From Leisingera aquimarina DSM 24565 (GTDB taxonomy: Bacteria > Pseudomonadota > Alphaproteobacteria > Rhodobacterales > Rhodobacteraceae): a stretch of 64,000 nt of DNA. Positions within the stretch are counted from its first letter, which is position 1; the number at the start of each line of letters is the position of its first letter. The notes below the pieces were generated by a model. The model searched no databases. It was not told where the DNA came from and saw only the letters and a program-made list of their open reading frames with translations. Made by a program: the position numbers and the translations under genes. Location: assembly GCF_000473165.1 (NCBI RefSeq), contig NZ_KI421504.1, positions 186,001 through 250,000 on the forward strand, given 5' to 3'. Below, in pieces: positions 1 through 64,000 of this stretch.

Positions 1-878
<878 letters not shown>

Positions 879-941
879 TTATGCCCTGCGCCTGCATGTT
901 TGCGAATGGACCCACCACGCCAAAGCTTGTACATTTCGCAC

Positions 942-1802
942 ATGCCCTCACAGCCCCTCATCGACACCTACAACCTGTTTGGCGAGACGGCGGAACTTGC
1001 CGATGTCCTTCATGTGGAGACCATCCGCAGCCGGTCCGAGCTGTATGATTGGGAGTTGCGGCCGCACCGCCATGCCCGGCTGCATCAGCTGCTGGTGCTG
1101 ACCGGCGGCGCCGGAGAGGCCGATCTTGACGGAAACAGGCATTCTCTGCCACCGCCCTGCCTGATCAATGTACCACGCGGCGTGGTGCATGGCTTCCACT
1201 TTGGCAACGGCACCGGCGGCTGGGTGATCACCTTGGCGTCGGATCTTCTGGATCAAAGCCTGGCACCGGGTGAAGGGATGCGCGCGCCGCTGGATCTGCC
1301 TGCCGTCCTGCCCTTGCCCCAAGGGCTGCAAAGCTTGTCTGCGCGCCTGTTCCGTGAATACCGCAGCAAGGACTTTGGCCGCGCGCAAATGCTGCGAGGG
1401 CTGGCGCTGTCGGTTACCGCGCTGGCGGCCCGCGCCATCGCTGCCGCCCAAGGAACGGATCCGCAGGCCCCTGCCAGCCCGCTGTTTACCCGGTTTGAGG
1501 CTCTGGTCGAGCGCGACTTCCGCCTGCGGCGCCCGCTTGCGGACTACGCTTGCGAGCTGGCTGTCTCTGCAACCCACCTCAACCGCATCGCCCGTCAGGC
1601 CACCGGCCAGCCAGCCTCGGCGCTGGTCCGTGCCCGTGTCCTGCGCGAAGCGCGGAGGCTGCTGATCTATACCAATCTGACCGCTGCGCAGATCGCCTAT
1701 GAGCTGGGCTTTACCGATCCCGCCCACTTCAGCAGGATCTTCGCCAAAGGTACTGGACTGCCGCCACGGAAGTTCCGCCAGCAGCTTGCTGAAAGCGGCT
1801 GA
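942..1802 (+). CDS. pobR: AraC family regulator, PobR-like
   Basis: Transcription factor of 286 residues. An N-terminal cupin-like sensor (HRHARLHQLLVLTGGAG near residues 37-53) precedes a C-terminal double helix-turn-helix of AraC type (LAVSATHLNRIARQATG, then AQIAYELGFTDPAHFSRIF). The start at 942 (MPSQPLIDTY) is chosen over an upstream in-frame ATG because the upstream 39 residues look non-coding and overlap the divergent promoter. Its position head-to-head with pobA indicates that it activates pobA when 4-hydroxybenzoate is bound. The symbol comes from context and family; the ligand is inferred. Confidence 0.85.
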   Translation: MPSQPLIDTYNLFGETAELADVLHVETIRSRSELYDWELRPHRHARLHQLLVLTGGAGEADLDGNRHSLPPPCLINVPRGVVHGFHFGNGTGGWVITLASDLLDQSLAPGEGMRAPLDLPAVLPLPQGLQSLSARLFREYRSKDFGRAQMLRGLALSVTALAARAIAAAQGTDPQAPASPLFTRFEALVERDFRLRRPLADYACELAVSATHLNRIARQATGQPASALVRARVLREARRLLIYTNLTAAQIAYELGFTDPAHFSRIFAKGTGLPPRKFRQQLAESG

Positions 1803-1846
1803 TCCGCCGCAGACTGATCCAGCCGGGCATCACGAGGGGGGCCGAA

Positions 1847-2932
1847 ATGCTGCAAGGGATCCGCATTCTGGAAGTCGAAGGCCTCGGTCCCGGCCCCTTC
1901 GCCGCGATGACGCTGGCCGATCTGGGAGCCGAGGTGATCTGCGTGCACCGCCCGGACTCCGGCCACACACCCGGAATACCGGAACACTCCTTGCTGGACC
2001 GCGGCAAACGGTCAATCACCCTGGACCTGAAAGAGCCCGCAGATGTGGAAACCTTTCTGGCCCTCACCGCCACTGCAGACGGGCTGATCGAGGGTTTCCG
2101 CCCCGGCGTGATGGAACGGCTGGGGCTTGGACCTGAAGCCTGCCATGCGGCGAACCCCGCTCTGGTCTATGGCCGCATGACCGGCTGGGGACAGAACAGC
2201 CCGCTGGCCCAGACGGCGGGGCATGATCTGAATTACATCTCCCTGTCCGGTGCGCTTTGGTACACCTCTGCTCCCGGCGATGCACCGCTGACGCCGGCAA
2301 CTTTGGTGGGTGATATCGGCGGCGGGGCGATGTATCTGGTCGCCGGGATGCTGGCAGGTATCATGCGGGTCAAATCCACCGGCGAAGGCTGTGTCGTCGA
2401 TGCCGCGATCTATGACGGTTCGGCCCATATGATGAACCTGCTGATGAGCATCCGCCAAACCGGGAACTTCGGCGTGAAGCGCGGGGCAAACCTTCTCGAC
2501 GGGCCGCATTGGAGCCGCACCTATGCCTGCGCCTGCGGCGGCTACGTCTCGGTGCAATGCCTGGAGCCGAAATTCTATGCGCTGTTTTTGGACAAGCTGG
2601 GGCTGGCAGAAGACGCAGACCTCCAGCAGCAGTTCGAGAAATCCCTTTGGCCCGCTCTCACCGGCCGCCTTGCGGGGATCTTTGCCAGCCAGCCGCGCGA
2701 TCACTGGGCCGAGCTGTTTGGCGGCTCGGATGCCTGCGTCGCGCCGGTATTGAACCCGGAAGAGGCGCTGGCACATCCTATGAACGCTCGCGGGACCTGG
2801 GCAGAGGTGCAAGGCGCTCTCCAAGCAGCCCCTGCCCCGCGGTTCTCAAATCAACCGGAATGGGTGCCGCCTGTCATCCCTGAACGCGGCCAGCACACAG
2901 AAGAACTCTTGGAAGAACTGGGCCTGAAGTAG
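1847..2932 (+). CDS. Alpha-methylacyl-CoA racemase (CaiB/BaiF CoA-transferase family III)
   Basis: 361-residue family III CoA-transferase fold enzyme. The residues match those used by bacterial alpha-methylacyl-CoA racemase: His126 in GHDLNYISLSG, Asp156 in LVGDIGGG and Glu240 in CLEPKFY. It should invert the 2-methyl stereocentre of branched acyl-CoAs before beta-oxidation, in the cytoplasm. The start (MLQGIRILEVEGLGPGPFAA) is the canonical N-terminus, 44 bases after the pobR-like gene on the same strand, so read-through is possible, but no functional link to 4-hydroxybenzoate is evident. A CoA-transferase role cannot be excluded, though the His/Asp/Glu set favours racemase. Confidence 0.88.
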   Translation: MLQGIRILEVEGLGPGPFAAMTLADLGAEVICVHRPDSGHTPGIPEHSLLDRGKRSITLDLKEPADVETFLALTATADGLIEGFRPGVMERLGLGPEACHAANPALVYGRMTGWGQNSPLAQTAGHDLNYISLSGALWYTSAPGDAPLTPATLVGDIGGGAMYLVAGMLAGIMRVKSTGEGCVVDAAIYDGSAHMMNLLMSIRQTGNFGVKRGANLLDGPHWSRTYACACGGYVSVQCLEPKFYALFLDKLGLAEDADLQQQFEKSLWPALTGRLAGIFASQPRDHWAELFGGSDACVAPVLNPEEALAHPMNARGTWAEVQGALQAAPAPRFSNQPEWVPPVIPERGQHTEELLEELGLK

Positions 2933-2934
2933 GC

Positions 2935-3072
2935 TCAGTCTTCTTTCTTGGCCTTATCCGCAGCAGCCTTCATCCGCTTAAGCAGTTCGCTCTTGTCTGC
3001 CTGCTGGCCAAAGGGGTTTTTCTTGGTGCCCTTGGCATTATGTTCGGCGTGACGTGGTTTGTTCTTGCCCAT
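2935..3072 (-). CDS. Small basic lysine-rich protein, conserved hypothetical
   Basis: A 45-residue basic protein starting MGKNKPRHAEHNAKGTKKN and ending KAAADKAKKED. The ATG at 3072 is preferred over a longer in-frame extension because the upstream residues look unlike coding sequence. It carries no signal peptide, membrane segment or known domain, and the charged, low-complexity make-up suggests a nucleic-acid or ribosome-associated protein. Its stop lies two bases from the end of the convergent racemase gene. I recall similar short proteins as conserved hypotheticals in this order. Function unknown. Confidence 0.6.
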   Translation of the reverse strand: MGKNKPRHAEHNAKGTKKNPFGQQADKSELLKRMKAAADKAKKED

Positions 3073-3187
3073 TTTGGGTGCTCCAGATTTACCGTAATCC
3101 ACCGTTTTGTCCTCGTTCGCGGCGCGTATTGATGCGCTAGTGCACGAAAGTTCCGCCTGGCACAAGGCCGGTAGGCGCCTGACAGAG

Positions 3188-4222
3188 TCAGCAGCCCCGG
3201 ACAGTATCAATCATCAGCTGCACATTCGCCGGGTCTGCATCCGGTGTGATGCCATGGCCCAGGTTAAAGATATGCGGACCGTCCTTAAAGGCCTCGACGA
3301 TGCGGCGGGTCTCATCCACCAGGTCCTGCCCGCCGGTCACCATGTGGCGCGAAGCCAGGTTGCCCTGCACGCAGCCATCCACCTGGATATTGGCGGCCGC
3401 CCAGCTTGGATCGACCGAGTTGTCCAGCGCCACGCAGTCCACACCGGTGGCCTTGGCAAAGCCGACGTATTTCCCGCCCGCCTCGCGCGGGAAGCCGATG
3501 ACGGGGGTCTCCGGGTGGCGTTCCTTCAGCGCCGCGGTGATCTGACGGCAGGGTTCCAGCGCATACTTCTGGAACGCTTCCCCCTTCAGCGAACCGGCCC
3601 AGCTGTCAAAGATCTTGACCACTTCGGCGCCCGCCTCGATCTGCTTGGACAGGTAATCAATGGTCGCCTCGGTGATCCGTGCCAGCAGTGCCTCGAACAG
3701 CGCGGTGTTTTCCTCGCGCAGCGCGTGGGCAGGCCCCTGATCCGGGGTGCCGCGGCCCGCAATCATATAGGTGGCGACAGTCCACGGCGCGCCGGCAAAG
3801 CCGATCAGCGCGGTTTCCGCCGGCAGTTCGCGCGACAATATGCGGACGGTTTCATAAATCGGGTTCAGCGTTTCGTGGATATCAGACACGGGGCCCAGTT
3901 TGGCAAAATCGTCTTCCGTGGTGATGGTCGACAGCCGCGGGCCCTCGCCGGTCACAAACCAGAGATCCGCGCCCAGCGCCTGCGGGATCAGCAGGATGTC
4001 GGCAAACAGGATTGCCGCGTCAAAGCCATAGCGGCGAATCGGCTGCAGTGTGACTTCGGCGGCCAGTTCGGGATTGTAGCAAAGCGACAGGAAATCCCCG
4101 GCCTCGGCCCGCGTCGCGCGGTATTCAGGCAGATAGCGGCCCGCCTGGCGCATCATCCAGATCGGCGGCACATCCTGTTTCTCACCCGCCAATGCGCGCA
4201 GCAGCTTCTTTTGTCCACCCAT
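3188..4222 (-). CDS. hemE: Uroporphyrinogen decarboxylase
   Basis: Cytosolic haem-pathway enzyme that removes four acetate carboxyls from uroporphyrinogen III to give coproporphyrinogen III. The 344-residue product has the signature [15 protein letters not shown] at 21-35 (substrate-binding Arg25 and Arg29) and [12 protein letters not shown] with the catalytic Asp at about 75. The start at 4222 ([11 protein letters not shown]) is preferred because AGG sits six bases upstream; an in-frame ATG two codons earlier has no usable spacing. It is divergent from hemC, so two steps of tetrapyrrole synthesis share a 197-base promoter region holding a possible FNR-type box. Confidence 0.96.
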
Positions 4223-4329
4223 GGTCATCCTCGCTATCAATCGCCCGTATAGATCGCTCTCTGAGGTCACGCCTGCAGGGCGGAATGTCAAGAGCAGGGG
4301 CGATCTGCTGCGCACTGCCCCCGCGCACC

Positions 4330-4343
4330 TTGTCCTATATCAA
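4330..4343. promoter_or_regulatory. Possible FnrL-type site between hemE and hemC
   Basis: The 14-mer TTGTCCTATATCAA matches the FNR/FnrL consensus TTGAT-N4-ATCAA perfectly in its right half and in TTG of its left half. It is roughly midway between the divergent hemE and hemC genes. FnrL control of haem genes is established in Rhodobacter relatives, so oxygen control is plausible. Two mismatches keep this tentative. Confidence 0.35.
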
Positions 4344-4419
4344 AGCCGCCTCCCCAGGCATGTGAGAGACGCAAAAACCGGTTTCCTCCGGGGCGCAAAC
4401 TGATTTAAGGCTTTTTCTT

Positions 4420-5379
4420 ATGACACTGACCCTGCCCTCCCCCGCTTCGCCCCTGAAAATCGGCACCCGCGGATCGCCGCTGGCGCTGGCCCAGGCCTAT
4501 GAGACCCGCAGCCGCCTGGCCGCCGCATTCGATCTGCCGCAAGAGGCTTTCGAAGTTGTGGTGATCAAGACCACAGGCGACAATCAGGCGCTGATCGCAG
4601 CGGACAAGCCGCTGAAGGAACTGGGCGGCAAGGGGCTGTTCACCAAGGAAATCGAAGAGGACCTGCTGTCGGGCGCCATCGACATTGCTGTGCATTCGAT
4701 GAAGGATATGCCGGTTGCGCAGCCGGAGGGGCTGGCGCTCGACACCTATCTGCCGCGCGAGGATGTGCGGGATGCGTTCATTTCCCCGTCTCTGAAGTCG
4801 CTGCATGACCTGGCCCAGGGCGCAGTGGTCGGCACCTCCTCCCTGCGCCGCCGGGCGCAGCTGCTGAACCGCCGCCCCGATCTGAACGCGGTAGAATTCC
4901 GCGGCAACGTTCAGACCCGTCTGCGCAAACTGTCGGAGGGCGTGGCGGAATGCACTTTCCTGGCGATGGCCGGTCTCAACCGGCTGGCAATGGCCGATGT
5001 GCCCGCCACGCCGATCGAGACACACGACATGCTGCCCGCAGTGGCCCAAGGTGCCATCGGCATCGAACGCCGTGCAGATGACAGCCGCGCCGCCGAGATG
5101 CTGTCCGCAATTCATGACCATGAAACCGGCCAGCGCCTGGCAGCCGAACGCGCCTTTCTGGCGGCGCTTGACGGCTCCTGCGAGACTCCGATTGCGGGCC
5201 TTGCCGAACTCGACGGCCCCACGCTGCGCCTGCGCGGCGAAGTGCTGCGCCCGGATGGCTCCGAAGCGATCAATGACGACCGGACCTGCCCGGTGGAAGA
5301 CGGCGCGGAGCTGGGCCGGGAGATGGCGGCAAAACTACTGGAGAAAGCTGGCAAGGGCTTCTTCGACTGGAAAGCTTAA
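4420..5379 (+). CDS. hemC: Hydroxymethylbilane synthase (porphobilinogen deaminase)
   Basis: Polymerises four porphobilinogen units into hydroxymethylbilane in the cytosol. The 319-residue protein has the N-terminal KIGTRGSPLALAQA motif at 13-26, the HSMKDMP loop at 92-98 with catalytic Asp96, the SLRRRAQL and EFRGNVQTRLRKL arginine-rich segments, and the dipyrromethane-cofactor cysteine Cys254 in DGSCETPIAG. Length and motifs are normal for the family. It diverges from hemE. A GC hairpin follows the stop. Confidence 0.96.
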   Translation: MTLTLPSPASPLKIGTRGSPLALAQAYETRSRLAAAFDLPQEAFEVVVIKTTGDNQALIAADKPLKELGGKGLFTKEIEEDLLSGAIDIAVHSMKDMPVAQPEGLALDTYLPREDVRDAFISPSLKSLHDLAQGAVVGTSSLRRRAQLLNRRPDLNAVEFRGNVQTRLRKLSEGVAECTFLAMAGLNRLAMADVPATPIETHDMLPAVAQGAIGIERRADDSRAAEMLSAIHDHETGQRLAAERAFLAALDGSCETPIAGLAELDGPTLRLRGEVLRPDGSEAINDDRTCPVEDGAELGREMAAKLLEKAGKGFFDWKA

Positions 5380-5396
5380 TCGGCGCCCTTCTCTTT

Positions 5397-5413
5397 GCGA
5401 GGCTCTGCCTCGC
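5397..5413 (+). terminator. Hairpin after hemC
   Basis: GCGAGG-CTCTG-CCTCGC forms a perfect six-pair stem with a five-base loop 18 bases after the hemC stop. There is no clear T-run, so it may be a weak intrinsic terminator or simply a stable 3-prime end. Confidence 0.4.
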
Positions 5414-5644
5414 GCTCCGGGGTTATGTGTTTGCTATTGCCCCAATTTTCCCGTGCAAGGAAGCTGGGGCGGTCGCTGCTCCAGTTGGCCGACCGGGGCA
5501 GCGGTGGCCGGCGCTCCGATGACCTGAGCGGATAGCTTACGGCGGTCAAATATCTTGCCACCCGCCACACCATATAGCGGCCCATCCGAACGGTGGAAGG
5601 GTAGAAGGGTCTTCGCGGCCGAACATAATTGAGGAACAGGATAC

Positions 5645-6640
5645 CTATATGGACAAGGCATCCCACCCGCACCAGAGCGTATCATCGCATTTGAAGCCTC
5701 TAAAGCCAGTTTGACGGTGCATGCCCCGCCGGATGACCGGCAAGTGATGATTAACAACACTCCTGCCGCAATCAGGAAACTGCCGCGGCAAGCCGGCAAG
5801 CTGGAAGCATCTTTCGCCATCTGCGAGGCATCCGGCGGCTATGAACGGCATGTGCTTTCGCGTTGCGCGGATGCCGGGTTGCCCCCGTATCGGTCACATG
5901 GCGCCCGAACCCGCAACTTCGCATGATATCTTGGACTTGCGTCCAAAACAGATGCTTGGATGCTTGCGTTGCTTGCTCAGAAATCAGACGGGGTGCGGCT
6001 CTGGAAACCCGTTGACCCGGAAGCCGAGGAATTGCGCGCGCTGCGCCGCCGCCGGGATGACCTCGCGAAGATTGCCAGGGTAGAACAAAACCGCTTGGAG
6101 CATGCCAAAATCAGAGCAATACGCCTTTCTCTGCAGTGTCATGTCCGGTCCAGGTCGCGCGAAATGGATGACCTGGGCAAACGGATTAAAGACCTCATTG
6201 CCGCAACGCCGGCATCCCGGCACAAATCCAGGCTGATGCAATCCATCAAGGGGATCGGGCCGAAGACAGCGGCGGCCTGTCTGGCGTATGTGCCGGAACT
6301 GGGCGACCTGACGAAGGGAGAGGCTGCATCCATCGTTGGGCCTGCGCCCTTTGCACGGGATTCCAGCACCCTGCGGGGGGCACAGACATGTCTCCGGCGG
6401 GCGCCGGGACGCACACGCCAGCCTTTACATGGCCGCCCTTTCTACTCTGCGTCCCAACCCTGCTTTCCGGGGTTTCACGGCCCGTCTCAAGGCACGCGGC
6501 AAACCCGCCAAGGCCGTCATCACCGTCATCACCGTCATCATGCACAAGCTCATCGTGGTCATGAACGCCAAGCTCAAAGACGGGCAGGCGTCAAATCGGT
6601 ACGGCGCGGCAACATAGCAACTTCCAACATTCGCGGCACC
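5645..6640 (+). pseudogene. Decayed IS110 family transposase
   Basis: Remnant of an IS110-type (DEDD) transposase spread over at least three frames. The first piece (from about 5670) reads ERIIAFEASKASLTVHAPP and stops after GYERHVLSRCADAGL. The second, from 5960, is MLALLAQKSDGVRLWKPV through LMQSIKGIGPKTAAACLAYV, the Transposase_20 helix-hairpin-helix. The third, near 6390, reads RDAHASLYMAALSTL and then KARGKPAKAVITVI. Frame changes near 5930 and 6360 break the gene. A nine-base unit is repeated three times near 6520, expanding VIT-VIT-VIM. The element is inactive. Confidence 0.8.
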
Positions 6641-6873
6641 TGGCATGAACTCAACCATGCGGGAAAAAGCGCGCTTTCGCAGCAAGCTGCCACAATGGCG
6701 GCAAACTGTGCATTGTGTCTGCGACGATCCATTGGAGGGCGAAAGGAGGAATCCGCTTGCGCGGCGATGGCATTTGTTGCTGGCGTTCTGAACTGGCCTT
6801 TATGCTGCACGTTTTGCGATTTTTGCGACCTGTCTGACGATTGGGGCTTTCTCAGTCGACAAAGGAGGTTGCA

Positions 6874-7560
6874 ATGACAGAGGAGATAACGGCCCCGCTT
6901 CGCGAGCGGATGATCGAAGACATACGCACCCGTGGCATGGGAGCCAAGACCCAGCAAGGTCATATCCGGGCGGTCAAGCACTTTACATGGTTCATTGGCC
7001 GCTCACCGGACACAGCGACACCAGACGAGTTGCGGGCCTGCCAGCTTCACATGACCGATGCCGGGGTGACGACCGGCACCTTTAACGCTCGGATCGTCTC
7101 GCTACGGTTCTTCTTCGGCGCGGCCTGCGGGCGGGAGGCGATGAAGGCAAGAACAGCAAAGATCGCAAAGCGATGCTATCGCCGGGGCTGTTGGATCTGC
7201 TGCGGGATTATTGGCGTGAGGCGCGGCCTGAGGGTTGGTTATTTCCGGGCAAGCCAAAGATCCTGGCCCTGTCACCACGCCAGTTGAACAGAGCATTCAC
7301 CTCTGCCAAGCATATGGCGGGCATCAACAAACCCGCCACGCTGCATACCTTGCGCCACAGCTTCGCCATGCACCTGCTCGAGGCCGGAACGGATGTTCGG
7401 ATGATCCAGCTGCTCCCGGGGCATTCAAAGCTCAGCACGGCAGCGCGCTATCCCCATGCCGCAACCAAGACCATTTGCGGCACCGTTAGCCCGTACGAGA
7501 TGCTGGAGAAGCTGCAGGATCACACTGTCAGGCGGGGAGTGGAGCAGCAGCACGCGCACT
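6874..7560 (+). pseudogene. IS91-associated tyrosine recombinase, internally deleted
   Basis: Accessory XerC/D-like integrase that precedes tnpA in this IS91 subgroup. A strong AAAGGAGG lies before the ATG. Residues 1-90 (MTEEITAPLRERMIEDIRTR to [19 protein letters not shown]) are the SAM-like core-binding domain. The sequence then jumps near 7130, with a frame change, to [20 protein letters not shown] and the catalytic C-terminus TLHRTL-type box ([20 protein letters not shown]), where Arg and His are visible. About 90 residues including the first catalytic Arg are missing. The 3-prime end runs straight into tnpA without the usual gap. Inactive as a recombinase. Confidence 0.75.
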
Positions 7561-7930
7561 GCCGCACGGTGGCGCTTGGCGGTCATGCCGCGCGATGTGA
7601 AGACTGCGCGCAGGATCACATCGCCTACAACTCGTGCCGGAACAGGCACTGTCCCAAATGCCAGGCGGGTGCGGCCAAGGCCTGGCTGGCGGCGCGCGAG
7701 GCCGAGCTGCTGCCCGTGCGGTATTTCCACCTGGTCTTCGCGCTGCCGAAGCCAATCGCCGGCATCGCCCGGCAGAGTGAGCCAATGGAACGCCAATGGT
7801 CCGAGAGACATTGGCGAACGCGGGAGATCTGCAATCTGCTGATGCGATCAAGCGCGGACACGGTGATCCGGATCGCCGCCGGCCCCAAGCACCTTGGCGC
7901 CCGGGCCGGCCTCACATCCGTCCTGCACAC

Positions 7931-7960
7931 ATCGTGCCGGAAGCGCGTCTTCGACACGAC
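7931..7960 (+). repeat. Palindromic insert type B in IS91 copy 1
   Basis: A 30-base imperfect palindrome with outer arms TCGTG and CACGA and inner arms GAAG and CTTC. It replaces the single Trp codon of HTWGSA and adds about nine in-frame codons (SCRKRVFDT). The third IS91 copy at 54.67 kb has the uninterrupted HTWGSA and serves as the empty site. Confidence 0.6.
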
Positions 7961-8003
7961 GGGCTCGGCGATGACGCACCACCCGCATGTCCACATGATC
8001 GTG

Positions 8004-8053
8004 CCCCCCCCTCTCGGCAGATTGCTGCGCAATCGCCTGCCAGGCAGTGGGAC
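8004..8053 (+). repeat. Palindromic insert type A in IS91 copy 1 (run of eight C)
   Basis: Core stem GGCAGATTGC with loop TGC and GCAAT-CGC-CTGCC, preceded by C8 then TCTC. It sits directly after the HUH-motif context MIVP, where other IS91 transposases have IVPGGG. In copy 2 the same insert has C6 and reads through in frame; here C8 shifts the frame. Confidence 0.7.
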
Positions 8054-9049
8054 GGCGGCCTGTCTGCGGATGGCACCGGTTGGATCGCCTGCCGCGGGAA
8101 CTTCTTCCTCTCCGTCCGGGTGCTGTCACGCCTCTACCGCCGCTTCATCCTCGGCGGGCTTGCGGATCGCGCGGCCTTCGACGCTTTCCTGCAACCGCTG
8201 CGCAGGATCGATTGGGTTGTGTATGCCAAGGAACCCTTCGCCGGACCCAGGGCCGTGCTGGCATACCTGTCGCGCTACACCCACCGTGCCGCGATCTCCA
8301 ACAGCCGCCTGATCCGCATGGACGGCCGGGGCCTCACTTTCCGCGTCAAGGATTACCGCGTCCACGGCCCCGGGCGGCAAACCAGCATGACCCTGAAGGC
8401 CGGCGAGTTCATCCGCCGGTTCCTGATCCATGTCCTGCCCAAGGGGCGGCATCGCATCCGCCACTACGGCTTCTTCGGGAATGGCAACCGTGCCGCCAAT
8501 ACCGCCAGGATCCGGGAACGGCTCGGGGCCGGGCAGTCAGATCCGGGTCTCGCGCGCGACGGCACGGCCGGTGAGGCCGAGGCACCCGCCCGCGTCCTCG
8601 CGCTGCCATGCCCCTGCTGCGGCGGGCGGTTGATCATCGCCGAAACCATGGCGCCAGAACGGCGCCCCAGGGCGCCGCCAGGAACAGCGAGGGCTGCCGC
8701 ATGACACGCGCGCCAAAGACCGGAAGTCCAATCGCCGCTGCTCGCGATACCGCTTGCGGCCAATCCGGCATGCCTGCAGCCCGGATAGGAGAGGTGCGAA
8801 GGTTGCCGAGCCCCGCGAGAGGCGGCGCATGCCCCTCAAAGCTCACAAAATCCGTGCCGAAGCTGCCTGCAACGAGCGCAGTTGGCCCAACCTGCAGAAC
8901 AAGAACCAAGGCAATCAACCGCTTCAAACCCCCATGGAGCCAGCTGGCCTGCCCAATTCCAGCACTGCGATTTCCCGCTTGCGCGCTTCTCCGACGCCAG
9001 GCAAGGCCGCGCATCACTCAAACGTCGCGCGTGGCGTCCGAGAAACCTG

Positions 9050-9279
9050 AACCATCCCGGTCGTTTGCCGGAGCGGCAGCCCGAATAGCATTTTACCATC
9101 AGGCAGAACTGGATCGCGGCATCGGAGAACACCGGCGGACGGCCTGGACGTCCGGCCAGGGCGGCAAGCCACGCCATATCCTTGTCGAGCCAGATCAGCA
9201 GCGATTCCCGCCGCTTAAGCGCTTCATTGCAGGACTTCCAGTTCGTCGTGCGGTAGCGAGCAGGTTCGGGCTTGGTCAT
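9050..9279 (-). pseudogene. IS5 family transposase, N-terminal fragment
   Basis: Starts MTKPEPARYRTTNWKSCNEA and continues SLLIWLDKDMAWLA and GRPGRPPVFSDAAIQFCLMV, the N-terminal domain typical of IS5-type transposases. A one-base loss in an A-run near 9098 shifts the frame, and the fragment ends where the IS91 copy 1 terminus begins. The DDE catalytic domain is absent. The bases just upstream of the start look like the element's outer end. Confidence 0.7.
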
Positions 9280-9618
9280 GCCGTGTCTCTTAACCCATCG
9301 GTTTTCCGACGTGAATCCCTAAGGCAGTGAGTTTTGCAACAACGCCGTCATGTCATAATGAAGTCTTTGGTCTAGAAACAAAAAAACCGAACTCTGTCGG
9401 GGCCGCATGGTAACGGATATGGAAACCCTTATCGGACCATGCACCTCTGGCTCACCACGGCTACGACAGTTGTCAGTTTCATTTTGGGTCCCCTATTGGG
9501 CAAACCGTAGGGCCGTAGAGCAGTTTCGGCAATGTCTGCTTTCAACAAATGCTGCGACCTGACTAATAATCAGATTGAGCCGATTTTTCCGAATGCTGCA
9601 CTTTGCATGAACCGCTGC
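9280..9618. other. Gene-free stretch between IS5 fragment and dnaE2
   Basis: Contains the outer end of the IS5 fragment (to about 9330) and then A+T-richer sequence downstream of dnaE2. I see no convincing reading frame, RNA gene or clear terminator. Confidence 0.5.
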
Positions 9619-12600
9619 TTAATGAAAATCCCGGCTTGGAAACAGCCGTTTTGCCTGATCACACGGATGCATGGCGCGGGTGGGATAACGGGATTTTTTC
9701 GGGGTGTCATCTGTACGGGGACCTTCGGTTTTCAGGGCATCGGGCAGCGGGTGGCTCAGTTCAGATAGTTTATGAGATATATCCTGAATGTCCTGCGCAA
9801 TCAGATGCACCACGATGCCCTCCCGTTGCAGATAGCCCCGCACCTGCAGCAGCCGCCCGCCCATGACAATACGGCGGAAGCGTTCATACACCTTAGGCCA
9901 GACCACGACGTTGCTGATCCCGGTTTCATCCTCAAGTGTCAGGAAAATCACGCCGGATGCTGTCCCCGGACGTTGCCGGGTAATCACCAAGCCACACACG
10001 CTATAACAACCAAGCGCGATATCCTGCAACGCGGCATGAGTGACCAGCCCCGGTAGGGCAGGCCGCAAAAGTTCCATTGGATGCGCCCGCAGGCTCAGCC
10101 GAGTTGCGACATAATCCTCGGCCACTTCTTCGCCCAATTGCATGGTTGGTAAGTTAATTTGAGGTTCATCAATGGCTTCTCCATCAATGGGGTCATTGAA
10201 AAGCGGCAACGGATTGTGATCACGGATTGCCTTGACCGCCCAAAGCGCATCGCGCCGGGCAAGGCCTAGATCGAAAAATGCGTCTGCTTCCGCAAGGCGC
10301 GTCAACACATCAGGCCGCAATCCGGCGCGATGCCAAAGCGCTTCTGGGTTTGGATAGCCATTGCCACGCGCGGCCACGATCCAATTTGCATCTTCTTCCT
10401 TGAAACCTTTGATCTGACGAAATCCCAGCCGCAGGGCCAGCGCACCATCCGGGCGGCATTCTAAGGTGTTGTTCCATTCAGAATGGTTGACGCAAATGGC
10501 GCGCGTTTCAACATTATGTTCCCGTGCATCCCGCACGATCTGGGCCGGGGCATAAAAGCCCATGGGCTGAGAATTGAGAAGCGCACAGGCAAAAATTGCC
10601 GGATGGTGGCGTTTCAGCCAAGCCGACACATAGACCAGCATCGCAAAGGCCGCCGCGTGGCTTTCCGGAAAGCCGTAATCGGCAAAGCCTTCGATCTGGG
10701 AAAAGCAACGCTCAGCCACCTCAAGGTTATAGCCATTCTCCAGCATGCCGTTGATGAACTTATCCCGAAAGGTGCCAATGGTCCCCATGCGCCGGAACGA
10801 AGCCAGTGACCGGCGCAAATGATCCGCCTCTTCGGCGGTGAACCCGGCCCCAACCACGGCAATCTGCATCGCCTGTTCCTGAAACAGAGGCACGCCCAAT
10901 GTCCGTTCCGTGACCTTTTCCAACGCTGGACCAAAGGGTTCTGGTTTTTCCAAGCCATGACGCCGACGGATATAAGGGCGCACCATATCCCCCTGAATGG
11001 GGCCGGGGCGCACAATGGCAACCTCGATCACCAGATCATAAAATTCACATGGGCGCATACGGGGCAGGAAATTCATCTGTGCCCGGCTTTCCACCTGAAA
11101 AACGCCTACAGCATCAGCACGGCACAGCATATCATAGGTGTCAGAATCTTCTTGCGGGATTGACGCGATCGTATGTGTCTGACCCTCATGGTGCTGCAAA
11201 AGGTCGAATGCCTTTCGCACGCAACTTAGCATACCCAACCCCAGCACATCGACCTTCAAAATACCCAAGGCATCGATGTCATCTTTGTCCCATTCGATGA
11301 CCGTACGGTCCTCCATCGCTGCGTTCGAAATGGGTGATAACTCGTCCAGCCGTCCACGTGTAATGACAAAGCCACCCACATGCTGGGATAAATGGCGGGG
11401 AAACCCGATCACCTCACCAATCAGGCGAATGGTCTGCATCAAACGGCGGTCCTCTGGATCAAGGCCAAGTTCGCGAATGCGGTCCAGATCGACACCGTCA
11501 TTGGTCATGCCCCAGATTTGACTGGAAAGGCCCGCAGTCACATCTTGTGATAACCCCATGACCTTGCCCACTTCGCGGATTGCAGCCCGCGTGCGAAAAT
11601 GAATCACCGTTGCGCACAGCCCCGCGCGATGGCGACCGTATTTGCGGTAGATCCACTGGATCACCTCTTCGCGCCGCTCATGTTCAAAATCCACGTCGAT
11701 ATCTGGCGGCTCTCCCCTGTATTTTGACACGAAACGTTCAAAAACCATGGCGATCATATCTGGGCTGACATCGGTGATGCGTAACAGATAGCATAGGATG
11801 GAATTTGCCGCAGAACCGCGCCCCTGATAGAGGATGCTCTGTGATCTGGCGAATTGGGTGATGTCATGTACGGTCAGGAAGTAAGCCGGAAATTTTAACT
11901 CCTTCACCAAGGCCAATTCTTTTTCCATAAGCTGGACCGCGCGCTCTGGTGGGCCTGCCGGGTAACGATAGTGGAGCCCTTCATGGGCTAAACGTTCCAG
12001 ACGCGCCTGCGATGTTTCACCCTGCGCATCCTCATGAGGGTACTCATAAGACAATTCCCCCAGATCAAAACTGCATTTGTTGGCAATCTCAAGCGTCCGG
12101 CGCATCGCGCCGGGATGGTTGCGAAACAGCCGCGCCAGATCCTCTCCGGATTTCAGCCGACGCTCTGCGTTTGGCAGCGCACGGGTTCCAATCTGATCAA
12201 TGGTGATATGCTCACGCATGCAGGTCAGCACATCAGCCAGTTGCCTGCGGCTGGCCCGGTGCATCAAAACATCACCGACTGCGACCATCGGCGCGGATAC
12301 CCTATGCGCCAGCCGGGCGCAGGCCGTCAGGTAGCCTTGGTCAGTTCCGTCATACCGCGGCGCCGCGCCCAGAAAAACGTAATTGGAAAAATGTCGCCGC
12401 ATGGCCTGAATATCAGGCGCAACCTCATCCAAACCCGCTTGCGGCATGGCTATCAAAATCATGCCTTTGCAAGCGGTTACCATGTCTTTGCGGTAAAGAT
12501 CGCATTGTCCTTTTTTTGCCCGACGCTTGCCTAACGTCAGCAACCGGGTCAGCCGTTTATAGCCCGCCCGGTCACAGGGCAAAGCAAGCCAATGCACCGG

Positions 12601-13002
12601 GCTGTCCTCTAAAATCAAACGGCAGCCAACTATCAGTTTTGGCAGTGAAAATGCAGTCGGTTTCACAATCGGGTCAGGTCGCCCAACCTCTTGCCGAGAA
12701 GACGAAACGACCCGATGCTGGGACCGGATCTGCACCGCGTCTTGCGGCTCACGCTTCAGCTCTTTCAGCGCCGTCCAGGCCCGCACCACTCCGGCGAGGG
12801 AATTATGATCTGTTATGGCAATGGCGGACAGACCCAGTTCAGCCGCACGCATCACCATTTCTTCGGGATGTGAGGCCCCGGCCAGAAAGGTGAAATTCGT
12901 CGTCACGCAAAGTTCCGCATAGGCCTGCCCCTGTGCATGGGCATCCAGCATGTCCCGGCAAAAGGCCTCGACCGGGCGATGCATACGGTTCACCTCAATC
13001 AT
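9619..13002 (-). CDS. dnaE2: Error-prone DNA polymerase DnaE2
   Basis: C-family polymerase (1127 residues) that performs SOS-type translesion synthesis with ImuA and ImuB. The N-terminal PHP domain starts YAELCVTTNFTFLAGASHPE (29-47) and includes AITDHNSLAG. The catalytic module has GRGSAANS (394-401) and the acidic motif PPDIDVDF with Asp434, Asp436 and Asp438. The C-terminus has an OB-fold (GVIFLTLEDETGISNVVVWP). The start overlaps the imuB stop by four bases. The gene is visibly richer in A+T than the flanking chromosome. Length and motifs are intact, so it is probably functional. Confidence 0.93.
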   Translation of the reverse strand: MIEVNRMHRPVEAFCRDMLDAHAQGQAYAELCVTTNFTFLAGASHPEEMVMRAAELGLSAIAITDHNSLAGVVRAWTALKELKREPQDAVQIRSQHRVVSSSRQEVGRPDPIVKPTAFSLPKLIVGCRLILEDSPVHWLALPCDRAGYKRLTRLLTLGKRRAKKGQCDLYRKDMVTACKGMILIAMPQAGLDEVAPDIQAMRRHFSNYVFLGAAPRYDGTDQGYLTACARLAHRVSAPMVAVGDVLMHRASRRQLADVLTCMREHITIDQIGTRALPNAERRLKSGEDLARLFRNHPGAMRRTLEIANKCSFDLGELSYEYPHEDAQGETSQARLERLAHEGLHYRYPAGPPERAVQLMEKELALVKELKFPAYFLTVHDITQFARSQSILYQGRGSAANSILCYLLRITDVSPDMIAMVFERFVSKYRGEPPDIDVDFEHERREEVIQWIYRKYGRHRAGLCATVIHFRTRAAIREVGKVMGLSQDVTAGLSSQIWGMTNDGVDLDRIRELGLDPEDRRLMQTIRLIGEVIGFPRHLSQHVGGFVITRGRLDELSPISNAAMEDRTVIEWDKDDIDALGILKVDVLGLGMLSCVRKAFDLLQHHEGQTHTIASIPQEDSDTYDMLCRADAVGVFQVESRAQMNFLPRMRPCEFYDLVIEVAIVRPGPIQGDMVRPYIRRRHGLEKPEPFGPALEKVTERTLGVPLFQEQAMQIAVVGAGFTAEEADHLRRSLASFRRMGTIGTFRDKFINGMLENGYNLEVAERCFSQIEGFADYGFPESHAAAFAMLVYVSAWLKRHHPAIFACALLNSQPMGFYAPAQIVRDAREHNVETRAICVNHSEWNNTLECRPDGALALRLGFRQIKGFKEEDANWIVAARGNGYPNPEALWHRAGLRPDVLTRLAEADAFFDLGLARRDALWAVKAIRDHNPLPLFNDPIDGEAIDEPQINLPTMQLGEEVAEDYVATRLSLRAHPMELLRPALPGLVTHAALQDIALGCYSVCGLVITRQRPGTASGVIFLTLEDETGISNVVVWPKVYERFRRIVMGGRLLQVRGYLQREGIVVHLIAQDIQDISHKLSELSHPLPDALKTEGPRTDDTPKKSRYPTRAMHPCDQAKRLFPSRDFH

Positions 13003-14477
13003 GCGAATTCTCCATGCACAAACCAGCCTGGATTTTGCGGGGTATAAAACAACCAGAGCCTTCGCCCTTGTGTCGTCTCAACCCGCCAGTAATCCCGCAA
13101 ACCAGAGCGCCAGTTTTCATCCTCAAGCCACCATTCCGGCGCGATGCGTTCGGGCCCCGTGACACGGCCCGTGGTCAAAGAGATGCGCCGCCAACGAAAA
13201 CGGCTTGGCGGGTGCGGCCCCATTCCGGCAATCGGTTCTGGCCGAAACAGGCAAAGAGGGCGGGGATTTGCGCCGCCCCAACCATTTTGCGGTTCAGAAT
13301 AAGCAGCAGGTGCAATGAGAAAGCTGCGCTCTGGAATGTGGCTATCTGCGGGCAGGAACCGCTGGATATTGTCCAGGCCGATGCGTGTACCAAGACGGGT
13401 GATCAGATCGTCCAGCTTATCTTTGCCGCGGTCCGATACATGGCTGATCTGTTGCACGGGCAGGGTTTCGACCTGTGTTGCCTCCAGCCGCAATTGATCG
13501 ATGCCAAAACCGGCCGCAACCTCGGCCAATCCCCGTTCAAACAGCCGCAGAATACGTGTTGGATCCCGCAAAGGACGCGCCAGACGCAGCTCAACCTGTT
13601 GCTGACCTTGATCCACCCGGCGCAACGAAATGCACAGCATGCGTGCCCCCATCTCTTGCGCCTTCAGTTTGCTGCAAAGTTGCATCAGCAACCGTTCGGT
13701 TCCCGCCATGACATCTGTCAGCAATCCGATCGGTTCCGGCAGTGTTATCCGCACACCGTAATGCGGGGGATCGTTCAGCGGCGTGATCTCTTCGGGCTGT
13801 GTGCCAAGCGCCTGATCAAGCCGCAGCAAAAGATCCGGGCCAAACCGACGGGTCAGCGGCGCGCGCGGAACTGTCGCAAGATCACCAATCTTGCGCAATC
13901 CTAACCGTTGCAGTGCAACAGATGTTTTTTCCTCAAGGCGTAGCGCAGCCACGGGCAGGGTTTCAAGCGCGCCCAGCATATCATCAGAAGGGGCAATTCC
14001 CTCACCATAATGGGCCAACGCCCAAGCCGCCCCGCGCGTATTCCCAAGCCCGATTTGCACAGAAAGCCCCGCCCGCGACAAGCGCCTGCGCATGTCCACG
14101 ATCATGGCCGGTTCTCCCCCTAAAAGATGCGCTGCCCCTGTTATGTCAAGAACCAATCCATCCTCACCTTCCACCCCCACCCAAGGGCAATAGCGGGTCG
14201 CCCAGCGACGCAGGATATGCAGAAACTGCTGGTCTCTTACAGGATCAGCTGGGGTGCTTTGCAGGCTTGGACAAAAGGCCCGAGCATCAGCATAGGACAT
14301 CCCCCGGTGCAATCCCAGCCGCGCGGCATCGCCGTTCAAGCAATATATCCGATTGGCGTTCTGCTGTTTGAGGGTCAGCGCAAAGGGGCCATCAATCAGG
14401 CGCTGGCGTAAAGCCCGGTCACTTGCCAGCCGGGGGAACCACAATGAGACGACGCGACGCTGTATGCCATCGAACAT
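12999..14477 (-). CDS. imuB: ImuB, inactive Y-family polymerase homologue (mutasome adaptor)
   Basis: 492-residue Y-family-like protein that links the beta clamp, ImuA and DnaE2 in damage-induced mutagenesis. It begins MFDGIQRRVVSLWFPRLASDR, the usual ImuB start; the longer in-frame extension would cover most of imuA's coding sequence and is rejected. The palm region GVEGEDGLVLDITGAAHLLGGE lacks the SxDE pair of active Y polymerases, as expected for ImuB. The little-finger region and C-terminal tail are present. Its start overlaps the 3-prime end of imuA by about 59 bases, and its stop overlaps the dnaE2 start. Co-transcribed as imuA-imuB-dnaE2. Confidence 0.9.
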   Translation of the reverse strand: MFDGIQRRVVSLWFPRLASDRALRQRLIDGPFALTLKQQNANRIYCLNGDAARLGLHRGMSYADARAFCPSLQSTPADPVRDQQFLHILRRWATRYCPWVGVEGEDGLVLDITGAAHLLGGEPAMIVDMRRRLSRAGLSVQIGLGNTRGAAWALAHYGEGIAPSDDMLGALETLPVAALRLEEKTSVALQRLGLRKIGDLATVPRAPLTRRFGPDLLLRLDQALGTQPEEITPLNDPPHYGVRITLPEPIGLLTDVMAGTERLLMQLCSKLKAQEMGARMLCISLRRVDQGQQQVELRLARPLRDPTRILRLFERGLAEVAAGFGIDQLRLEATQVETLPVQQISHVSDRGKDKLDDLITRLGTRIGLDNIQRFLPADSHIPERSFLIAPAAYSEPQNGWGGANPRPLCLFRPEPIAGMGPHPPSRFRWRRISLTTGRVTGPERIAPEWWLEDENWRSGLRDYWRVETTQGRRLWLFYTPQNPGWFVHGEFA

Positions 14478-14985
14478 TCCAGACACCCAATGTTCCTGAT
14501 TTGTTCTTAATAAGCTCCCATTTTTGCAATGTCGAGTCCTGAGGAGGGGAACTGGCATCATAAGCAGGGCTGCAGCGCCACCGGGTTTCTGCGGCATTGC
14601 TGCCCATGCCCTCGGGAATAATTGCCACCCCGGTGGATATTCCATCCCGCGCAGCCAATTGCAATCTCCGCCCTTCGGTCAAGCCGATGGGCTGGCTTAG
14701 CGTCATCACAACAAGTGTGACGGCCCCGGATCGCAACGCATTTTCTGCGACGGCTAAAACCTCCTTTTGGTCTTTGGCACTACAAAGGGTCACAGCGGCC
14801 GGATCAATGAAATCAGAAAAGCCATTGGGGTTGAGCTGGACGGTGTCCCACGCTTCACGCACCCACAGGAGTTTTCCGCCCAGCCTTGTGGCCAGCGTAA
14901 AAACAAACACAAACGCCCCCGCACCGCTAACTTCATGGGTTCGAGCATTGGTTGGAGGAAAAAAACGTATATCAGAGCCGTGCAT
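14419..14985 (-). CDS. imuA: ImuA, RecA/SulA-like mutasome accessory protein
   Basis: 188-residue protein of the ImuA family, with the characteristic strand GGKLLWVREAWDTVQLNP and a second core block ALRSGAVTLVVMTLSQPIGL followed by GRRLQLAARDG. It is the first gene of the cassette and regulates ImuB/DnaE2 access to DNA. It is a little short compared with relatives (about 190-260 residues), but the core is complete. I looked for the GTTC-N7-GTTC LexA box used by related bacteria in the 140 bases upstream and do not see one, so damage control is unproven here. Confidence 0.83.
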   Translation of the reverse strand: MHGSDIRFFPPTNARTHEVSGAGAFVFVFTLATRLGGKLLWVREAWDTVQLNPNGFSDFIDPAAVTLCSAKDQKEVLAVAENALRSGAVTLVVMTLSQPIGLTEGRRLQLAARDGISTGVAIIPEGMGSNAAETRWRCSPAYDASSPPQDSTLQKWELIKNKSGTLGVWNVRWHTASRRLIVVPPAGK

Positions 14986-15132
14986 ACCTGAGATTAGCAG
15001 CAGATGGCAGTATTGAAAAACACTAGCATATCATCAAAGCAGACTTTGGTGCAGTCGCCGCGAAATGGCGCTTTGAATAGCCCCATGGTTAGTGGGCGCC
15101 TTCTTCCCTAACTTTGAGGCAAGGAGACCATG

Positions 15133-15345
15133 ATGAGCAGCGACGATTTCAAGCGGGATGCTGTCGTGCAGATTACCCGGCGGGGTTACCTGGTCAAAGA
15201 GGTTTCAGAGCGTCTTTGGGTCAGTCAGCACTCCCTCTATGCATGGAAACGGCAGTTTGCGAAAGCATCGTCCGGGGAGGTTGAGAAGGACGCCGAGATC
15301 CGTCGCCTGAAGAAGGAGTTGGCGCGCTTCAGAGGAGCGCAACAT
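15133..15345 (+). pseudogene. IS3 family OrfA fragment
   Basis: Begins MSSDDFKRDAVVQITRRGYL with a GGCAAGGAG ribosome site, continues through a helix-turn-helix (VKEVSERLWVSQHSLYAWKR) and the leucine-zipper part ASSGEVEKDAEIRRLKKELA, then loses similarity after an ILKK-type motif read in another frame. OrfB is absent. Remnant of an IS3 element next to the upstream end of the IS110 copy. Confidence 0.7.
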
Positions 15346-15581
15346 CCTAAAAAACCGTTCTGGGCCGCAGCCCGCCTGTGCGCGGTAGCAACAGCCTGTG
15401 ATACGCTTCACTCGAAGGGCAGTTGCCGATGGCTTATTGGTGGGCTGGACCCCGTTAAAAAACGTGACACATGGGCTGATGCGCATTTGGGAGTGGTGTC
15501 GCCGCTGTCGTGGCGATCCCGGTTAGGAAGATGATGAACTTGTATGGTCCACGCCCTTCGCCTTGAACGGAGGAAATGCCA

Positions 15582-15870
15582 TGACAAAGCCCAAGACCGG
15601 CGGCCACCCGGACCTGACGATGGTCAATCCTTGTGCGGCGGCGATTGATATCGGCTCGACCATGCACATGGCTGCTGTAAACCCCGACGCTGACGCTATG
15701 CCGGTGCGCGCCTTCGGGACGTTTACCCGGGATCTGCACAACCTTGCCGCCTGGTTTCGGTCGTCCGGTGTTACCAGCGTGGCCATGGAGTCGACCGGCG
15801 TTTACCGGATACCGGCTTTCGAGATCCTTGAGGCTCATGGCTTCGAGATCACTCGCCACGGTCCCGCGCG
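15582..15870 (+). pseudogene. IS110 family transposase, N-terminal part (split gene)
   Basis: N-terminal DEDD domain: AAAIDIGSTMHMAAVNPD (first Asp), then AWFRSSGVTSVAMESTGVYR (catalytic Glu context) and EILEAHGFEI, where similarity ends. The missing continuation resumes at about 17097. About 25 residues, including the second conserved Asp region (KTDVNDAQW in relatives), are lost at the junction. The upstream 60 bases look like the normal IS110 left end. An IS3 sequence occupies the gap. Confidence 0.75.
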
Positions 15871-15963
15871 CGGGGCCATGATACGATGCGCAGGCATCTG
15901 TCTGAAGTGGTCCCGGTTTTCTGGACAGGTCAGCGGCTGATCTAAGGTGTATCCGGTTAGTTT

Positions 15964-16818
15964 TCATGCCGCCAATTTCTGATCTCGACCGCGCCAATAT
16001 GCCTCCTTCGGCGTTCTGCGCTCAAGGGAAGAATGGGGCCGTTCGGTGTTGTAAAATGCCATCCAGTTGCTGATGACCCGCCGGGCCTGAAAGCCGTCCT
16101 GGATTTCCTCGAGATAGGCCGCTTCCTGTTTCAGGGACCGCCACAGGCGTTCGATGAAGATGTTGTCCATGTACCGTCCGCGGCCATCCATCGAGATACG
16201 CACCCCGGCCTCGGTCAGTGAAGTGATCCAAGCCAATCCGGTGAGCTGGGAGCCATGATCGGTATTCATGATCTCGGGCGGACCGAATTTGGCGATGGCC
16301 TCCTTCAAAGCGTCAACGCAGAAGTCCGCGTGCATCGTGTTCGACAGCCGCCAGCTTAGCACCTTGCGCGTGGCCCAATCCATGATTGCGACCAGATAGA
16401 GGAAGCCGCGCTTCACCGGGATGAAGGTGATGTCGGCGCACCAGACCTGGTTGGGCCGGTCGATCTTTTTCTTTCTCAGCAAATACGGAAAGATCGGGTG
16501 TTGCGGATGCGGCTGGCTGGTTCGCGGCCGCTTGTAAATCGCCTCAAGACCCATCCTGGCCATCAGGCGGCGCACGCGATGGCGCCCAACAGTTTTGCCT
16601 TCCCAGCGCAGATATGCCGCGATCTGGCGCGACCCGAAGAACGGATACTTCGTGAACACGCGGTCGATCTCATTCATCATCGCAAGCGTGTCAGGGTTGA
16701 TCCCGGTCGGCGTGTAATAGAACCCGGAGCGGCTGAGCTGAACCAGCTTGCACTGCTGGCTGATGCTGAGCTTCGGGTGATCGCGACGGATCATGGCGCG
16801 CTTCTTGCCGGGGCTCAC
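15964..16818 (-). CDS. IS3 family transposase OrfB
   Basis: 284-residue DDE integrase-type transposase. It starts at a GTG (MSPGKKRAMIRRDHPKLSIS) overlapping the OrfA stop. The HTH_21 segment RDHPKLSISQQCKLVQLSRS is followed by the catalytic core: Asp in QVWCADITFIPV, Asp in IMNTDHGSQLTG and Glu in NIFIERLWRSLKQE. The C-terminus YNTERPHSSLERRTPKEAYW is normal. All three acidic residues are present, so the protein itself may be active. It is lodged, antisense, inside a broken IS110 gene. Confidence 0.88.
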   Translation of the reverse strand: MSPGKKRAMIRRDHPKLSISQQCKLVQLSRSGFYYTPTGINPDTLAMMNEIDRVFTKYPFFGSRQIAAYLRWEGKTVGRHRVRRLMARMGLEAIYKRPRTSQPHPQHPIFPYLLRKKKIDRPNQVWCADITFIPVKRGFLYLVAIMDWATRKVLSWRLSNTMHADFCVDALKEAIAKFGPPEIMNTDHGSQLTGLAWITSLTEAGVRISMDGRGRYMDNIFIERLWRSLKQEAAYLEEIQDGFQARRVISNWMAFYNTERPHSSLERRTPKEAYWRGRDQKLAA

Positions 16819-17096
16819 CTTTTGAGCCCTTCTGACAAAAAATCATTCTCGACTGCCAACCTCCCGATCTTGGCATGCAGTTCTTTGACCTCCGCTTCCG
16901 TTGGGCCGCTTTGCTTACCACCGGAGAACACGTCCGCCATCCCATCAATGGCCTGCCGCTTCCAGGTGCTGACCTGGTTCGGGTGCAGCTGATGCTTCGC
17001 TGCGATCTCCTGAACGGTCTTGTCACCGCGCAGCGCCTCAAGCGCAACCTTGGCTTTAAACTGATCTGTAAAGTTCCGCCGCTGCGCCAGTTGCAT
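16815..17096 (-). CDS. IS3 family transposase OrfA, fused at its 5-prime end to IS110
   Basis: 94-residue DNA-binding OrfA: RRNFTDQFKAKVALEALRG, QEIAAKHQLHPNQVSTWKRQ (helix-turn-helix) and a zipper ending AVENDFLSEGLKR. Relatives start MAQRRNFTDEF; here the start codon lies in IS110 sequence (MQLAQRRN), so the IS3 left inverted repeat and leader are gone. OrfA and OrfB overlap, consistent with the programmed frameshift of IS3 elements. With one end missing, the element should not transpose on its own. Confidence 0.82.
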   Translation of the reverse strand: MQLAQRRNFTDQFKAKVALEALRGDKTVQEIAAKHQLHPNQVSTWKRQAIDGMADVFSGGKQSGPTEAEVKELHAKIGRLAVENDFLSEGLKR

Positions 17097-18090
17097 TCCT
17101 ATGGGCTGCTCCGCGGTAGTTTCCGGCCCGACGCCGAGATCGCCACCTTGCTTGCCGACATGCACCAACGGGAACGGCTCACCGAGTATGCGGCCGCCCA
17201 TATCCAGCACATGCAGAAGGCGCTGATGGAGATGAACCTTCAGTTGCATCATGTCGTCTCCGGCATCACAGGCGCGACGGGTATGCGGATCATCCGCGCC
17301 ATTGTCGTCGGCGAACGTGATCCGGAGGTGCTCGCCGCATTCCGGGATATTCGCTGCAAATCCTCTATCGACACGATCAAGGCTGCGCTGGTCGGCAATG
17401 ACCGGGGTGAACACGTTTTTGCCCTGACGCAATCATTGGAATTGTACGATTTCTACAAGGCCAGGATCGAAGACTGCGACGGCAAGTTGGAGGCCGCCGT
17501 GGCGGCGCTGACCATCAAAGCCAGGGGGAAGCTGGCGCCGCTGCCCAAGGCGCGGATCAAGGGCAAGCAGCACAATGCACCTGCCTTCGATGTGCGGGCT
17601 GCTCTCTACGGGGTGCTGGGCATGGATCTGACACAGATCCACGGTCTCGGGCCATCACTGGTTCTGAAGCTGATCGCCGAATGCGGCACGGACCTGAGGG
17701 CATGGAAGAGCGCCAAGCACTTCACCTCATGGCTTTGTTTGGCTCCAGGAAACAAGATCTCCGGCGGCAAGCTGTTATCCTCGCGAACACGCCGGTCCTC
17801 CAGCCGTGCAGCGGCACTCTTGCGCCTGGCGGCCACGACGATCGGTCGAAGCGACACGGCCTTGGGCGCGTTCTATCGGAGGCTGTCATCACGGATCGGC
17901 AAGCAGAAGGCGGTCACGGCGACAGCCCGCAAGATCGCTGTTTTGTTCTACAATGCCATTCGGGACGGGATGTCATACCAGGATCAGGGTGCGGCCGCCT
18001 ACGACGAACGTCATCGGCAACGTGTTTTGACCAACCTGCGGCGACGCGCCAGAACGTTGGGATATTCATTAGCCCCTGGCCCCCGGAAGC
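17090..18090 (+). pseudogene. IS110 family transposase, C-terminal part (split gene)
   Basis: Continuation of the split IS110 gene: RQLHSYGLLRGSFRPDAEIA, the coiled region AAHIQHMQKALMEMNLQLHH, the Transposase_20 domain VLGMDLTQIHGLGPSLVLKL and SAKHFTSWLCLAPGNKISGG, ending VLTNLRRRARTLGYSLAP. The frame stays open to 18377, but the sequence after about 18090 no longer looks like transposase. The N-terminal half is 1.2 kb upstream beyond the IS3 genes. Without its DEDD domain this part is not functional. Confidence 0.8.
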
Positions 18091-18289
18091 GGCTGTTTCT
18101 TAGGAAGTCACCGCGTATTTCGCCAGGGATGCAAAGTGAGATACGCGTTCGTGGCCATGTATCGCGGGCAGTTTTCAGTGCGGGCGATGTGCCGGCGGTC
18201 ATGATCTTGAACTTGTTGGGGAACTCGCACCGATCCTGGCCTTGGGGCAGCCTGAATCAACGAAGCACCCGCTGTTGGCAGGGGCTTGG

Positions 18290-18358
18290 TCGGAAACATT
18301 GGTTGCGGGAGCAGGCAACCGCCGTATCCTACCTGCCCTCTCCACAATCATATAAACC
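18290..18358 (+). pseudogene. C-terminal tail of a serine recombinase (remnant)
   Basis: Reads VAGAGNRRILPALSTII followed by a stop, in a different frame from the open run-on of the IS110 gene. The same tail (LVTGTGNRRILPVLSAN) ends the serine recombinase fragment at 32.1 kb, and similarity continues about 30 bases past the stop in both places. Only this short tail is present. Confidence 0.5.
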
Positions 18359-19389
18359 TAAGATAGTGCACAGCTAACGGCAGCTTCGCTACAGGTTTTT
18401 CGGACGCCACGCGCGACGTTTGAGTGATGCGCGGCCTTGCCTGGCGTCGGAGAAGCGCGCAAGCGGGAAATCGCGGTGCTGGAATTGGGCAGGCCAGCTG
18501 GCTCTATGGGGGTTTGAAGCGGTTGATTGCCTTGGTTCTTGTTCTGCAGGTTGGGCCAACTGCGCTCGTCGCAGGCAGCTTCTGCATGGATGCTGTGAGC
18601 TTTGAGGGGCATGCGCCGCACCTCGCGGGGCTCGGCAACTTTCTCACCTCTCCTATCCGGGTTGCGGGCATGCCGGATTGGCCGCAAGCGGTATCGCGAG
18701 CAGCGGCGATTGGACTTTCGGTCTTTGGCGCGCGTGTCATGCGGCAGCCCTCGCTGTTCCTGGCGGCGCCCTGGGCTGGTGTTCCTGCGGGAACGTTTCG
18801 ATGATGATCAGGTGCCCGCCGCAGCAGGGGCATGGCAGCGCGAGGACGCGGGCGGGTGCCTCGGCGTCACCGGCCGTGCCATCGTGCGCGAGACCCGGAT
18901 CTGACTGCCCGGCCCCGAGCCGTTCCCGGATCCTGGCGGTATTGGCGGCACGGTTGCCATTCCCGAAGAAGCCGTAGTGGCGGATGCGATGCCGCCCCTT
19001 GGGCAGGACATGGATCAGGAACCGGCGGATGAACTCGCCGGCCTTCAGGGTCATGCTGGTTTGCCGCCCGGGGCCGTGGACGCGGTAATCCTTGACGCGG
19101 AAGGTGAGGCCCCGGCCGTCCATGCGGATCAGGCGGCTGTTGGAGATCGCGGCACGGTGGGTGTAGCGCGACAGGTATGCCAGCCCTGCCCTGGGTCCGG
19201 CGAAGGGTTCCTTGGCATACACGACCCAACCGATCCTGCGCAGCGGTTGCAGGAAAGCGTCGAAGGCCGCGCGATCCGCAAGCCCGCCGAGGATGAAGCG
19301 GCGGTAGAGGCGGGACAGCACCCGGACGGAGAGGAAGAAGTTCCCGCGGCAGGCGATCCACCGCGCACCGTCCGCAGACAGGCCGCCGT

Positions 19390-19436
19390 CCCACTGCCTG
19401 GCAGGCGATTGCGCAGCAATCTGCCGAGAGGGGGGC
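19390..19436 (-). repeat. Palindromic insert type A in IS91 copy 2 (run of six C, in frame)
   Basis: Same element and same site as at 8004-8053, read on the minus strand: C6, TCTC, GGCAGATTGC, loop, GCAAT-CGC-CTGCC. The six-C form keeps tnpA open and adds about 14 codons. Confidence 0.7.
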
Positions 19437-19479
19437 ACGATCATGTGGACATGCGGGTGGTGCGTCATCGCCGAGCCCG

Positions 19480-19507
19480 CCGTGTCGAAGACGCGCCTCC
19501 GGCACGT
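19480..19507 (-). repeat. Palindromic insert type B at the int-tnpA deletion junction
   Basis: Same palindrome as at 7931-7960 with a few base changes. In this copy its outer edge is exactly where integrase sequence (RLKVGD) joins transposase sequence, so it marks the deletion end point. Confidence 0.55.
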
Positions 19508-19961
19508 TGTCGCCGACCTTCAGCCGGACGGCCTCGCCCGCGCGCATGCCGCAGCCATAGGCGAGCGACAGCATTACGCGCGCCTTCAGGCCGGGCGCCA
19601 TGGCGAGGATGCGCCTGACCTCGTTGCGGCTCAGCACAAGCGGCACTTTCACCGGTTCCTTCAGGCGGAAAACCTCGGCTGCCAGATCCTGCCGCCGCAG
19701 GGTGACCCGGAACAGAAACTTCACCCCGGTCATGGTTTGGTTGCGGGTGCAAATGCTGGTCCCGGTCTCGATCAGATGCAGCTGTAAGTGCTTCACGTCA
19801 TCCGGTGAGACTGTCTCCAGAGATCGCCCGAGCCAGGAGGCAAACCGCTTGCAGGCCCGCAGGCGGCTGGTCGGCGATGCCGGTCCGAGATTGCGTGCCG
19901 GCCTATCCGCGATCATGCGCGCCCGAAGGGATGCCGCCGGTGCAGGGGGCTGCTTGGTCAT
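19508..19961 (-). pseudogene. IS91-associated tyrosine recombinase, 3-prime truncated
   Basis: Starts MTKQPPAPAASLRARMIADR, carries the core-binding domain (LRACKRFASWLGRSLETVSP) and the beginning of the catalytic domain (LKARVMLSLAYGCGMRAGEA, with the first catalytic Arg), then stops at RLKVGD, fused to tnpA. About half the protein, with the HxxR and Tyr motifs, is deleted. It differs from the copy 1 integrase in sequence, so the two IS91 copies are not a simple recent duplication of one whole element. Confidence 0.75.
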
Positions 19962-20039
19962 GGCAAAACCCTCTGTCAACCGAGGCAAAATCACCTCGGC
20001 CAACAGCACACACCCGACATCGAAAACCGCGAAACACAT

Positions 20040-20520
20040 CCCGGTTCAGCGCAACGCCCGCCACACAGAACCCCTATCGCGGAGCGATTTAGTGCTTGCG
20101 CGCTTTGCGTCTGCAGCGAAAAGCAGGGAGGGCGGGAAATTAACTATTGCTGCAAACGCGAGCCTTTCAGATCGGATGCCGGAAGCCGACATTCAGGCGC
20201 TACCGAAGTCGGGCGTTGCTCTGCGATACAAAAAAGCTGGCTCCAGCCCAACCTGCCTCAGCCCGAATACTGCAAAACGCGAAAATTCGGATGTTGGGGT
20301 ACGCTCTCACTTGGCCTCTCGTGAAGGGACCAGCATCGTTCCGACGATACCAAAAGGGCAAGAGTTTAAACCTTTGCCTCAGTTTGGCCAACTCATTGGC
20401 CAAGTCTTTGTCCGAAAGCAACGTCCTTGCCAACAGGCTTGCAACACAGGAGCCGCACGCCAGGCCCAAGTTGCTAAAGACCGTTATCATAGGCGGGAAT
20501 TTAGTTGATTTGCGTCGGTA
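20040..20520. other. Gene-free stretch between IS91 copy 2 and the sulfonate operon
   Basis: The left part is probably the IS91 5-prime leader. The rest has no convincing gene; a 96-residue minus-strand frame (20200-20490) lacks a ribosome site and recognisable domain. No RNA gene seen. Confidence 0.45.
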
Positions 20521-21627
20521 CTAACTCTGCAAACTGCCACCGGTTAACAAGGTCAGCCCCGTCTGTGCCATAGCGATGCTCAATTCTTCGCCCAGGGCTT
20601 CCCACAGATGTTCCAGCCCTGCTTCGCCGCCCGCCGCGATTGCAAATTGCAGGATCCGCCCGAAGAACGTGAAATCCGCTCCGGCGGACAGCGCCTTGAG
20701 GACGTCCTCACCCGACCGCAGACCACTGTCGTAGAACAGGGGGAACTCCGGTCCGAGCGCCGCGCGGATTTTTGCGAGCATGTCTATCGGGGCCGGTGCG
20801 GCCTCCAACTGGCGGGCGCCGTGGCTGGAGACCTGGATCGCATCAACGCCCGCCGCAACCAGCATGCGGGCATCTTCAACATCCAGAACACCCTTCACCA
20901 CCAGTTTTCCAGGCCAGGCATCGCGCAGCCGTGCCAGCGTGTCCCAGGTGGCGCGGGCGCGGCTTTCGGTGCGATCGAAGTCGTAGCCTTCCCTCTCAAA
21001 ATTCGCCATTCCCGGCTTCCCTTTGAGGAGGGTGGCCAGCGACCAGCGCGGGTGCAGGGCAAAGTCGATGAACTGGCGGGGGCCGATGCGGAACGGCATT
21101 TTGAAGCCATGGCGCAATTCGCGCGGGCGGCGGCCGACTTCGGGCACGTCCACTGTCAGCACCAGGGTTTGATAACCGGCGGCCCTGGCGCGCTCGGCCA
21201 GTTTAAAGGCGCTGCTGCCGTCGCCGCTGAAATAGAGCTGGAACCAGGCGTATCCCTCTGCGGTCTCGATGATCTGCTCCAGCGGGGTGGAGGCCACGGT
21301 AGAGACCCCATGCGGCACGCGGTAGCGCGCGGCCAGCCGCGCCAGCATCAAATCGGCGCCGGGAGCCGACAGGTTGCACATGCCCATCGGCGCAATCCCA
21401 AAGGGCCGGTCTGCCTCAGCGCCAAAAATCCGGGTGGTCAGAGAGCGCTGGCTGACATCCCGCAGGATGCGGGGCCGCAGGGTAATGGCATCCAGGGCGG
21501 CGCGGTTGCGCGCCGCCCCGGCTTCCTGCCCGGCGGCGCCGTCGATATAGTCAAACACCATCCAGGGCAGCCGCCGCCGGGCCAGGCGGCGGGCGTCCTC
21601 AGCGGAATGGATGGCGCCTGCGCCCAT
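20521..21627 (-). CDS. FMN-dependent 2-hydroxy-acid dehydrogenase; candidate sulfolactate dehydrogenase
   Basis: 368-residue (S)-2-hydroxy-acid oxidase/L-lactate dehydrogenase family TIM barrel. Visible: N-terminal LPWMVFDYIDGAAGQE, FGIAPMGMCNLSAPG, the FMN and substrate strand AWFQLYFSG, LTVDVPEVGRRPRELRHGF, KLVVKGVLDVEDARMLVAAG, active-site His-Gly-Ala-Arg in VSSHGARQLE, and phosphate-binding DSGLRSGEDVLKALSAGAD. The ATG at 21627 overlaps the comE stop (TGATG). Its place at the end of an operon with comDE suggests oxidation of sulfolactate to sulfopyruvate (the SlcD role) with electrons passed to the respiratory chain. Substrate is inferred from context; lactate or glycolate remain possible. 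Confidence 0.82.
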   Translation of the reverse strand: MGAGAIHSAEDARRLARRRLPWMVFDYIDGAAGQEAGAARNRAALDAITLRPRILRDVSQRSLTTRIFGAEADRPFGIAPMGMCNLSAPGADLMLARLAARYRVPHGVSTVASTPLEQIIETAEGYAWFQLYFSGDGSSAFKLAERARAAGYQTLVLTVDVPEVGRRPRELRHGFKMPFRIGPRQFIDFALHPRWSLATLLKGKPGMANFEREGYDFDRTESRARATWDTLARLRDAWPGKLVVKGVLDVEDARMLVAAGVDAIQVSSHGARQLEAAPAPIDMLAKIRAALGPEFPLFYDSGLRSGEDVLKALSAGADFTFFGRILQFAIAAGGEAGLEHLWEALGEELSIAMAQTGLTLLTGGSLQS

Positions 21628-22181
21628 CAGCCGGCCACAGCCTTCATGAAGCGGTCGCGGATCACCACCGGGTCCATCGTGATCACCGGCATCTTGGCGT
21701 TGCCGCTGTCGCATTTGACCACCAGCACCGTGGCCTCGCCGCTGGCCAGCGCCTCCTCCAGCGCAGGGCCGGTGTCCTTGTCCTGCACCTCCACCACCCG
21801 GGTGCAGCCGGCGGCGCGGGCCATGGCGGCCAGATCGGTGCGCTGGCTGGTATAGGTCGGCTGATCGCCGGTGGAGCCATAGGAGCCGTTGTCGATGATC
21901 ATCAGGATGTAATTGCCGGGCGCGTTGTTGCCGATGGTGGGCAGGGTGCCGAGGTTGGTCAGGATCGAGCCGTCGCCGTCGATCACGATCACCGGTTTCG
22001 GCTGCGCCAGCGCCAGGCCCAGCCCGATGGAGGAGGCCAGCCCCATGGTGCCCAGCATGTAGAAATTGCTGGGCTGGTCATCGATTGCATGCAGCTCCTG
22101 TGACGGAATGCCAATGTTGCAGACTACCAGCTGGGTGCGCAGGATGGGTGCGATCTCTTTCAGGATTTCGGAACGGATCAT
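21627..22181 (-). CDS. comE: Sulfopyruvate decarboxylase, beta subunit
   Basis: 184-residue thiamine-diphosphate-binding half of ComDE, starting MIRSEILKEIAPIL. The ThDP motif is GDGSILTNLGTLPTIGNNAP with following LMIIDNGSYGSTGDQPTY (Mg2+-binding Asp and Asn). ComDE decarboxylates sulfopyruvate to sulfoacetaldehyde. Archaea use it for coenzyme M synthesis; roseobacters use it for sulfonate breakdown ahead of Xsc. Its start overlaps the comD stop by four bases, indicating translational coupling and equal subunit amounts. Confidence 0.9.
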   Translation of the reverse strand: MIRSEILKEIAPILRTQLVVCNIGIPSQELHAIDDQPSNFYMLGTMGLASSIGLGLALAQPKPVIVIDGDGSILTNLGTLPTIGNNAPGNYILMIIDNGSYGSTGDQPTYTSQRTDLAAMARAAGCTRVVEVQDKDTGPALEEALASGEATVLVVKCDSGNAKMPVITMDPVVIRDRFMKAVAG

Positions 22182-22684
22182 TGGTCGCCATAGCCTCCCC
22201 AGAAGTTGGCGTCGGTCAGGATGGCAACGGGCTTGTTGCACATGAAGGTGTATTTCAGGATGTTGTCCAGCTCCTCGACGTCCTTCTGCCAGTGGAAGTG
22301 GTAGGTGGGGATGTTGAGCTGCGCCAAGAGCGCCTTGGTATGCACTGCCATTTCCACCTGGCAGGCCACCGGCTCGCGCAGCTCACCGCGGTAGGAGATC
22401 AGCATCGGCAGCGGCATCCGGTAGTACTGGATCAGCGTCGCCAGCGTGTTGATGGTGACCCCGATGGCGGTGTTCTGCATGATGATGGCCGGGCGCTTGC
22501 CGCCCATCCAGGCGCCGGCGCACAGCCCCATGCCCTCATCCTCCTTGTTGGAGGGGATATGGAAGATGTCGTCGCGCTGGTCGATCTCCTCGATCACGCC
22601 GGCCAGCTGCTTGCAGGGCACGGTCGTGACGAAGGAGACGCCGTTGGCTGCCAGATCGTCAGCGATCCTCTTGTCGATATTCAT
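22178..22684 (-). CDS. comD: Sulfopyruvate decarboxylase, alpha subunit
   Basis: 168-residue PYR-type subunit: MNIDKRIADDLAANGVSFVT, IPSNKEDEGMGLCAGAWMGG (catalytic Glu activating ThDP), then IIMQNTAIGVTINTLATLIQ and LISYRGELREPV. It pairs with ComE. The ATG at 22684 is the conserved start; the open frame extends further upstream but overlaps the stress-protein gene in another frame. No xsc (sulfoacetaldehyde acetyltransferase) is found in this window, so the final desulfonation step must be encoded elsewhere. Confidence 0.9.
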   Translation of the reverse strand: MNIDKRIADDLAANGVSFVTTVPCKQLAGVIEEIDQRDDIFHIPSNKEDEGMGLCAGAWMGGKRPAIIMQNTAIGVTINTLATLIQYYRMPLPMLISYRGELREPVACQVEMAVHTKALLAQLNIPTYHFHWQKDVEELDNILKYTFMCNKPVAILTDANFWGGYGDQ

Positions 22685-22721
22685 AGTCGGTTGCCTTTGC
22701 TTCGGAAGTCTTGTTTCGGGG

Positions 22722-23132
22722 TCAGGAGGTGCGGCAGACATGCACCGCGCAGGGCGCGTGGCGGACCACGCGGGCGGCTGTCGAGCCGAGGAAAAAGTCG
22801 CTGAGGCCCGGTTTGTGGGAGCCCACGACGATGCAGTCCATGCCGTGCTGTTCGGCGTATTCGACGATGGCGCGGTAGGACCGGCCCTTGACGATCTCTG
22901 CCGTGACATTGCCGTGGCCTGCGGTTTTACTGGCCAGTGCCTGGCGGGCTTTTTCGAAGCCTTCGCGCACGGTGTCTTCGTCCAGGTAAGCGGTGACCGA
23001 ACTGTGCGGCGGCTCATAGACATGCAGCGCGGTGATCTGCCCGCCGGGGCTGCACAGGGTGGCGGCGGCCTTCAGCGTTGTTCCGGACACCCCGTGATCC
23101 AGGGCCATGGGAACCAGGATATTGTCATACAT
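22722..23132 (-). CDS. Universal stress protein (UspA family)
   Basis: 136-residue single-domain UspA protein: MYDNILVPMALDHGVSGTTL at the N-terminus and the ATP-binding loop IVVGSHKPGLSDFFLGSTAA (GxxGS-type) near the C-terminus, followed by RVVRHAPCAVHVCR. Such proteins commonly accompany TRAP transporters in marine alphaproteobacteria, where a regulatory role in uptake has been suggested. It lies between the zinc dehydrogenase gene and comD in one minus-strand run. Confidence 0.88.
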   Translation of the reverse strand: MYDNILVPMALDHGVSGTTLKAAATLCSPGGQITALHVYEPPHSSVTAYLDEDTVREGFEKARQALASKTAGHGNVTAEIVKGRSYRAIVEYAEQHGMDCIVVGSHKPGLSDFFLGSTAARVVRHAPCAVHVCRTS

Positions 23133-23162
23133 GGTTGATCTCCGTTTGTTTGGGGCGCGGGT

Positions 23163-24143
23163 TCAGGCCCAGGGGTCGAGGATGATCTTGGGCGCGGCCA
23201 CCGCGCCGCTGCGCAGGTCGCGGAAGGCAGCGGCGCCGTCTGACAGCGGCCGCTGCTCAGGCCAGTCCAGCGGGCCTAGGCGGCCGTCAAAGATCGCTTG
23301 CGCGGTGTCGCGGAAGTCCTGCGCGGTATAGGTGTAGGTGCCGATAAAGGTGATTTCCTGCAGCGTCATGCGACGGATATCCAAACCTCCGGTGTCCTCG
23401 CCCAAGCCGACATGGGCAATCACTCCGCCGGGCGCGGCGGCTGCTGAGGCGGCAGCGCGGGTGGCGGCATAGCCCACCGCGTCCACCACCAGCGGCACCG
23501 TGCCCTGAAACTCGGAAACTGCCTGCTGGCCGCAACGGTCCGCCAGGAAGGCCCGGCGCGCTGCGTTGGGTTCCTGGATGGCGACGTCCGCCACCCCCAT
23601 TGCCCGCAGCGCCAGGATTGCCGCCAGTCCGATGGCGCCGCCGCCGATCACCAGCGCGCGGCGTTCCATCTCAGGATGCAGCGCCTCCAGCGCCAGACGG
23701 ACGGCGTGCCAGCTGACCGCCAGCGGCTCTGCCAGTGCGGCCTTCTCCAGCGGCACCTCGTCCGGCACGGTGACAAGGTTGCTGTCCGGCATTGCCACAA
23801 ACTGGGCAAAGGCCCCTTCGCGCGGCGGCATTGAGATTATCTGGCGGCTGGCGCAGAGGTTCTCGCGCCCCGATGCGCACGCGGTGCAGGTGCCGCAAGT
23901 CACCAGCGGGTTTATTGCCACCCGGCGGCCTGCCTGCAGGCCGTCCTCGATCACACCCGCTGCCTCGTGCCCCAGGATCAGGGGTGCGGGCCTGCGGTTG
24001 TCGTGGCCGAGATAGGCATGCATGTCGGACCCGCAGATGCCAGAGGCTTGGATGCGGATCAGATGTTCGCCTGACCGGCCCGCCGCCATCGGCACGTCGC
24101 GGAACGACAGCGTCTCAACCCCTTCATAAACCAAGGCTTTCAT
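23163..24143 (-). CDS. hpsP: Zinc-dependent alcohol dehydrogenase, probable DHPS 2-dehydrogenase
   Basis: 326-residue medium-chain dehydrogenase. Catalytic zinc ligands appear in GICGSDMHAYLGHD and LILGHEAAGVIEDG; the structural zinc cluster is CGTCTACASGRENLC. A Rossmann motif ALVIGGGAIGLAAILALRA binds NAD(P). The ATG overlaps the stop of the upstream SDR gene by four bases. In the characterised DHPS pathway, a zinc ADH (HpsP) and an SDR (HpsO) interconvert DHPS stereoisomers through a keto intermediate before HpsN acts; this gene fits HpsP by family and position. Direct evidence for substrate is lacking. Confidence 0.75.
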   Translation of the reverse strand: MKALVYEGVETLSFRDVPMAAGRSGEHLIRIQASGICGSDMHAYLGHDNRRPAPLILGHEAAGVIEDGLQAGRRVAINPLVTCGTCTACASGRENLCASRQIISMPPREGAFAQFVAMPDSNLVTVPDEVPLEKAALAEPLAVSWHAVRLALEALHPEMERRALVIGGGAIGLAAILALRAMGVADVAIQEPNAARRAFLADRCGQQAVSEFQGTVPLVVDAVGYAATRAAASAAAAPGGVIAHVGLGEDTGGLDIRRMTLQEITFIGTYTYTAQDFRDTAQAIFDGRLGPLDWPEQRPLSDGAAAFRDLRSGAVAAPKIILDPWA

Positions 24144-24901
24144 TTCGCAGTGAACCCTCCGTCAACCATCAGGATCTGTCCTGTCACATAAGAAGATGCC
24201 TCTGAGCAGAGGAACAGCAGCGGCCCGTCGAGATCCTCCAGCCTGCCATTGCGGCCAATGCAGGTCTGCGCCGCATTGCGAGTCGCACGTGGTTCATCGC
24301 CGAAAACCGCCTGTGTCAGCTCAGTCGGGAAGAACCCCGGTCCGATCGCATTGGCGGTGATGCCATGGGGCGACCAGGCTTCCGCCATCGCACGGGTCAG
24401 CTGGCCGATGCCGCCTTTGCTGGCGCCATAGGCAATGCCGCCGGGAAACGCCCGCGCCGTCTGCAGCGAGGCGAAGTTGACGATCCTACCCCAGCCCCGC
24501 GCCTTCATCGCCGGCACCAAGGCCTGGCTGAGGAAGAAGGGCGCCGAAAGATTCAGCGCCAGAGTCTGATCCCAGCCCTCTGCCGTCACTTCATCTGCGG
24601 GTTGACGCGTGTTGACACCGGCCGCGTGGATCAGGATGTCCGGCGCCCCGAAGGGGGCCGTGACAGTGTCCCGCAGCGCCTTCAGCGCGCTGCGGTCCGC
24701 CACATCCGCCACCGCATAAGCCGCGCTTGGCCCGATCTCAGCACAGATGCTTTCCAAAGCCTCCGACCGGCGGGCCACCGCCACCACCTGCGCTCCGGCT
24801 GCCGCAAGAACCACCGTCGCCCGCCGCCCCAGTCCGGAACTGGCGCCGGTGATGCAGGCAGTGCGGCCTGCCAGGTCAAACAGGGCTCGCGGGTCAGCCA
24901 T
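24140..24901 (-). CDS. hpsO: Short-chain dehydrogenase, probable DHPS 2-dehydrogenase
   Basis: 253-residue SDR with TGASSGLG cofactor motif (19-26), NAG-type HAAGVN motif, active-site Ser in IVNFASLQTARAF, YGASK catalytic Tyr and Lys, and the C-terminal SYVTGQILMVDGGF. NAD-linked oxidation of a secondary alcohol is expected. It overlaps hpsN by eight bases and hpsP by four, so the three dehydrogenases are translationally coupled. Assigned as HpsO by family and operon position next to hpsN; the substrate is inferred. Confidence 0.75.
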   Translation of the reverse strand: MADPRALFDLAGRTACITGASSGLGRRATVVLAAAGAQVVAVARRSEALESICAEIGPSAAYAVADVADRSALKALRDTVTAPFGAPDILIHAAGVNTRQPADEVTAEGWDQTLALNLSAPFFLSQALVPAMKARGWGRIVNFASLQTARAFPGGIAYGASKGGIGQLTRAMAEAWSPHGITANAIGPGFFPTELTQAVFGDEPRATRNAAQTCIGRNGRLEDLDGPLLFLCSEASSYVTGQILMVDGGFTAK

Positions 24902-26201
24902 TTGCGGTCAGGTCAAATGTTTCGTTTGGGAAATACTTGGCCAGCCGCACATCAGCGGCGCGGGCGTGGCCCTCCATCCCCTCCAGCCGGGCAATCCGCG
25001 CCGTGGCCTCGGCCACTGGTTTGGAACCCTCGCGGGTGGCGCGCTGCCAGGTGACGATCTTCATGTATTTGTGGACCGACAGCCCGCCAGTGTAGCTGGC
25101 CGCGCGCGAGGTCGGCAGCACGTGGTTGGTACCCGCCGCCTTGTCGCCGTAGGAGACGGTGGTCTCCTCGCCCAGGAACAGCGAGCCGTAGCAGGTGAGC
25201 CGCTGCAGCCACCAGTCCAGATCCTCTGCCTGTACGGTCAGATGCTCGGGCGCGTATTCGTCGGAACAGGCCGCCATATCCTCGCGGTCCGCACAGAGGA
25301 TCACCTCAGCATAGTCGCGCCAGGCCGCGGTGGCGTTTTCGCAATTCACTTCCGGCAGATCGCCGATGTAGCCCGGCACCAGCCGCATCACTTCTTCGGC
25401 CAGCTTGCGGTCATCTGTGACCAGCCAGACCGGGGAGTTGTAGCCATGCTCGGCCTGGCTGACGAGATCGGTGGCGACGATATGGGCGTCGGCGGTGCTG
25501 TCGGCCAGGATCAGGCTGTCGGTGGGGCCTGCAATCATGTCAATGCCGACGCGACCGAACAGGATGCGCTTGGCCTCAGCCACGAATTGGTTGCCGGGTC
25601 CAACCAGGATGTTGGCTTTGGGCAGACCAAAGAGGCCGAATGTCATCGCCGCAACCCCCTGCACACCGCCCATCGCCATGATTTTGTCCGCACCGCAGAT
25701 ATGGGCGGCATAGACGATGGCAGGGGCAACGCCGACGCCGGGGCGTGGCGGTGAACAGGCGGTAATGTGCTTGCAGCCGGCCACTTTGGCGGTGGTCACT
25801 GTCATAATGGCGCTGGCGATATGGCTGTAGCGCCCGCCCGGCACATAGCAGCCCGCCGCGTCCACCGGAATGACCTTCTGCCCGGTGACGAAGCCGGGGG
25901 AGATTTCAGTTTCCACATCCTGCATCGTGCCTTTCTGCAGCTCGGCAAAGCGGCGCACATTGTCGTGGGAGAAGCGGATATCGGCCTTCAGTTTTTCCGG
26001 CACCAAGGCGCAAGCCGCCTCAATTTCCTCGTCCGTCAGAAGCACATTGCCCACGTAGCGGTCGAACTTGGCGGCATACTCCAGCGCCTTGGCGTCGCCA
26101 CCTGCCTCGATGTCGTTCAGGATGCCCTGGACAATCTTGTGGGTCTCGGACGCATCCGACTTGGGGGTCAGGGCGGCTTTCTTCAGGTATTCACGGGTCA
26201 T
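24894..26201 (-). CDS. hpsN: Sulfopropanediol 3-dehydrogenase (HisD-like)
   Basis: 435-residue histidinol-dehydrogenase-family enzyme; HpsN oxidises (R)-DHPS in two NAD-dependent steps to (R)-sulfolactate. Family features: VDAAGCYVPGGRYSHIASAI, PKANILVGPGNQFVAEAKR, DMIAGPTDSLILAD, zinc ligands in SQAEHGYNSP and GTNHVLPT, catalytic Glu-His in YAPEHLTV. The start MTREYLKKAALTP is chosen over a longer frame overlapping the transporter gene. No his genes are nearby, and TRAP plus comDE context makes HpsN more likely than histidine synthesis. Confidence 0.86.
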   Translation of the reverse strand: MTREYLKKAALTPKSDASETHKIVQGILNDIEAGGDAKALEYAAKFDRYVGNVLLTDEEIEAACALVPEKLKADIRFSHDNVRRFAELQKGTMQDVETEISPGFVTGQKVIPVDAAGCYVPGGRYSHIASAIMTVTTAKVAGCKHITACSPPRPGVGVAPAIVYAAHICGADKIMAMGGVQGVAAMTFGLFGLPKANILVGPGNQFVAEAKRILFGRVGIDMIAGPTDSLILADSTADAHIVATDLVSQAEHGYNSPVWLVTDDRKLAEEVMRLVPGYIGDLPEVNCENATAAWRDYAEVILCADREDMAACSDEYAPEHLTVQAEDLDWWLQRLTCYGSLFLGEETTVSYGDKAAGTNHVLPTSRAASYTGGLSVHKYMKIVTWQRATREGSKPVAEATARIARLEGMEGHARAADVRLAKYFPNETFDLTANG

Positions 26202-26211
26202 TTCGGGGGTC

Positions 26212-27540
26212 CTACTTGTAGATATCAGGAAGCAGCGTGGTCGAAAGTGCCGGGAGGTAGGCAATCAGCAGCGCTACGATCAGCATGGTCAGAACAAAGG
26301 GCACGGCGCGGGCGGCGATCTTGAGGATGGACTCGCCTGTGATGCCGGAGACAACAAAGAGGTTGAGGCCCAGCGGCGGGGTGATGAACCCCACTCCCAG
26401 CGCGGTGATCATCGTGATGCAGAACTGGATTTCGTTCATGCCGATGTTGTCGGCCAGCGGCTTCAGGATCGGCGCCAGGATCACGATGTTGGGCGTTGTC
26501 TCCATCACGCAGCCGGCGGCGATCAGGATGCAGATCATCAGGAGGATCAGCAGCGACGGATCATCGGTCAGCCCGGTTACCGCGGTCACAAAACCCTGCG
26601 GCACGCCCATGACCGCCAGTGCCTCTGCAAGCGGGGCGGAGAAGGCGATGATCGGCAGGATTACCCCGTTCACCTTGGCAGAGCTGACCAGCATGGCCGG
26701 AAAATCCGACAGTTTCAGAGTGCCCAGAATGAAGCCCATCAGGATGGTGACGACAACTGCGGTGGCGCCGGCCTCGGTCGGCGTCAGGCGGCCGGAGAAG
26801 ATGCCATAAAAGATGATCCCCGGCACGATAAAGGCATACCAGCCGGATTTCAGCGAATGGCCCAGGTTGCCCAGCCATTCGCCAAACCCCATGTTGCCGC
26901 CGGTTTCATAGGTATAGAGCCGGTTCATGATGATATTGGTGACGAGAATCGACACCAGGATCGCAAGGCCCGGGATCAGCGCCGCCAGGAACAAGGTGGA
27001 GGCTGAAATGCCCAGCACCAGGCCGATGATGATATAGGCGATTGAGGGCGGGATCAGGATGCCGGTGCAGGCCCCTGCCGCCACCAGCGCGCAGGCATAG
27101 GGGCGCGGGTAGCCGCTTTCGACCAGCCGGTTGATGGTCATCCGGCCGACTGCCGCAGCACCCGCGGCATCAGAACCGGAGATCGCCGCGAACATGCCGC
27201 AGACCAGCACCGTGGCAGAGCCGAAGCCGCCGCGCGTCCAGCATGTCAGCGCCTCTGCAACATCAAGAAATTTCTTGCTGAGCCCGGTGCGGACCAGCAC
27301 GTCGCCTGTCAGGATGAACAGCGGCACCGCTGTCAGCGCAAAGGCGTCGATGCCGGTGAACAGGCTCTCGCCGATGGCACTGAGCGGCAGGTCGCCCGAC
27401 ATCACCAGCATGGTGATTGCCGCAGCACCGATGGCGGCCCAGACCGGCACAGCCAGCGCGATCAGCCCTACGAACATGATCACCGGAAGGTAGAAGTCCC
27501 AGCCCAGCTCGACTGTTTGATTGAGTGAATTCCACAGCAT
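26212..27540 (-). CDS. TRAP transporter large permease (DctM type)
   Basis: 442-residue inner-membrane protein with about 12-13 hydrophobic segments; conserved blocks include ALTAVPLFILTGDVLVRTGL, FAAISGSDAAGAAAVGRMTI, GACTGILIPPSIAYIIIGLV and GFITPPLGLNLFVVSGITGE. It is the Na+-coupled transport channel of a TRAP system. It begins 11 bases after the DctQ stop and ends 10 bases before hpsN, so it is part of the sulfonate operon and most likely brings in DHPS or a related sulfonate. Confidence 0.9.
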   Translation of the reverse strand: MLWNSLNQTVELGWDFYLPVIMFVGLIALAVPVWAAIGAAAITMLVMSGDLPLSAIGESLFTGIDAFALTAVPLFILTGDVLVRTGLSKKFLDVAEALTCWTRGGFGSATVLVCGMFAAISGSDAAGAAAVGRMTINRLVESGYPRPYACALVAAGACTGILIPPSIAYIIIGLVLGISASTLFLAALIPGLAILVSILVTNIIMNRLYTYETGGNMGFGEWLGNLGHSLKSGWYAFIVPGIIFYGIFSGRLTPTEAGATAVVVTILMGFILGTLKLSDFPAMLVSSAKVNGVILPIIAFSAPLAEALAVMGVPQGFVTAVTGLTDDPSLLILLMICILIAAGCVMETTPNIVILAPILKPLADNIGMNEIQFCITMITALGVGFITPPLGLNLFVVSGITGESILKIAARAVPFVLTMLIVALLIAYLPALSTTLLPDIYK

Positions 27541-27551
27541 GCCTCAGCCCC

Positions 27552-28064
27552 TCAATCAAACAGCTTGTCGCCTTCGAAGACGGGGGTGCCGTCGCGAAGG
27601 CTGCGGTAGTCGCGCAGGAAGGATTGCAGCAGGCGCCAGGTCATCAGGGCAAAGCCCGCCGGCACCGCCATCAGGAACCAGACCATGGAGATGCGCAGCC
27701 CGTGGCTGACAGAGCCGAATTTGGCGGAGACCAGAACCGTTTCAAACGACCAGTAGAGCGCGATCAGGGCAACCACGAACATCACCAGGTCGCCGAAGAT
27801 ATACATCAGAGCCTTGGGGCGCGGGCCGAGATAATGCAGGAGCACATCGATCCGGATATGGGCGCGTTCCTTGACCGCAGCCGCGGCGCCGATCCAGGCA
27901 AGATAGATGAAGGAATAGCGGACTATCTCCTCCCCCCAGATCGAGGAAAAGGCAAACAGCTCGCGCCTGATCACCTCAATCGCCATGGTGATGACCAGCA
28001 TCACGTAGAACACCAGAAGCAGCCAGCGCTCTGCGTTCTTATCTATTGTCCGCAGGATGTTCAT
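27552..28064 (-). CDS. TRAP transporter small permease (DctQ type)
   Basis: About 170 residues with four membrane helices, including WLLLVFYVMLVITMAIEVIR, the conserved WGEEIVRYSFIYLAWIGAAA, and KERAHIRIDVLLHYLG. It bridges the periplasmic binding protein and the large permease. The ATG at 28064 is chosen because GGGA lies six bases upstream; two upstream in-frame options exist (ATG at 28070, TTG at 28076). Confidence 0.88.
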   Translation of the reverse strand: MNILRTIDKNAERWLLLVFYVMLVITMAIEVIRRELFAFSSIWGEEIVRYSFIYLAWIGAAAAVKERAHIRIDVLLHYLGPRPKALMYIFGDLVMFVVALIALYWSFETVLVSAKFGSVSHGLRISMVWFLMAVPAGFALMTWRLLQSFLRDYRSLRDGTPVFEGDKLFD

Positions 28065-28176
28065 TGCCATTCCCAAGGTTCAGGCACGCCCCGCAGCCAG
28101 CCCGGCGGGCTGCTGCGAAGGCGGCTGTTGTCATAAGGGCAGGGCGCTGGGCTTTGGCCCCGCGTCCCTGACCGGC

Positions 28177-29322
28177 TCAGGCGTCGTGGACGTAGTATTT
28201 GCCCTGCGTGCCGGCGGCCTCTTCCAGCTTGGCGAAATTGTCCATCGATCCGGCCAGCTCGGTCTTGAAGGGATCCCATTCGCTACGTTGGTAGCCGCCG
28301 GCCTCCTGCCATTCGCCCAGCTGGTCGCCGTTCAGCGCATGGAATTCCACGCCTGCTTTGGCAAGCTCTGCCATCGCATAGCCGCGGGCGGAGGGCACTT
28401 TGGCCAGGTTCTGATGCGCGGTCAGTTCAGCGCCCCACATCACACCATCCTGCACGTCGGCAGGCAGGGAGTTGAACCATTCCAGATTGCATGAATAGAC
28501 TTGGCTGTCCGGGACCGCCTGGGTGAAGGTCACATGGCTGAGGATGTCCTTGAAGCCAAAGACATAAAGCGCGCCGACGGACGGGTCGAGCGCATCCGCC
28601 ACCCCCTGTTTGATCGCCGAGGGTGTTTCGCCCCAGGCCACCGGTGTCGGGTTGGCGCCGACCATGCGGTAATACTGCTGAAGCATTTTCGATCCCGGCA
28701 CCCGGAATTTTACACCGGACATGTCGCCGGGCGACATCACCGCATTGCCACCTTTGCGCACAGCCACCACGCGGGGGTCGATATTTACGTAAAACAGCGC
28801 CTTGAAGCCGTTGGCCTCCACCTTGGGATGCACTTCGGCCTTCCAGAAATCGGAGTTCACCAGATTGGTGAAACGCTGGTTGGAGCCGCAGAGGTAGGGC
28901 ATGTTGATCAGGTCAACGGTAGAGGCAAAAGGCGCGAAGTTCGACAGCGAATGCTGTGCCGCCTGGATGGTGCCGCCCTGAACCTTCTGCACCAGCGCGC
29001 CGCCTGCACCCAGCTGGCCGCCCGGGGCCAGCTTGACATAGATCTTGCCGTTGGTGGCGTTCTGGATGTTCTCCTTGAGGTCCAGCTGCATGATCGGATA
29101 GCTGCGCGACGCGCCCAGCACATATGCCGTGGCCACAGTCATGATATGTTCTGCCGCGCGTTCACGCTCCTTTTCCTCCTTGGCAGTCTGCGCAACTGCC
29201 TCGGACGACCAAAGCATGCCGCCTGCACCGGCCACCAGCGCGGCGGTGAAGGAGCCGGTTGAGGCCAGTTTCAGAAAATTGCGGCGCTCAGCAGATTTGA
29301 GGCCATCCTTGCCATTCGTCAT
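28177..29322 (-). CDS. TRAP transporter substrate-binding protein (DctP type), Tat-like signal
   Basis: 381-residue periplasmic solute receptor. The N-terminus ERRNFLKLASTGSFTAALVA is a twin-arginine-type signal, cleaved near AVAQT. Mature domain blocks: LKENIQNATNGKIYVKLAPG, VDLINMPYLCGSNQRF, GVKFRVPGSKMLQQYYRMVG with the conserved ligand-binding Arg, and WGETPSAIKQGVADALDPSV. It is the first transporter gene of the operon, 112 bases ahead of dctQ. Specificity for DHPS or sulfolactate is inferred from downstream enzymes. Confidence 0.88.
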   Translation of the reverse strand: MTNGKDGLKSAERRNFLKLASTGSFTAALVAGAGGMLWSSEAVAQTAKEEKERERAAEHIMTVATAYVLGASRSYPIMQLDLKENIQNATNGKIYVKLAPGGQLGAGGALVQKVQGGTIQAAQHSLSNFAPFASTVDLINMPYLCGSNQRFTNLVNSDFWKAEVHPKVEANGFKALFYVNIDPRVVAVRKGGNAVMSPGDMSGVKFRVPGSKMLQQYYRMVGANPTPVAWGETPSAIKQGVADALDPSVGALYVFGFKDILSHVTFTQAVPDSQVYSCNLEWFNSLPADVQDGVMWGAELTAHQNLAKVPSARGYAMAELAKAGVEFHALNGDQLGEWQEAGGYQRSEWDPFKTELAGSMDNFAKLEEAAGTQGKYYVHDA

Positions 29323-29345
29323 TGTCTTCCTCCCTTGGATTTCAG

Positions 29346-29534
29346 TCAGCCGCCGTTTTTGTTTTTCTGGTCAGCCTCTCGTTTGAGAATTGCAGCCACA
29401 AACAGGATCGAGGCTGCAAACAGGACCACCATCTCTCCAACGTCACTCAGAAAACTGCCGCCGCCAAAGGCGCCCAAGGCGACATTGGTAAAGAACACGG
29501 CAAAGACAGCCACTGCAGCGAAGAGAAACATCAA
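29346..29534 (-). CDS. Small two-helix membrane protein, hypothetical
   Basis: 62 residues: MMFLFAAVAVFAVFFTNVAL, a glycine turn (GAFGGGSFLSDVG), a second hydrophobic helix EMVVLFAASILFVAAILKRE and a basic tail DQKNKNGG. It is the first reading frame after the operator region and 23 bases ahead of the TRAP receptor start, so it would be the promoter-proximal gene of the sulfonate operon. No known domain. It might assist the transporter, but this is only positional inference. Confidence 0.6.
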   Translation of the reverse strand: MMFLFAAVAVFAVFFTNVALGAFGGGSFLSDVGEMVVLFAASILFVAAILKREADQKNKNGG

Positions 29535-29565
29535 TAGATCCCGAGTTATTATCCCAACACCATTT

Positions 29566-29579
29566 GTAAGCGCTTACAT
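29566..29579. promoter_or_regulatory. LacI-type operator 1
   Basis: TGTAAGCGCTTACA, a perfect 14-base palindrome with the central CG typical of LacI/GalR operators, between the LacI gene and the operon. Confidence 0.75.
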
Positions 29580-29585
29580 CAACAA

Positions 29586-29599
29586 TGCAAGCGTTTACA
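29586..29599. promoter_or_regulatory. LacI-type operator 2
   Basis: TGCAAGCGTTTACA, the same operator with two symmetric-breaking changes, centred 20 bases (two helical turns) from operator 1, so two dimers could bind the same DNA face. Confidence 0.7.
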
Positions 29600-29662
29600 T
29601 GGGTGGATGGCAACGGCTGCGTTTTGTGTTATGACCTAGGGCAAAGGATTGGCAGGCATCAC

Positions 29663-30691
29663 ATGGGAAAAACCCGTTCAGCTCCGACACTTAACGATGT
29701 TGCAAAGGCGGCGGGTGTTTCGACCGCCACGGTTTCCCGCTGCCTGAATTCTCCAGAGCAGGTGATCGAGGCAACCCGTGAGCGGGTCATGCATGCGGTC
29801 GAATCACTGGGCTACACGCCGAATTTCGCGGCCCGGGTGATGGCGGCCAAGCGCAGCTTCACCATCGGAGCGATTATCCCGACCATGGACAATGCGATCT
29901 TTGCGCGGGGCTTGCAGGCCTTTCAGGATCAGCTGCGCGAAGACGGCTATACGCTGCTGGTGTCCAGCTCGGCCTATGATCCCGCGGCCGAACGCGAACA
30001 GATCCGCACCCTGGTTGCCCGCGGTGCCGACGGGCTGCTGCTGATCGGGCATGAACGCGATGCAGATATCTATGCGTACCTGGAGTGCCATCAGGTTCCT
30101 TCACTGATTGCCTGGTCCTACGACCCGGAGGCGCAGCGGCCGTCTGTCGGCTTCAGCAACACAAGCGCCATGGGGGAGCTGGCGCGGAGCGTGATTGCGG
30201 CCGGCCACCGGCGGATCGCCATGATCTCGGGGGTGACACAGGGTAACGACCGGGCGAAAAGCCGGGTGGAAGGCGTCAGGCAGGCGATGGAGGCGGACGG
30301 CCTAGACTCCGCCACCTTGACGCTGATCGAAACGCCTTATGAAATTGATATGGGCGCCGAAGCCTTTGGGCGGCTAATGGCCCTGGCGCCACGCCCAACG
30401 GTGGTCATGTGCGGCAACGATGTTCTGGCCGCCGGTGCCCTGCGCGAGGCGCACAGACTGGGAATTCAAGTGCCGGAGCAGGTCTCGGTGACGGGGTTCG
30501 ATGACATCGAATTGGCAGGGATTGTCAGCCCTGCCCTGACTACCGTTCATGTTCCTCATCGGGAAATGGGCCGCAAGGCGGCGCTCGAACTTACAGCAAT
30601 GGTTGAAGGCAAATCGGAAGGCCGGTCGGTCTGCATTAATACGAAGCTTGTTATCCGCCACTCACTGGCAGAGCCCTCTTATTGTTCATAG
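29663..30691 (+). CDS. LacI family transcriptional regulator of the sulfonate operon
   Basis: 342-residue repressor. The helix-turn-helix and hinge are TLNDVAKAAGVSTATVSRCL and YTPNFAARVMAAKRS; the rest is a periplasmic-binding-protein-like effector domain (FTIGAIIPTMDNAIFARGLQ to QVSVTGFDDIELAGIVSPAL). The ATG at 29663 starts MGKTRSAPTL, just after two palindromic operators, so autoregulation and control of the divergent operon are likely. The inducer should be a pathway metabolite such as DHPS or sulfolactate, which is inference. The C-terminus ends normally shortly before an IS3 insertion. Confidence 0.9.
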   Translation: MGKTRSAPTLNDVAKAAGVSTATVSRCLNSPEQVIEATRERVMHAVESLGYTPNFAARVMAAKRSFTIGAIIPTMDNAIFARGLQAFQDQLREDGYTLLVSSSAYDPAAEREQIRTLVARGADGLLLIGHERDADIYAYLECHQVPSLIAWSYDPEAQRPSVGFSNTSAMGELARSVIAAGHRRIAMISGVTQGNDRAKSRVEGVRQAMEADGLDSATLTLIETPYEIDMGAEAFGRLMALAPRPTVVMCGNDVLAAGALREAHRLGIQVPEQVSVTGFDDIELAGIVSPALTTVHVPHREMGRKAALELTAMVEGKSEGRSVCINTKLVIRHSLAEPSYCS

Positions 30692-30890
30692 GAAAAATCA
30701 CGCAGGAAAGGTTCGAGCAATCGAAACGCGCCTTTTGACGGCAGCTCTGGCACGTGGACACTGACCAGTATCCAGAATCGCCGTCACATTTATCGGTTCA
30801 TATGAATCTCTCCAACTCAACGGGTAATCCCCCGATCTTAGGGGGATGCGGAAGTGGAATTTTCTCGGCAGGATGACTGAGGAGTTTCCG

Positions 30891-31154
30891 ATGAAGAAGA
30901 CACGTTTCACTGAGGCCCAGATCATGGGCATCCTGCAGCAGATGGAGCATGGGGTGCCGGTGTCCGGGCTGTGCCGGGAGCACGGCATGAGCAGCGCCAC
31001 CGTCTATAAATGGCGCGCCAAGTATGGTGGCATGGTTGCCAGCCTTATCAGCGAGATGAAGGCAATGGCCGAGGAGAACCGCCGGCTGAAGCGCATGTCC
31101 GCCGACGTCAGCATGCAGAACGACTTGCTGAAGGAGGCTCTTGGAAAAAAATGA
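30891..31154 (+). CDS. IS3 family transposase OrfA
   Basis: 87-residue protein MKKTRFTEAQIMGILQQMEH with the helix-turn-helix GVPVSGLCREHGMSSATVYK and a zipper ending MQNDLLKEALGKK. A GAGGAGTTTCCG ribosome site precedes the ATG. The stop is embedded in an A-rich GGAAAAAAATG stretch, the expected site for the frameshift that makes the OrfAB fusion. Looks intact. Confidence 0.85.
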   Translation: MKKTRFTEAQIMGILQQMEHGVPVSGLCREHGMSSATVYKWRAKYGGMVASLISEMKAMAEENRRLKRMSADVSMQNDLLKEALGKK

Positions 31155-31632
31155 TACGGTCGGCTCAGCGCCGAGAGTTGGCCGTGAAAGCGGTGGCGAT
31201 GAAGGGGGTCAGCATCGCGCTGGCGTGCCGGGCGTTCGGCATCAGCGAGACGTGCTGGGCATAGAGGTGGACTTCTCGCTACCGGCTGAGCGGGTTGTAC
31301 GCGCGCTGAACCAGATCATCGAATGGCGCGGCGCACCCAGGACAATTCGAGTCGATAACGGCCCGGAGCATGTCAGCGGAACGCTCATGGAGTGGGCTGA
31401 GAACAGGGGCATCACCCTGGCCTACATCCAGCCCGGAAAGCCTCAGCAGAACGCCTATGTCGAGCGCTGCAAGCGGACGGTCCGGCACGAATGGCTTGGC
31501 CCCTACATCTTCGAAAGCATCGAGGAGGTGCAGCAGATTGCCACCGGGTGGCTGTGGTCCTGCAACAACGAACGCCCCAACATGGGCAACGGCGGGATGA
31601 CACCTGCACAGAAACTAAGATTGGCCGCGTAA
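31141..31632 (+). pseudogene. IS3 family transposase OrfB, about 125 residues deleted
   Basis: The N-terminal start RELAVKAVAMKGVSIALACR and AFGISETCW are present in one frame. The sequence then jumps to GIEVDFSLPAERVVRALNQI in the frame that stays open to 31632. The second catalytic Asp (TIRVDNGPEHVSG) and Glu (AYVERCKRTVRHEW) are present, but the segment with the first Asp and the HTH_21 region is gone. An open reading frame survives but cannot encode an active DDE transposase. Confidence 0.78.
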
Positions 31633-31762
31633 AATACTATGACCAAGCCCCCGCAAAAATGGGGGGATTACCCTCCGGGCTACCACCCGCCTGCGCCAGA
31701 GGCCATCGTCCTGATGGACCAAAGGCCAACCATGCACTAACTTTCAATTTGGACCACTCAAG

Positions 31763-32113
31763 GGGGGCTACTCACCGGACACGGTGGTGTTTCACCCGTC
31801 GATGGCGGAGGCCTACCGGGAGCGGGTGTCGCGGCTGATCCGGAGCCTTAGGTCCGCCGAAGGCATGGAAGAAGCCAAGGAGGCGCTGGTGGAGCGGATC
31901 GTACTGCCGCCTGCGGCGGAGGGCACTGGCCTGGGTCTGACCCTTGAGGGCGATCTGGCTGGGCTGTTGCTTCATGCGGCGGGTGTGGAAGGCCTAAATA
32001 CGAAGAAGGCCCCGGGCGGTTCATCCGAAGCCTTTGATATGTATGGAGAATTAGTGTTGGTTACGGGAACAGGCAACCGCCGTATTCTACCGGTCCTCTC
32101 CGCAAATGTATAG
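31763..32113 (+). pseudogene. Serine recombinase, C-terminal fragment
   Basis: Reads HPSMAEAYRERVSRLIRSL, EAKEALVERIVLPPAAEGTG and LTLEGDLAGLL, then LVTGTGNRRILPVLSAN before the stop. This is the C-terminal end seen in large serine site-specific recombinases. The catalytic resolvase domain and zinc ribbon are missing. The last part is shared with the remnant at 18.3 kb. Confidence 0.6.
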
Positions 32114-32169
32114 CTGCATAGAAATGCACAGGTAACGGCAAAATTGTGAAGTGAACGGACACTATGAGC

Positions 32170-32330
32170 TTAGGACATCACAACAAAATCAACCGTTGCG
32201 CCCAACGCAAACATGCCATTGCTGGAGGCTTCCTGCACCACAGTCCAGCGATGCGGCGTTTCGAAAACGGAGTTTCCCTCCAATTGCAGCGGTTTTTGGG
32301 GCAGAGCATTAAGTGACCTTCGTTCCCTGG
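32170..32330 (-). pseudogene. Unidentified C-terminal coding fragment
   Basis: A minus-strand frame ending with TAA reads LEGNSVFETPHRWTVVQE then ASSNGMFALGATVDFVVMS, which looks like genuine protein sequence. It has no start and no recognisable family. It lies between the recombinase fragment and the decayed nitrite channel. Probably the tail of a gene truncated by past insertions. Confidence 0.3.
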
Positions 32331-32593
32331 ATCAGATGTTGCAGGCGCAATTGCGCCCTTCCAGCAAGCAGACATGAAAACTTACCAAATAGGTGGGCGC
32401 AGCCCTTTACCGTGGCTTTGAAATCGAGTGCATACGGGCTTAATTCTCCGGCGTTCCTGGCACGTCTCTCACACAAGATGCGGGAGCAAACCGAAGGCAG
32501 CGCCATACATTGCCGCCACACCTTGCTCGTCACACCTATACAGCGGGAAATTGCAGCTGACCGGGGTTCAGCAGCAGCTTCCGCCCGCGGGCG

Positions 32594-33311
32594 GGAAGCT
32601 GCGCGCCAGTAGCCCCAGCCCATGATCACCGCGCCGGCAAAAGTATTGCCCAGGGTGACAAAGGCCAGGTTATAGGCCGCACCGGCCAGGGAGATGCTGT
32701 CCGGGTGATCCGACATCAGCGCCACCGAAAACACCGTCATATTGGCCACGCTGTGCTCGAAACCGGCAGCAATGAAGGCGTAGAGGCACCAGAAGATCAC
32801 GATGCACTTGGTCACGTCATCCTTGCCCCGGGCCGAACACCATAAGGCAAGGCAGACCAGCCAGTTGCACAGCACCGCCTTGGCAAAGAGCTGTACGCCG
32901 GTTCCGTGCATCTTCTTGGCTGCAACCTTGTACGGCAGCGCGTCCTCGCCCGCGCCCAGGATCAGTCCGCCGCCGCCTGCTGCGAACAAGGCCGCCAGCA
33001 GCGAAAGAGATCGCCCAACCCGCTTTGTCCGGTCAGCAGCCCGTGGGTCATGTACATGGTGTGGCCAGTGAACAGCTCGGTCCCCGCAAACACCACTAGC
33101 GTCAGCGCGATGCCGAAGCTTGCGCCCATGACGAGGGGGCGGATGGCGCCCTCCCCCCCTGCCCGACCGAGAAGATCAGCAGGATGCCCGCGCCGACAAA
33201 GGCGCCGGCCTTTAGGGCCAGGATCAGAAAGGCCAGCGGATCACCCCGCAGGCTGGCGCTCTTGTTTCGCGCCACTTTGGCAAAGCCCGGAACAGTATCG
33301 GCATAGGCCAT
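32594..33311 (-). pseudogene. Formate/nitrite transporter (NirC/FocA family), broken
   Basis: Starts MAYADTVPGFAKVARNKSAS and the first helix LILALKAGAFVGAGILLIF, then loses frame in a run of seven G near 33158. In the next frame it reads RPLVMGASFGIALTLVVFAG and ELFTGHTMYMTHGLLTG. A second break near 33005, with an apparent deletion, leads to AAGGGGLILGAG, FAKAVLCNWLVCLALW, AGFEHSVANMTVFSVALM and the TLGNTFAGAVIMGWGYW end. All family blocks are recognisable, so the loss is recent. It is the last gene of the SCO/oxidase operon. Confidence 0.8.
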
Positions 33312-33317
33312 TTCAGA

Positions 33318-33878
33318 TCAAACTCCGCATTTGGTGCACCCCGCCGTGCCAACCGGCATACTTCGCAGCTGTCCGAACAGCAGCGGGAAGGCCCAAAGGC
33401 AGGCCAGCGCCGCGGCGAGATAGAGGAAGGCAAAGCCCAAGTCCTGCTGGGCGGACACCAGGTAGGAATTGCAGATCCGCACCGGCGCATGGGTGTAAAG
33501 GAACCCCAGAACGCCCAGCATCGACAACGCATTGGCCTTGAGGAAGCCGCGCAGAATGGGATCAAGCCAGGGCCAGGACAGCCGCAGGGGCAATCCCAGC
33601 AGCAACGGCTGTGTGGTGTGTTTGGCCAGCTCTCCCACAGGCGTCAGCGCCCAGTCCACGTTGCGCGGCAGCATCCAGAACAGAAAGGCTGTGAGCGCCG
33701 TCAGCAACAGCGGTACTGCCCAGTGGCGGGGCACTTTCAAATGCCAGCCCGCTAAGGCACCGGCCAGCACTAGCAAGGGCATCTGCAACAGCACATGCTG
33801 GATCGGATTGCTCACAGCCGCCTCCTGCAGAGCGACGGCTTCGGCCAATGCGAGCAGTCCCAAGCAGATCATCCTCAT
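33318..33878 (-). CDS. Membrane protein of the NsrR-linked oxidase operon, hypothetical
   Basis: 186 residues with about five to six hydrophobic helices (for example VLLQMPLLVLAGALAGWHL, WAVPLLLTALTAFLFWML, DLGFAFLYLAAALACLWAFP) and a C-terminal Cys pair (GCTKCGV). Charged loops contain several His and Arg. I do not recognise a named family with certainty; a distant resemblance to cytochrome-oxidase assembly membrane proteins is possible. Its start overlaps the SCO stop by four bases, so it is translated with SCO and subunit I and probably helps assemble or support that enzyme. Confidence 0.7.
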   Translation of the reverse strand: MRMICLGLLALAEAVALQEAAVSNPIQHVLLQMPLLVLAGALAGWHLKVPRHWAVPLLLTALTAFLFWMLPRNVDWALTPVGELAKHTTQPLLLGLPLRLSWPWLDPILRGFLKANALSMLGVLGFLYTHAPVRICNSYLVSAQQDLGFAFLYLAAALACLWAFPLLFGQLRSMPVGTAGCTKCGV

Positions 33879-34474
33879 GGCTGCACCTCATGCACATGGG
33901 CGGCCACCGCCTCCACCGCATCGGTATCAAAGACAGCCGAGAACCGGCCGCTGCCATCAATCACATGGATTGCCGCATTGTGCTGGTAGCCGCCCCATTC
34001 GTCCGGGATGACTGTTACATCGAACAGCTTCAGAAGCCCGTCCAAGTCACTCTCTTCAGGCCGGGCAACAGTCCATTTTGCGCCATCCGCCTCGTGGGCA
34101 TCGCCGTAAATGGCCATCTGCTCCGGCGTGTCCCGCTCCGGGTCAAAGCTGACAGAAATCAGCCGGGCCGTTACTCCCTGCGCCTGCAGCCGGTCGCGGA
34201 TCTCGGCAAAATCCGCCGCCGCGATCTGACAGATGTCGCCGCAAACCGTGTAGATGAACTCGACCAGCACAACCTCGCCCGCTTGCGGCAGCAATGGTAC
34301 TTGGCGGCTGGTCATATCCTCCAGCATCACCGCGGGGACCGGGCGGGGCGACCGGGCAACATCCAGCCGCCGGGCCGCCTCGCTGGTGAAGGCCTGCGCC
34401 CCGTCTGTGGCCTGCCACAGAATCCCGCCGCCAATGACAGCGGCGAGAACCGGGGGGAGAACACGGGCCAGCAT
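33875..34474 (-). CDS. SCO1/SenC copper chaperone
   Basis: 199-residue thioredoxin-fold copper protein anchored by an N-terminal helix (LPPVLAAVIGGGILW). Copper ligands Cys78 and Cys82 in TVCGDIC and a His near 165-170 in GGYQHNAAIHVID are present. SCO proteins deliver copper to the CuA centre of subunit II, which matches the CuA protein two genes upstream. The start codon overlaps the subunit I stop. Position 45 onward (RPVPAVMLEDMTSRQVPL) is the usual start of the soluble domain. Confidence 0.88.
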   Translation of the reverse strand: MLARVLPPVLAAVIGGGILWQATDGAQAFTSEAARRLDVARSPRPVPAVMLEDMTSRQVPLLPQAGEVVLVEFIYTVCGDICQIAAADFAEIRDRLQAQGVTARLISVSFDPERDTPEQMAIYGDAHEADGAKWTVARPEESDLDGLLKLFDVTVIPDEWGGYQHNAAIHVIDGSGRFSAVFDTDAVEAVAAHVHEVQP

Positions 34475-35934
34475 CAGCTCTCGCTCCGCCCGAGCCGTGC
34501 CACGAAGCGCAGCACAAAGACCAGGGTGCCCAGCACCACCAGCACGCTGAACGCGGTGCCGATACGGTCATGGGTCAGCCATTCCTCGTAATGCACCGCC
34601 CAGCGGCGCGGGATTGAGGCGGCGCCGGAGAACAGGAACACCGTCACGAAGCCCGCAGCGCCAGCCAGGTAGGCGGCAAAGGCGGCTCGGTCCAGCCCGC
34701 CCATCTCCGAGATCGTCTTGCCGCGCACCAGCCAGGCCATGAAACCAAAGGCCATCGCCACCTCGCCCAGCAGCAGGTAGGTGTGGAAATGCCCCGGCAC
34801 CCACATGGTGTTGTGCATCACCTTGTTGACGCTGATCATCCCGTCGATCGAGGCCGGGATCGACCCCACCGACCAACCAGCCACCGACAGAACCAGCAGC
34901 GACGATGCCAGGTCCCAGGTCATCTTGGACCCGCGCACATAGAGGAAGGTGGAAAAGGCGGTGACAGCAATCAGGGGAATGCCGCTGAAGTAGGAGACCA
35001 GCTGCCCCACCACCAGCATCCAGGGCGGCATGACCACGTCCTGCAGCAGGTGGTGCCAGTAGACCGCCATCACAAAGACCAGCACCGCGTTCCAGGCAAT
35101 CGCAAACAACCGGTTCGATTTCCACGGGCGCCCGGTGTACTCCGGCAGGATTTCATAAACCGCCGTCACCGCCATGTAGATCGATGCGTTGATGAATACG
35201 TGGCCGAAGAAATAGATCAGGTTCTTGGCCAAGAGCGCGTCGACCTCAAAGCCCGGCACCAGCAGATGCACCAGGCTGGCCACCAGAACGGCGGCACCCA
35301 GAATGATGCCGATAGAGTTGAAGATGGTGACCGCTGCCGCTGCAACGATTGTCGGCGGCGGCGGGTTGTTATCCTCGCGCCCCAGGATCAGGTTCCAGCC
35401 AAGCGCCCGTGCCAGGCTGCCGTAGCGTTCATGGGTTTGGCGGCCAAGCTCCAGATAGTACAGCAGGAAACCAACGCCGATCGACACATAGCCCAGCATG
35501 AAGGCTGCGGCTGCACCAGCTTCCCACGCGCCGCCGGACAGGGCTGGCAGCGGGAACAGGAAGGTCCACGCACCCCCAAAGCCACCGATGAATATCGCGC
35601 CCAGGATCAGCACGACACCCAGCAGAAACAGGCCCAGGAACGCCCAGAAAATACCGGCAGTCAGCACCACATGGCGGCCGCTGAAGTACCACAGAATAGC
35701 CGCGCCCGAGAGCGCCGCAGTGCCAACCATGCCAGCGCCATGCGCGGTCAGGATCTGGTAGAACAGGGCCGGGTCCAGCTCGATCCACTGCCCCTGGGCC
35801 GCCCGCATGATGAGACCGAAGACCATCATCAGCACAAACACCGCGCCGGCCAGGATCATCGTCAGCTTGACCGCTCCGGCCTGGGGTTCAGCTGCGGCAC
35901 ACCCAGACGCAACAGGTTCAGATGCAGTGCTCAT
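34474..35934 (-). CDS. Haem-copper oxidase superfamily subunit I lacking the active-site Tyr; probable NO reductase
   Basis: 486 residues, 12-13 membrane helices. Low-spin haem ligands are His65 (LTAHGAGM) and His384; CuB ligands His245, His294 and His295 (FFGHVFIN, YWHHLLQD); high-spin haem His382 in PGHFHTYLL. Oxidases have Tyr four residues after the first CuB His (cross-linked) or the C-family equivalent; here that residue is Asn249, and no replacement Tyr is apparent. Gene order is CuA subunit II, subunit I, SCO, membrane protein, with NsrR divergent. Loss of the Tyr and NsrR control argue for NO reduction, as proposed for CuA-type NOR classes in this superfamily. An oxidase with unusual chemistry cannot be excluded. 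Confidence 0.8.
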   Translation of the reverse strand: MSTASEPVASGCAAAEPQAGAVKLTMILAGAVFVLMMVFGLIMRAAQGQWIELDPALFYQILTAHGAGMVGTAALSGAAILWYFSGRHVVLTAGIFWAFLGLFLLGVVLILGAIFIGGFGGAWTFLFPLPALSGGAWEAGAAAAFMLGYVSIGVGFLLYYLELGRQTHERYGSLARALGWNLILGREDNNPPPPTIVAAAAVTIFNSIGIILGAAVLVASLVHLLVPGFEVDALLAKNLIYFFGHVFINASIYMAVTAVYEILPEYTGRPWKSNRLFAIAWNAVLVFVMAVYWHHLLQDVVMPPWMLVVGQLVSYFSGIPLIAVTAFSTFLYVRGSKMTWDLASSLLVLSVAGWSVGSIPASIDGMISVNKVMHNTMWVPGHFHTYLLLGEVAMAFGFMAWLVRGKTISEMGGLDRAAFAAYLAGAAGFVTVFLFSGAASIPRRWAVHYEEWLTHDRIGTAFSVLVVLGTLVFVLRFVARLGRSES

Positions 35935-36453
35935 TTATTCCTCCACCGCTACAACTTCGAATTCATTGACCATGTCGTGATGCGCCAGCCCGCAGAACTC
36001 CATGCACAGGATCTGGTAGCTGCCGGGCTCTTCGAACGTGTAGGTGATCTGCGTGGTGTAGCCGGGGATCGCCTGGATCTGGGTCAGCAGCGTAAGATCA
36101 TCGTCATAGATGCCCATACCGTGGGTCACGTCCTCGGTTGTCACGTTGAAAGTGACCGGCTTGCCTGCCGGGATTTCGGTGGTGTCGATGTCCCACCACC
36201 ACTGGCCGCCGCTGACATTCACCTCCAGCGCATCGCCGGTGGCGGCCAGCGCGTGCGGCCACTCCCGCAGCGAGGCAACGGAGACAATCACGCCCAGGAT
36301 CGTCATCGCCCAGATCAGCCCGGTGCGTTTTGCGTTGGCGCCAGGCCCCGGTGCCGGGCCACGCGACGCCCGCACCGCCAGAACACAGACCGCCGACAGC
36401 GCCGCCATCAGGATCAGCGAGATTAAAAGAACAACTGGCTGCATGTGTCGCAC
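35935..36453 (-). CDS. CuA-type subunit II of the NsrR-linked haem-copper enzyme
   Basis: 172-residue cupredoxin subunit with two N-terminal helices (LLISLILMAALSAVCVLAV, WAMTILGVIVSVASL) and a periplasmic domain. The CuA set is complete: His111 in VTHGMGIY and Cys150-x-Glu152-x-Cys154-x3-His158-x2-Met161 in LCMEFCGLAHHDM. QWWWDID is the electron-entry aromatic motif. The stop is directly next to the subunit I start. It presumably accepts electrons from cytochrome c or quinol. An alternative start three codons later (MQPVVLL) is possible. Confidence 0.88.
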   Translation of the reverse strand: MRHMQPVVLLISLILMAALSAVCVLAVRASRGPAPGPGANAKRTGLIWAMTILGVIVSVASLREWPHALAATGDALEVNVSGGQWWWDIDTTEIPAGKPVTFNVTTEDVTHGMGIYDDDLTLLTQIQAIPGYTTQITYTFEEPGSYQILCMEFCGLAHHDMVNEFEVVAVEE

Positions 36454-36550
36454 TCTTTAATAGGTATTTGAGATGCCCATTATTGAGAGCGGCGATACAT
36501 GTCAACAAAATACGTCTTTTCAATGCATATTAATTGTGGGATGAACGCGT
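36454..36550. promoter_or_regulatory. Divergent promoter region of nsrR and the CuA enzyme operon
   Basis: Ninety-seven A+T-rich bases. A 15-base imperfect palindrome GGTATTTGAGATGCC (36465-36479, about ten of fifteen positions symmetric) lies close to the subunit II start. ATACATG (36495) and AATGCATATT (36522) resemble halves of the palindrome ahead of the haemoglobin gene at 42.13 kb. These are candidate NsrR sites. Confidence 0.45.
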
Positions 36551-37015
36551 ATGCAGATCACCAAGTTTTCCGATTACGCCCTGCGCATCCTGATCCACCT
36601 CGCCACGCATGAGGAAGGATTGATGTCCACCCGCGAGATTGCGGGGATGCAGAAACTGCCCTTCAATCACCTGGCCAAGATTTCTCAATGGCTGACCCAT
36701 GAGGCGTATGTGGAATCGGTCCGTGGCCGTAACGGCGGCATGCGTTTGGCACTTCCGCCAGAGGCAATCTCGATTGGCGCGCTACTACGAAAGTCAGAAA
36801 GCGGCACCCCCTTGGTGGAGTGTATGAAGGAAGATGGCGGCTGCTGCGTGATGACCCCGGCCTGCGGGCTGCTGCCGGTTCTGAACGAGGCACAGGAGGC
36901 CTTCTTTGCTGCGCTCGACGGCAAGACCTTGCAGGATGTTCTGAACGGAAACCGCGGCATGAAAAAATTGATCCGCGCGCTGGAAGCAGACAGAGAGACT
37001 GCAAAACCGGCATAA
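36551..37015 (+). CDS. nsrR: NsrR, nitric-oxide-sensing Rrf2 family repressor
   Basis: 154-residue winged-helix repressor with an [4Fe-4S] cluster that is destroyed by NO. The N-terminus MQITKFSDYALRILIHLATH gives Asp8, the fourth cluster ligand known in Streptomyces NsrR; cysteines at 91, 98/99 and 105 (CMKEDGGCCVMTPACGL) supply the rest. The DNA-recognition helix is near TREIAGMQKLPFNHLAKIS, followed by RGRNGGMRLA of the wing. It is divergent from the CuA haem-copper genes, so these are its likely targets, probably together with the haemoglobin-ccoNOQP operon. Confidence 0.88.
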   Translation: MQITKFSDYALRILIHLATHEEGLMSTREIAGMQKLPFNHLAKISQWLTHEAYVESVRGRNGGMRLALPPEAISIGALLRKSESGTPLVECMKEDGGCCVMTPACGLLPVLNEAQEAFFAALDGKTLQDVLNGNRGMKKLIRALEADRETAKPA

Positions 37016-37038
37016 TGCGCAACACATATGCGCATTAT
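37012..37038. terminator. Perfect 10-base inverted repeat after nsrR
   Basis: ATAATGCGCA and TGCGCATTAT are separated by seven bases and overlap the nsrR stop codon. It lies in the convergent gap between nsrR and the cco operon end. No T-run follows on either strand. It could be a shared terminator hairpin or an operator. Confidence 0.4.
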
Positions 37039-37072
37039 ATTCTCCAACGGCGTGGCAGCAGAGCCGGCCGCC

Positions 37073-37246
37073 CTACTTGGCAGCGCCGGACACCACCCCC
37101 TCCAGCTCCTGCCCGTCCCAGGCCTCAAACGCCACTGACAGATGCCAGGCCTTGAAGCCCAGATAGCCTGCCAGCAGCGCCAGTATCAGCAGATACATGG
37201 CCCTGCGGAAACGCGGGTTTTCCTCAGCTTGGGGCATCTTCGGCAT
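37073..37246 (-). CDS. Small membrane protein at the end of the cco operon
   Basis: 57 residues (54 if the second ATG at 37237 is used): MPKMPQAEENPRFRRAMYLL, a single hydrophobic helix LLILALLAGYLGFKAWHLSV and a short tail ending EGVVSGAAK. It overlaps the end of ccoP by about 20 bases, so translation is coupled. It resembles in size and topology the small accessory subunits of cbb3 oxidases but is separate from ccoQ, which is also present. Function unknown; a stabilising subunit is a reasonable guess. Confidence 0.55.
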   Translation of the reverse strand: MPKMPQAEENPRFRRAMYLLILALLAGYLGFKAWHLSVAFEAWDGQELEGVVSGAAK

Positions 37247-38096
37247 TCCACAGCAGATACAGCGTCAGCATGCGGATCTGAGCATCGCTCAGGCGGCCCT
37301 CCCAGGCCGGCATGACGCCCTGCCTGCCGTAATAGACGCTGCGGCGGATGTCCTCGCGGCTGCTGCCATAGATCCATTGGCCATCGCCCAGATCCGGCGC
37401 ACCGTTTTCATAACCGCCACGGCCGTCGTCACCGTGGCAAGCGGCGCAGTTTTCTTCGAAGACCACACTGCCCGCTTCAGCCGCTTCGGCATTGTGATCA
37501 AGCCCCGACAGCGACAGCACAAATTCCGTTACCTGGCCGACCTGCGGCTTTTCGATCATCCCATCACCCCCGAAGGCCAGCATCTGGGCAATCCGCGTGT
37601 CGTCATGCAGGGCATTGATGCCATAGCGGATGGTGTATTCGATCTCCTCCGGGGTGCTGGACCAGAGCCAATGTGCGTCCGCCAGATTTGGAAAGCCCGT
37701 CTGCCCCTGCAGATCCTCCGTGTGGCAGGCCGCGCAATTGTCGGCGTAAAGCTTGGAAATGGCGCTGCTGTACCGCGCCTCCAGCGACGGGTCGGCGGCC
37801 AGTGCTTCGATGTCTTCCGACGCAAAAGGCGCAAAGGCCTGCTCGCGCCTCGCCTCTGCCTGCGCCACCGCTGCGGTCACCTCTGCCCGCGAGGAATATC
37901 CGAGAAGCCCCTTGGCATAGCCGGTGACGGCAGGAAACGACGGGTAGAGCAGCCAGAACAGCACCGACACCGCGATGCTGATCCACAGCGCCCAGCGGGA
38001 GGCCCATGGCACCGGCGTGTCCATCTCCTTGATACCGTCCCATTCGTGGCCGGTCAGCTCGGTGCCGGAGACCGGATCCTTTTCCCTCACCGCCAT
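37224..38096 (-). CDS. ccoP: cbb3 oxidase subunit III (dihaem cytochrome c)
   Basis: 290 residues. N-terminal EWDGIKEMDTPVPWASRWAL is the typical CcoP start, followed by one membrane helix (LWISIAVSVLFWLLYPSFP) and two periplasmic cytochrome c domains, each with a CAACH haem site (DNCAACHTEDLQG and ENCAACHGDDGRG). Met ligands in GMIEKPQ and GVMPAWEGRL. It delivers electrons to CcoO/CcoN. Its start overlaps the ccoQ stop. Confidence 0.95.
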   Translation of the reverse strand: MAVREKDPVSGTELTGHEWDGIKEMDTPVPWASRWALWISIAVSVLFWLLYPSFPAVTGYAKGLLGYSSRAEVTAAVAQAEARREQAFAPFASEDIEALAADPSLEARYSSAISKLYADNCAACHTEDLQGQTGFPNLADAHWLWSSTPEEIEYTIRYGINALHDDTRIAQMLAFGGDGMIEKPQVGQVTEFVLSLSGLDHNAEAAEAGSVVFEENCAACHGDDGRGGYENGAPDLGDGQWIYGSSREDIRRSVYYGRQGVMPAWEGRLSDAQIRMLTLYLLWNAEDAPS

Positions 38097-38254
38097 GGCT
38101 GGTCCTCCCGCCCGTCCAGCGGAGACTGGGCCGCATCGTCATACATCCGGCGCCGCGCGGGCCAGTAGACCCAGACCACCGCCGCCAGGAATACGGTCAG
38201 AAGGTAGATCGCGCCCCAGGTCTTGGAGAAAACCAGAACTGCATCATGTGTCAT
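38087..38254 (-). CDS. ccoQ: cbb3 oxidase small subunit
   Basis: 55 residues starting MTHDAVLVFSKTWGAIYLL with one helix (IYLLTVFLAAVVWVYWP) and a charged tail (RRRMYDDAAQSPLDGRED). Length and topology are those of CcoQ/FixQ, which stabilises the complex. It overlaps ccoO by four bases upstream and ccoP downstream. Confidence 0.9.
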   Translation of the reverse strand: MTHDAVLVFSKTWGAIYLLTVFLAAVVWVYWPARRRMYDDAAQSPLDGREDQPWR

Positions 38255-38982
38255 CGGTAGCTCTCCTCCGGGTTCAGCGAGTCGAGGTCGGCCAGGGTGC
38301 CCAGCATCTGCAGATAGGCGACCAGCGCGTCCATTTCGGTGAGACGCCCGGGCTGGCCGTCAAAGTCGCGCACCTGCACGTTTTCGCCATAGCTCTCCTG
38401 CAGCTCGCCTTCGTAGTTCTGCTCGAAATCCGCCTGCCGGGCCGCATCCTTTTCGGCGGTTTCGATCTGCGCGTCCGTATAAGGCACCCCGGCCCGGCTC
38501 AGCGCCTTCAGCGACGCAGGCAGATGGCCGGTCGACAGCCGGGTCTGCGACAGGAAGGCATAGCCCGGCATCACGGAGCCTTCGACCAGCTCTCGCGGCG
38601 CTTCCAGATGGGCCACATGCCAGGCATCCGAATACTTGCCACCGATCCGCGCCAGATCCGGACCGGTACGCTTTGACCCCCATTGGAACGGGTGATCATA
38701 CATACTCTCTGCCGCGAGGCTGTAGTGGCCGTAGCGTTCCACATCAGAGCGCAGGGTACGGATCATCTGGCTATGGCAAGCATAACACCCCTCCCTCACA
38801 TAAATGTCGCGGCCGGCCAGCTCCAGCGGTGTATAGGGGCGCATCCCTTCAACTTCCTCGACAGTGTTCTCGATGGTGAACAGCGGCGCGATCTCTACAA
38901 TACCGCCGATCGAGGCCACCGCCAGGATTGCCATGGCAAACCCCAGGGAGTGGCGTTCGAGCTTTTGATGCTTGGTGCTCAT
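38251..38982 (-). CDS. ccoO: cbb3 oxidase subunit II (monohaem cytochrome c)
   Basis: 243 residues with one N-terminal helix (LGFAMAILAVASIGGIVEI), a haem c site CYACH in YVREGCYACHSQMIRTLRSD, the conserved YSLAAESMYDHPFQWGSKRT and RTGPDLARIGGKYSDAWH, and Met ligand in SVMPGYAFL. All are hallmark CcoO/FixO motifs. It follows ccoN after five bases. Confidence 0.95.
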   Translation of the reverse strand: MSTKHQKLERHSLGFAMAILAVASIGGIVEIAPLFTIENTVEEVEGMRPYTPLELAGRDIYVREGCYACHSQMIRTLRSDVERYGHYSLAAESMYDHPFQWGSKRTGPDLARIGGKYSDAWHVAHLEAPRELVEGSVMPGYAFLSQTRLSTGHLPASLKALSRAGVPYTDAQIETAEKDAARQADFEQNYEGELQESYGENVQVRDFDGQPGRLTEMDALVAYLQMLGTLADLDSLNPEESYR

Positions 38983-38987
38983 GGGCG

Positions 38988-40610
38988 TTACTCCGCAGGC
39001 TGCCGGGACAGCGGCCCGGTTTGCTGAACTTGAGTTTTGCGCGGCCCGCTCACCGTCATGTAGATGTTGTAGGCGCCGATGCAGGCGCCTATCAGATAGA
39101 GCAGCCCGCCCACCGCGCGGGCGGCATAATAGGGGTGCATTTCAATCACGCTATCGAGGAAGGAATAGAGGAAGGCGCCATCGGCATCATAGGTCTGCCA
39201 CATCAGCGATTGAGTGATGCCGCTGTTCCACATCGCGCCGACATAGATCAGCGTGCCGGACAGGGCGAGCCAGAAGTGCCAGGCCTCAAGCTTCAGGGAA
39301 TAGACGCCGTCGCGCTTCCAGACCCAGGGCACCATCTTGTACATCGCGCCAAAGGTGATGAAGGCGACCCAGCCCAGGGCGCCGGCGTGCACATGGCCCA
39401 CGGTCCAGTCGGTATAGTGGCTGAGTGAGTTGACCGGGCGGATCGCCATGAAGGAGCCTTCAAACGTGGACAGCCCGTAGAACAGGATTGCCACCATCAT
39501 GAACCGCACCGCCGGGTCGGTGCGCACCTTGTCCCAGGCGCCGTTGATGGTCAGGATGCCGTTGAAGACCGAGGCCCAGCTGGGCACCAGCAGGATGATC
39601 GACATGGTCATGCCCAGGTACTGCACCCAATCGGGCAGCGCCGTGTAATGCAGGTGGTGCGAGCCGGCCCAGAGGTAGAGGAAAGTGATCCCCCAGAAGC
39701 CCACGATGGACATCCGGTAGGAATAAACTGGCCGGTTCACCGCCTTGGGCAGGAAATAATAGAGCATACCGAGGAAGCCGGCGGTCAGCAGGAAACCCAC
39801 CGCGTTGTGGCCGTACCACCATTGCGTCATCGCGTCCTGAGTGCCTGCAAACAGCGAATAGCTCTTGGGGTAGGCGATCGACACCGGCACCGAGAGGTTG
39901 TTCACCGTGTGCAGCATCGCAATCACCACGATGAAGCCGAGGTAATACCAGTTGGCCACATAGATATGCGGCTCCGCCCGCCGGGCCAGGGTCCTGAGGT
40001 AGAGGGTCAGATAGCCGACCCAGACCACCAGCAGCAAGAGGTCCGCATACCATTCCGGCTCGGCGTATTCCTTGGACTGGGTGATGCCCAGCGGATAGCC
40101 GGATGCCGCCACCACCAGGAACAGGTTGTAGCCCCAGAACACCAGCCAGGGCAGCGTCTCGCTGGCCAGCCGCGCCCGCGAGGTCCGCTGCACCACGTAG
40201 AACGAGGTGGCAATCAGCGCGTTGCCGCCAAAGCCGAAGATCACGCCGGAGGTATGCACCGGCCGCAGCCGTCCGAAGTTGGACCAGGACATATCGCCAT
40301 TGAGCGACGGAATGGCCAGCTGCCAGGCCAGAATGTCGCCGACCGCAAAACCGATGATGCCCCAGATCAGCGCCGCAATCACGCCAAAGCGGATCACCTT
40401 GTCATTATAGGCCATGGGAACCCCGGCCGGCCCCTCGCTGATGCGGTTCAGCATCCACATGATGCCCCACCCCGCCGTCAGCGCAATCAGCCAGCCATGC
40501 AGCACATAGGCCACGGGCACGCCCCAGCCCAGGATGGCCAGCCCGGCCAGCAGCACCAGGCCCAGAACACTCAGGATGGCGGTATCTTCCAGGGGAATTC
40601 TACGCAGCAT
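38988..40610 (-). CDS. ccoN: cbb3 oxidase catalytic subunit I
   Basis: 540-residue C-type haem-copper oxidase subunit with about 12-14 helices. Key histidines: [19 protein letters not shown] (low-spin haem), [19 protein letters not shown] (CuB; the cross-linked Tyr of C-family enzymes lies in the next helix, [14 protein letters not shown]), [15 protein letters not shown] (CuB pair) and [14 protein letters not shown] (haem pair). High-affinity O2 reduction at low oxygen. The start [11 protein letters not shown] is chosen within a longer frame. It overlaps the end of the cupin gene, tying ccoNOQP to the haemoglobin operon. Confidence 0.95.
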
Positions 40611-40890
40611 CGGGGGCCTCCTGCCGGAAGAAGCGGACTTCGAATTCCACCTGGCCAGGCGCATCCACCGAATGCACCTCCTGCGGCGCAAAAACGGCAG
40701 CCTCGCCAGCCTTTATCAACAGGTCCGCCTTGCCTTCACGGCGAAACAGTAACTGCCCGCTTTGAACCGCCAGCCGCCCCCAGACCCCCGACTTGGTGCT
40801 GTGATGCGTGCGCAGCTTTTCCGGCAGGGTATGCTCGTTGAAACGCGAGGTAGCGTAATGCACCGAGCCTTCAGGAAGGGCCTCATTCAT
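40600..40890 (-). CDS. DUF1971/TehB-like cupin protein
   Basis: 96-residue single cupin: [39 protein letters not shown] and [20 protein letters not shown]. The pattern (LPxxLxxxHxTKxGVWG) is that of DUF1971, also found fused to the tellurite-resistance methyltransferase TehB. Metal-binding His residues are visible (THHST, EVHSV). It overlaps DUF2189 upstream by four bases and ccoN downstream by 11 bases. A sensing or protective role around the oxidase is possible but not established. Confidence 0.75.
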
Positions 40891-41627
40891 CTTGCTTCTC
40901 CATGAAACAAATCTGCGTAAGCGTGCCAGGTCGCGTAGCCCAGCAGCGGAAAGATTATCGCCAGCCCCAGTAGGCCGGTCAGCACTCCCAGCCCGGTCAG
41001 CAGGGTGATCGCCGCCCCCCACCAGACCGACAGCCGGAAGTTATGGGTGGCAGCGTTGAAGCTCAGCCCCATGGCGGAGAAGCCATCGATCCGGCGCTCC
41101 ACCAGCATCGGCAAAGAGAAGGCCGAGACCGCAAACCCCAGCGCCGCAAACAGCCCGCCGGTCAAGGACCCGGAAATCAGCAGCATCCAGCCCGCCGGCG
41201 TGCTGATCATCAGCACCAGTGTCTCAATGAAGCCGGCAAAGGGTCTGAGGCCATAGACGATGGCGAACAGCACTGTCGCCGCCCGGATCCAAGTCAGGGC
41301 AAAGACCATCAGGATGGCGCCCACCAGCGCAATCTGGCCTTTCGAGGCGACCTCGCTCCGCCCGCGGGCCACCGTGTACAAGCCGACCGTGGCAACCGGC
41401 CCTACCAGCACCCCGCCCGCCAGCAGCGGCAGCAGCATCCAGCCGGTGCCTGTGGCGGCCAGCAGCCAGACTGCCAGCCAGCCCAAAAGCACCAGCGCGC
41501 AGCCGTAACACAGTGAATATCCGAGATTGCGGCGCAGGTCGGCCCAGCCTGCCGCCAGCCAGCGCCGCACAACACGGGCAGGCGGCTCTGCGATGACCCG
41601 GGCCTTGGAATAAAGTGGATCCGGCAT
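40887..41627 (-). CDS. DUF2189 integral membrane protein
   Basis: 246 residues with six predicted helices, for example LVLLGWLAVWLLAATGTGW, MLLPLLAGGVLVGPVATVGL and ISGSLTGGLFAALGFAVSAF. Conserved RWLAAGWADLRRNLGYSLCYG and LGYATWHAYADLF match DUF2189. Its function is unknown; it is often near respiratory or nitrosative-stress genes in this order. The ATG at 41627 (MPDPLYSKARVIAEPP) is 74 bases after the haemoglobin stop, so the two are probably co-transcribed. Confidence 0.75.
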   Translation of the reverse strand: MPDPLYSKARVIAEPPARVVRRWLAAGWADLRRNLGYSLCYGCALVLLGWLAVWLLAATGTGWMLLPLLAGGVLVGPVATVGLYTVARGRSEVASKGQIALVGAILMVFALTWIRAATVLFAIVYGLRPFAGFIETLVLMISTPAGWMLLISGSLTGGLFAALGFAVSAFSLPMLVERRIDGFSAMGLSFNAATHNFRLSVWWGAAITLLTGLGVLTGLLGLAIIFPLLGYATWHAYADLFHGEAR

Positions 41628-41700
41628 GTCTGCTATCCCCCGCACCTGCGGCCTGTACCGTGAGCATAGCACATTTTGCCCCCTGCCCCTGACATCCGGG

Positions 41701-42120
41701 TCACGAGAGCACCGGCGGCGCGTCCGCTTCGCGCCGGAAATTCTCCAGCCCGTAGGACAGCCCCTTGCCGATCCGGTCTGCCAAAGCGGCGAAGGCGCGG
41801 GCAGTTTCCGGCCCCAGCTCCCGCTCCGCGGTTTCGCGGAACAAGGCCAGCCAGACCGGGAAGTGCTCTGGCCTGATCTCCGGATTGGCCAGGTGGATTT
41901 GCATCGGATTGCCGTCATAGCCCGGTTCCCGCAGGATCGCCCCGCGCCAGAAGGCTGCAATCTTTTCCTCATGCGCAGACCAGTCGCTGATGGCCGGATT
42001 GAACACCGGCCCCAGCACCGCATCCGCACGGACTCGGGCATAGAAACAACTGACAAGCTGAGCGACTTCTTCGGCTGTCACCTCGAACATCCAGGGCTGC
42101 TTGTGCGGCGAATCCTTCAT
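41701..42120 (-). CDS. Group III truncated haemoglobin
   Basis: 139-residue 2/2 globin. Motifs: FEVTAEEVAQLVSCFYARVR, FNPAISDWSAHEEKIAAFWR, and the proximal His in IRPEHFPVWLALFRETAERE. The ATG at 42120 (MKDSPHKQPWMFEV) is chosen because the only upstream ATG lies within a 25-base palindrome that is probably an operator. Group III globins are linked to NO or O2 handling near haem-copper enzymes. As first gene of the operon leading to ccoNOQP, it suggests that this cbb3 oxidase is expressed under nitrosative stress or low oxygen. Confidence 0.85.
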   Translation of the reverse strand: MKDSPHKQPWMFEVTAEEVAQLVSCFYARVRADAVLGPVFNPAISDWSAHEEKIAAFWRGAILREPGYDGNPMQIHLANPEIRPEHFPVWLALFRETAERELGPETARAFAALADRIGKGLSYGLENFRREADAPPVLS

Positions 42121-42131
42121 GGCACTACTCC

Positions 42132-42156
42132 ATACATGCATGCAGCATTCATGTAT
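42132..42156. promoter_or_regulatory. 25-base palindrome upstream of the haemoglobin-ccoNOQP operon
   Basis: Outer arms ATACATG and CATGTAT match perfectly, and the centre ATGC-A-GCAT is also symmetric, leaving only a few unpaired positions. It starts 12 bases upstream of the haemoglobin ATG. NsrR, encoded 5 kb away, is the obvious candidate, but an FNR or other regulator is not excluded. Confidence 0.55.
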
Positions 42157-42247
42157 CTTGAAATAGGCATTGTAAAGTCGTATTTATAGTACCAAAGGGA
42201 TCATGGAAAGTGCCGGGCCACTGACCCGGCGCCTCCAGTTAACCTTA

Positions 42248-43275
42248 TTACTCCAACGCCAGCAGCCATTTTTCCAATGCTGCTCCGATTTCATGCGGAC
42301 TGGATTCTTGCAAAAAATGCGACCCAGAGCCAAGGTCGACATGGGTGAGGTTCAATGCATTCGAGATCACATACTTAGCGACAGGTGGCGGCATCAGCGC
42401 TCCCGGCTGCGCATGAAAGTAAAGCTTGGGAATATCCGATGAATAGAGCCAGCCTCCATTGGCCTCAATTTCCGCTGCGACATCGGCAGGCTCTCCCGCA
42501 ATCGGGATCTGGCGTGGCCAGGCCAGTGTCGGAAGGCGGTCCTTTACGGCGGCAAACGGCGCTCTGCAGTGCAGCATTTCCGCTTCACTCAAGGTCCGCC
42601 CCGAGCCCATTCGGCCAAGCACGGTTTCAACAAAGAAGTTGTGCTGAAGAACCATCGACTCACCCAGCCCTGGTGTTCTGAGAGCCCGGAAAAGCCCGCC
42701 AGTGAGAGGACCCATTGCATCATAGCTCGCAACAGGCACACCAGGCGGGACCAGAACCTCCATAAAGGCAATTGCCCTTACTTTCTCCGGGTTCCGCCGG
42801 ACGTATCTCCTGCCTAGAACCGAGCCCCAACGGTGGACAACTAAGGTGATATCACGCAGCCCCATAGCCTCGATGAAACCGTCCACGTAGCGCACGTGAT
42901 CTGCAAAAGTATAGTTGATGTCCGGCTTTGAGCTGTCCCCCATTCCGATGAGGTCCGGCGCAACAACACGGTGGTTCTTGGCGGCATAAGGGATGATGTT
43001 GCGCCAAAGGTAAGACGAAGTCGGATTGCCGTGCAATAACAACACTACCGGCCCGCTGCCCTCATCTATGTATGCGATACGTTCGCCCAGAACTTCAGCA
43101 GCCTTTTTTCATAGGGAAATTCCGCGGATACTGGACGGCTGGGCACCAGGGCTTCCGACGCAGCCGACGCAGCCGACGCAGCCGACGCAGCCGACGTGGC
43201 AGGCAGCAAAAGCGCAGTGGCCGCAACCCCGGCAGTCAGCGTGCCTGCGGCGTGTTTGAAGAACTCTCTCATCAT
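42248..43275 (-). pseudogene. Haloalkane dehalogenase-like protein, frameshifted and lacking the nucleophile
   Basis: Exported alpha/beta hydrolase. The signal part MMREFFKHAAGTLTAGVAAT is followed by an SAA-type repeat coded by a nine-base tandem repeat (43155-43199). After FPYEK a run of six A (seven would restore frame, near 43103) shifts the frame into AYIDEGSGPVVLLLHGNPTS. The body is otherwise full length: LIGMGDSSKPDI, oxyanion HGNP, and C-terminal GSGSHFLQESSP with the catalytic His. The nucleophile motif VVHDWGS reads VVHRWGS, so Asp is Arg. Two independent lesions indicate a dead gene. Confidence 0.75.
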
Positions 43276-43288
43276 CGTTTCTGTCCTG

Positions 43289-44119
43289 TTATGCCGCGTC
43301 TTCTTCCGAAGGGTGACGGAGTTTGTTTCTCAGCACGGTCCGAAACACGTTGCCAAAGGCCCGAGTGGCTGCCTTGCGGCTCATCAGACGTTTACTCAGG
43401 TGGTAAAGCAGAGAATTTCCCTTCCCTGGAACAGCCAGGCGATGGCGCCCGATCGCTTCGATCGCCGCAGCAACCGCTTCCGGGGCCATTGGCTTAAACT
43501 TTGTTCCCGAAAATTCAAAATCCGGCGACAACTCGGTGTCGGTGAATCCCGGCGCAATCGCGAGCACATCGATACCCGCCGGCTCCAGCTCTGCTGCCAA
43601 GCTTTCGCTCAGGATCAAATCGTAGGCCTTTGTTGCTGCGTAATTGGCGATCAGGGGTACGCCCTGGAAGGCAACAATCGAGGAAAGGAACACGATGCCG
43701 CCACGCGACCTCTTCGCCATGTCTTGCGCGAAATGGTGGGAGAGCAGAAGCGGGGCGCGCGCATTAAGATCCAGCGTCATAAGCGCAGCATCAATACTGC
43801 TGCTAAGGAACGGACCCGAATCCTCCCGGCCTGCGTTATTTATCAAAAGACCTACTTCTAGATCGGCTGCCGCATCTTGCACCGATTGTACTCCGGCATG
43901 AGTTGCCAGATCGGCGACGACGATACGTACATCGGTCTTGTGCTGCGCCAACAACTGTTCCGCCAAGGCGCTCAAGTGACCTCCGCGCCGCGCAACCAGG
44001 ATCAGGTCAAAGCCTTCGGCCGCCAGATAGGCGGCTATTGCCTTGCCGATACCGGATGAAGCGCCTGTGACGACCGCCCAGGGCCCGTATTGGGTGAGTA
44101 TCCGTTTCTGCTTTGCCAT
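43289..44119 (-). CDS. Short-chain dehydrogenase/reductase (DltE-like)
   Basis: 276 residues: VVTGASSGIGKAIAAYLAAE (TGxxxGIG), LINNAGREDSGPF, active Ser in IVFLSSIVAFQGVPLIANYA, and YAATKAYDLIL with Tyr-x3-Lys. A C-terminal extension (HLSKRLMSRKAATRAFGNVF) is typical of the DltE/YohF-like group that acts on acyl or lipid substrates. Start MAKQKRILTQ is chosen over an in-frame ATG seven codons earlier. It is 13 bases upstream of the decayed dehalogenase. Substrate unknown. Confidence 0.82.
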   Translation of the reverse strand: MAKQKRILTQYGPWAVVTGASSGIGKAIAAYLAAEGFDLILVARRGGHLSALAEQLLAQHKTDVRIVVADLATHAGVQSVQDAAADLEVGLLINNAGREDSGPFLSSSIDAALMTLDLNARAPLLLSHHFAQDMAKRSRGGIVFLSSIVAFQGVPLIANYAATKAYDLILSESLAAELEPAGIDVLAIAPGFTDTELSPDFEFSGTKFKPMAPEAVAAAIEAIGRHRLAVPGKGNSLLYHLSKRLMSRKAATRAFGNVFRTVLRNKLRHPSEEDAA

Positions 44120-44611
44120 GGTGCAGCCTCCTGGATGCAAAATATTTGCCCCCCGAAGCGGAACCCAAGACGCTTCGGCGGGTCGGCTCTGCGCCGCTCC
44201 AAACGGTGCGAACGGCGACTGGTGAACAGGGGTTCCGCTCAGATAGAAGAATGGGGGCTGAGGCGCCTGAAACCGAAGTTACTAACCGTTAACGGCAGGC
44301 CGCATTCTTGCTCAAAATCATCAAGATTTAAAATTTACCACCACGTTTTCAGATGGTTATGCCGCATCTGAGTGATATCGCATGCAGTATGGAGTTCAGT
44401 CTGCCCTCTCAGGTACTTGGCACCGGCAGCTCGCCCAGTGGCGGGAAACCAAGCCGCATTACCCGTTACTAACTCCCTTAAACTACAAACCGTCCACCTT
44501 AGCCCCAACAATATCCCTGTTCGCAATGGTCCACGCTGCACCTGAGCCATCCGGTGCCTGCGGGCATCTGCTGCCCGGAATAGGAGCAGCCCCTCAAGGA
44601 AAGGAAACACC
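44120..44611. other. Gene-free stretch between SDR and membrane protein
   Basis: A+T-richer than the flanks. No convincing reading frame or RNA. CAAGGAAAGGAAAC just before 44612 is the ribosome site of the next gene. The middle (44280-44360) is notably A/T rich and could hold a promoter. Confidence 0.45.
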
Positions 44612-45115
44612 ATGCCACTGGAAGCCATCTTTGGACTTCAGCTGATCTTCAGTATTGTTGTTGTCTCAGTAATCGCACGGGTTTACATCGCCCCGTGGCT
44701 GTCGGGATTTTCACACCACGCTGCCCTGGCCATTCTTGTTCTGCCGCACACTATCCGCCACATCGGAATGAGCTTTCAGGTGCCAGGTCTCGTTGGCGAC
44801 GCTTTACCAAGCGACTTCGCCGCAGCTGCGGCTTATGGCGACCTTGCCAGTGCGGTGTTTGCCCTGCTCGCTTTCCTCCTGCTTCGCTCAGGGGCTTCAG
44901 TCGCCATCGGCTTTGCCTGGATCTTCAATCTCATCGGCTTAATTGATCTGGTCAATGCGCTGCGGCAGGCTGAAGCAATACCGCAGCTTGGCGTAACCTG
45001 GTTTATCCCGACGTTCATCGTGCCGGTTCTTTTGGTCACTCACGTGATGATTTTCGCCCGGTTGATCCGAGGCGCACCAACCGCGCAGCCAGGCAGCACA
45101 GCACAGACAGGCTGA
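44612..45115 (+). CDS. Four-helix membrane protein, conserved hypothetical
   Basis: 167 residues with four hydrophobic helices: LQLIFSIVVVSVIARVYI, HAALAILVLPHTIRHIGMSF (with His and Arg), LASAVFALLAFLLLRS and TWFIPTFIVPVLLVTHVMI. The RHIGM and LVNALR segments give conserved polar residues inside the membrane. A good AAGGAAAGG precedes the ATG. I do not recognise a named family. It is convergent with the winged-helix/TPR gene and probably stands alone. Confidence 0.65.
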   Translation: MPLEAIFGLQLIFSIVVVSVIARVYIAPWLSGFSHHAALAILVLPHTIRHIGMSFQVPGLVGDALPSDFAAAAAYGDLASAVFALLAFLLLRSGASVAIGFAWIFNLIGLIDLVNALRQAEAIPQLGVTWFIPTFIVPVLLVTHVMIFARLIRGAPTAQPGSTAQTG

Positions 45116-45162
45116 CCCGGCCAATAAAAGTCTCTGGCGCAGGAACCTACAGGCGCCAGAGA

Positions 45163-46788
45163 CTATTGCAGCAGTTCTTCCAAGTAATACCGATAGGCCG
45201 CGCTCGCGGCGTAACCAGGGTTAATTCCCTCCATTGCCTGGCGCGCTGTTTCCGCCGCCTTATCATCCGACAGCTCCAGCACATGGACCTTGAAAACATA
45301 GTTGGGAAGAAACACCGGATTGCGCCGGATACCGCGATCAAATGCCCCCAAAGCTGCCATCGGCCTGCCAAGCGCCAGCTGCGCCCGCCCATAGGCAAAG
45401 ATTGAAGTCACGCCATAATGCGGGTCGAGAGCCATGCTTCTTTCAATTGCCGCCAATGCCTCATCGCCTCTGCCCAGTGCAGATAAGATCAGCGACTGCC
45501 AAACATATGCTTCAGCGAAGTTCGGGTTGAGCGCCACAGCCTGACCGATTGCCTCCGCCGCAGCTTCGTATTGCCCGTCCCAGCGCAGCGCCCAAGCCAG
45601 ATTTGCATGCCCCATCGGCAACGAGCTATCTAGGCGGGTCGATTTACGTGCAAGTTCAATGGCGTTGCCGATTGTCTCAGACTTTGACGTTACAAATCCC
45701 GCAATAAAAGCATAGACAAGGGCGCGTGACTTCCAGGAATAAGCGTCAGCAAATTCAGGATCCGCTTGGATGGATGCGCCAAAGAGCTCCACCGCTCGGT
45801 TCACTCCAGCTTGGGTAAACTGGTAGAAGCTCTCCCGGCCTTGCAGATAGGCATCCTGAGCGATGATGCTAGATGTGCCGCGACGGGCCAGCTGGGCTTC
45901 CGCCTGCCGCGTCAAGGCAATCTCAAGCGCAGCTGCCACCTTTCGGGCGACATCGGTCTGCACCGCGAACACATCGCCGGTGCTCCTGTCATACCGACTT
46001 GCCCAGACATGGGCTCCAGAGGCCGCGTCAACCAACTGGGCCGTGATCCGCAACATACTGCCCTCCTTGCGCACACTGCCCTCCAGGACATGTGATACGT
46101 TAAGATCGCGTGCCACGTCGCGGATAGTAACGGGCCGGTCCTTGTAGGCGTACGTGGAGTACCGTGCGATCACTGTCAGCCCAGGAATGATCGAAAGATC
46201 GGTTATGATGTCCTCGGTGATGCCGTCGCTGAAATACGCCTGCTCAGGCCTTGCGCCCATATTGTCGAACGGCAGGACGGCGATGGAGGGCTGCGGTCCC
46301 CGGGCCAGCCGGCGGGCAGGCTCATCTGCCCTCCATTGGACAACCAACAAAACCATGCCAGCCAAGGCGCATAGCAGCATGAGCGCAGCCCAAGCCCAAA
46401 TCGTAAGCCGGATCCGCGGCTGCGGCGCGCTTTCCGGTTCCCGCCTCAGAACCCGCAAACGCGGCGCGTAGCCGCCTTTCGGCAAGTCGATCAGTACGGC
46501 GTCTCTCAGGCCGCGCCCGGTGTAGTATTCGGTTAACTTTGACCGGAGCCGCCCAGCTTCCACCCGGACAATCGCGTCGATTGCCGGATCGAAGGAGGCA
46601 TCGCGGTCAAAGACATCTACGCCAAGAGAAAACTGAGAAAGTTCTGCATCGCGCCCATCAAGCACGGCCTCGACGATATAGCTTAGAAACCTTTTCTGCC
46701 GTGGCCCTTGCGCAAACTCCGGGGCTTCGAGAATCCGCTTGAGCTGATCGCGTATCAGCTTTGCATCTGCTTCGCTCCACTCTGAAAT
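45163..46788 (-). CDS. Winged-helix/TPR membrane regulator (TolB-like domain, cyclase-associated type)
   Basis: About 540 residues. The N-terminus (SEWSEADAKLIRDQLKRILE, RFLSYIVEAVLDGRDAELSQ, then VDVFDRDASFDPAIDAIVRV) is the winged-helix region of this family. One helix (LTIWAWAALMLLCALAGMVL) follows, then a TolB-like segment SIAVLPFDNMGARPEQAYFS and TPR repeats (NAIELARKSTRLD, AIGQAVALNPNFAEAYVWQS). Homology extends to about 46788, where the first codon after a stop is ATT; no standard start precedes the conserved part, the first in-frame GTG being at 46665. It may use a rare start or be slightly damaged. Target genes unknown. Confidence 0.7.
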   Translation of the reverse strand: MSEWSEADAKLIRDQLKRILEAPEFAQGPRQKRFLSYIVEAVLDGRDAELSQFSLGVDVFDRDASFDPAIDAIVRVEAGRLRSKLTEYYTGRGLRDAVLIDLPKGGYAPRLRVLRREPESAPQPRIRLTIWAWAALMLLCALAGMVLLVVQWRADEPARRLARGPQPSIAVLPFDNMGARPEQAYFSDGITEDIITDLSIIPGLTVIARYSTYAYKDRPVTIRDVARDLNVSHVLEGSVRKEGSMLRITAQLVDAASGAHVWASRYDRSTGDVFAVQTDVARKVAAALEIALTRQAEAQLARRGTSSIIAQDAYLQGRESFYQFTQAGVNRAVELFGASIQADPEFADAYSWKSRALVYAFIAGFVTSKSETIGNAIELARKSTRLDSSLPMGHANLAWALRWDGQYEAAAEAIGQAVALNPNFAEAYVWQSLILSALGRGDEALAAIERSMALDPHYGVTSIFAYGRAQLALGRPMAALGAFDRGIRRNPVFLPNYVFKVHVLELSDDKAAETARQAMEGINPGYAASAAYRYYLEELLQ

Positions 46789-46910
46789 CGCACAATCTCC
46801 AACTTAAGGCGTCGCAAAGCCTTATACCAATTCCTGGGCTTGGCATCCATTGCTCCAGCCCCAGCGCTGCCCGCCGCTGCAGGCAGCGGATGCGGTTCAA
46901 GCCGGATCGA

Positions 46911-49900
46911 TTACTCGGCCGCCACCGGCGAGCCCGCCGCCGGCACCGGCACAACTCCGGCGCGCGGCTTCCGTCCTGCAAGCAGGCTGAAAGCGGGCGG
47001 CACAAAGTACAGCGAGACGATCGAAGACAGCAGCACACCCCCGGCAATCGAAACAGCGAACGGCGGCCAGAACCCGCCCCCGGCCAAGATAAGCGGCAGG
47101 AACCCCCCGAAAGTCGTGATCGTTGTTGAGATGATATGGCGGCTGGAGCGCATCACCACACCACGGATCGCGTCCCGGTCTCCACGCGAAGCTGCCCGGT
47201 CTTCCTGCAGGGCAGTCACGATGATGATCGCTGCGTTGATCGACACTCCGATTGCCCCGATCACCCCGATCAGCGCCTGGATGCCGAAAGCATAAGAAAA
47301 AACCTCCAGCGGCAGCAGGCTCAGCCCCATCGACAGACCTGCCACCACAAGGACCACACCGCTCAGTCGCCATGAATTGAAGGTCAGAACAATCGTAGCA
47401 ACCGTCGCCACGACCACCAGCCCCATGACCGACATGAGATTGCGGATTGTTTCCGCCCGTGCGTCCCCTTCACCGCCCCACTCAATACGGTAGCCAGGTG
47501 GCAGTTCGATTGGATCCTTGTCCAAGACCTCCTGAAACTCGGAAAGGGCCACATCCGGAAGCACGCCATGAGCCAGGAACCCCTGCACCGTGTTCACGCG
47601 CTCGCCGTTGCGCCGGGCAATCGGGCTGTCAGAGGGTTCCAGCCGCAGCCCGCCGAGCGCCAGCAGCGGAATGCCCGGATTAGCAGATGCCAGCGCCTGG
47701 GACCCGGGAGGCACAATCTGCAGCGCCGCGAGCTTGTCAGCCGCAGCCCGCTCCGGGCCGGACAAACGCACACGCACCGGCAGTTCCTCGGCACTTTCTA
47801 TCAGAGACCCGCCCAAGGCACCTTCTGAAAAACCCTGCAATTGCGCAGCCACATCGTTCAGGTTCAACCCTGCAAGCCGCACCTTGTCCTCATCAAGGTC
47901 GAACAGCAGCTTTGCGGCTCCGCCGGCCAGCACTGTTCGGCTGTGAATCACACTGTCCACACCGGCCATCCGCACACGGGCGTCCTCGCCCAGGGCGCGG
48001 AGCACTTCCAGGTCCGGTCCGACAAGCCGCAGCTCAAGCGGAGCATCAACAGGGGGCCCTTGCTTCAGACCGCGTACCAGTACCCGCGCTTGCGGCAAGG
48101 AGGTATCCAGCGCTCTTTGCAACTCCGGAATAATCCGGGCCGTCGCCTCAGGTGAATCTGTTGTCACCAGCGCCTCCGCAAAGGTCGCGTCATTGTCCCT
48201 GTTGTTCAGCATGTTGTAGTAGAAGGCAGGGGCACTGCGCCCCACTACCCACTGAACCTGGGTAATACCTTCGACCTGGTTCAGAACCTTACCGGCAGCA
48301 ATCGCCGCGTCCCGTGTTTGTTCGATTGCGCTGCCGTCAGCCAATTCCACCTGCACGTAGAACTGGTCGCGATCCACTTCGGGAAAGAATTGCGGACGAA
48401 GTGTTGGAAAGGACAGGAACGCCACAATGGCCGGCGCCGCAGCACACACCATTGCCAGCCGCGGCCATCTCAGCGCCGCGGCCAGGCTCGCATCAAACAG
48501 GCGGCCGGCTGCTTTGCTCCGGATCCCTGATTGCCACCATGCCTGGCCTTCGCGCTCGTCTCTCAGCGCCAGTCCCGCGATGGCGGGAGTGACTGTCAGA
48601 GCCAGCAGCAGCGAGCAGACCAGCATGACGATAACCGAGACTGCGATTGCACCAACAAAGTCGCCGGGCGGCCCAGGCAGCACCATCATCGGGACAAAGG
48701 CCAGAACCGTGGTGACGGTCGAGGCCAAAAGCGGCAGCGCCAGCCGCCGCACGGCGCCGCCGACGGCGGCTTGCGCCGGAACCCCCGCCTGGAGCCGCCG
48801 ACGGACCTCATCTGTGGTCACGATGGCTGCATCGACCAGGAGACCCAGCGCTACAATCAGCCCGGTAACTGACATTTGATGGATGGTCATGCCCAGCTTC
48901 TCAAGAACTGTCAGAGACATCAGGCTGGTCAGCGGCAGCATGGCACCGACAATCAGAGCCGAGCGCCAGCCCATCGACACGAACAGGACCGCAATCACGA
49001 GAGCCACACCCACGGCCATATTCACCGCGACTTCGGTCAGACGCTGTGCGGTATATCTGCTTTGATCGAACAGCAGCTCAAGATGCAAGCCGCCAGGAAG
49101 GTCAGCCTTCATCTCCTCGATTTCCGCTCGGGCTGCGCCGGCCCAAACATCTACCTGCCGGTCATCCTCGATCTTGGCGCCAACCAGCACCGCTCGCCGG
49201 CCGTTGACATAAGCCAGCGCCGCAGCTGGCGTCCTTTCGGTCCGCAGCACGGCAGCAACGTCGCCAACCCGGACCGCTTGCCCGGCTGCACCGGCCCGCA
49301 GCGGGATGTTCCGGATCCGAGCCAGACCGTCAATCTCCCCCGCCAGCTCAACCAGATAGTCAGAGGCACTGCCACGGACCAGCCCGGCCGGCACTTTGGC
49401 GTCGGCCTGCGCGATACGGCTCGCCACCGCGCCAGGCGTCAGCCCCAGAGATGCCAGCGCATTCGCCTCAACCTCGACGCGAATCTCCTCTTCTGCTTCG
49501 CCGTACAGGGCCACCAGCTTGGTATTGGGAACTTGGCGCAGGCGCTCCTGAAGGTCCTCTGCATACCTGCCAAGGATACCCGGTGCTGCCTCTCTGCTGC
49601 CAGCAGCCATGATAGAGGCCAGCATCGTAAAGGCACCAACCCGGTCGTTGTCGAATTCCGGTTCCGGCACGCCGCGGGGCAGTTCTCGCCCGGCGTCGGC
49701 CAGCGCATCGCGCACTTCCGACCAGACCTGTTCGATCCGAGCATCCGGAGTGAAGTCGGACAGCTCGATCTGCACAGTTGAAATTCCTGTCCGCGACACC
49801 GAAGAAATCACATCGATTTCCGGGATTTCGCGCAGTTCCGCTTCGATTTTCTCTGTAACCAGAGCTTCAACCCGCGCTGGATCGGCTCCGGGATAAGGCG

Positions 49901-50039
49901 TTATCACCGTTGCAAAAAGATTGGTGATCGTTGGATCTTCCTGCCGACCGATGGATTGAAAGGCAATTACCCCTAGCGAAGCGATGACCAGAAGCGCCAG
50001 GACCAGAATACGGGGGCGGCGGTACAGATACGTCTCCAT
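46911..50039 (-). CDS. RND family efflux transporter, inner-membrane pump
   Basis: 1042-residue proton-driven pump with 12 membrane helices and two large periplasmic loops. Conserved parts: DPTITNLFATVITPYPGADP, ELREIPEIDVISSVSRTGIS, FDQSRYTAQRLTEVAVNM, and helix 4 GLIVALGLLVDAAIVTTDEV, where the usual Asp-Asp pair of AcrB is Asp-Ala, as in a subset of the superfamily. The second half repeats the fold (ALIGVIGAIGVSINAAIIIV). It lies two bases after the adaptor gene stop. No outer-membrane channel gene is nearby. Substrates probably include toxic hydrophobics. Confidence 0.92.
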   Translation of the reverse strand: METYLYRRPRILVLALLVIASLGVIAFQSIGRQEDPTITNLFATVITPYPGADPARVEALVTEKIEAELREIPEIDVISSVSRTGISTVQIELSDFTPDARIEQVWSEVRDALADAGRELPRGVPEPEFDNDRVGAFTMLASIMAAGSREAAPGILGRYAEDLQERLRQVPNTKLVALYGEAEEEIRVEVEANALASLGLTPGAVASRIAQADAKVPAGLVRGSASDYLVELAGEIDGLARIRNIPLRAGAAGQAVRVGDVAAVLRTERTPAAALAYVNGRRAVLVGAKIEDDRQVDVWAGAARAEIEEMKADLPGGLHLELLFDQSRYTAQRLTEVAVNMAVGVALVIAVLFVSMGWRSALIVGAMLPLTSLMSLTVLEKLGMTIHQMSVTGLIVALGLLVDAAIVTTDEVRRRLQAGVPAQAAVGGAVRRLALPLLASTVTTVLAFVPMMVLPGPPGDFVGAIAVSVIVMLVCSLLLALTVTPAIAGLALRDEREGQAWWQSGIRSKAAGRLFDASLAAALRWPRLAMVCAAAPAIVAFLSFPTLRPQFFPEVDRDQFYVQVELADGSAIEQTRDAAIAAGKVLNQVEGITQVQWVVGRSAPAFYYNMLNNRDNDATFAEALVTTDSPEATARIIPELQRALDTSLPQARVLVRGLKQGPPVDAPLELRLVGPDLEVLRALGEDARVRMAGVDSVIHSRTVLAGGAAKLLFDLDEDKVRLAGLNLNDVAAQLQGFSEGALGGSLIESAEELPVRVRLSGPERAAADKLAALQIVPPGSQALASANPGIPLLALGGLRLEPSDSPIARRNGERVNTVQGFLAHGVLPDVALSEFQEVLDKDPIELPPGYRIEWGGEGDARAETIRNLMSVMGLVVVATVATIVLTFNSWRLSGVVLVVAGLSMGLSLLPLEVFSYAFGIQALIGVIGAIGVSINAAIIIVTALQEDRAASRGDRDAIRGVVMRSSRHIISTTITTFGGFLPLILAGGGFWPPFAVSIAGGVLLSSIVSLYFVPPAFSLLAGRKPRAGVVPVPAAGSPVAAE

Positions 50040-50041
50040 GG

Positions 50042-51175
50042 TCAGCGCCCGCCTGCAGTAGTGATGGCCTGGCCATTGCTGAATTTATGGGCTCCGGACC
50101 GGACATACAGAGCGCCACTGGAAAATGTGCCGCGGACAAATGCACGACCGTTTTCAACATGCAGAACTTCGGCTGCCTCCCGGCTGATGGTCTGCGCCCC
50201 GTCTTTTTCCACCACAGTCAGAACCGACCAGAGACCGTTGCCTGCATCACTCAGCGCTGTTAGGCCAACCCAAGCACCGCGGCCCGGAACCTGCCGTTCC
50301 ATTTGCAGCCGCACCACCTGCCCCATTGCCAACTGCGTGTCCGCTGGCAAGTCAACCAGAACTGCAACAGTTCGCGTGGCGGGGTCCATATCTCTGGAAA
50401 CGGCAACGACCCGGCCCTGGAGTTCCTGACCCAGATATTCCAGCTTAAGTACTTGCGATACCCGAAGCGCTGCGGCCCGGTCAGGAGGAACACCAATGCG
50501 GGCTTGAGGCCGGCTGGTTTCTTGCAACTGAACAATTGCTGTGCCTGCATTAATGACCGCGCCTTCATCCGCCAGCCGCGCGGCAATCCGCCCGGCGTAA
50601 GGAGCTGTCACCACAGATTTCTCGATATCCAGCTCCACCTGCGCATTAGCGGCATCCAGCGCATTTCTGCGAGCCTTTAGAGCCGCTAGCGAAAACTGCG
50701 CCTCATCATTGATCTGACTGCTCGTCCAGCCCTCACCGGCCAGTTTCGCACGTCGTGCCGCGGTGCGCCGAGCCAGCTCTATTTCGGCATCCAGCCCCGC
50801 CCGCTCCGCAGCCAGCCGCGTGCGTTCGATTTGCAGCGGCTTTGCATCCAGCCGGGCCAGCATCTGGCCCTGAGCCACTTGGCTGCCCTCTTCCACCAGC
50901 ATCTCTTCGATCAGCCCGGCGCGTTCCGCCGCAGCGAGAGTTTGGCGGGCGGGCTCGACCCGTCCTGCAAAGCTTTCCCGGATGACATATCCATCGTCGA
51001 CCGTCAGCCGCCCAGTTAACGCAAGTGCGGGGTCCCCAGTACTGCCGCGCTCAGCCTTGCCTGCACTTGCGTGCAATGTCTGAACCGCCACCGCGCTGCC
51101 AGCGAAAACCGTCAGAGCAACGACAGCGGCTGCTGGCCAGCCACGAAAATGCTGTTTCAGCGATGTCATATTCAT
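50042..51175 (-). CDS. RND periplasmic adaptor (membrane fusion protein)
   Basis: 377 residues with an N-terminal membrane anchor (WPAAAVVALTVFAGSAVAVQ), a lipoyl half (FAGRVEPARQTLAAAERAGL ... GSQVAQGQMLARLDAKPLQI), an alpha-hairpin (ERAGLDAEIELARRTAARRA), the second lipoyl half (KSVVTAPYAGRIAARLADEG) and beta-barrel region. It joins the RND pump to an outer-membrane channel. First gene of the pair, divergent from the TetR regulator. Confidence 0.9.
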   Translation of the reverse strand: MNMTSLKQHFRGWPAAAVVALTVFAGSAVAVQTLHASAGKAERGSTGDPALALTGRLTVDDGYVIRESFAGRVEPARQTLAAAERAGLIEEMLVEEGSQVAQGQMLARLDAKPLQIERTRLAAERAGLDAEIELARRTAARRAKLAGEGWTSSQINDEAQFSLAALKARRNALDAANAQVELDIEKSVVTAPYAGRIAARLADEGAVINAGTAIVQLQETSRPQARIGVPPDRAAALRVSQVLKLEYLGQELQGRVVAVSRDMDPATRTVAVLVDLPADTQLAMGQVVRLQMERQVPGRGAWVGLTALSDAGNGLWSVLTVVEKDGAQTISREAAEVLHVENGRAFVRGTFSSGALYVRSGAHKFSNGQAITTAGGR

Positions 51176-51197
51176 GGGGTGCTCCTGATAAAAATAA

Positions 51198-51250
51198 GTA
51201 TCCCTTACTTACATGGGTAACACCTACTTGGTGTAAGAAACTCTTACTTT
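51198..51250. promoter_or_regulatory. Candidate TetR operator region
   Basis: ACACC-TACTT-GGTGT (51220-51234) is a perfect five-base-arm palindrome, flanked by TTAC...GTAA (51205-51220) and by repeated CTTACTT motifs on both sides. It lies between the divergent adaptor and TetR genes. Confidence 0.5.
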
Positions 51251-51305
51251 CAAGACGCCGATGGGGTAGAAATTGAAAGCCGCCGCAACCGTGCAAGGGA
51301 ACCCG

Positions 51306-51923
51306 ATGACAGGGCCACAATCCAAGAAGAAATTCCATCACGGCGATCTCAAGGCCGCCTTGATCGATGTGACCATTGAAATGATCCGGGACAGGCGGGT
51401 TGAGGACGTTAGCGTCGCCGATGCCGCCCGCGCCGCCCAAGTTTCGAGCGGCGCGCCCTACCGGCACTTCAAGGACCGGGATGAGTTGCTGGCAAATGTC
51501 GCCGCCGAAGGCTTCCGGAGATTGTCAAAGGCCAAGATTACTGCCTTTGGCAAACATCCGAAGCACTCAATTGAAAGCCTGATTGCTGGTGGCTGCGCCT
51601 ATGCTGAGTTCGGCTCGGACAATCCCGAACTGTTTCACCTCATGTGGGCGGCGGCCCGCAACCAGGATACCACTGATGTCGCGCGCGTGGCCAGCAACGC
51701 GACATACAACACCTTCATTGAAGAACTGACGGGTATAATGAAGGCACAAGGCCTCGGCCATCTGGACCCGCATGAATTCGGAACGCCTTTGTGGGCAATG
51801 GTGCATGGTTTTGCAAGTTTGCTGATCGGCAAACCTGCAATTCTGGACAGCAGCCGCCAGGCGCTCAGAAGCCGCATAGCAGATGCCACTTGGGCTTACG
51901 TCCGGGGCTACAAAGCAGGCTAG
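51306..51923 (+). CDS. TetR/AcrR family repressor of the RND pump
   Basis: 205 residues. The N-terminal helix-turn-helix is KKKFHHGDLKAALIDVTIEM, VEDVSVADAARAAQVSSGAP and YRHFKDRDELLANVAAEGF. The C-terminal TetR_C (WHG) domain contains LFHLMWAAARNQ and LWAMVHGFASLLIGKP. The start MTGPQSKKKF is preferred over an ATG 11 codons earlier. Divergent orientation and the intervening palindrome indicate that it represses the pump and itself until a drug-like ligand binds. Confidence 0.87.
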   Translation: MTGPQSKKKFHHGDLKAALIDVTIEMIRDRRVEDVSVADAARAAQVSSGAPYRHFKDRDELLANVAAEGFRRLSKAKITAFGKHPKHSIESLIAGGCAYAEFGSDNPELFHLMWAAARNQDTTDVARVASNATYNTFIEELTGIMKAQGLGHLDPHEFGTPLWAMVHGFASLLIGKPAILDSSRQALRSRIADATWAYVRGYKAG

Positions 51924-52100
51924 AACCCTGACCGCAGCCCGCTACAGGCTTTCGGCACAGTCTAGTGGATTAAGTAAGACCAAACCGGTTTCTCCCCCGG
52001 CAGCTATCTGATACGGCAATTTGGGCCGCCACGCTGGATTTACGAGGGCAATCCCCCCTCGACGCTCGCGCGAAAAGGCTCGGCACTATTGCCAGGCGCT

Positions 52101-52619
52101 TCAGTTCGCCCCGCTTACAGACACCAGTATCGGGCAGTTTGTGCAGACGCGGCTGTCGCAAAGCCGGCAGGTCCGCAGCTTGTGCGTGTCGTCACCGGCA
52201 TCAGCTTGCAGCAGTTTTTCAAGCAGCCGGGCCAGGTCCTTTTGCTCGTCACCGGACAGGCTGCCGGTCACTGCCTCCAGTGCGGCCAGCCGCTCGCGCA
52301 GTATGTTCTCCCGTGCGGCTTGGCCGGCTTCCGTGAGATAAAGCGCAATGCTGCGCTTGTCGTGCTCCGCCGCCTGGCGTCTGACAAGGCCGTCCTCGGC
52401 CAGCCTGTCGATCAGGCGCACCGTGCCCGTATGGGTGAGATCCAAAAGCCGGCTCAGTGCGTCATTCGACAAACCCGGCTGGTGGCCGAGCGCGCAAAGC
52501 GCCGCCGGTCCTTCTCCGGAGCGGTGGAACTGCCTCGCCAGAACCGTCTTCAGCTCATCGTGCAGACAGAGCACCGCCGCCCCCAGTAAATTCGCAGTCC
52601 GCCGTGATTCATCCGTCAT
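52101..52619 (-). CDS. MarR family regulator with C-terminal cysteine cluster
   Basis: 172 residues. Winged-helix core: PAALCALGHQPGLSNDALSR, LLDLTHTGTVRLIDRLAEDG, LVRRQAAEHDKRSIALYLTE. After the dimer helix, the tail carries five cysteines within the last 25 residues (LRTCRLCDSRVCTNCPILV), which could bind metal or sense oxidants and is unusual for MarR. Divergent from the hydrolase; both starts are close to copies of GTGACTCACACAC, the probable operator. Confidence 0.83.
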   Translation of the reverse strand: MTDESRRTANLLGAAVLCLHDELKTVLARQFHRSGEGPAALCALGHQPGLSNDALSRLLDLTHTGTVRLIDRLAEDGLVRRQAAEHDKRSIALYLTEAGQAARENILRERLAALEAVTGSLSGDEQKDLARLLEKLLQADAGDDTHKLRTCRLCDSRVCTNCPILVSVSGAN

Positions 52620-52630
52620 ACGGGGAATAT

Positions 52631-52689
52631 GTGACTCACACACTTGAATTGGAAGAGATCATTTATATATGTGACTCACACACATATAT
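52631..52689. promoter_or_regulatory. Two operator copies between MarR and hydrolase genes
   Basis: GTGACTCACACAC occurs at 52631-52643 and again at 52671-52683, 40 bases apart. The second copy sits in a larger palindrome ATATATGTG-N7-CACATATAT (52665-52689). One copy lies 12 bases from each start codon, so a single regulator could block both promoters. Confidence 0.65.
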
Positions 52690-52700
52690 GGAGAAGCCCA

Positions 52701-53690
52701 ATGACCGTTGACCTTCAGACCAGTGAACCGGCATCGCAGCAATCCGCGCCAGGCCATGGTCCGCACCTGATCGCGGTCGCTGCCGAAGAAACCTTTGCGG
52801 GAACCTGGCCGTTTCAAGCCCGTTACAGTTCCGCCGCCGGGAATCCGATGCACTATATCGATGAGGGCAGCGGCCCGGAGACGCTACTGCTGCTGCATGG
52901 CGAACCGACCTGGAGCTACCTTTACCGTGCTCAGATTGCTGAATGGTCCCGTGATGCCCGTGTGATTGCCCTTGACCATATGGGATTTGGCAAAAGCGCC
53001 ACCCCGCAAGACCGCAGCTATTGGCTGCAGGACCATATAGACAATGCGGAACGCTTTGTTTTGGAGCAGGATCTCAGGGATGTGACCCTTGTCATGCATG
53101 ATTTCGGCGGGCCGGTTGGCATGGGCGTAGCCATCCGGCACCCGGACCGGATCAAACGGATCGTATCGGTCAACGGCCCGACGCCCCTGGGGCAGCCTGA
53201 TCTTTTGGATCGCTTGATTGCCAATGCCGGTGCTGCTCCCTGGTTTCAGTGGATCATGCAGGCAGAGGAAAAAGGCACCCTGGAAGCGGTGCTCGGCCAG
53301 CTCAGCTACAACATCCTGTCGACTCTCAAACTGAATGGGTTTGTCCGCAATGAGCTGATCACCGATACTTGGCTGAATGCTTACCGGGCACCATTTCCCG
53401 CACCTGAATTTGCTGCGGGTGCAATCGGCTGGGCCAAAGGCTTTGCCACCGGCAAACATGCGTTCGAAGAGGCGAGCGGCACCGTAAAGTCCGAACTGGC
53501 AAAGAAACCTGCTATCGCTATCTGGGGCGAAGCCGACAGGACGCTGCAGGCAGAGCAGTTTCTGCCCCTGTTCCGGCAAGCGTTCCCCGGCGGCCAGGTC
53601 AAGACCTTGCCCGAAACCGGCCACTACAGCCCGGAAGACGCGCCGGAGCTAGTATCCGGACTGGTGTCTGAGTTTATTGCAGCCAGCTGA
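52701..53690 (+). CDS. Alpha/beta hydrolase, haloalkane dehalogenase-like
   Basis: 329 residues: MHYIDEGSGPETLLLLHGEP with oxyanion HGEPTWSYLYR (67-77), DHMGFGKSATP, nucleophile Asp134 in LVMHDFGGPVGMGV, IRHPDRIKRIVSVNGPTPLG, acid in IAIWGEADRTL and catalytic His in LPETGHYSPEDAPELVS. HGEPTWSYLYR is typical of subfamily I haloalkane dehalogenases, but the residue after the nucleophile is Phe rather than the halide-binding Trp, so dehalogenation is doubtful; epoxide or ester hydrolysis is possible. GGAG precedes the ATG. Controlled by the divergent MarR protein. Confidence 0.82.
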   Translation: MTVDLQTSEPASQQSAPGHGPHLIAVAAEETFAGTWPFQARYSSAAGNPMHYIDEGSGPETLLLLHGEPTWSYLYRAQIAEWSRDARVIALDHMGFGKSATPQDRSYWLQDHIDNAERFVLEQDLRDVTLVMHDFGGPVGMGVAIRHPDRIKRIVSVNGPTPLGQPDLLDRLIANAGAAPWFQWIMQAEEKGTLEAVLGQLSYNILSTLKLNGFVRNELITDTWLNAYRAPFPAPEFAAGAIGWAKGFATGKHAFEEASGTVKSELAKKPAIAIWGEADRTLQAEQFLPLFRQAFPGGQVKTLPETGHYSPEDAPELVSGLVSEFIAAS

Positions 53691-53898
53691 ACGGCGGGTG
53701 TGCTAACAGCAAGGCTCTGCATCTGCGCCTTCTCCGGCGCGGATGCAGCAGGCGCGGCAACATGCGGGCGCAGGCCAGGCGCAGCACGGGCAGCTATGCC
53801 CGCAGTCTGCAGGCCTGCTATCAACCAGAGAACATTCTCAAACATGCTGAAAGTATCCATTTGGCCCCGGCGGAGTGTCCCGCCGGAGCTGGCTGTGG

Positions 53899-54132
53899 TC
53901 ATTTGGTGATACGGCCGAGGAAATCCTGCATCTCTGCAGCAATCACATCGCCATATTCCTCAAGCGCAAAGTGGCCTGTGTCCAGCAGATGGAATTCCAC
54001 GTCGTTTAGATCAGCCTTGTAGGGATGGGCACCGTCCGCCGGAAAGATGTGATCGTTCTTGCCCCATACAATCAGCGCTGGAGGCTGATGCTCTCTGAAC
54101 AGGGCTTGCCACTTCGGATACTCTGTAACCAT
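53899..54132 (-). pseudogene. Alpha/beta hydrolase, C-terminal fragment cut by IS91
   Basis: Reads [38 protein letters not shown] (catalytic acid), [17 protein letters not shown] (catalytic His) and a normal C-terminus FLGRITK. The N-terminal two-thirds, including the nucleophile, is missing: similarity stops at about 54132, where integrase sequence of the IS91 copy begins on the opposite strand. Confidence 0.78.
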
Positions 54133-54720
54133 GTCGCCACGAAGCTGATCCGTGACACGGCGAGCCCCTACGAGACGCTGGCCAAGCTGCAGGATCGAAG
54201 CCGGGATTAGCGGACCGGGGCGGTGCCCCGCCCGAGGCTTGAAATCGCTGACATCTTTCGCGCCCATGGTCCCGCATGGCGGCGGGCCAATGCCGGGCAT
54301 GTCAGCCTCACCCAGCTCAGGGTGATGTCGGCGATCGAAGCCTGCCGGACCGAGGCGCTCGGCGGGCATGTGGCCGCCTGCGCCAAGTGCGGCCACCGGC
54401 ACGTCGCGTACAATTCCTGCAAGAACCGGCACTGCCCGAAGTGCCAGGGGCCCGCGGCGCGGGACTGGATGGCGGCGCGGGCCGATGACCTGCTGCCGGT
54501 GGAGTATTTCCACGTGGTCTTCACCCTGCCGACGGAGATCGCACGGATCGCCTACTGGAACAAGAAGGCGGTCTACGGCCTGTTGTTCCGAGCGTCAGCC
54601 GAGACCGTGGCGACTATCGCCGCCGATCCCCGGCATCTTGGCGCCCGTGTGGGCATGACCTCTGTACTTCATACCTGGGGTTCGGCGCTGACCCACCACC
54701 CGCATGTCCACATGATCGTG

Positions 54721-54767
54721 CCCCCTCCCGGCAGATTGCTGCGCAATCGCCTGCCGGGCAACGGGAC
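54721..54767 (+). repeat. Palindromic insert type A, copy 3a (run of five C)
   Basis: C5, TCCC, GGCAGATTGC, loop TGC, GCAAT-CGC-CTGCC at exactly the IVP/GGL site occupied in copies 1 and 2. C5 instead of C6 shifts the frame. Confidence 0.7.
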
Positions 54768-55140
54768 GGCGGCCTGTCACCTGACGCTACACGCTGGATC
54801 GCCTGCCGCCCTGGCTTCCTTCTGCCCGTGCGCGTCCTGGCCCGGCTGTTCCGGCGCCTTTTCCTGGAAGGGCTGTCGGCGCTGCACAAGGCCGGGCAGC
54901 TTCAGTTCTTCGGTGATCTGGAAGGACTGGCCGACCCCGCAGCCTTCGCCGCCTGCCTCGCCCCGCTCCGCAAGACCGAATGGGTCGTCTACGCCAAACC
55001 GCCCTTCGGCGGGCCTGAGGCTGTCCTCGCCTATCTCAGCCGGTACACCCACCGCGTGGCGATCTCGAACCATCGCCTTGTCAGCGCCGATGCCGATACT
55101 GTGGCGTTCCGATGGAAGGGTTACCGGATCAAGCGCGGCG

Positions 55141-55184
55141 CACCACTGCCCGGCAGTGCATTGCGCAGCAATGTCACGAGAGGG
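55141..55184 (-). repeat. Palindromic insert type A, copy 3b (opposite orientation, in frame)
   Basis: CACTGCCCGGCAG, then ATTGCGCAGCAAT and CGAGAGGG: the reverse complement of the other inserts with a few changes. It lies between IKRG and RMKVMRLKTGEF of tnpA and adds about 14 codons (APLPGSALRSNVTR) without changing frame. Confidence 0.65.
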
Positions 55185-55247
55185 AGGATGAAGGTGATGC
55201 GGCTCAAGACCGGCGAATTCATCCGCCGGTTCCTGCTGCACGTCCTG

Positions 55248-55296
55248 CCCCCTTTCGGCAGATTTGGCGCGGCCAAATCGCCTGCCGGGCAATGGG
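55248..55296 (+). repeat. Palindromic insert type A, copy 3c (diverged stem)
   Basis: C5, TTTC, GGCAGATTTGG, loop, CCAAATCGCCTGCC. The inner stem changed on both sides together (TTGC/GCAA to TTTGG/CCAAA), which suggests selection for pairing. It sits in HVLP-GFHRIRHYG; copies 1 and 2 have the empty site HVLPKGRHRIRHYG. Confidence 0.7.
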
Positions 55297-55550
55297 CGGC
55301 TTTCACCGCATTCGCCACTACGGCCTGCTGGCCGGCGCCACCCGCAAGGCCACCATCGCCCGCATCCGCGGCTTGCTTGTGAAGACCCCGGCCGAACAGG
55401 AAACGCAGGAGACTGCTGAGACCGTACCGCTCACCCTGCGCGAGCCGTGCCCTTGCTGCGGCGGCCCGATGCGCATCGTCGAAATCTTCCGGCGCGGGCA
55501 AAAACCGATGAGCCGCGCGCCACCCAGGGAGCAGGCCGCATGACGAAACG

Positions 55551-55946
55551 CCCGTCCACGCCGCGAAGACTGCCCCGGTTCCAATTCGTGCTCCGGAACG
55601 CCCCCGGTACGCCCGGTCCTGTGGCTGGCCCGCAATCACCCGGTCAACGGCTCCGCCGGCACACGGAACGCATGATCACACCCCGCTGGACAACCTTTCT
55701 AAACCGGCGCTTCCTGCCTGGCTGGCGCTCAGAACCAGCTCTCGCAATCACCCGCAGCATACTTTCCCCATAGACGCCGCCCAGCCTCCCGCAGCTTCCT
55801 CCTTGTCAGGTTATTCAACGCGGGCCGGGTTGCACACGAACGCCACCGATGCGCCGCGGCCCGCATCGGTGGCGTTCGCCGCAAGATGAGAACGAGCGGT
55901 CCTGTCCCGCTGGGTCCGGATTATGCCATTCGAAGCCCTGTTCGTT
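55551..55946. other. Gene-free stretch after IS91 copy 3
   Basis: IS91 3-prime sequence up to the hairpin at 55837-55878, then about 70 bases before the dioxygenase fragment. A short frame overlapping the tnpA stop (MTKRPSTPRRLPRFQF) has a counterpart in sequence after the other tnpA genes but no recognisable domain. Confidence 0.45.
55837..55878. repeat. Perfect 17-base inverted repeat, probable IS91 terminal hairpin
   Basis: Arms CGAACGCCACCGATGCG and CGCATCGGTGGCGTTCG with the eight-base loop CCGCGGCC. It contains GTTC near its outer edge, the tetranucleotide associated with IS91 ends. No gene overlaps it. Confidence 0.55.
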
Positions 55947-56131
55947 TCAGCCCACCTGGCTAACCGCCCTGCGTGCTGCTTCAAGGCCGTCGCTCCCGGT
56001 CATCGAACAGCAAACACTCACAAGGGTTCGTGGCTGCTCATAGGACCAGGGCATCTCGCGATGGAGCGTTGCTGTTTGGTCCCACAAAAGAATATCGCCA
56101 ACCTGCCACTGGTGCGAAAACACAAGGCGGC
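55947..56131 (-). pseudogene. TauD/TfdA family dioxygenase, C-terminal fragment
   Basis: Reads HQWQVGDILLWDQTATLHRE then MPWSYEQPRTLVSVCCSM, with a stop at 55947. WDQTATLHR holds the distal His ligand and EQPRTLV the 2-oxoglutarate-binding Arg of Fe(II)/2-oxoglutarate dioxygenases of the taurine dioxygenase family. Only about 60 residues remain; the rest is absent on the side facing the GlxA gene, 14 bases away. Confidence 0.65.
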
Positions 56132-56144
56132 TGAAAGCGGGCTT

Positions 56145-57189
56145 TCAGCTGCGCTTCGCCAGCTTGCGGAATTCCCGCGGCAGCTTCCCGAACTGTGCCT
56201 TGAAAACCTTGGTCAGGTTGTTTGCGCTGCCGAACCCGGTAGCCGCTGATATTTCAAATAGCGTCAGATCGGTCTGCTCGATCATCTGCTTGGCAACTTC
56301 CAAACGGATTCTCCGGTAGTAACGGCCCGGCGACACCGAAAGGTGCGCGGCAAACAACCGCTCGATCTGGCGCAAGGACACGCCGGCTGCCCGGGCAATC
56401 TCCTGCAGGGCCAGCGGTTCCTCGATATTGCCGTACATGGCATCAATCGCCAGTTTCAGGTGCGGCGGCGCGTTCCGGATCCGGTGATAATCCACTTTGA
56501 CTTGGCTCTGGCTGGAATCGCGGGGAAACCCGATCAGCAGCTGGCGGCACACCGCGCCGGCCACGTCCGCGCCGACGGTGTTAACGAGGAATGTCACGGT
56601 GAAGTCGAGCGTCGCCGCATGGCCCGAACAGGTGCTGATCTGGCCGTCCAGATGATAGAGGGTCTCGCTCAGCTCCGCGTCCGGATACTTTTCCCGCAAA
56701 TATGCCAGCCTGCTCCAATGCGGTGTCGCCCGCCCAGCAATCCCGGCCTTCACCAGCAGGCTCATTTCCTCGCCGATAGAGAACAGGCGGACATTGTTCC
56801 GGCGGCAGCTGCGGAACAGGCTCAGAAGCTGCTTTTCAAACGCGCCGTTTTTCGCCTCGCCGCAGCAGATGAACATCTGCATCCAGCCCACGCGGCTTCG
56901 CCAACCGCTCCTGCAGGCAAGAAAGACCCGTGTCGGATGTGAACAACAGACCGCCTGCGGCCGGAACCGGCGCACCGGTGATCGACACCCGGTGCAGGCG
57001 GATACGGTCCGCCCGCTCCACCTGGTTCACGGCCGAGAAAATATCGCAGACCGCGGCTAGGCTGATCTGCGAGAAACCAGGCCCGACCACCAAGCCGACA
57101 TTCAGGCTCCGGCTGTTGGACGGCTGAAGGGCCGCTGGCATGGCTGTCCGCGCCTGTTTTCCGGTCCAGGACGTCTTTTGCATGTTCAT
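56145..57189 (-). pseudogene. GlxA family (DJ-1/AraC) regulator with one frameshift
   Basis: About 347 residues over two frames. N-terminal glutamine-amidotransferase-like domain: LNVGLVVGPGFSQISLAAVC to LSCLQERLAKPRGLD, frame change near 56885, then MFICCGEAKNGAFEKQLLSL and GRATPHWSRLAYLREKYPDA. The AraC DNA-binding domain follows: ALQEIARAAGVSLRQIERLF and LFEISAATGFGSANNLTKVF. Such regulators control amine and betaine catabolism. It faces away from nothing and lies 240 bases downstream of a five-gene operon on the same strand, so it is a likely regulator of it. If real, the frameshift inactivates it. Confidence 0.75.
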
Positions 57190-57428
57190 TGCCAGTTTCC
57201 CCCTGGGTCAGTGCGCGGCGCCGGGCCCGGGCGGAAGCGGCCGCCAAGCAGACAGTCTGCAGCCGGGCGTCTCCGGCGTGCCGGAACCTGGCCGCGCAAA
57301 CGGTTTCAGGCCGGGCGGTTCAGCCCTGCCTGTGCATCGGAGCGGCCTGTGAGCCGCTGGTTTCCTGCGGTTTGCCGCCTGCTCCCGGGCGGCACCCAGA
57401 AACAGGCGGTTTGTTTTCCCGGCCCGGA

Positions 57429-58688
57429 TCAGCCGTCTTTGCCGAGTTCTTTCACTGCGGCCAGCATCTTGGCGATTTCGGCCTCGGTGTTGTAGTGGCA
57501 GAAGGAGATGCGGATGCAGTCCGGCAGCCTCAGCGGATCCAGCACGTTGCCGGAGTAGTGATCGGCCTTGCGGGTGTGGGTGCGGATGCCTTGGACGTTT
57601 AGGATCTCGACCACTTCTTCCGAGGCGATGCCGTCCACCACGATGGAAACCAGCCCTTCGCGCGCCCGGTTGTCTGCACCGGCCAGGATTGTGACATGCG
57701 CCATGTTGCGCAGGCCGGGCAGGTTGCCGGTGCCGTTGATGGCAGCATTGGTCAGATGAGTCTCATAGGCATGGATGGCGCGGCCTGCCGCTTCGATCCT
57801 GCCGCGGCGGGTGGTCTCGGAAGAGACCTCGCCGCCGAGCCATTCGAAATAGTCCACCACGTCCGAAAGAGTCGCGTAGGAACCGGTATCGCGGGTGCCG
57901 AACTCCCAGCCGGTGGCGGGCGCGCCGATCAGCATGTCATGCGGCAAGGCACTCAGTTTGTCCGAGATCCAGGCAATGCCGTAGCCGTGGCGCGAGAACA
58001 CCTTGTAGGGCGAGACCGCATAGCCGTCGACATCGTAAGCCGCCAGATCCAGCTGGCCGTGGGCGGCGTGCTGGATGCCGTCAACGATGATCAGGCAGTC
58101 CGGCGCCTCCGCGCGGATCGCCTTCGAGATCGCCGCCGCATCCATGCCCATGCCAGTGACCGGCGAGGCGTGCAGGATGGTGGCCACCGCCACATCCGGG
58201 GTCATCAGCGCGGTGTAATCTTCCGCCGTGACCAGGCCGGTCTCGTTGTTGTGGGCAACGTTCACATACTCCAGCCCGGCAATCTCCGCCCAGCGGCGGG
58301 CGGCGCTGCGGGTGGCCGGGTGCTCGATCGAGGAGCCGATCACCTTGGTGCCTTTGGGGGCGTTCACACAGGCGGTGCGGATCATCCGGAACAGCAGTTC
58401 GGTGCCGCTTTCGCCGGCAAAGAACTTGCCGGACGCGGCGTTCATGAACTCGGCCAGGTCTGCTTTGGCCTTGTTGATTGTGGTCTGGGTGGATTGGCCC
58501 GCCGGATTGATGCGGCCCGGGTTGTCGGGGATGGCGGCGTAGAAGGCCGAGGTCTCCGCCACCGATTTCAGCGTCAGCGCGCCGCCTGCGTTTTCAAAGA
58601 AGATGCGCTCGCCCTGGAACGGGCAGCTGTCCACATGAGCAAAGCGGCTGCGGATGGCATCGATAAGGGCGGGGTTGTCCTGGATCAT
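57429..58688 (-). CDS. Class V aminotransferase/cysteine desulfurase-like PLP enzyme
   Basis: 419-residue fold-type I PLP enzyme: ERIFFENAGGALTLKSVAET, SGTELLFRMIRTACVNAPKG, IEHPATRSAARRWAEIAGLE, cofactor Asp in CLIIVDGIQHAAHGQLDL, Schiff-base Lys in YAVSPYKVFSRHGYGIAWIS, and the C-terminal IRISFCHYNTEAEIAKML. SPYK and GTRDTGSYA resemble the CsdA/isopenicillin-epimerase-like group; a cysteine desulfurase active Cys is not evident. Last gene of the operon, 21 bases after the DUF4392 gene. The substrate is unknown; cleavage or transamination of a small amino acid is expected. Confidence 0.82.
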   Translation of the reverse strand: MIQDNPALIDAIRSRFAHVDSCPFQGERIFFENAGGALTLKSVAETSAFYAAIPDNPGRINPAGQSTQTTINKAKADLAEFMNAASGKFFAGESGTELLFRMIRTACVNAPKGTKVIGSSIEHPATRSAARRWAEIAGLEYVNVAHNNETGLVTAEDYTALMTPDVAVATILHASPVTGMGMDAAAISKAIRAEAPDCLIIVDGIQHAAHGQLDLAAYDVDGYAVSPYKVFSRHGYGIAWISDKLSALPHDMLIGAPATGWEFGTRDTGSYATLSDVVDYFEWLGGEVSSETTRRGRIEAAGRAIHAYETHLTNAAINGTGNLPGLRNMAHVTILAGADNRAREGLVSIVVDGIASEEVVEILNVQGIRTHTRKADHYSGNVLDPLRLPDCIRISFCHYNTEAEIAKMLAAVKELGKDG

Positions 58689-58709
58689 GGTCTTGGGTCC
58701 TGTCAGAGA

Positions 58710-59723
58710 TCAGAGCGCGCGGCTCACGATGGTACGGCACAGCTCGGCCACCGCAAGATGGCTTTGCCGGGGGAAGCCGTCGACGCTGTCGTCGACGATC
58801 CCGTGCGTGGAGTTGATGAGGCCGCTGGCCACCATGGTGTCCAGAAGCAGCGCCTCGCGTTCGGGGGTGTGCAGCAGCTTGGCGTTGCCTGCGCGGGCGG
58901 CCATGGCCGCGGCAATGGCAGTGCAGCCCCAGTTGGAGCAGGCGGCGGTGACCAGCACGTCGCAGGTGGTGACGGCGCCGATGCCGCCGCCGCAGCCGCA
59001 TTGGCAGGTATCGCCGTAAGGCACATGCGCCTTCACATGGTCCACCACCTTGCCCATGCCGATCTCATTGCCGCCGTCGCCGACCGCGACCACGGGGATG
59101 CCGCGGGCCAAAGCCTCGTCGAACAGGAAGTCCACCCGCGCCCGGCCCATGCCGTAGTCGATGCCCTTCATCGAGTGGTAGACGCCGTGTTCATTGCGCC
59201 CGACCCGCTCGGTCGAGAACAAGAGGTCGGGTTTCAGCTCGTCCAGCAGCTGCACGGCCTGCGCCTGCCCGGCTTCGTTTTCGGTGGCATAAGGCAGCAT
59301 CACGATGGTGGCAAGGCTCTTGTCCGCGCGCGCAACCCCCGCCTGCTCCAGCGTCACCGGAAACAGTCCCGCCGCCTGGCAGGTGTTGCGGATCGCAGGC
59401 AGCAGCGTCTCCTCGCACAGCATCACGCAGGTGGCATTGCGCGCCAGCACCAGGGCCCGGGCTATCGCTGCCGCTCCGGAGGGGCCGTCGTTTTCGCCCA
59501 GGTCAGGCGTGATCCAGGCGCGCGACACCGAGCCAGTGGTCAGCACCACGGTGCCGCCTTCGGGCACCGCCATCAGCGCATCCGCCGCGGCGCCCACCAG
59601 CGAGCCGCCCTGCAGTTCGCGGGCGACCTCAAACAGATGCTCGACGCCGCGCTCGCCCATGTCGATGTTCACCAGCTGGTCCAGGCGGTTGTCGAGCCGG
59701 GTGATCAGGTCTTGGTTTGCCAT
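58710..59723 (-). CDS. DUF4392, D-glutamate cyclase-like protein
   Basis: 337 residues starting MANQDLITRLDNRLDQLVNI. Blocks: VVLTTGSVSRAWITPDLGEN, YHSMKGIDYGMGRARVDFLF, VVAVGDGGNEIGMGKVVDHV and a Cys-rich segment YGDTCQCGCGGGIGAVTTCD followed by VTAACSNWGC. This matches DUF4392, whose vertebrate member turns D-glutamate into 5-oxo-D-proline. The cluster of about six cysteines could bind metal. It starts two bases after the SelA-like gene stop. A bacterial catabolic role with PLP enzymes is, as far as I know, not described. Confidence 0.8.
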   Translation of the reverse strand: MANQDLITRLDNRLDQLVNIDMGERGVEHLFEVARELQGGSLVGAAADALMAVPEGGTVVLTTGSVSRAWITPDLGENDGPSGAAAIARALVLARNATCVMLCEETLLPAIRNTCQAAGLFPVTLEQAGVARADKSLATIVMLPYATENEAGQAQAVQLLDELKPDLLFSTERVGRNEHGVYHSMKGIDYGMGRARVDFLFDEALARGIPVVAVGDGGNEIGMGKVVDHVKAHVPYGDTCQCGCGGGIGAVTTCDVLVTAACSNWGCTAIAAAMAARAGNAKLLHTPEREALLLDTMVASGLINSTHGIVDDSVDGFPRQSHLAVAELCRTIVSRAL

Positions 59724-59724
59724 A

Positions 59725-60987
59725 TCAAGCCTCTCCGAACAGCAGGTTTTCAAACCACGCCGCATCGTCCAGATGCGCCGCGACCTCTTTAAGGGCAGAC
59801 AACAGGCATTCCGCCACCGCCGCCGCGCCGCCTGCACGGGCGATCGCACCGGAAGTGGGCTTGAGGCGGATCGATACGCGGCCACCGGGCTGGCCATGGG
59901 TGTTGACCGTGACGATGCCCTTGTTGCGCAGCATCAGCATGCCGACAGCGGCAGTGACCTCAGCCGGGACCCGCGCGGCGGCGGTTTTGCCCGCCATTTC
60001 CAGCAGGGTCTCCATCGCATCCTCTTCGCCGATCTTCGGTCCCAGCGCCGAGCGGCTCACCCGCTCCGAGTCAAGCGCCGCCTCCAGCGCCGCCGCCAGG
60101 TCCTGGCCGTCCTGGGCCTCCTGGATCAGCAGATCGGGGGTGAAGCCCTGCAGACTGCGCATGGCGCCAACAGCTACCGGCGCCCGCGCCTCCATGCCCA
60201 GCTCGCTGGCCTTGGCCTGCACCGGCACCAGCGCCGCCGGATCGCCGCAGAGGATCCCGGCGCGGGGACCGGAGAGGCCTGCCTTGTCGGCATTGGTAAT
60301 AGCCAGATCGGCGCCGAACGAGAGCGAGGCAGCGCCACCATGCAGAACGGGGCGGAACCGCGTGCCATAGGCCTCATCCAGTAGCACGGTGCAGCCTGCG
60401 CGTTTGGCCATGCGGACTGCGGCGGCGGTCAGTTCATCCTCCAGCACCGCCAGCTCCGAGGTCACGGTAGTGATCACCATCAGCTGCGGCAGATGCGCTG
60501 CTAGCAGGCGTTTCACCTCCGGAAGATCAAAGGCCTCGACAACCGGCACCCCGGCCAGTTTGGCCCCGCGGGTTACAGATGCGTGTGAACGGTCGCCTGC
60601 CGGAACCAGCGACAGCACAGGACGGTCCTGAGCATGTGCCAGCACTGTGGCCACGATGCCGGCGCTGGTTCGGTTGACCACCGCCGCCGCCTCATCACCG
60701 TCGCCGCCCATATGGGCAATGGCAGCCTGGCGCAGTTCCTCACCAAAGAGGCCCGGTCCGACCCATTCCTCGCAATTGACGCTCAGGTCCTCGGGTGAGG
60801 CCGGATAGAACCGCAGATTGCCGGTGCAGATGGCGATCTTTTCGATCCCCTCGCGTTCAACGAAGCCCGCCGCGACCCGGCCCGCCTGGACCAGCCGCCG
60901 CACCTCATCCGCCGAGCCCTGCAGCAGCCCCCCCCGGGCATAGCCCACGCCCGGGTCGATGGCATTGCCGAAACGGTCGGTGCTCAT
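59725..60987 (-). CDS. SelA/DgaE-like PLP-dependent enzyme
   Basis: 420-residue fold-type I PLP protein of the SelA/DgaE superfamily: VVNRTSAGIVATVLAHAQDR, VPAGDRSHASVTRGAKLAGV, cofactor Asp in CTVLLDEAYGTRFRPVLHGG, and probable Schiff-base Lys in ITNADKAGLSGPRAGILCGD, the position of the SelA lysine. C-terminal RVSIRLKPTSGAIARAGG. Members split or eliminate ammonia from amino acids; selenocysteine synthesis is unlikely here because no selB is nearby. Start MSTDRFGNAIDPGVGY overlaps the aldehyde dehydrogenase stop by four bases. Substrate unknown. Confidence 0.78.
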   Translation of the reverse strand: MSTDRFGNAIDPGVGYARGGLLQGSADEVRRLVQAGRVAAGFVEREGIEKIAICTGNLRFYPASPEDLSVNCEEWVGPGLFGEELRQAAIAHMGGDGDEAAAVVNRTSAGIVATVLAHAQDRPVLSLVPAGDRSHASVTRGAKLAGVPVVEAFDLPEVKRLLAAHLPQLMVITTVTSELAVLEDELTAAAVRMAKRAGCTVLLDEAYGTRFRPVLHGGAASLSFGADLAITNADKAGLSGPRAGILCGDPAALVPVQAKASELGMEARAPVAVGAMRSLQGFTPDLLIQEAQDGQDLAAALEAALDSERVSRSALGPKIGEEDAMETLLEMAGKTAAARVPAEVTAAVGMLMLRNKGIVTVNTHGQPGGRVSIRLKPTSGAIARAGGAAAVAECLLSALKEVAAHLDDAAWFENLLFGEA

Positions 60988-62474
60988 GCCTCCGCCTCGA
61001 TATTGATGGTGACGCATTTGCGGTAGGTATAAGCCTCCAGCGCGCCCTCGATTGCGTATTCGCTGCCCATGCCCGATTGCTTGGTGCCGCCGTAGGACAT
61101 GCCCGGGATCTGGCCGCCGCCCTGGTTCACCTGGACCCAACCCGCATCGATGGCGCGGGTCAGGCGGGTGATCCGGCTGACGTCATGGGTAAACAGGAAG
61201 GCCGCCAGCCCGTAATGGGTGTCATTGGCCATCGCGATGACTTCTTCTTCGGTCTCAAAGGGGATTGCAACCATGACAGGGCCGAAGACTTCTTCCCGCG
61301 CGATGCGCCAGGTATTATCGACACCGGTGATGATGGTCGGGTTGGGGCAGAAGCCCGCCGGATCCTCGGCCGGGGTCTCCCCGATCAGGAACTCAGCGCC
61401 CTGCGCCTCGGCTTCAGCCACAAAGCCGCGGATCTCACCATAGCGCTCTGCATTGACCACCGCGCCCATGTCCGCATCCGGGTCCAGCGCATCGCCTACT
61501 TTCAGGGCTGCGGATTTCTCCGCCACCTTCGGCATCAGCTCATCCCAGATGTCCTTATGCACGAACAGGCGCGAGCCGGCCGTGCAGCTCTGGCCCTGGC
61601 GGGCAAAACGCATGGCATTGGCCACCTGCTGGGCACAGCTGTCCAGCCGGCCTCCGGCGATGGCGTCAGGGAAGACGATGGTGGGGGATTTGCCGCCCAG
61701 CTCCAGCGTCAGGTTGGCGACGCGCTCCGCCGTCACCTTGCCGATCAGCTTGCCGACCTCGGACGAGCCGGTGAACGAGACCTTGTCGACCCCGGGATGC
61801 GCCACCAGCGCCGCCCCTGCCTCCTCGCCCAGGCCGGTGACAACGTTGAACACGCCCCGGGGGAACAGCCCGTCGGCCAGCTCGGCCAGCTTCAGGATCG
61901 CCAGCGGCGCATCCTCGGCCGGTTTCAGCACCAGGCAATTGCCGGTCGCCAGCGCCATCGAGATCTTCACCGCGCCCAGCTGCAGCGGCGAGTTCCAGGG
62001 GATGATCGAGCCTACGACGCCATGCGGTTCGCGGGTCGAGTAGCTCAGGATGCCTGGGCCCAGCGGCAGGGTCTCGCCCTTCTGCTCCACGGCCACACCG
62101 CCGTAGTACTTCAGCACGCCCGCAGCCCCCATCGCCTCGCCGCGCGACTGGGTCTTGATCGCGTTGCCGCTCTCGGCGGCTAGCACGCGGGCCACCTCCT
62201 CGGCGTTCTCCTCAAGCCGGCGGCCGAGTTCCGCGAGCAGCTTGCCCCGCTCGCTCGCAGCCAGGGAGCGCCACGCAGGCAGAGCGGCCCGAGCTGCGCC
62301 GACGGCCAAATCCACCTCGGCGGATGTGCCGCGCCCGACCTCGCAGATCTGCGTCCGGCGGGAGGGGTTCTCGATGACCAGCTTGCCGCCGTTCGCAGGC
62401 CAGTGCCAGGCCCCGTTGATATAGCTTCCGGCCAGCCCAGTCCCGGGCAGTTTCGGTTCTAGAAGAGTTGCCAT
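60984..62474 (-). CDS. Aldehyde dehydrogenase
   Basis: 496-residue NAD(P)-dependent aldehyde dehydrogenase: IIPWNSPLQLGAVKISMALA (catalytic Asn), VVTGLGEEAGAALVAHPGVD, SFTGSSEVGKLIGKV, general base Glu in NLTLELGGKSPTIVFPDA, nucleophile Cys in ARQGQSCTAGSRLFVHKD, and EEVFGPVMVAIPFETEEE. C-terminal PGMSYGGTKQSGMGSEY is typical of betaine- and semialdehyde-type members. It probably oxidises the aldehyde made by the aminotransferase upstream. Intact and normal length. Confidence 0.9.
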   Translation of the reverse strand: MATLLEPKLPGTGLAGSYINGAWHWPANGGKLVIENPSRRTQICEVGRGTSAEVDLAVGAARAALPAWRSLAASERGKLLAELGRRLEENAEEVARVLAAESGNAIKTQSRGEAMGAAGVLKYYGGVAVEQKGETLPLGPGILSYSTREPHGVVGSIIPWNSPLQLGAVKISMALATGNCLVLKPAEDAPLAILKLAELADGLFPRGVFNVVTGLGEEAGAALVAHPGVDKVSFTGSSEVGKLIGKVTAERVANLTLELGGKSPTIVFPDAIAGGRLDSCAQQVANAMRFARQGQSCTAGSRLFVHKDIWDELMPKVAEKSAALKVGDALDPDADMGAVVNAERYGEIRGFVAEAEAQGAEFLIGETPAEDPAGFCPNPTIITGVDNTWRIAREEVFGPVMVAIPFETEEEVIAMANDTHYGLAAFLFTHDVSRITRLTRAIDAGWVQVNQGGGQIPGMSYGGTKQSGMGSEYAIEGALEAYTYRKCVTINIEAEA

Positions 62475-62583
62475 CCCTGTTCTCCTTGGCGAGATCGGTA
62501 TTCAGAAAAGTCTGGCGCGCCGCTCCGGGGGGAGCCGGAGCGACGCAGGGTCCGGATGAGAGCGGATCCGGACCAGAAAAGTC

Positions 62584-63960
62584 TCAGAGCTTGGCCTTAA
62601 CCACGGTCCAGGCGTCGTCCAGCGCACCCTTGAACCGCTCAGTGGCAATCTCGATTTCGTCCTCACTAATGATCAGCGGCGGCATGAAGCTCATCCGGTC
62701 GCCGATGGCGCGCAGGTACAGCCCGCGATCATGGGCGAAGTTCTGCACCAACTCGCCGACTTTCCAGGACGGATCAAACGGTTCGCGCGCCTTGGCATCC
62801 TTCATCAGCTCAAAGCCGCAGAACAACCCAACGCCGCGCACCTCGGCCACTAGCGGATGATCCGCCATCGCGTGACACTTGGTCAGGAACTTCTCGCTCA
62901 CCATGCGTACATGGCCGACCAGGTCGATCTCGTCGTAGATATCCAGCGCCTCGAGCGACACTGCCGCACCGACCGGATGGCCTGCATAGGTATAGCCATG
63001 GCCGAACACGCCGACCTCGTCGGAGTTCTTCATCATGTCCGCATACATATCGTCCTTGAACATCAGGGCTGAGACCGGGAAGAAGGCCGCCGACAGCGCC
63101 TTGGCGCAGGTCACCATGTCGGGCTTCATGCCCCAGGTCTCGGATCCCCACATGTTGCCGGTACGCCCGAAGCCGCAGACCACCTCGTCGGCCAACAGCT
63201 TAATGTCGTATTTGCGCAGGACTGCCTGCATTTGCTCCCAGTAGCCTTCCGGAGGCATCAGCGTACCTCCTCCCGAGATCGCCGGCTCGGCAAAAAAGGC
63301 GGCAATGGTTTCCGGGCCTTCCGACAAGATCAGCTCTTCGAGCTTGGCCGCCATGCGGGCCGAGAATTCCTGCTCACTTTCGCCTTCGATGTGGAAGCGG
63401 TAGTAGTTCGGCAGTTCGGTGTGCTTGAACTCCGGCAGCGGCAGGCCGAATTTGGCGTGCATATGCGGCTGGCCGGACAGCGACACGGTTGCAATGGTAT
63501 TGCCGTGATAGCCGCGCACCCGGCCAACCACCTTGCGGCGGTTCGGCTCGCCCTTGGCGGTGTTGGTGTACCACAAAAGCTTGATCGCGGTGTCGTTCGC
63601 TTCCGAGCCCGAGCACTGAAACATCGCCCGGGTCATCCCATTGGGCGCCATTGCGGTTAGCCGCTCACCCAGCTCCGCCACCTTGGGATGCGAGCGGTTG
63701 TAGAAGGTAGGCGCAAATGGCAGCGTGTTCATCTGCCGCATGGCGGCGCCGGCCAAGCGCTCGTTGTGGTAGCCCAAGCTTACGCAGCCCAAGCCCGAGA
63801 AACCATCGATGATCTCGCGCCCTTCGCTGTCATAGATAAACACACCCTTGCCGTGGGTGATCATGGTCGGCCCATTCTCGGAATGCTGACGCAGGTTCGA
63901 CTGCGGATGCACGTGGTGGGCTTTGTCCTGCTCGATCGAGCGTTTCGCGTCGGCGTTCAT
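62584..63960 (-). CDS. Class III omega-aminotransferase
   Basis: 458-residue PLP transaminase: HSENGPTMITHGKGVFIYDS, IIDGFSGLGCVSLGYHNERL, FQCSGSEANDTAIKLLWYTN, YHGNTIATVSLSGQP, cofactor Asp in IKLLADEVVCGFGRTGNMWG, and Schiff-base Lys in MVTCAKALSAAFFPVSALMF. It belongs with putrescine, beta-alanine and taurine-pyruvate aminotransferases and should convert a terminal amine to an aldehyde, handed to the aldehyde dehydrogenase 109 bases downstream. Start MNADAKRSIEQDK chosen; a GTG 12 codons upstream is possible. The operon promoter lies at or beyond the window end. Confidence 0.88.
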   Translation of the reverse strand: MNADAKRSIEQDKAHHVHPQSNLRQHSENGPTMITHGKGVFIYDSEGREIIDGFSGLGCVSLGYHNERLAGAAMRQMNTLPFAPTFYNRSHPKVAELGERLTAMAPNGMTRAMFQCSGSEANDTAIKLLWYTNTAKGEPNRRKVVGRVRGYHGNTIATVSLSGQPHMHAKFGLPLPEFKHTELPNYYRFHIEGESEQEFSARMAAKLEELILSEGPETIAAFFAEPAISGGGTLMPPEGYWEQMQAVLRKYDIKLLADEVVCGFGRTGNMWGSETWGMKPDMVTCAKALSAAFFPVSALMFKDDMYADMMKNSDEVGVFGHGYTYAGHPVGAAVSLEALDIYDEIDLVGHVRMVSEKFLTKCHAMADHPLVAEVRGVGLFCGFELMKDAKAREPFDPSWKVGELVQNFAHDRGLYLRAIGDRMSFMPPLIISEDEIEIATERFKGALDDAWTVVKAKL

Positions 63961-64000
63961 GTCTGGCTCCAATGGAATTCTTAGAGGCGATTTCACATTC

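Follow-up and report, generated by a model that had tools for sequence, protein, structure and literature searches.

A stretch of 64,000 nt from Leisingera aquimarina, here called the window, has five short palindromic sequences within transposase (tnpA) genes of IS91 (Table 1). This raises the question of whether the palindromes are ordinary segments of the IS91 protein or inserted mobile elements and, if the latter, how they came to lie in these genes. All five related copies described in an earlier note on this DNA are present, and they occupy three codon positions of tnpA, with one copy inverted, as had been proposed. All three IS91 copies are filled at site a; site b, where the element is inverted, and site c are filled only in the copy at 54–55 kb. 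Site c is uninterrupted in the 8-kb and 19-kb copies. Sulfitobacter, Leisingera M527 and Paracoccus have intact IS91 genes, which are without inserts. These empty sites prove that the segments are true insertions, also as claimed. The reading as normal IS91 protein segments is refuted by these empty sites, and the same elements are found in several IS families; its probability is close to nil. Ends of the window copies were defined from the empty sites, and net inserts were measured against intact IS91. Alignment with uninterrupted genes fixed the exact ends and revealed no target duplication. The 15-nt gap in the tnpA gene with three elements is also present in the intact Leisingera M527 gene.

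Table 1. Palindromic elements and their IS91 host genes in the window (coordinates are window positions)
Feature	Position	Strand	Properties
Element copy 1	8009..8049	+	41 nt; IS91 tnpA site a, after HVHMIVP; insert +44 with extra C
Element copy 2	19392..19432	-	41 nt; IS91 tnpA site a; net insert +42
Element copy 3	54723..54763	+	41 nt; site a of diverged IS91; net insert +41
Element copy 4	55144..55184	-	41 nt; GTG-A-CATTGC hairpin, antisense; IS91 site b; net insert +42
Element copy 5	55250..55294	+	45 nt; GGCAGATTTGG/CCAAATCGCC hairpin; IS91 site c, after HVLP; net insert +44
Interrupted IS91 tnpA host	7456..8704	+	Zn_Tnp_IS91 upstream; Y2_Tnp downstream, in a different frame
Second interrupted IS91 tnpA host, part	18737..19468	-	Y2_Tnp
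IS91 tnpA with three elements	54223..55543	+	No further indel or stop except a 15-nt gap

The element is usually 41 nt in length, with a range of 34–45 nt in the dispersed family that includes all five window copies. It starts with CCCTCTC, which is followed by a variable hairpin and the tail TGCCGGGCARYG. In 41-mers the hairpin consists of 3 bp, one unpaired base (A in most), 6 bp and a 3-nt loop. Of 72 hairpins, 69 open their stem with a G-C pair. The two arms had been said to change together in one copy; this paired change is real and is general to the family, with 96.8% of stem cells paired and a covariation score of 0.522 vs 0.151 for shuffled data. Weakly folding rows were removed (12 of 159, then 2 of 147), and L114 (1 of 73) was left out of the hairpin set before the ends and tags were analysed.

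A 27-base core, CGGCAGATTGCTGCGCAATCGCCTGCC, has three matches in the window at three or fewer mismatches and none across 100 shuffles. The full pattern is found 49 times in the L. aquimarina genome, where all 49 loci were read, three of them repeating known sites, and the reversed control gives none, and it is present in 19 of 21 Leisingera genomes, with a control count of zero in every genome. Copy number differs widely between Leisingera genomes (49, 48 and 40 vs 0), and plasmid pDSHI04 of Dinoroseobacter shibae DFL 12 carries three copies. Chance repeats are rejected, as reversed and shuffled controls for window, genome and Leisingera set all give zero. In the named scan, matches are nearly all in Rhodobacterales; in the sample of the class outside the family, 14 genomes matched vs 17 with a reversed-control match, which is the chance level. 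No Rfam model matches the 64-kb window above its gathering score, and the four element-rich loci gave three matches, all below threshold; a known Rfam RNA is therefore rejected for these sequences. Judged from sequence, the hairpins are a dispersed family of non-autonomous repeats, present in both orientations across marine Rhodobacterales genera and not confined to IS91. The earlier note knew of no named equivalent in this order, and none was found in the open-licence PMC literature; a term search of a Paracoccus mobilome paper (PMC3281130) gave no mention of palindromes.

Empty sites were found for ISPpa4, IS3 and IS91. At the ISPpa4 site GTC|GAC the insert is a clean 41 nt and the target is not duplicated. 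The best filled/empty pair is 98.0% identical over 300 nt without gaps, and 30 of 76 pairs at ≥80% identity are gap-free, gaps elsewhere being due in part to host divergence. Neither the clean ISPpa4 insert nor the gap-free pairs display a TA target duplication of the RUP/MITE type. Among 71 site groups the target has C at −1 in 56 and G at +1 in 65, followed by A (43), T (42) and G (45); five named chance loci were removed before this table (71 + 5 groups) was drawn up, which reduced 145 rows to 140. Insertion is clean, without target duplication, between the C and G of a C|GATG-like target. One IS3 has gained an extra G at the target, as has, probably, one IS66. No polymorphism was seen among 30 Pseudosulfitobacter plasmids, which are identical across one filled site.

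An insert length close to a multiple of three had been suggested as a rule. This is not borne out, either by the net inserts in Table 1 or by the distinct gap-free filled/empty pairs at ≥80% identity, where the insert is a multiple of three in only 3 of 29 and shifts the frame in 26. The related proposal, that codons are added without breaking the gene, applies to a 42-base insert in IS3 and to the +42 inserts at IS91 site a (copy 2) and site b, all of which keep the frame, but not to the majority. By our reading, the insert in an IS5 of Leisingera M527 carries an in-frame stop.

The L. aquimarina genome has 31 site groups. L174, in ilvD, was taken as a chance match, and L084 and L188 are of terminator type, which leaves 28, two of which (L056) are rearranged duplicates. 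By our reading, 27 of these lie in transposase genes and the remaining one in the gene of an IS91-associated integrase; the intergenic sites in this genome are terminator-type. Outside L. aquimarina, transposase homology is found at 67 of 85 sites vs 11 of 210 control positions, with labels that are partly our own reading of translations, as is true of part of the homology reference set, including that for the control; the other 18 named sites have no transposase match. NCBIfam matches of the flanks, from which 3 of 85 had been removed, provide an independent check on these labels. Some ten IS families are represented among the models that match the flanks, although one flank can match several related models. 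Elements lie in both orientations relative to the host genes. Other stops or frame changes are present in 23 of 33 element-bearing IS5 copies, and of seven IS5 copies without a detected element two are clean and five are not, these counts being crude. An IS5 with two elements is found in seven copies that are 100% identical across a 62-bp probe, and the single copy read through has further frameshifts. Hosts are overwhelmingly transposase genes, which the inserts usually break, and IS elements so interrupted still multiply.

Certain positions are occupied repeatedly. The Asp codon of the IS5 DSTG motif, in the context LL[VI]|DSTG, is filled in 18 host lineages, from lineage lists thinned by hand. 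On the IS5 tree this site has 12 label changes vs 10.7 for shuffled labels, at least five of them forced by strong branches. Vertical inheritance as the sole cause is rejected, since the filled state is not clustered. A target matrix learned without the Asp site ranks that site 43rd on the sense strand and 16th on the other. The catalytic codons of IS5, which we take to be D121, D195 and E263, have insert sites at the first two and adjoining the third. Of 48 IS5 rows, 23 fall in catalytic windows, vs a mass of 0.087 (P 1.5e-12, a value that assumes independent lineages, although their independence is incomplete); when each position is counted once, the excess is only 3 of 14 (P 0.12). Each recurrent IS5 position has a single orientation, and one hairpin class tends to recur there: the hairpin distance within a site is 6.57 vs 8.52 permuted, and 4.12 vs 8.78 with the most-hit site excluded, with 0 of 5000 permutations as low in either case. 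Hairpins show no excess similarity to target flanks (191 site groups; five tests, z −0.44 to 0.75), and guide-like pairing between them is rejected. The link of class to site is thus without a visible physical basis, and part of it may be due to descent.

Probably, these are non-autonomous miniature mobile elements of 34–45 bp that are moved as a folded strand by an enzyme acting in trans. The element would be mobilized as a folded single strand, either a cruciform or a single-stranded DNA hairpin, which the enzyme would recognize and cut. Recognition of this kind would leave the ends constant and the hairpin free to vary provided that it pairs, and would allow scarless joining. The enzyme would favour particular sites within IS genes, and a broken multi-copy IS would be tolerated and still be spread by copies moved in trans; together these might explain why IS genes dominate as hosts. 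No parent or mobilizer was found among right ends lacking a left end examined in L. aquimarina, which are chance matches, terminator-type or decayed copies. A more specific proposal, tentative at best, is homing: an undescribed recombinase system would place hairpins at exact conserved positions in the transposase genes of some ten IS families, in many cases at catalytic codons, with hairpin class linked to site.

Perhaps no targeting is needed, and elements insert anywhere, are lost from essential genes, and persist and multiply with IS copies. Multiplication of interrupted IS5 fits such survivorship, as does the tolerance of damage suggested by the other lesions in IS5 hosts. It is nevertheless somewhat unlikely as the only cause: the 28 of 28 non-terminator groups in mobile-element genes are counts of sites and not of copies, the intergenic ones are terminator-type, and the IS5 Asp codon is filled in many lineages despite its low matrix rank. 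Elements might instead be REP-like repeats that belong to the GTAG or CGTC superfamily and are mobilized by a RAYT or another HUH transposase. Size, hairpin, unpaired ends, scarless insertion and the alphaproteobacterial host agree with this, and CGTC REPs are likewise described in PMC3733652 as having no known transposase. We regard it as unlikely, however, as the stem has no adjoining GTAG or CGTC tag, its first pair is not A-T, there is no CCA tail, and 41-mers have a 3-nt loop. Y1_Tnp is present in 6 of 21 Leisingera genomes and is missing from genomes G386 (48 pattern matches) and G403 (21), so that dependence on a RAYT is rejected.

The near restriction to transposase genes and repeated hits at catalytic codons could also suggest a brake selected by the host, insertions being retained for silencing transposases. 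Any frameshift would silence as well, and a catalytic position needs another reason; moreover, the catalytic excess is small by distinct site, and we consider the brake quite improbable. Still less credible is an intron-like element skipped by transcript or ribosome, leaving the transposase functional. Catalytic codons are occupied, as with inteins, the three-element IS91 is otherwise without lesions, and pairwise pN/pS is 0.31 to 0.56 within a group of four closely related IS91 copies that includes one identical pair, from few changes (e.g. 8 synonymous, 7 non-synonymous). Against this, pairs that include the 8-kb and 19-kb copies have values of 0.95 to 1.18, owing in part to poorly aligned ends, insert orientation and length both vary, and many IS5 hosts, including the one with two elements, have additional lesions.

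The repeat class extends over many Rhodobacterales genera and mostly occupies and breaks transposase genes, precisely and without scars. Some of the IS pseudogenes of Rhodobacterales are explained by its insertions, and a search pattern is ready for use. If homing were true, this would be a widespread mobile element specialized in knocking out mobile elements, possibly kept for restraining them.

Among known systems, the Rickettsia RPEs had been offered as a parallel. They too are palindromes within reading frames; they are described as 105–146 bp in length, fused in frame, and found in protein genes of many kinds. The in-frame parallel mostly fails here, given the frame shifts in 26 of 29 inserts and the other IS5 lesions, and hosts, among the sites that were readable, are nearly all transposase genes. 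Integron attC sites are recombined as a folded strand with an extrahelical base, a variable stem and scarless joining. The hairpin family shares the unpaired base, the variable stem, the scarless joining and, as proposed here, the folded strand, but its ends have no visible GTTRRRY box and its target is C|G. According to PMC3733652, GTAG REPs are short palindromes, presumably mobilized in trans, with a GTAG tag and a RAYT gene; the present family has no GTAG at its ends and needs no RAYT. CGTC REPs are there described as 20–40 bp hairpins of alphaproteobacteria with heterogeneous stems, no dedicated transposase and some copies inside genes, although they are mostly intergenic; their tag is CGTC, TGTC or CCTC, their stems open with A-T pairs, and they have 4–5 nt loops and a CCA tail. 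Rhodobacterales hairpins share their size, unpaired ends, variable stems, hosts in the alphaproteobacteria, occurrence within genes and want of a dedicated transposase, but have different ends, a G-C pair at the foot of the stem, a loop of only 3 nt and an unpaired A, and their hosts are transposase genes. Which enzyme moves transposase-less palindromes, a question left by that paper for CGTC REPs, can now be tested.

The closest precedent is the pneumococcal RUP, which compares better than the RPEs. According to PMC2229807, RUP is a MITE of 107 bp with TA-ended terminal repeats, a target duplication and ends in common with IS630-Spn1 (on Oggioni and Claverys, 1999). The hairpin family is shorter (34–45 bp), has a covarying hairpin and a C|G target without duplication, and the unpaired right ends examined in L. 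aquimarina led to no parent IS. However, both are small non-autonomous repeats within transposase genes of several IS families; for RUP of Streptococcus pneumoniae, more than six families are reported, with inactivation of the genes (PMC2229807). Whether such repeats limit IS activity, the question raised there for RUP, becomes testable in the Rhodobacterales as well.

The five hairpin elements that the earlier note placed inside IS91 tnpA genes are borne out by re-reading of the window sequence, their positions agreeing to within a few bases. The ends of these copies are near-constant and the hairpin between them is variable. At the left all five have CCCTCTC, with small variants, the hairpin lies in the middle, and the right end is TGCCGGGCARYG, or in one window subtype TGCCAGGCAGTG instead. 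Covariation was assessed with 73 distinct 41-mers, reduced to 72 by removal of one chance match. The hairpin plan consists of nine pairs around one unpaired position, mostly A. Paired cells amount to 96.8% vs 74.8% in shuffles, double changes in the stem number 120 vs 41.7, and the covariation score is 0.522, compared with 0.151 in shuffles and at most 0.127 for slid partners. Of the five measures, two (pairs with a double change, and pair types) stand out less against shuffles (173 and 38 of 500). Elements of other lengths have hairpins built to the same plan.

The proposal that these are true insertions is upheld by Sulfitobacter, Leisingera M527 and Paracoccus, whose intact IS91 genes have the sites empty. 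Within the window, site a of tnpA is filled in all three IS91 copies, and sites b (inverted) and c are filled only in the copy at 54-55 kb. In ISPpa4, an IS5, the empty GTC/GAC becomes GTC/CCCTCTC...CAATG/GAC, an exact 41-nt insert, and in a tyrosine recombinase gene adjoining IS91 the filled form and its empty relative are 98.0% identical over 300 nt with no gap. Filled/empty pairs are gap-free in 7 of 12 cases at ≥90% identity and in 30 of 76 at ≥80%. In the gap-free pairs the insert length ranges from 37 to 43 nt (41 in 19 of 29), and only three of 29 are multiples of three; in one IS3 insert of 42 extra bases the frame happens to stay. The target over 71 groups of equivalent sites is C/GATG. 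An extra G is present after insertion into one IS3 target (GTCGAG to GTGCGAG), and an IS66 site (L165) has the same look, its empty form being inferred.

Different hairpin inserts, of 39 and 27 nt, are also present in the window IS91 copies at 8 and 19 kb (see table). Stretches of 25-30 bases of the 39-mer reappear, at 90-96%, in different surroundings (L233, L331, L164, L250, L219), and the 27-mer is present in the neighbouring integrase gene.

Coordinates of IS91 copies, other hairpin inserts and individual IS loci
Feature	Record	Position
IS91 copy	window	7456..8704
IS91 copy (part)	window	18737..19468
IS91 copy with three elements	window	54223..55543
39-nt hairpin insert in IS91	window	7782-7820
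27-nt hairpin insert in IS91	window	7932-7959
39-nt and 27-nt inserts, matching places of IS91 copy	window	18.5-19.6 kb
IS5 copy with two elements	L072	880-1887
IS3 insertion with extra G	L410	around 2043
IS5 insertion, pDSHI04	L411	2789
IS5 insertions, pDSHI04	L412	56570 and 65464

The two-ended pattern has 49 matches in the 5.34 Mb genome of L. aquimarina and none in the reversed control; the right end alone has 51 there and 66 in another genome, G386, with no control matches. Nineteen of 21 Leisingera genomes have 2 to 49 matches each, some low counts being chance-like. In a sample of 385 genomes spread evenly over the class, 18 match: four of the five from the family of L. aquimarina and 14 others, mostly with single matches. 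Since 17 genomes have reversed-control matches, the pattern is at chance level outside the family; G195 and G116, from outside it, nonetheless show paired hairpins. A tighter pattern, scanned over named records, gave at least 115 stretches, and nearly all of the 80 matches listed are named as Rhodobacterales taxa. Also among those listed are an Ignavibacteriales stretch, probably a chance match, and two loci of the gammaproteobacterium Vreelandella neptunia (L304, L342), where copies lie within genes of IS3 and IS5 on a single contig, which points to transfer outside the Rhodobacterales. On plasmid pDSHI04 of Dinoroseobacter shibae, three IS5 copies have the same element, in each case at an identical position near codon 30.

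All 49 matches in L. aquimarina were fetched and, with looser matches, form 31 site groups. Two of these are intergenic, of terminator type and next to ordinary genes (hisH, selD/mnmH-like and AraC-like flanks), a third is a chance match within ilvD, and the other 28 are, by our reading, transposases, one of these an IS91-associated integrase. NCBIfam searches of 43 flanks of the 28 groups return IS5, IS3, IS91, IS1182, IS66, IS256, IS481 and tyrosine recombinases; flbT is among the neighbours into which a few flanks extend. In the named loci, transposase homology lies within 500 bp of 67 of 85 sites vs 11 of 210 other positions within those loci; the 18 sites without a match include several that are IS by eye, some at contig ends and some unexplained. 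Pfam and NCBIfam searches of 82 named-locus flanks concur with transposase hosts, with a few ordinary genes, e.g. gyrB. Relatives with the hairpin GGCGGC-AAA-GCCGCC precede GGGAGTATTTTT-like stretches, in the manner of terminators, in several Leisingera species (L084, L188, L198, L121, L117 and similar loci), and in L. aquimarina lie beside ordinary genes such as hisH.

The simplest reading is that insertion inactivates the host transposase and that broken copies spread in trans. In favour of the alternative, in which the insert is bypassed and the enzyme stays functional, are the three-element IS91, which has no other lesions, and the pN/pS of 0.31 to 0.56, with few changes, among four close IS91 copies. 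However, among 33 IS5 copies that carry elements, 23 show additional stops or frame changes, elements occur in both orientations, and one IS5 with two elements is present seven times, the single copy read through showing further frameshifts; bypass is thus very improbable, and inactivation is preferred. In pairs with the IS91 copies found at 8 and 19 kb of the window, pN/pS is 0.95 to 1.18. In the IS5 copy at L072 (elements +41 and +40), the frame is lost at the first catalytic Asp and regained about 25 codons on.

Mapped on ISPpa4, IS5 insertions are confined to a limited number of codons, each recurrent codon with a single orientation. D121 (LLVD/STG) is filled in 18 host lineages, D195 in three and codon 264, beside E263, in two. 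A target matrix learned without D121 ranks it 43rd in the gene for sense and 16th for antisense insertion. In a tree built from 32 IS5 flanks, whose empty rows are loci fetched for other elements so that the filled:empty ratio is not a census, the two states need 12 changes vs 10.7 for shuffled labels, and strong branches force at least five. The element has therefore been gained repeatedly at a single nucleotide, or gained there and precisely lost. Hairpin types within one site are more alike than permuted ones, also with D121 left out, which may partly reflect descent; comparison of hairpins with their own target flanks revealed no likeness.

The data show clean joining at C/G, constant ends, kept pairing and site choice. 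A folded strand of the element is inferred to be handled by an enzyme acting in trans. RAYT-like Y1 transposases are absent from two element-rich genomes, and no longer element with the same ends was present among the right ends inspected.

No name for this Rhodobacterales hairpin family was found in open-licence papers. The precedent is the pneumococcal RUP, described in PMC2229807 as a small repeat within many IS transposase genes. Nearest in build are the CGTC REPs, whose tag, stem base and tail, as given in PMC3733652, the Rhodobacterales element lacks. The family is filed as non-autonomous palindromic elements that belong to neither RUP nor CGTC REPs.
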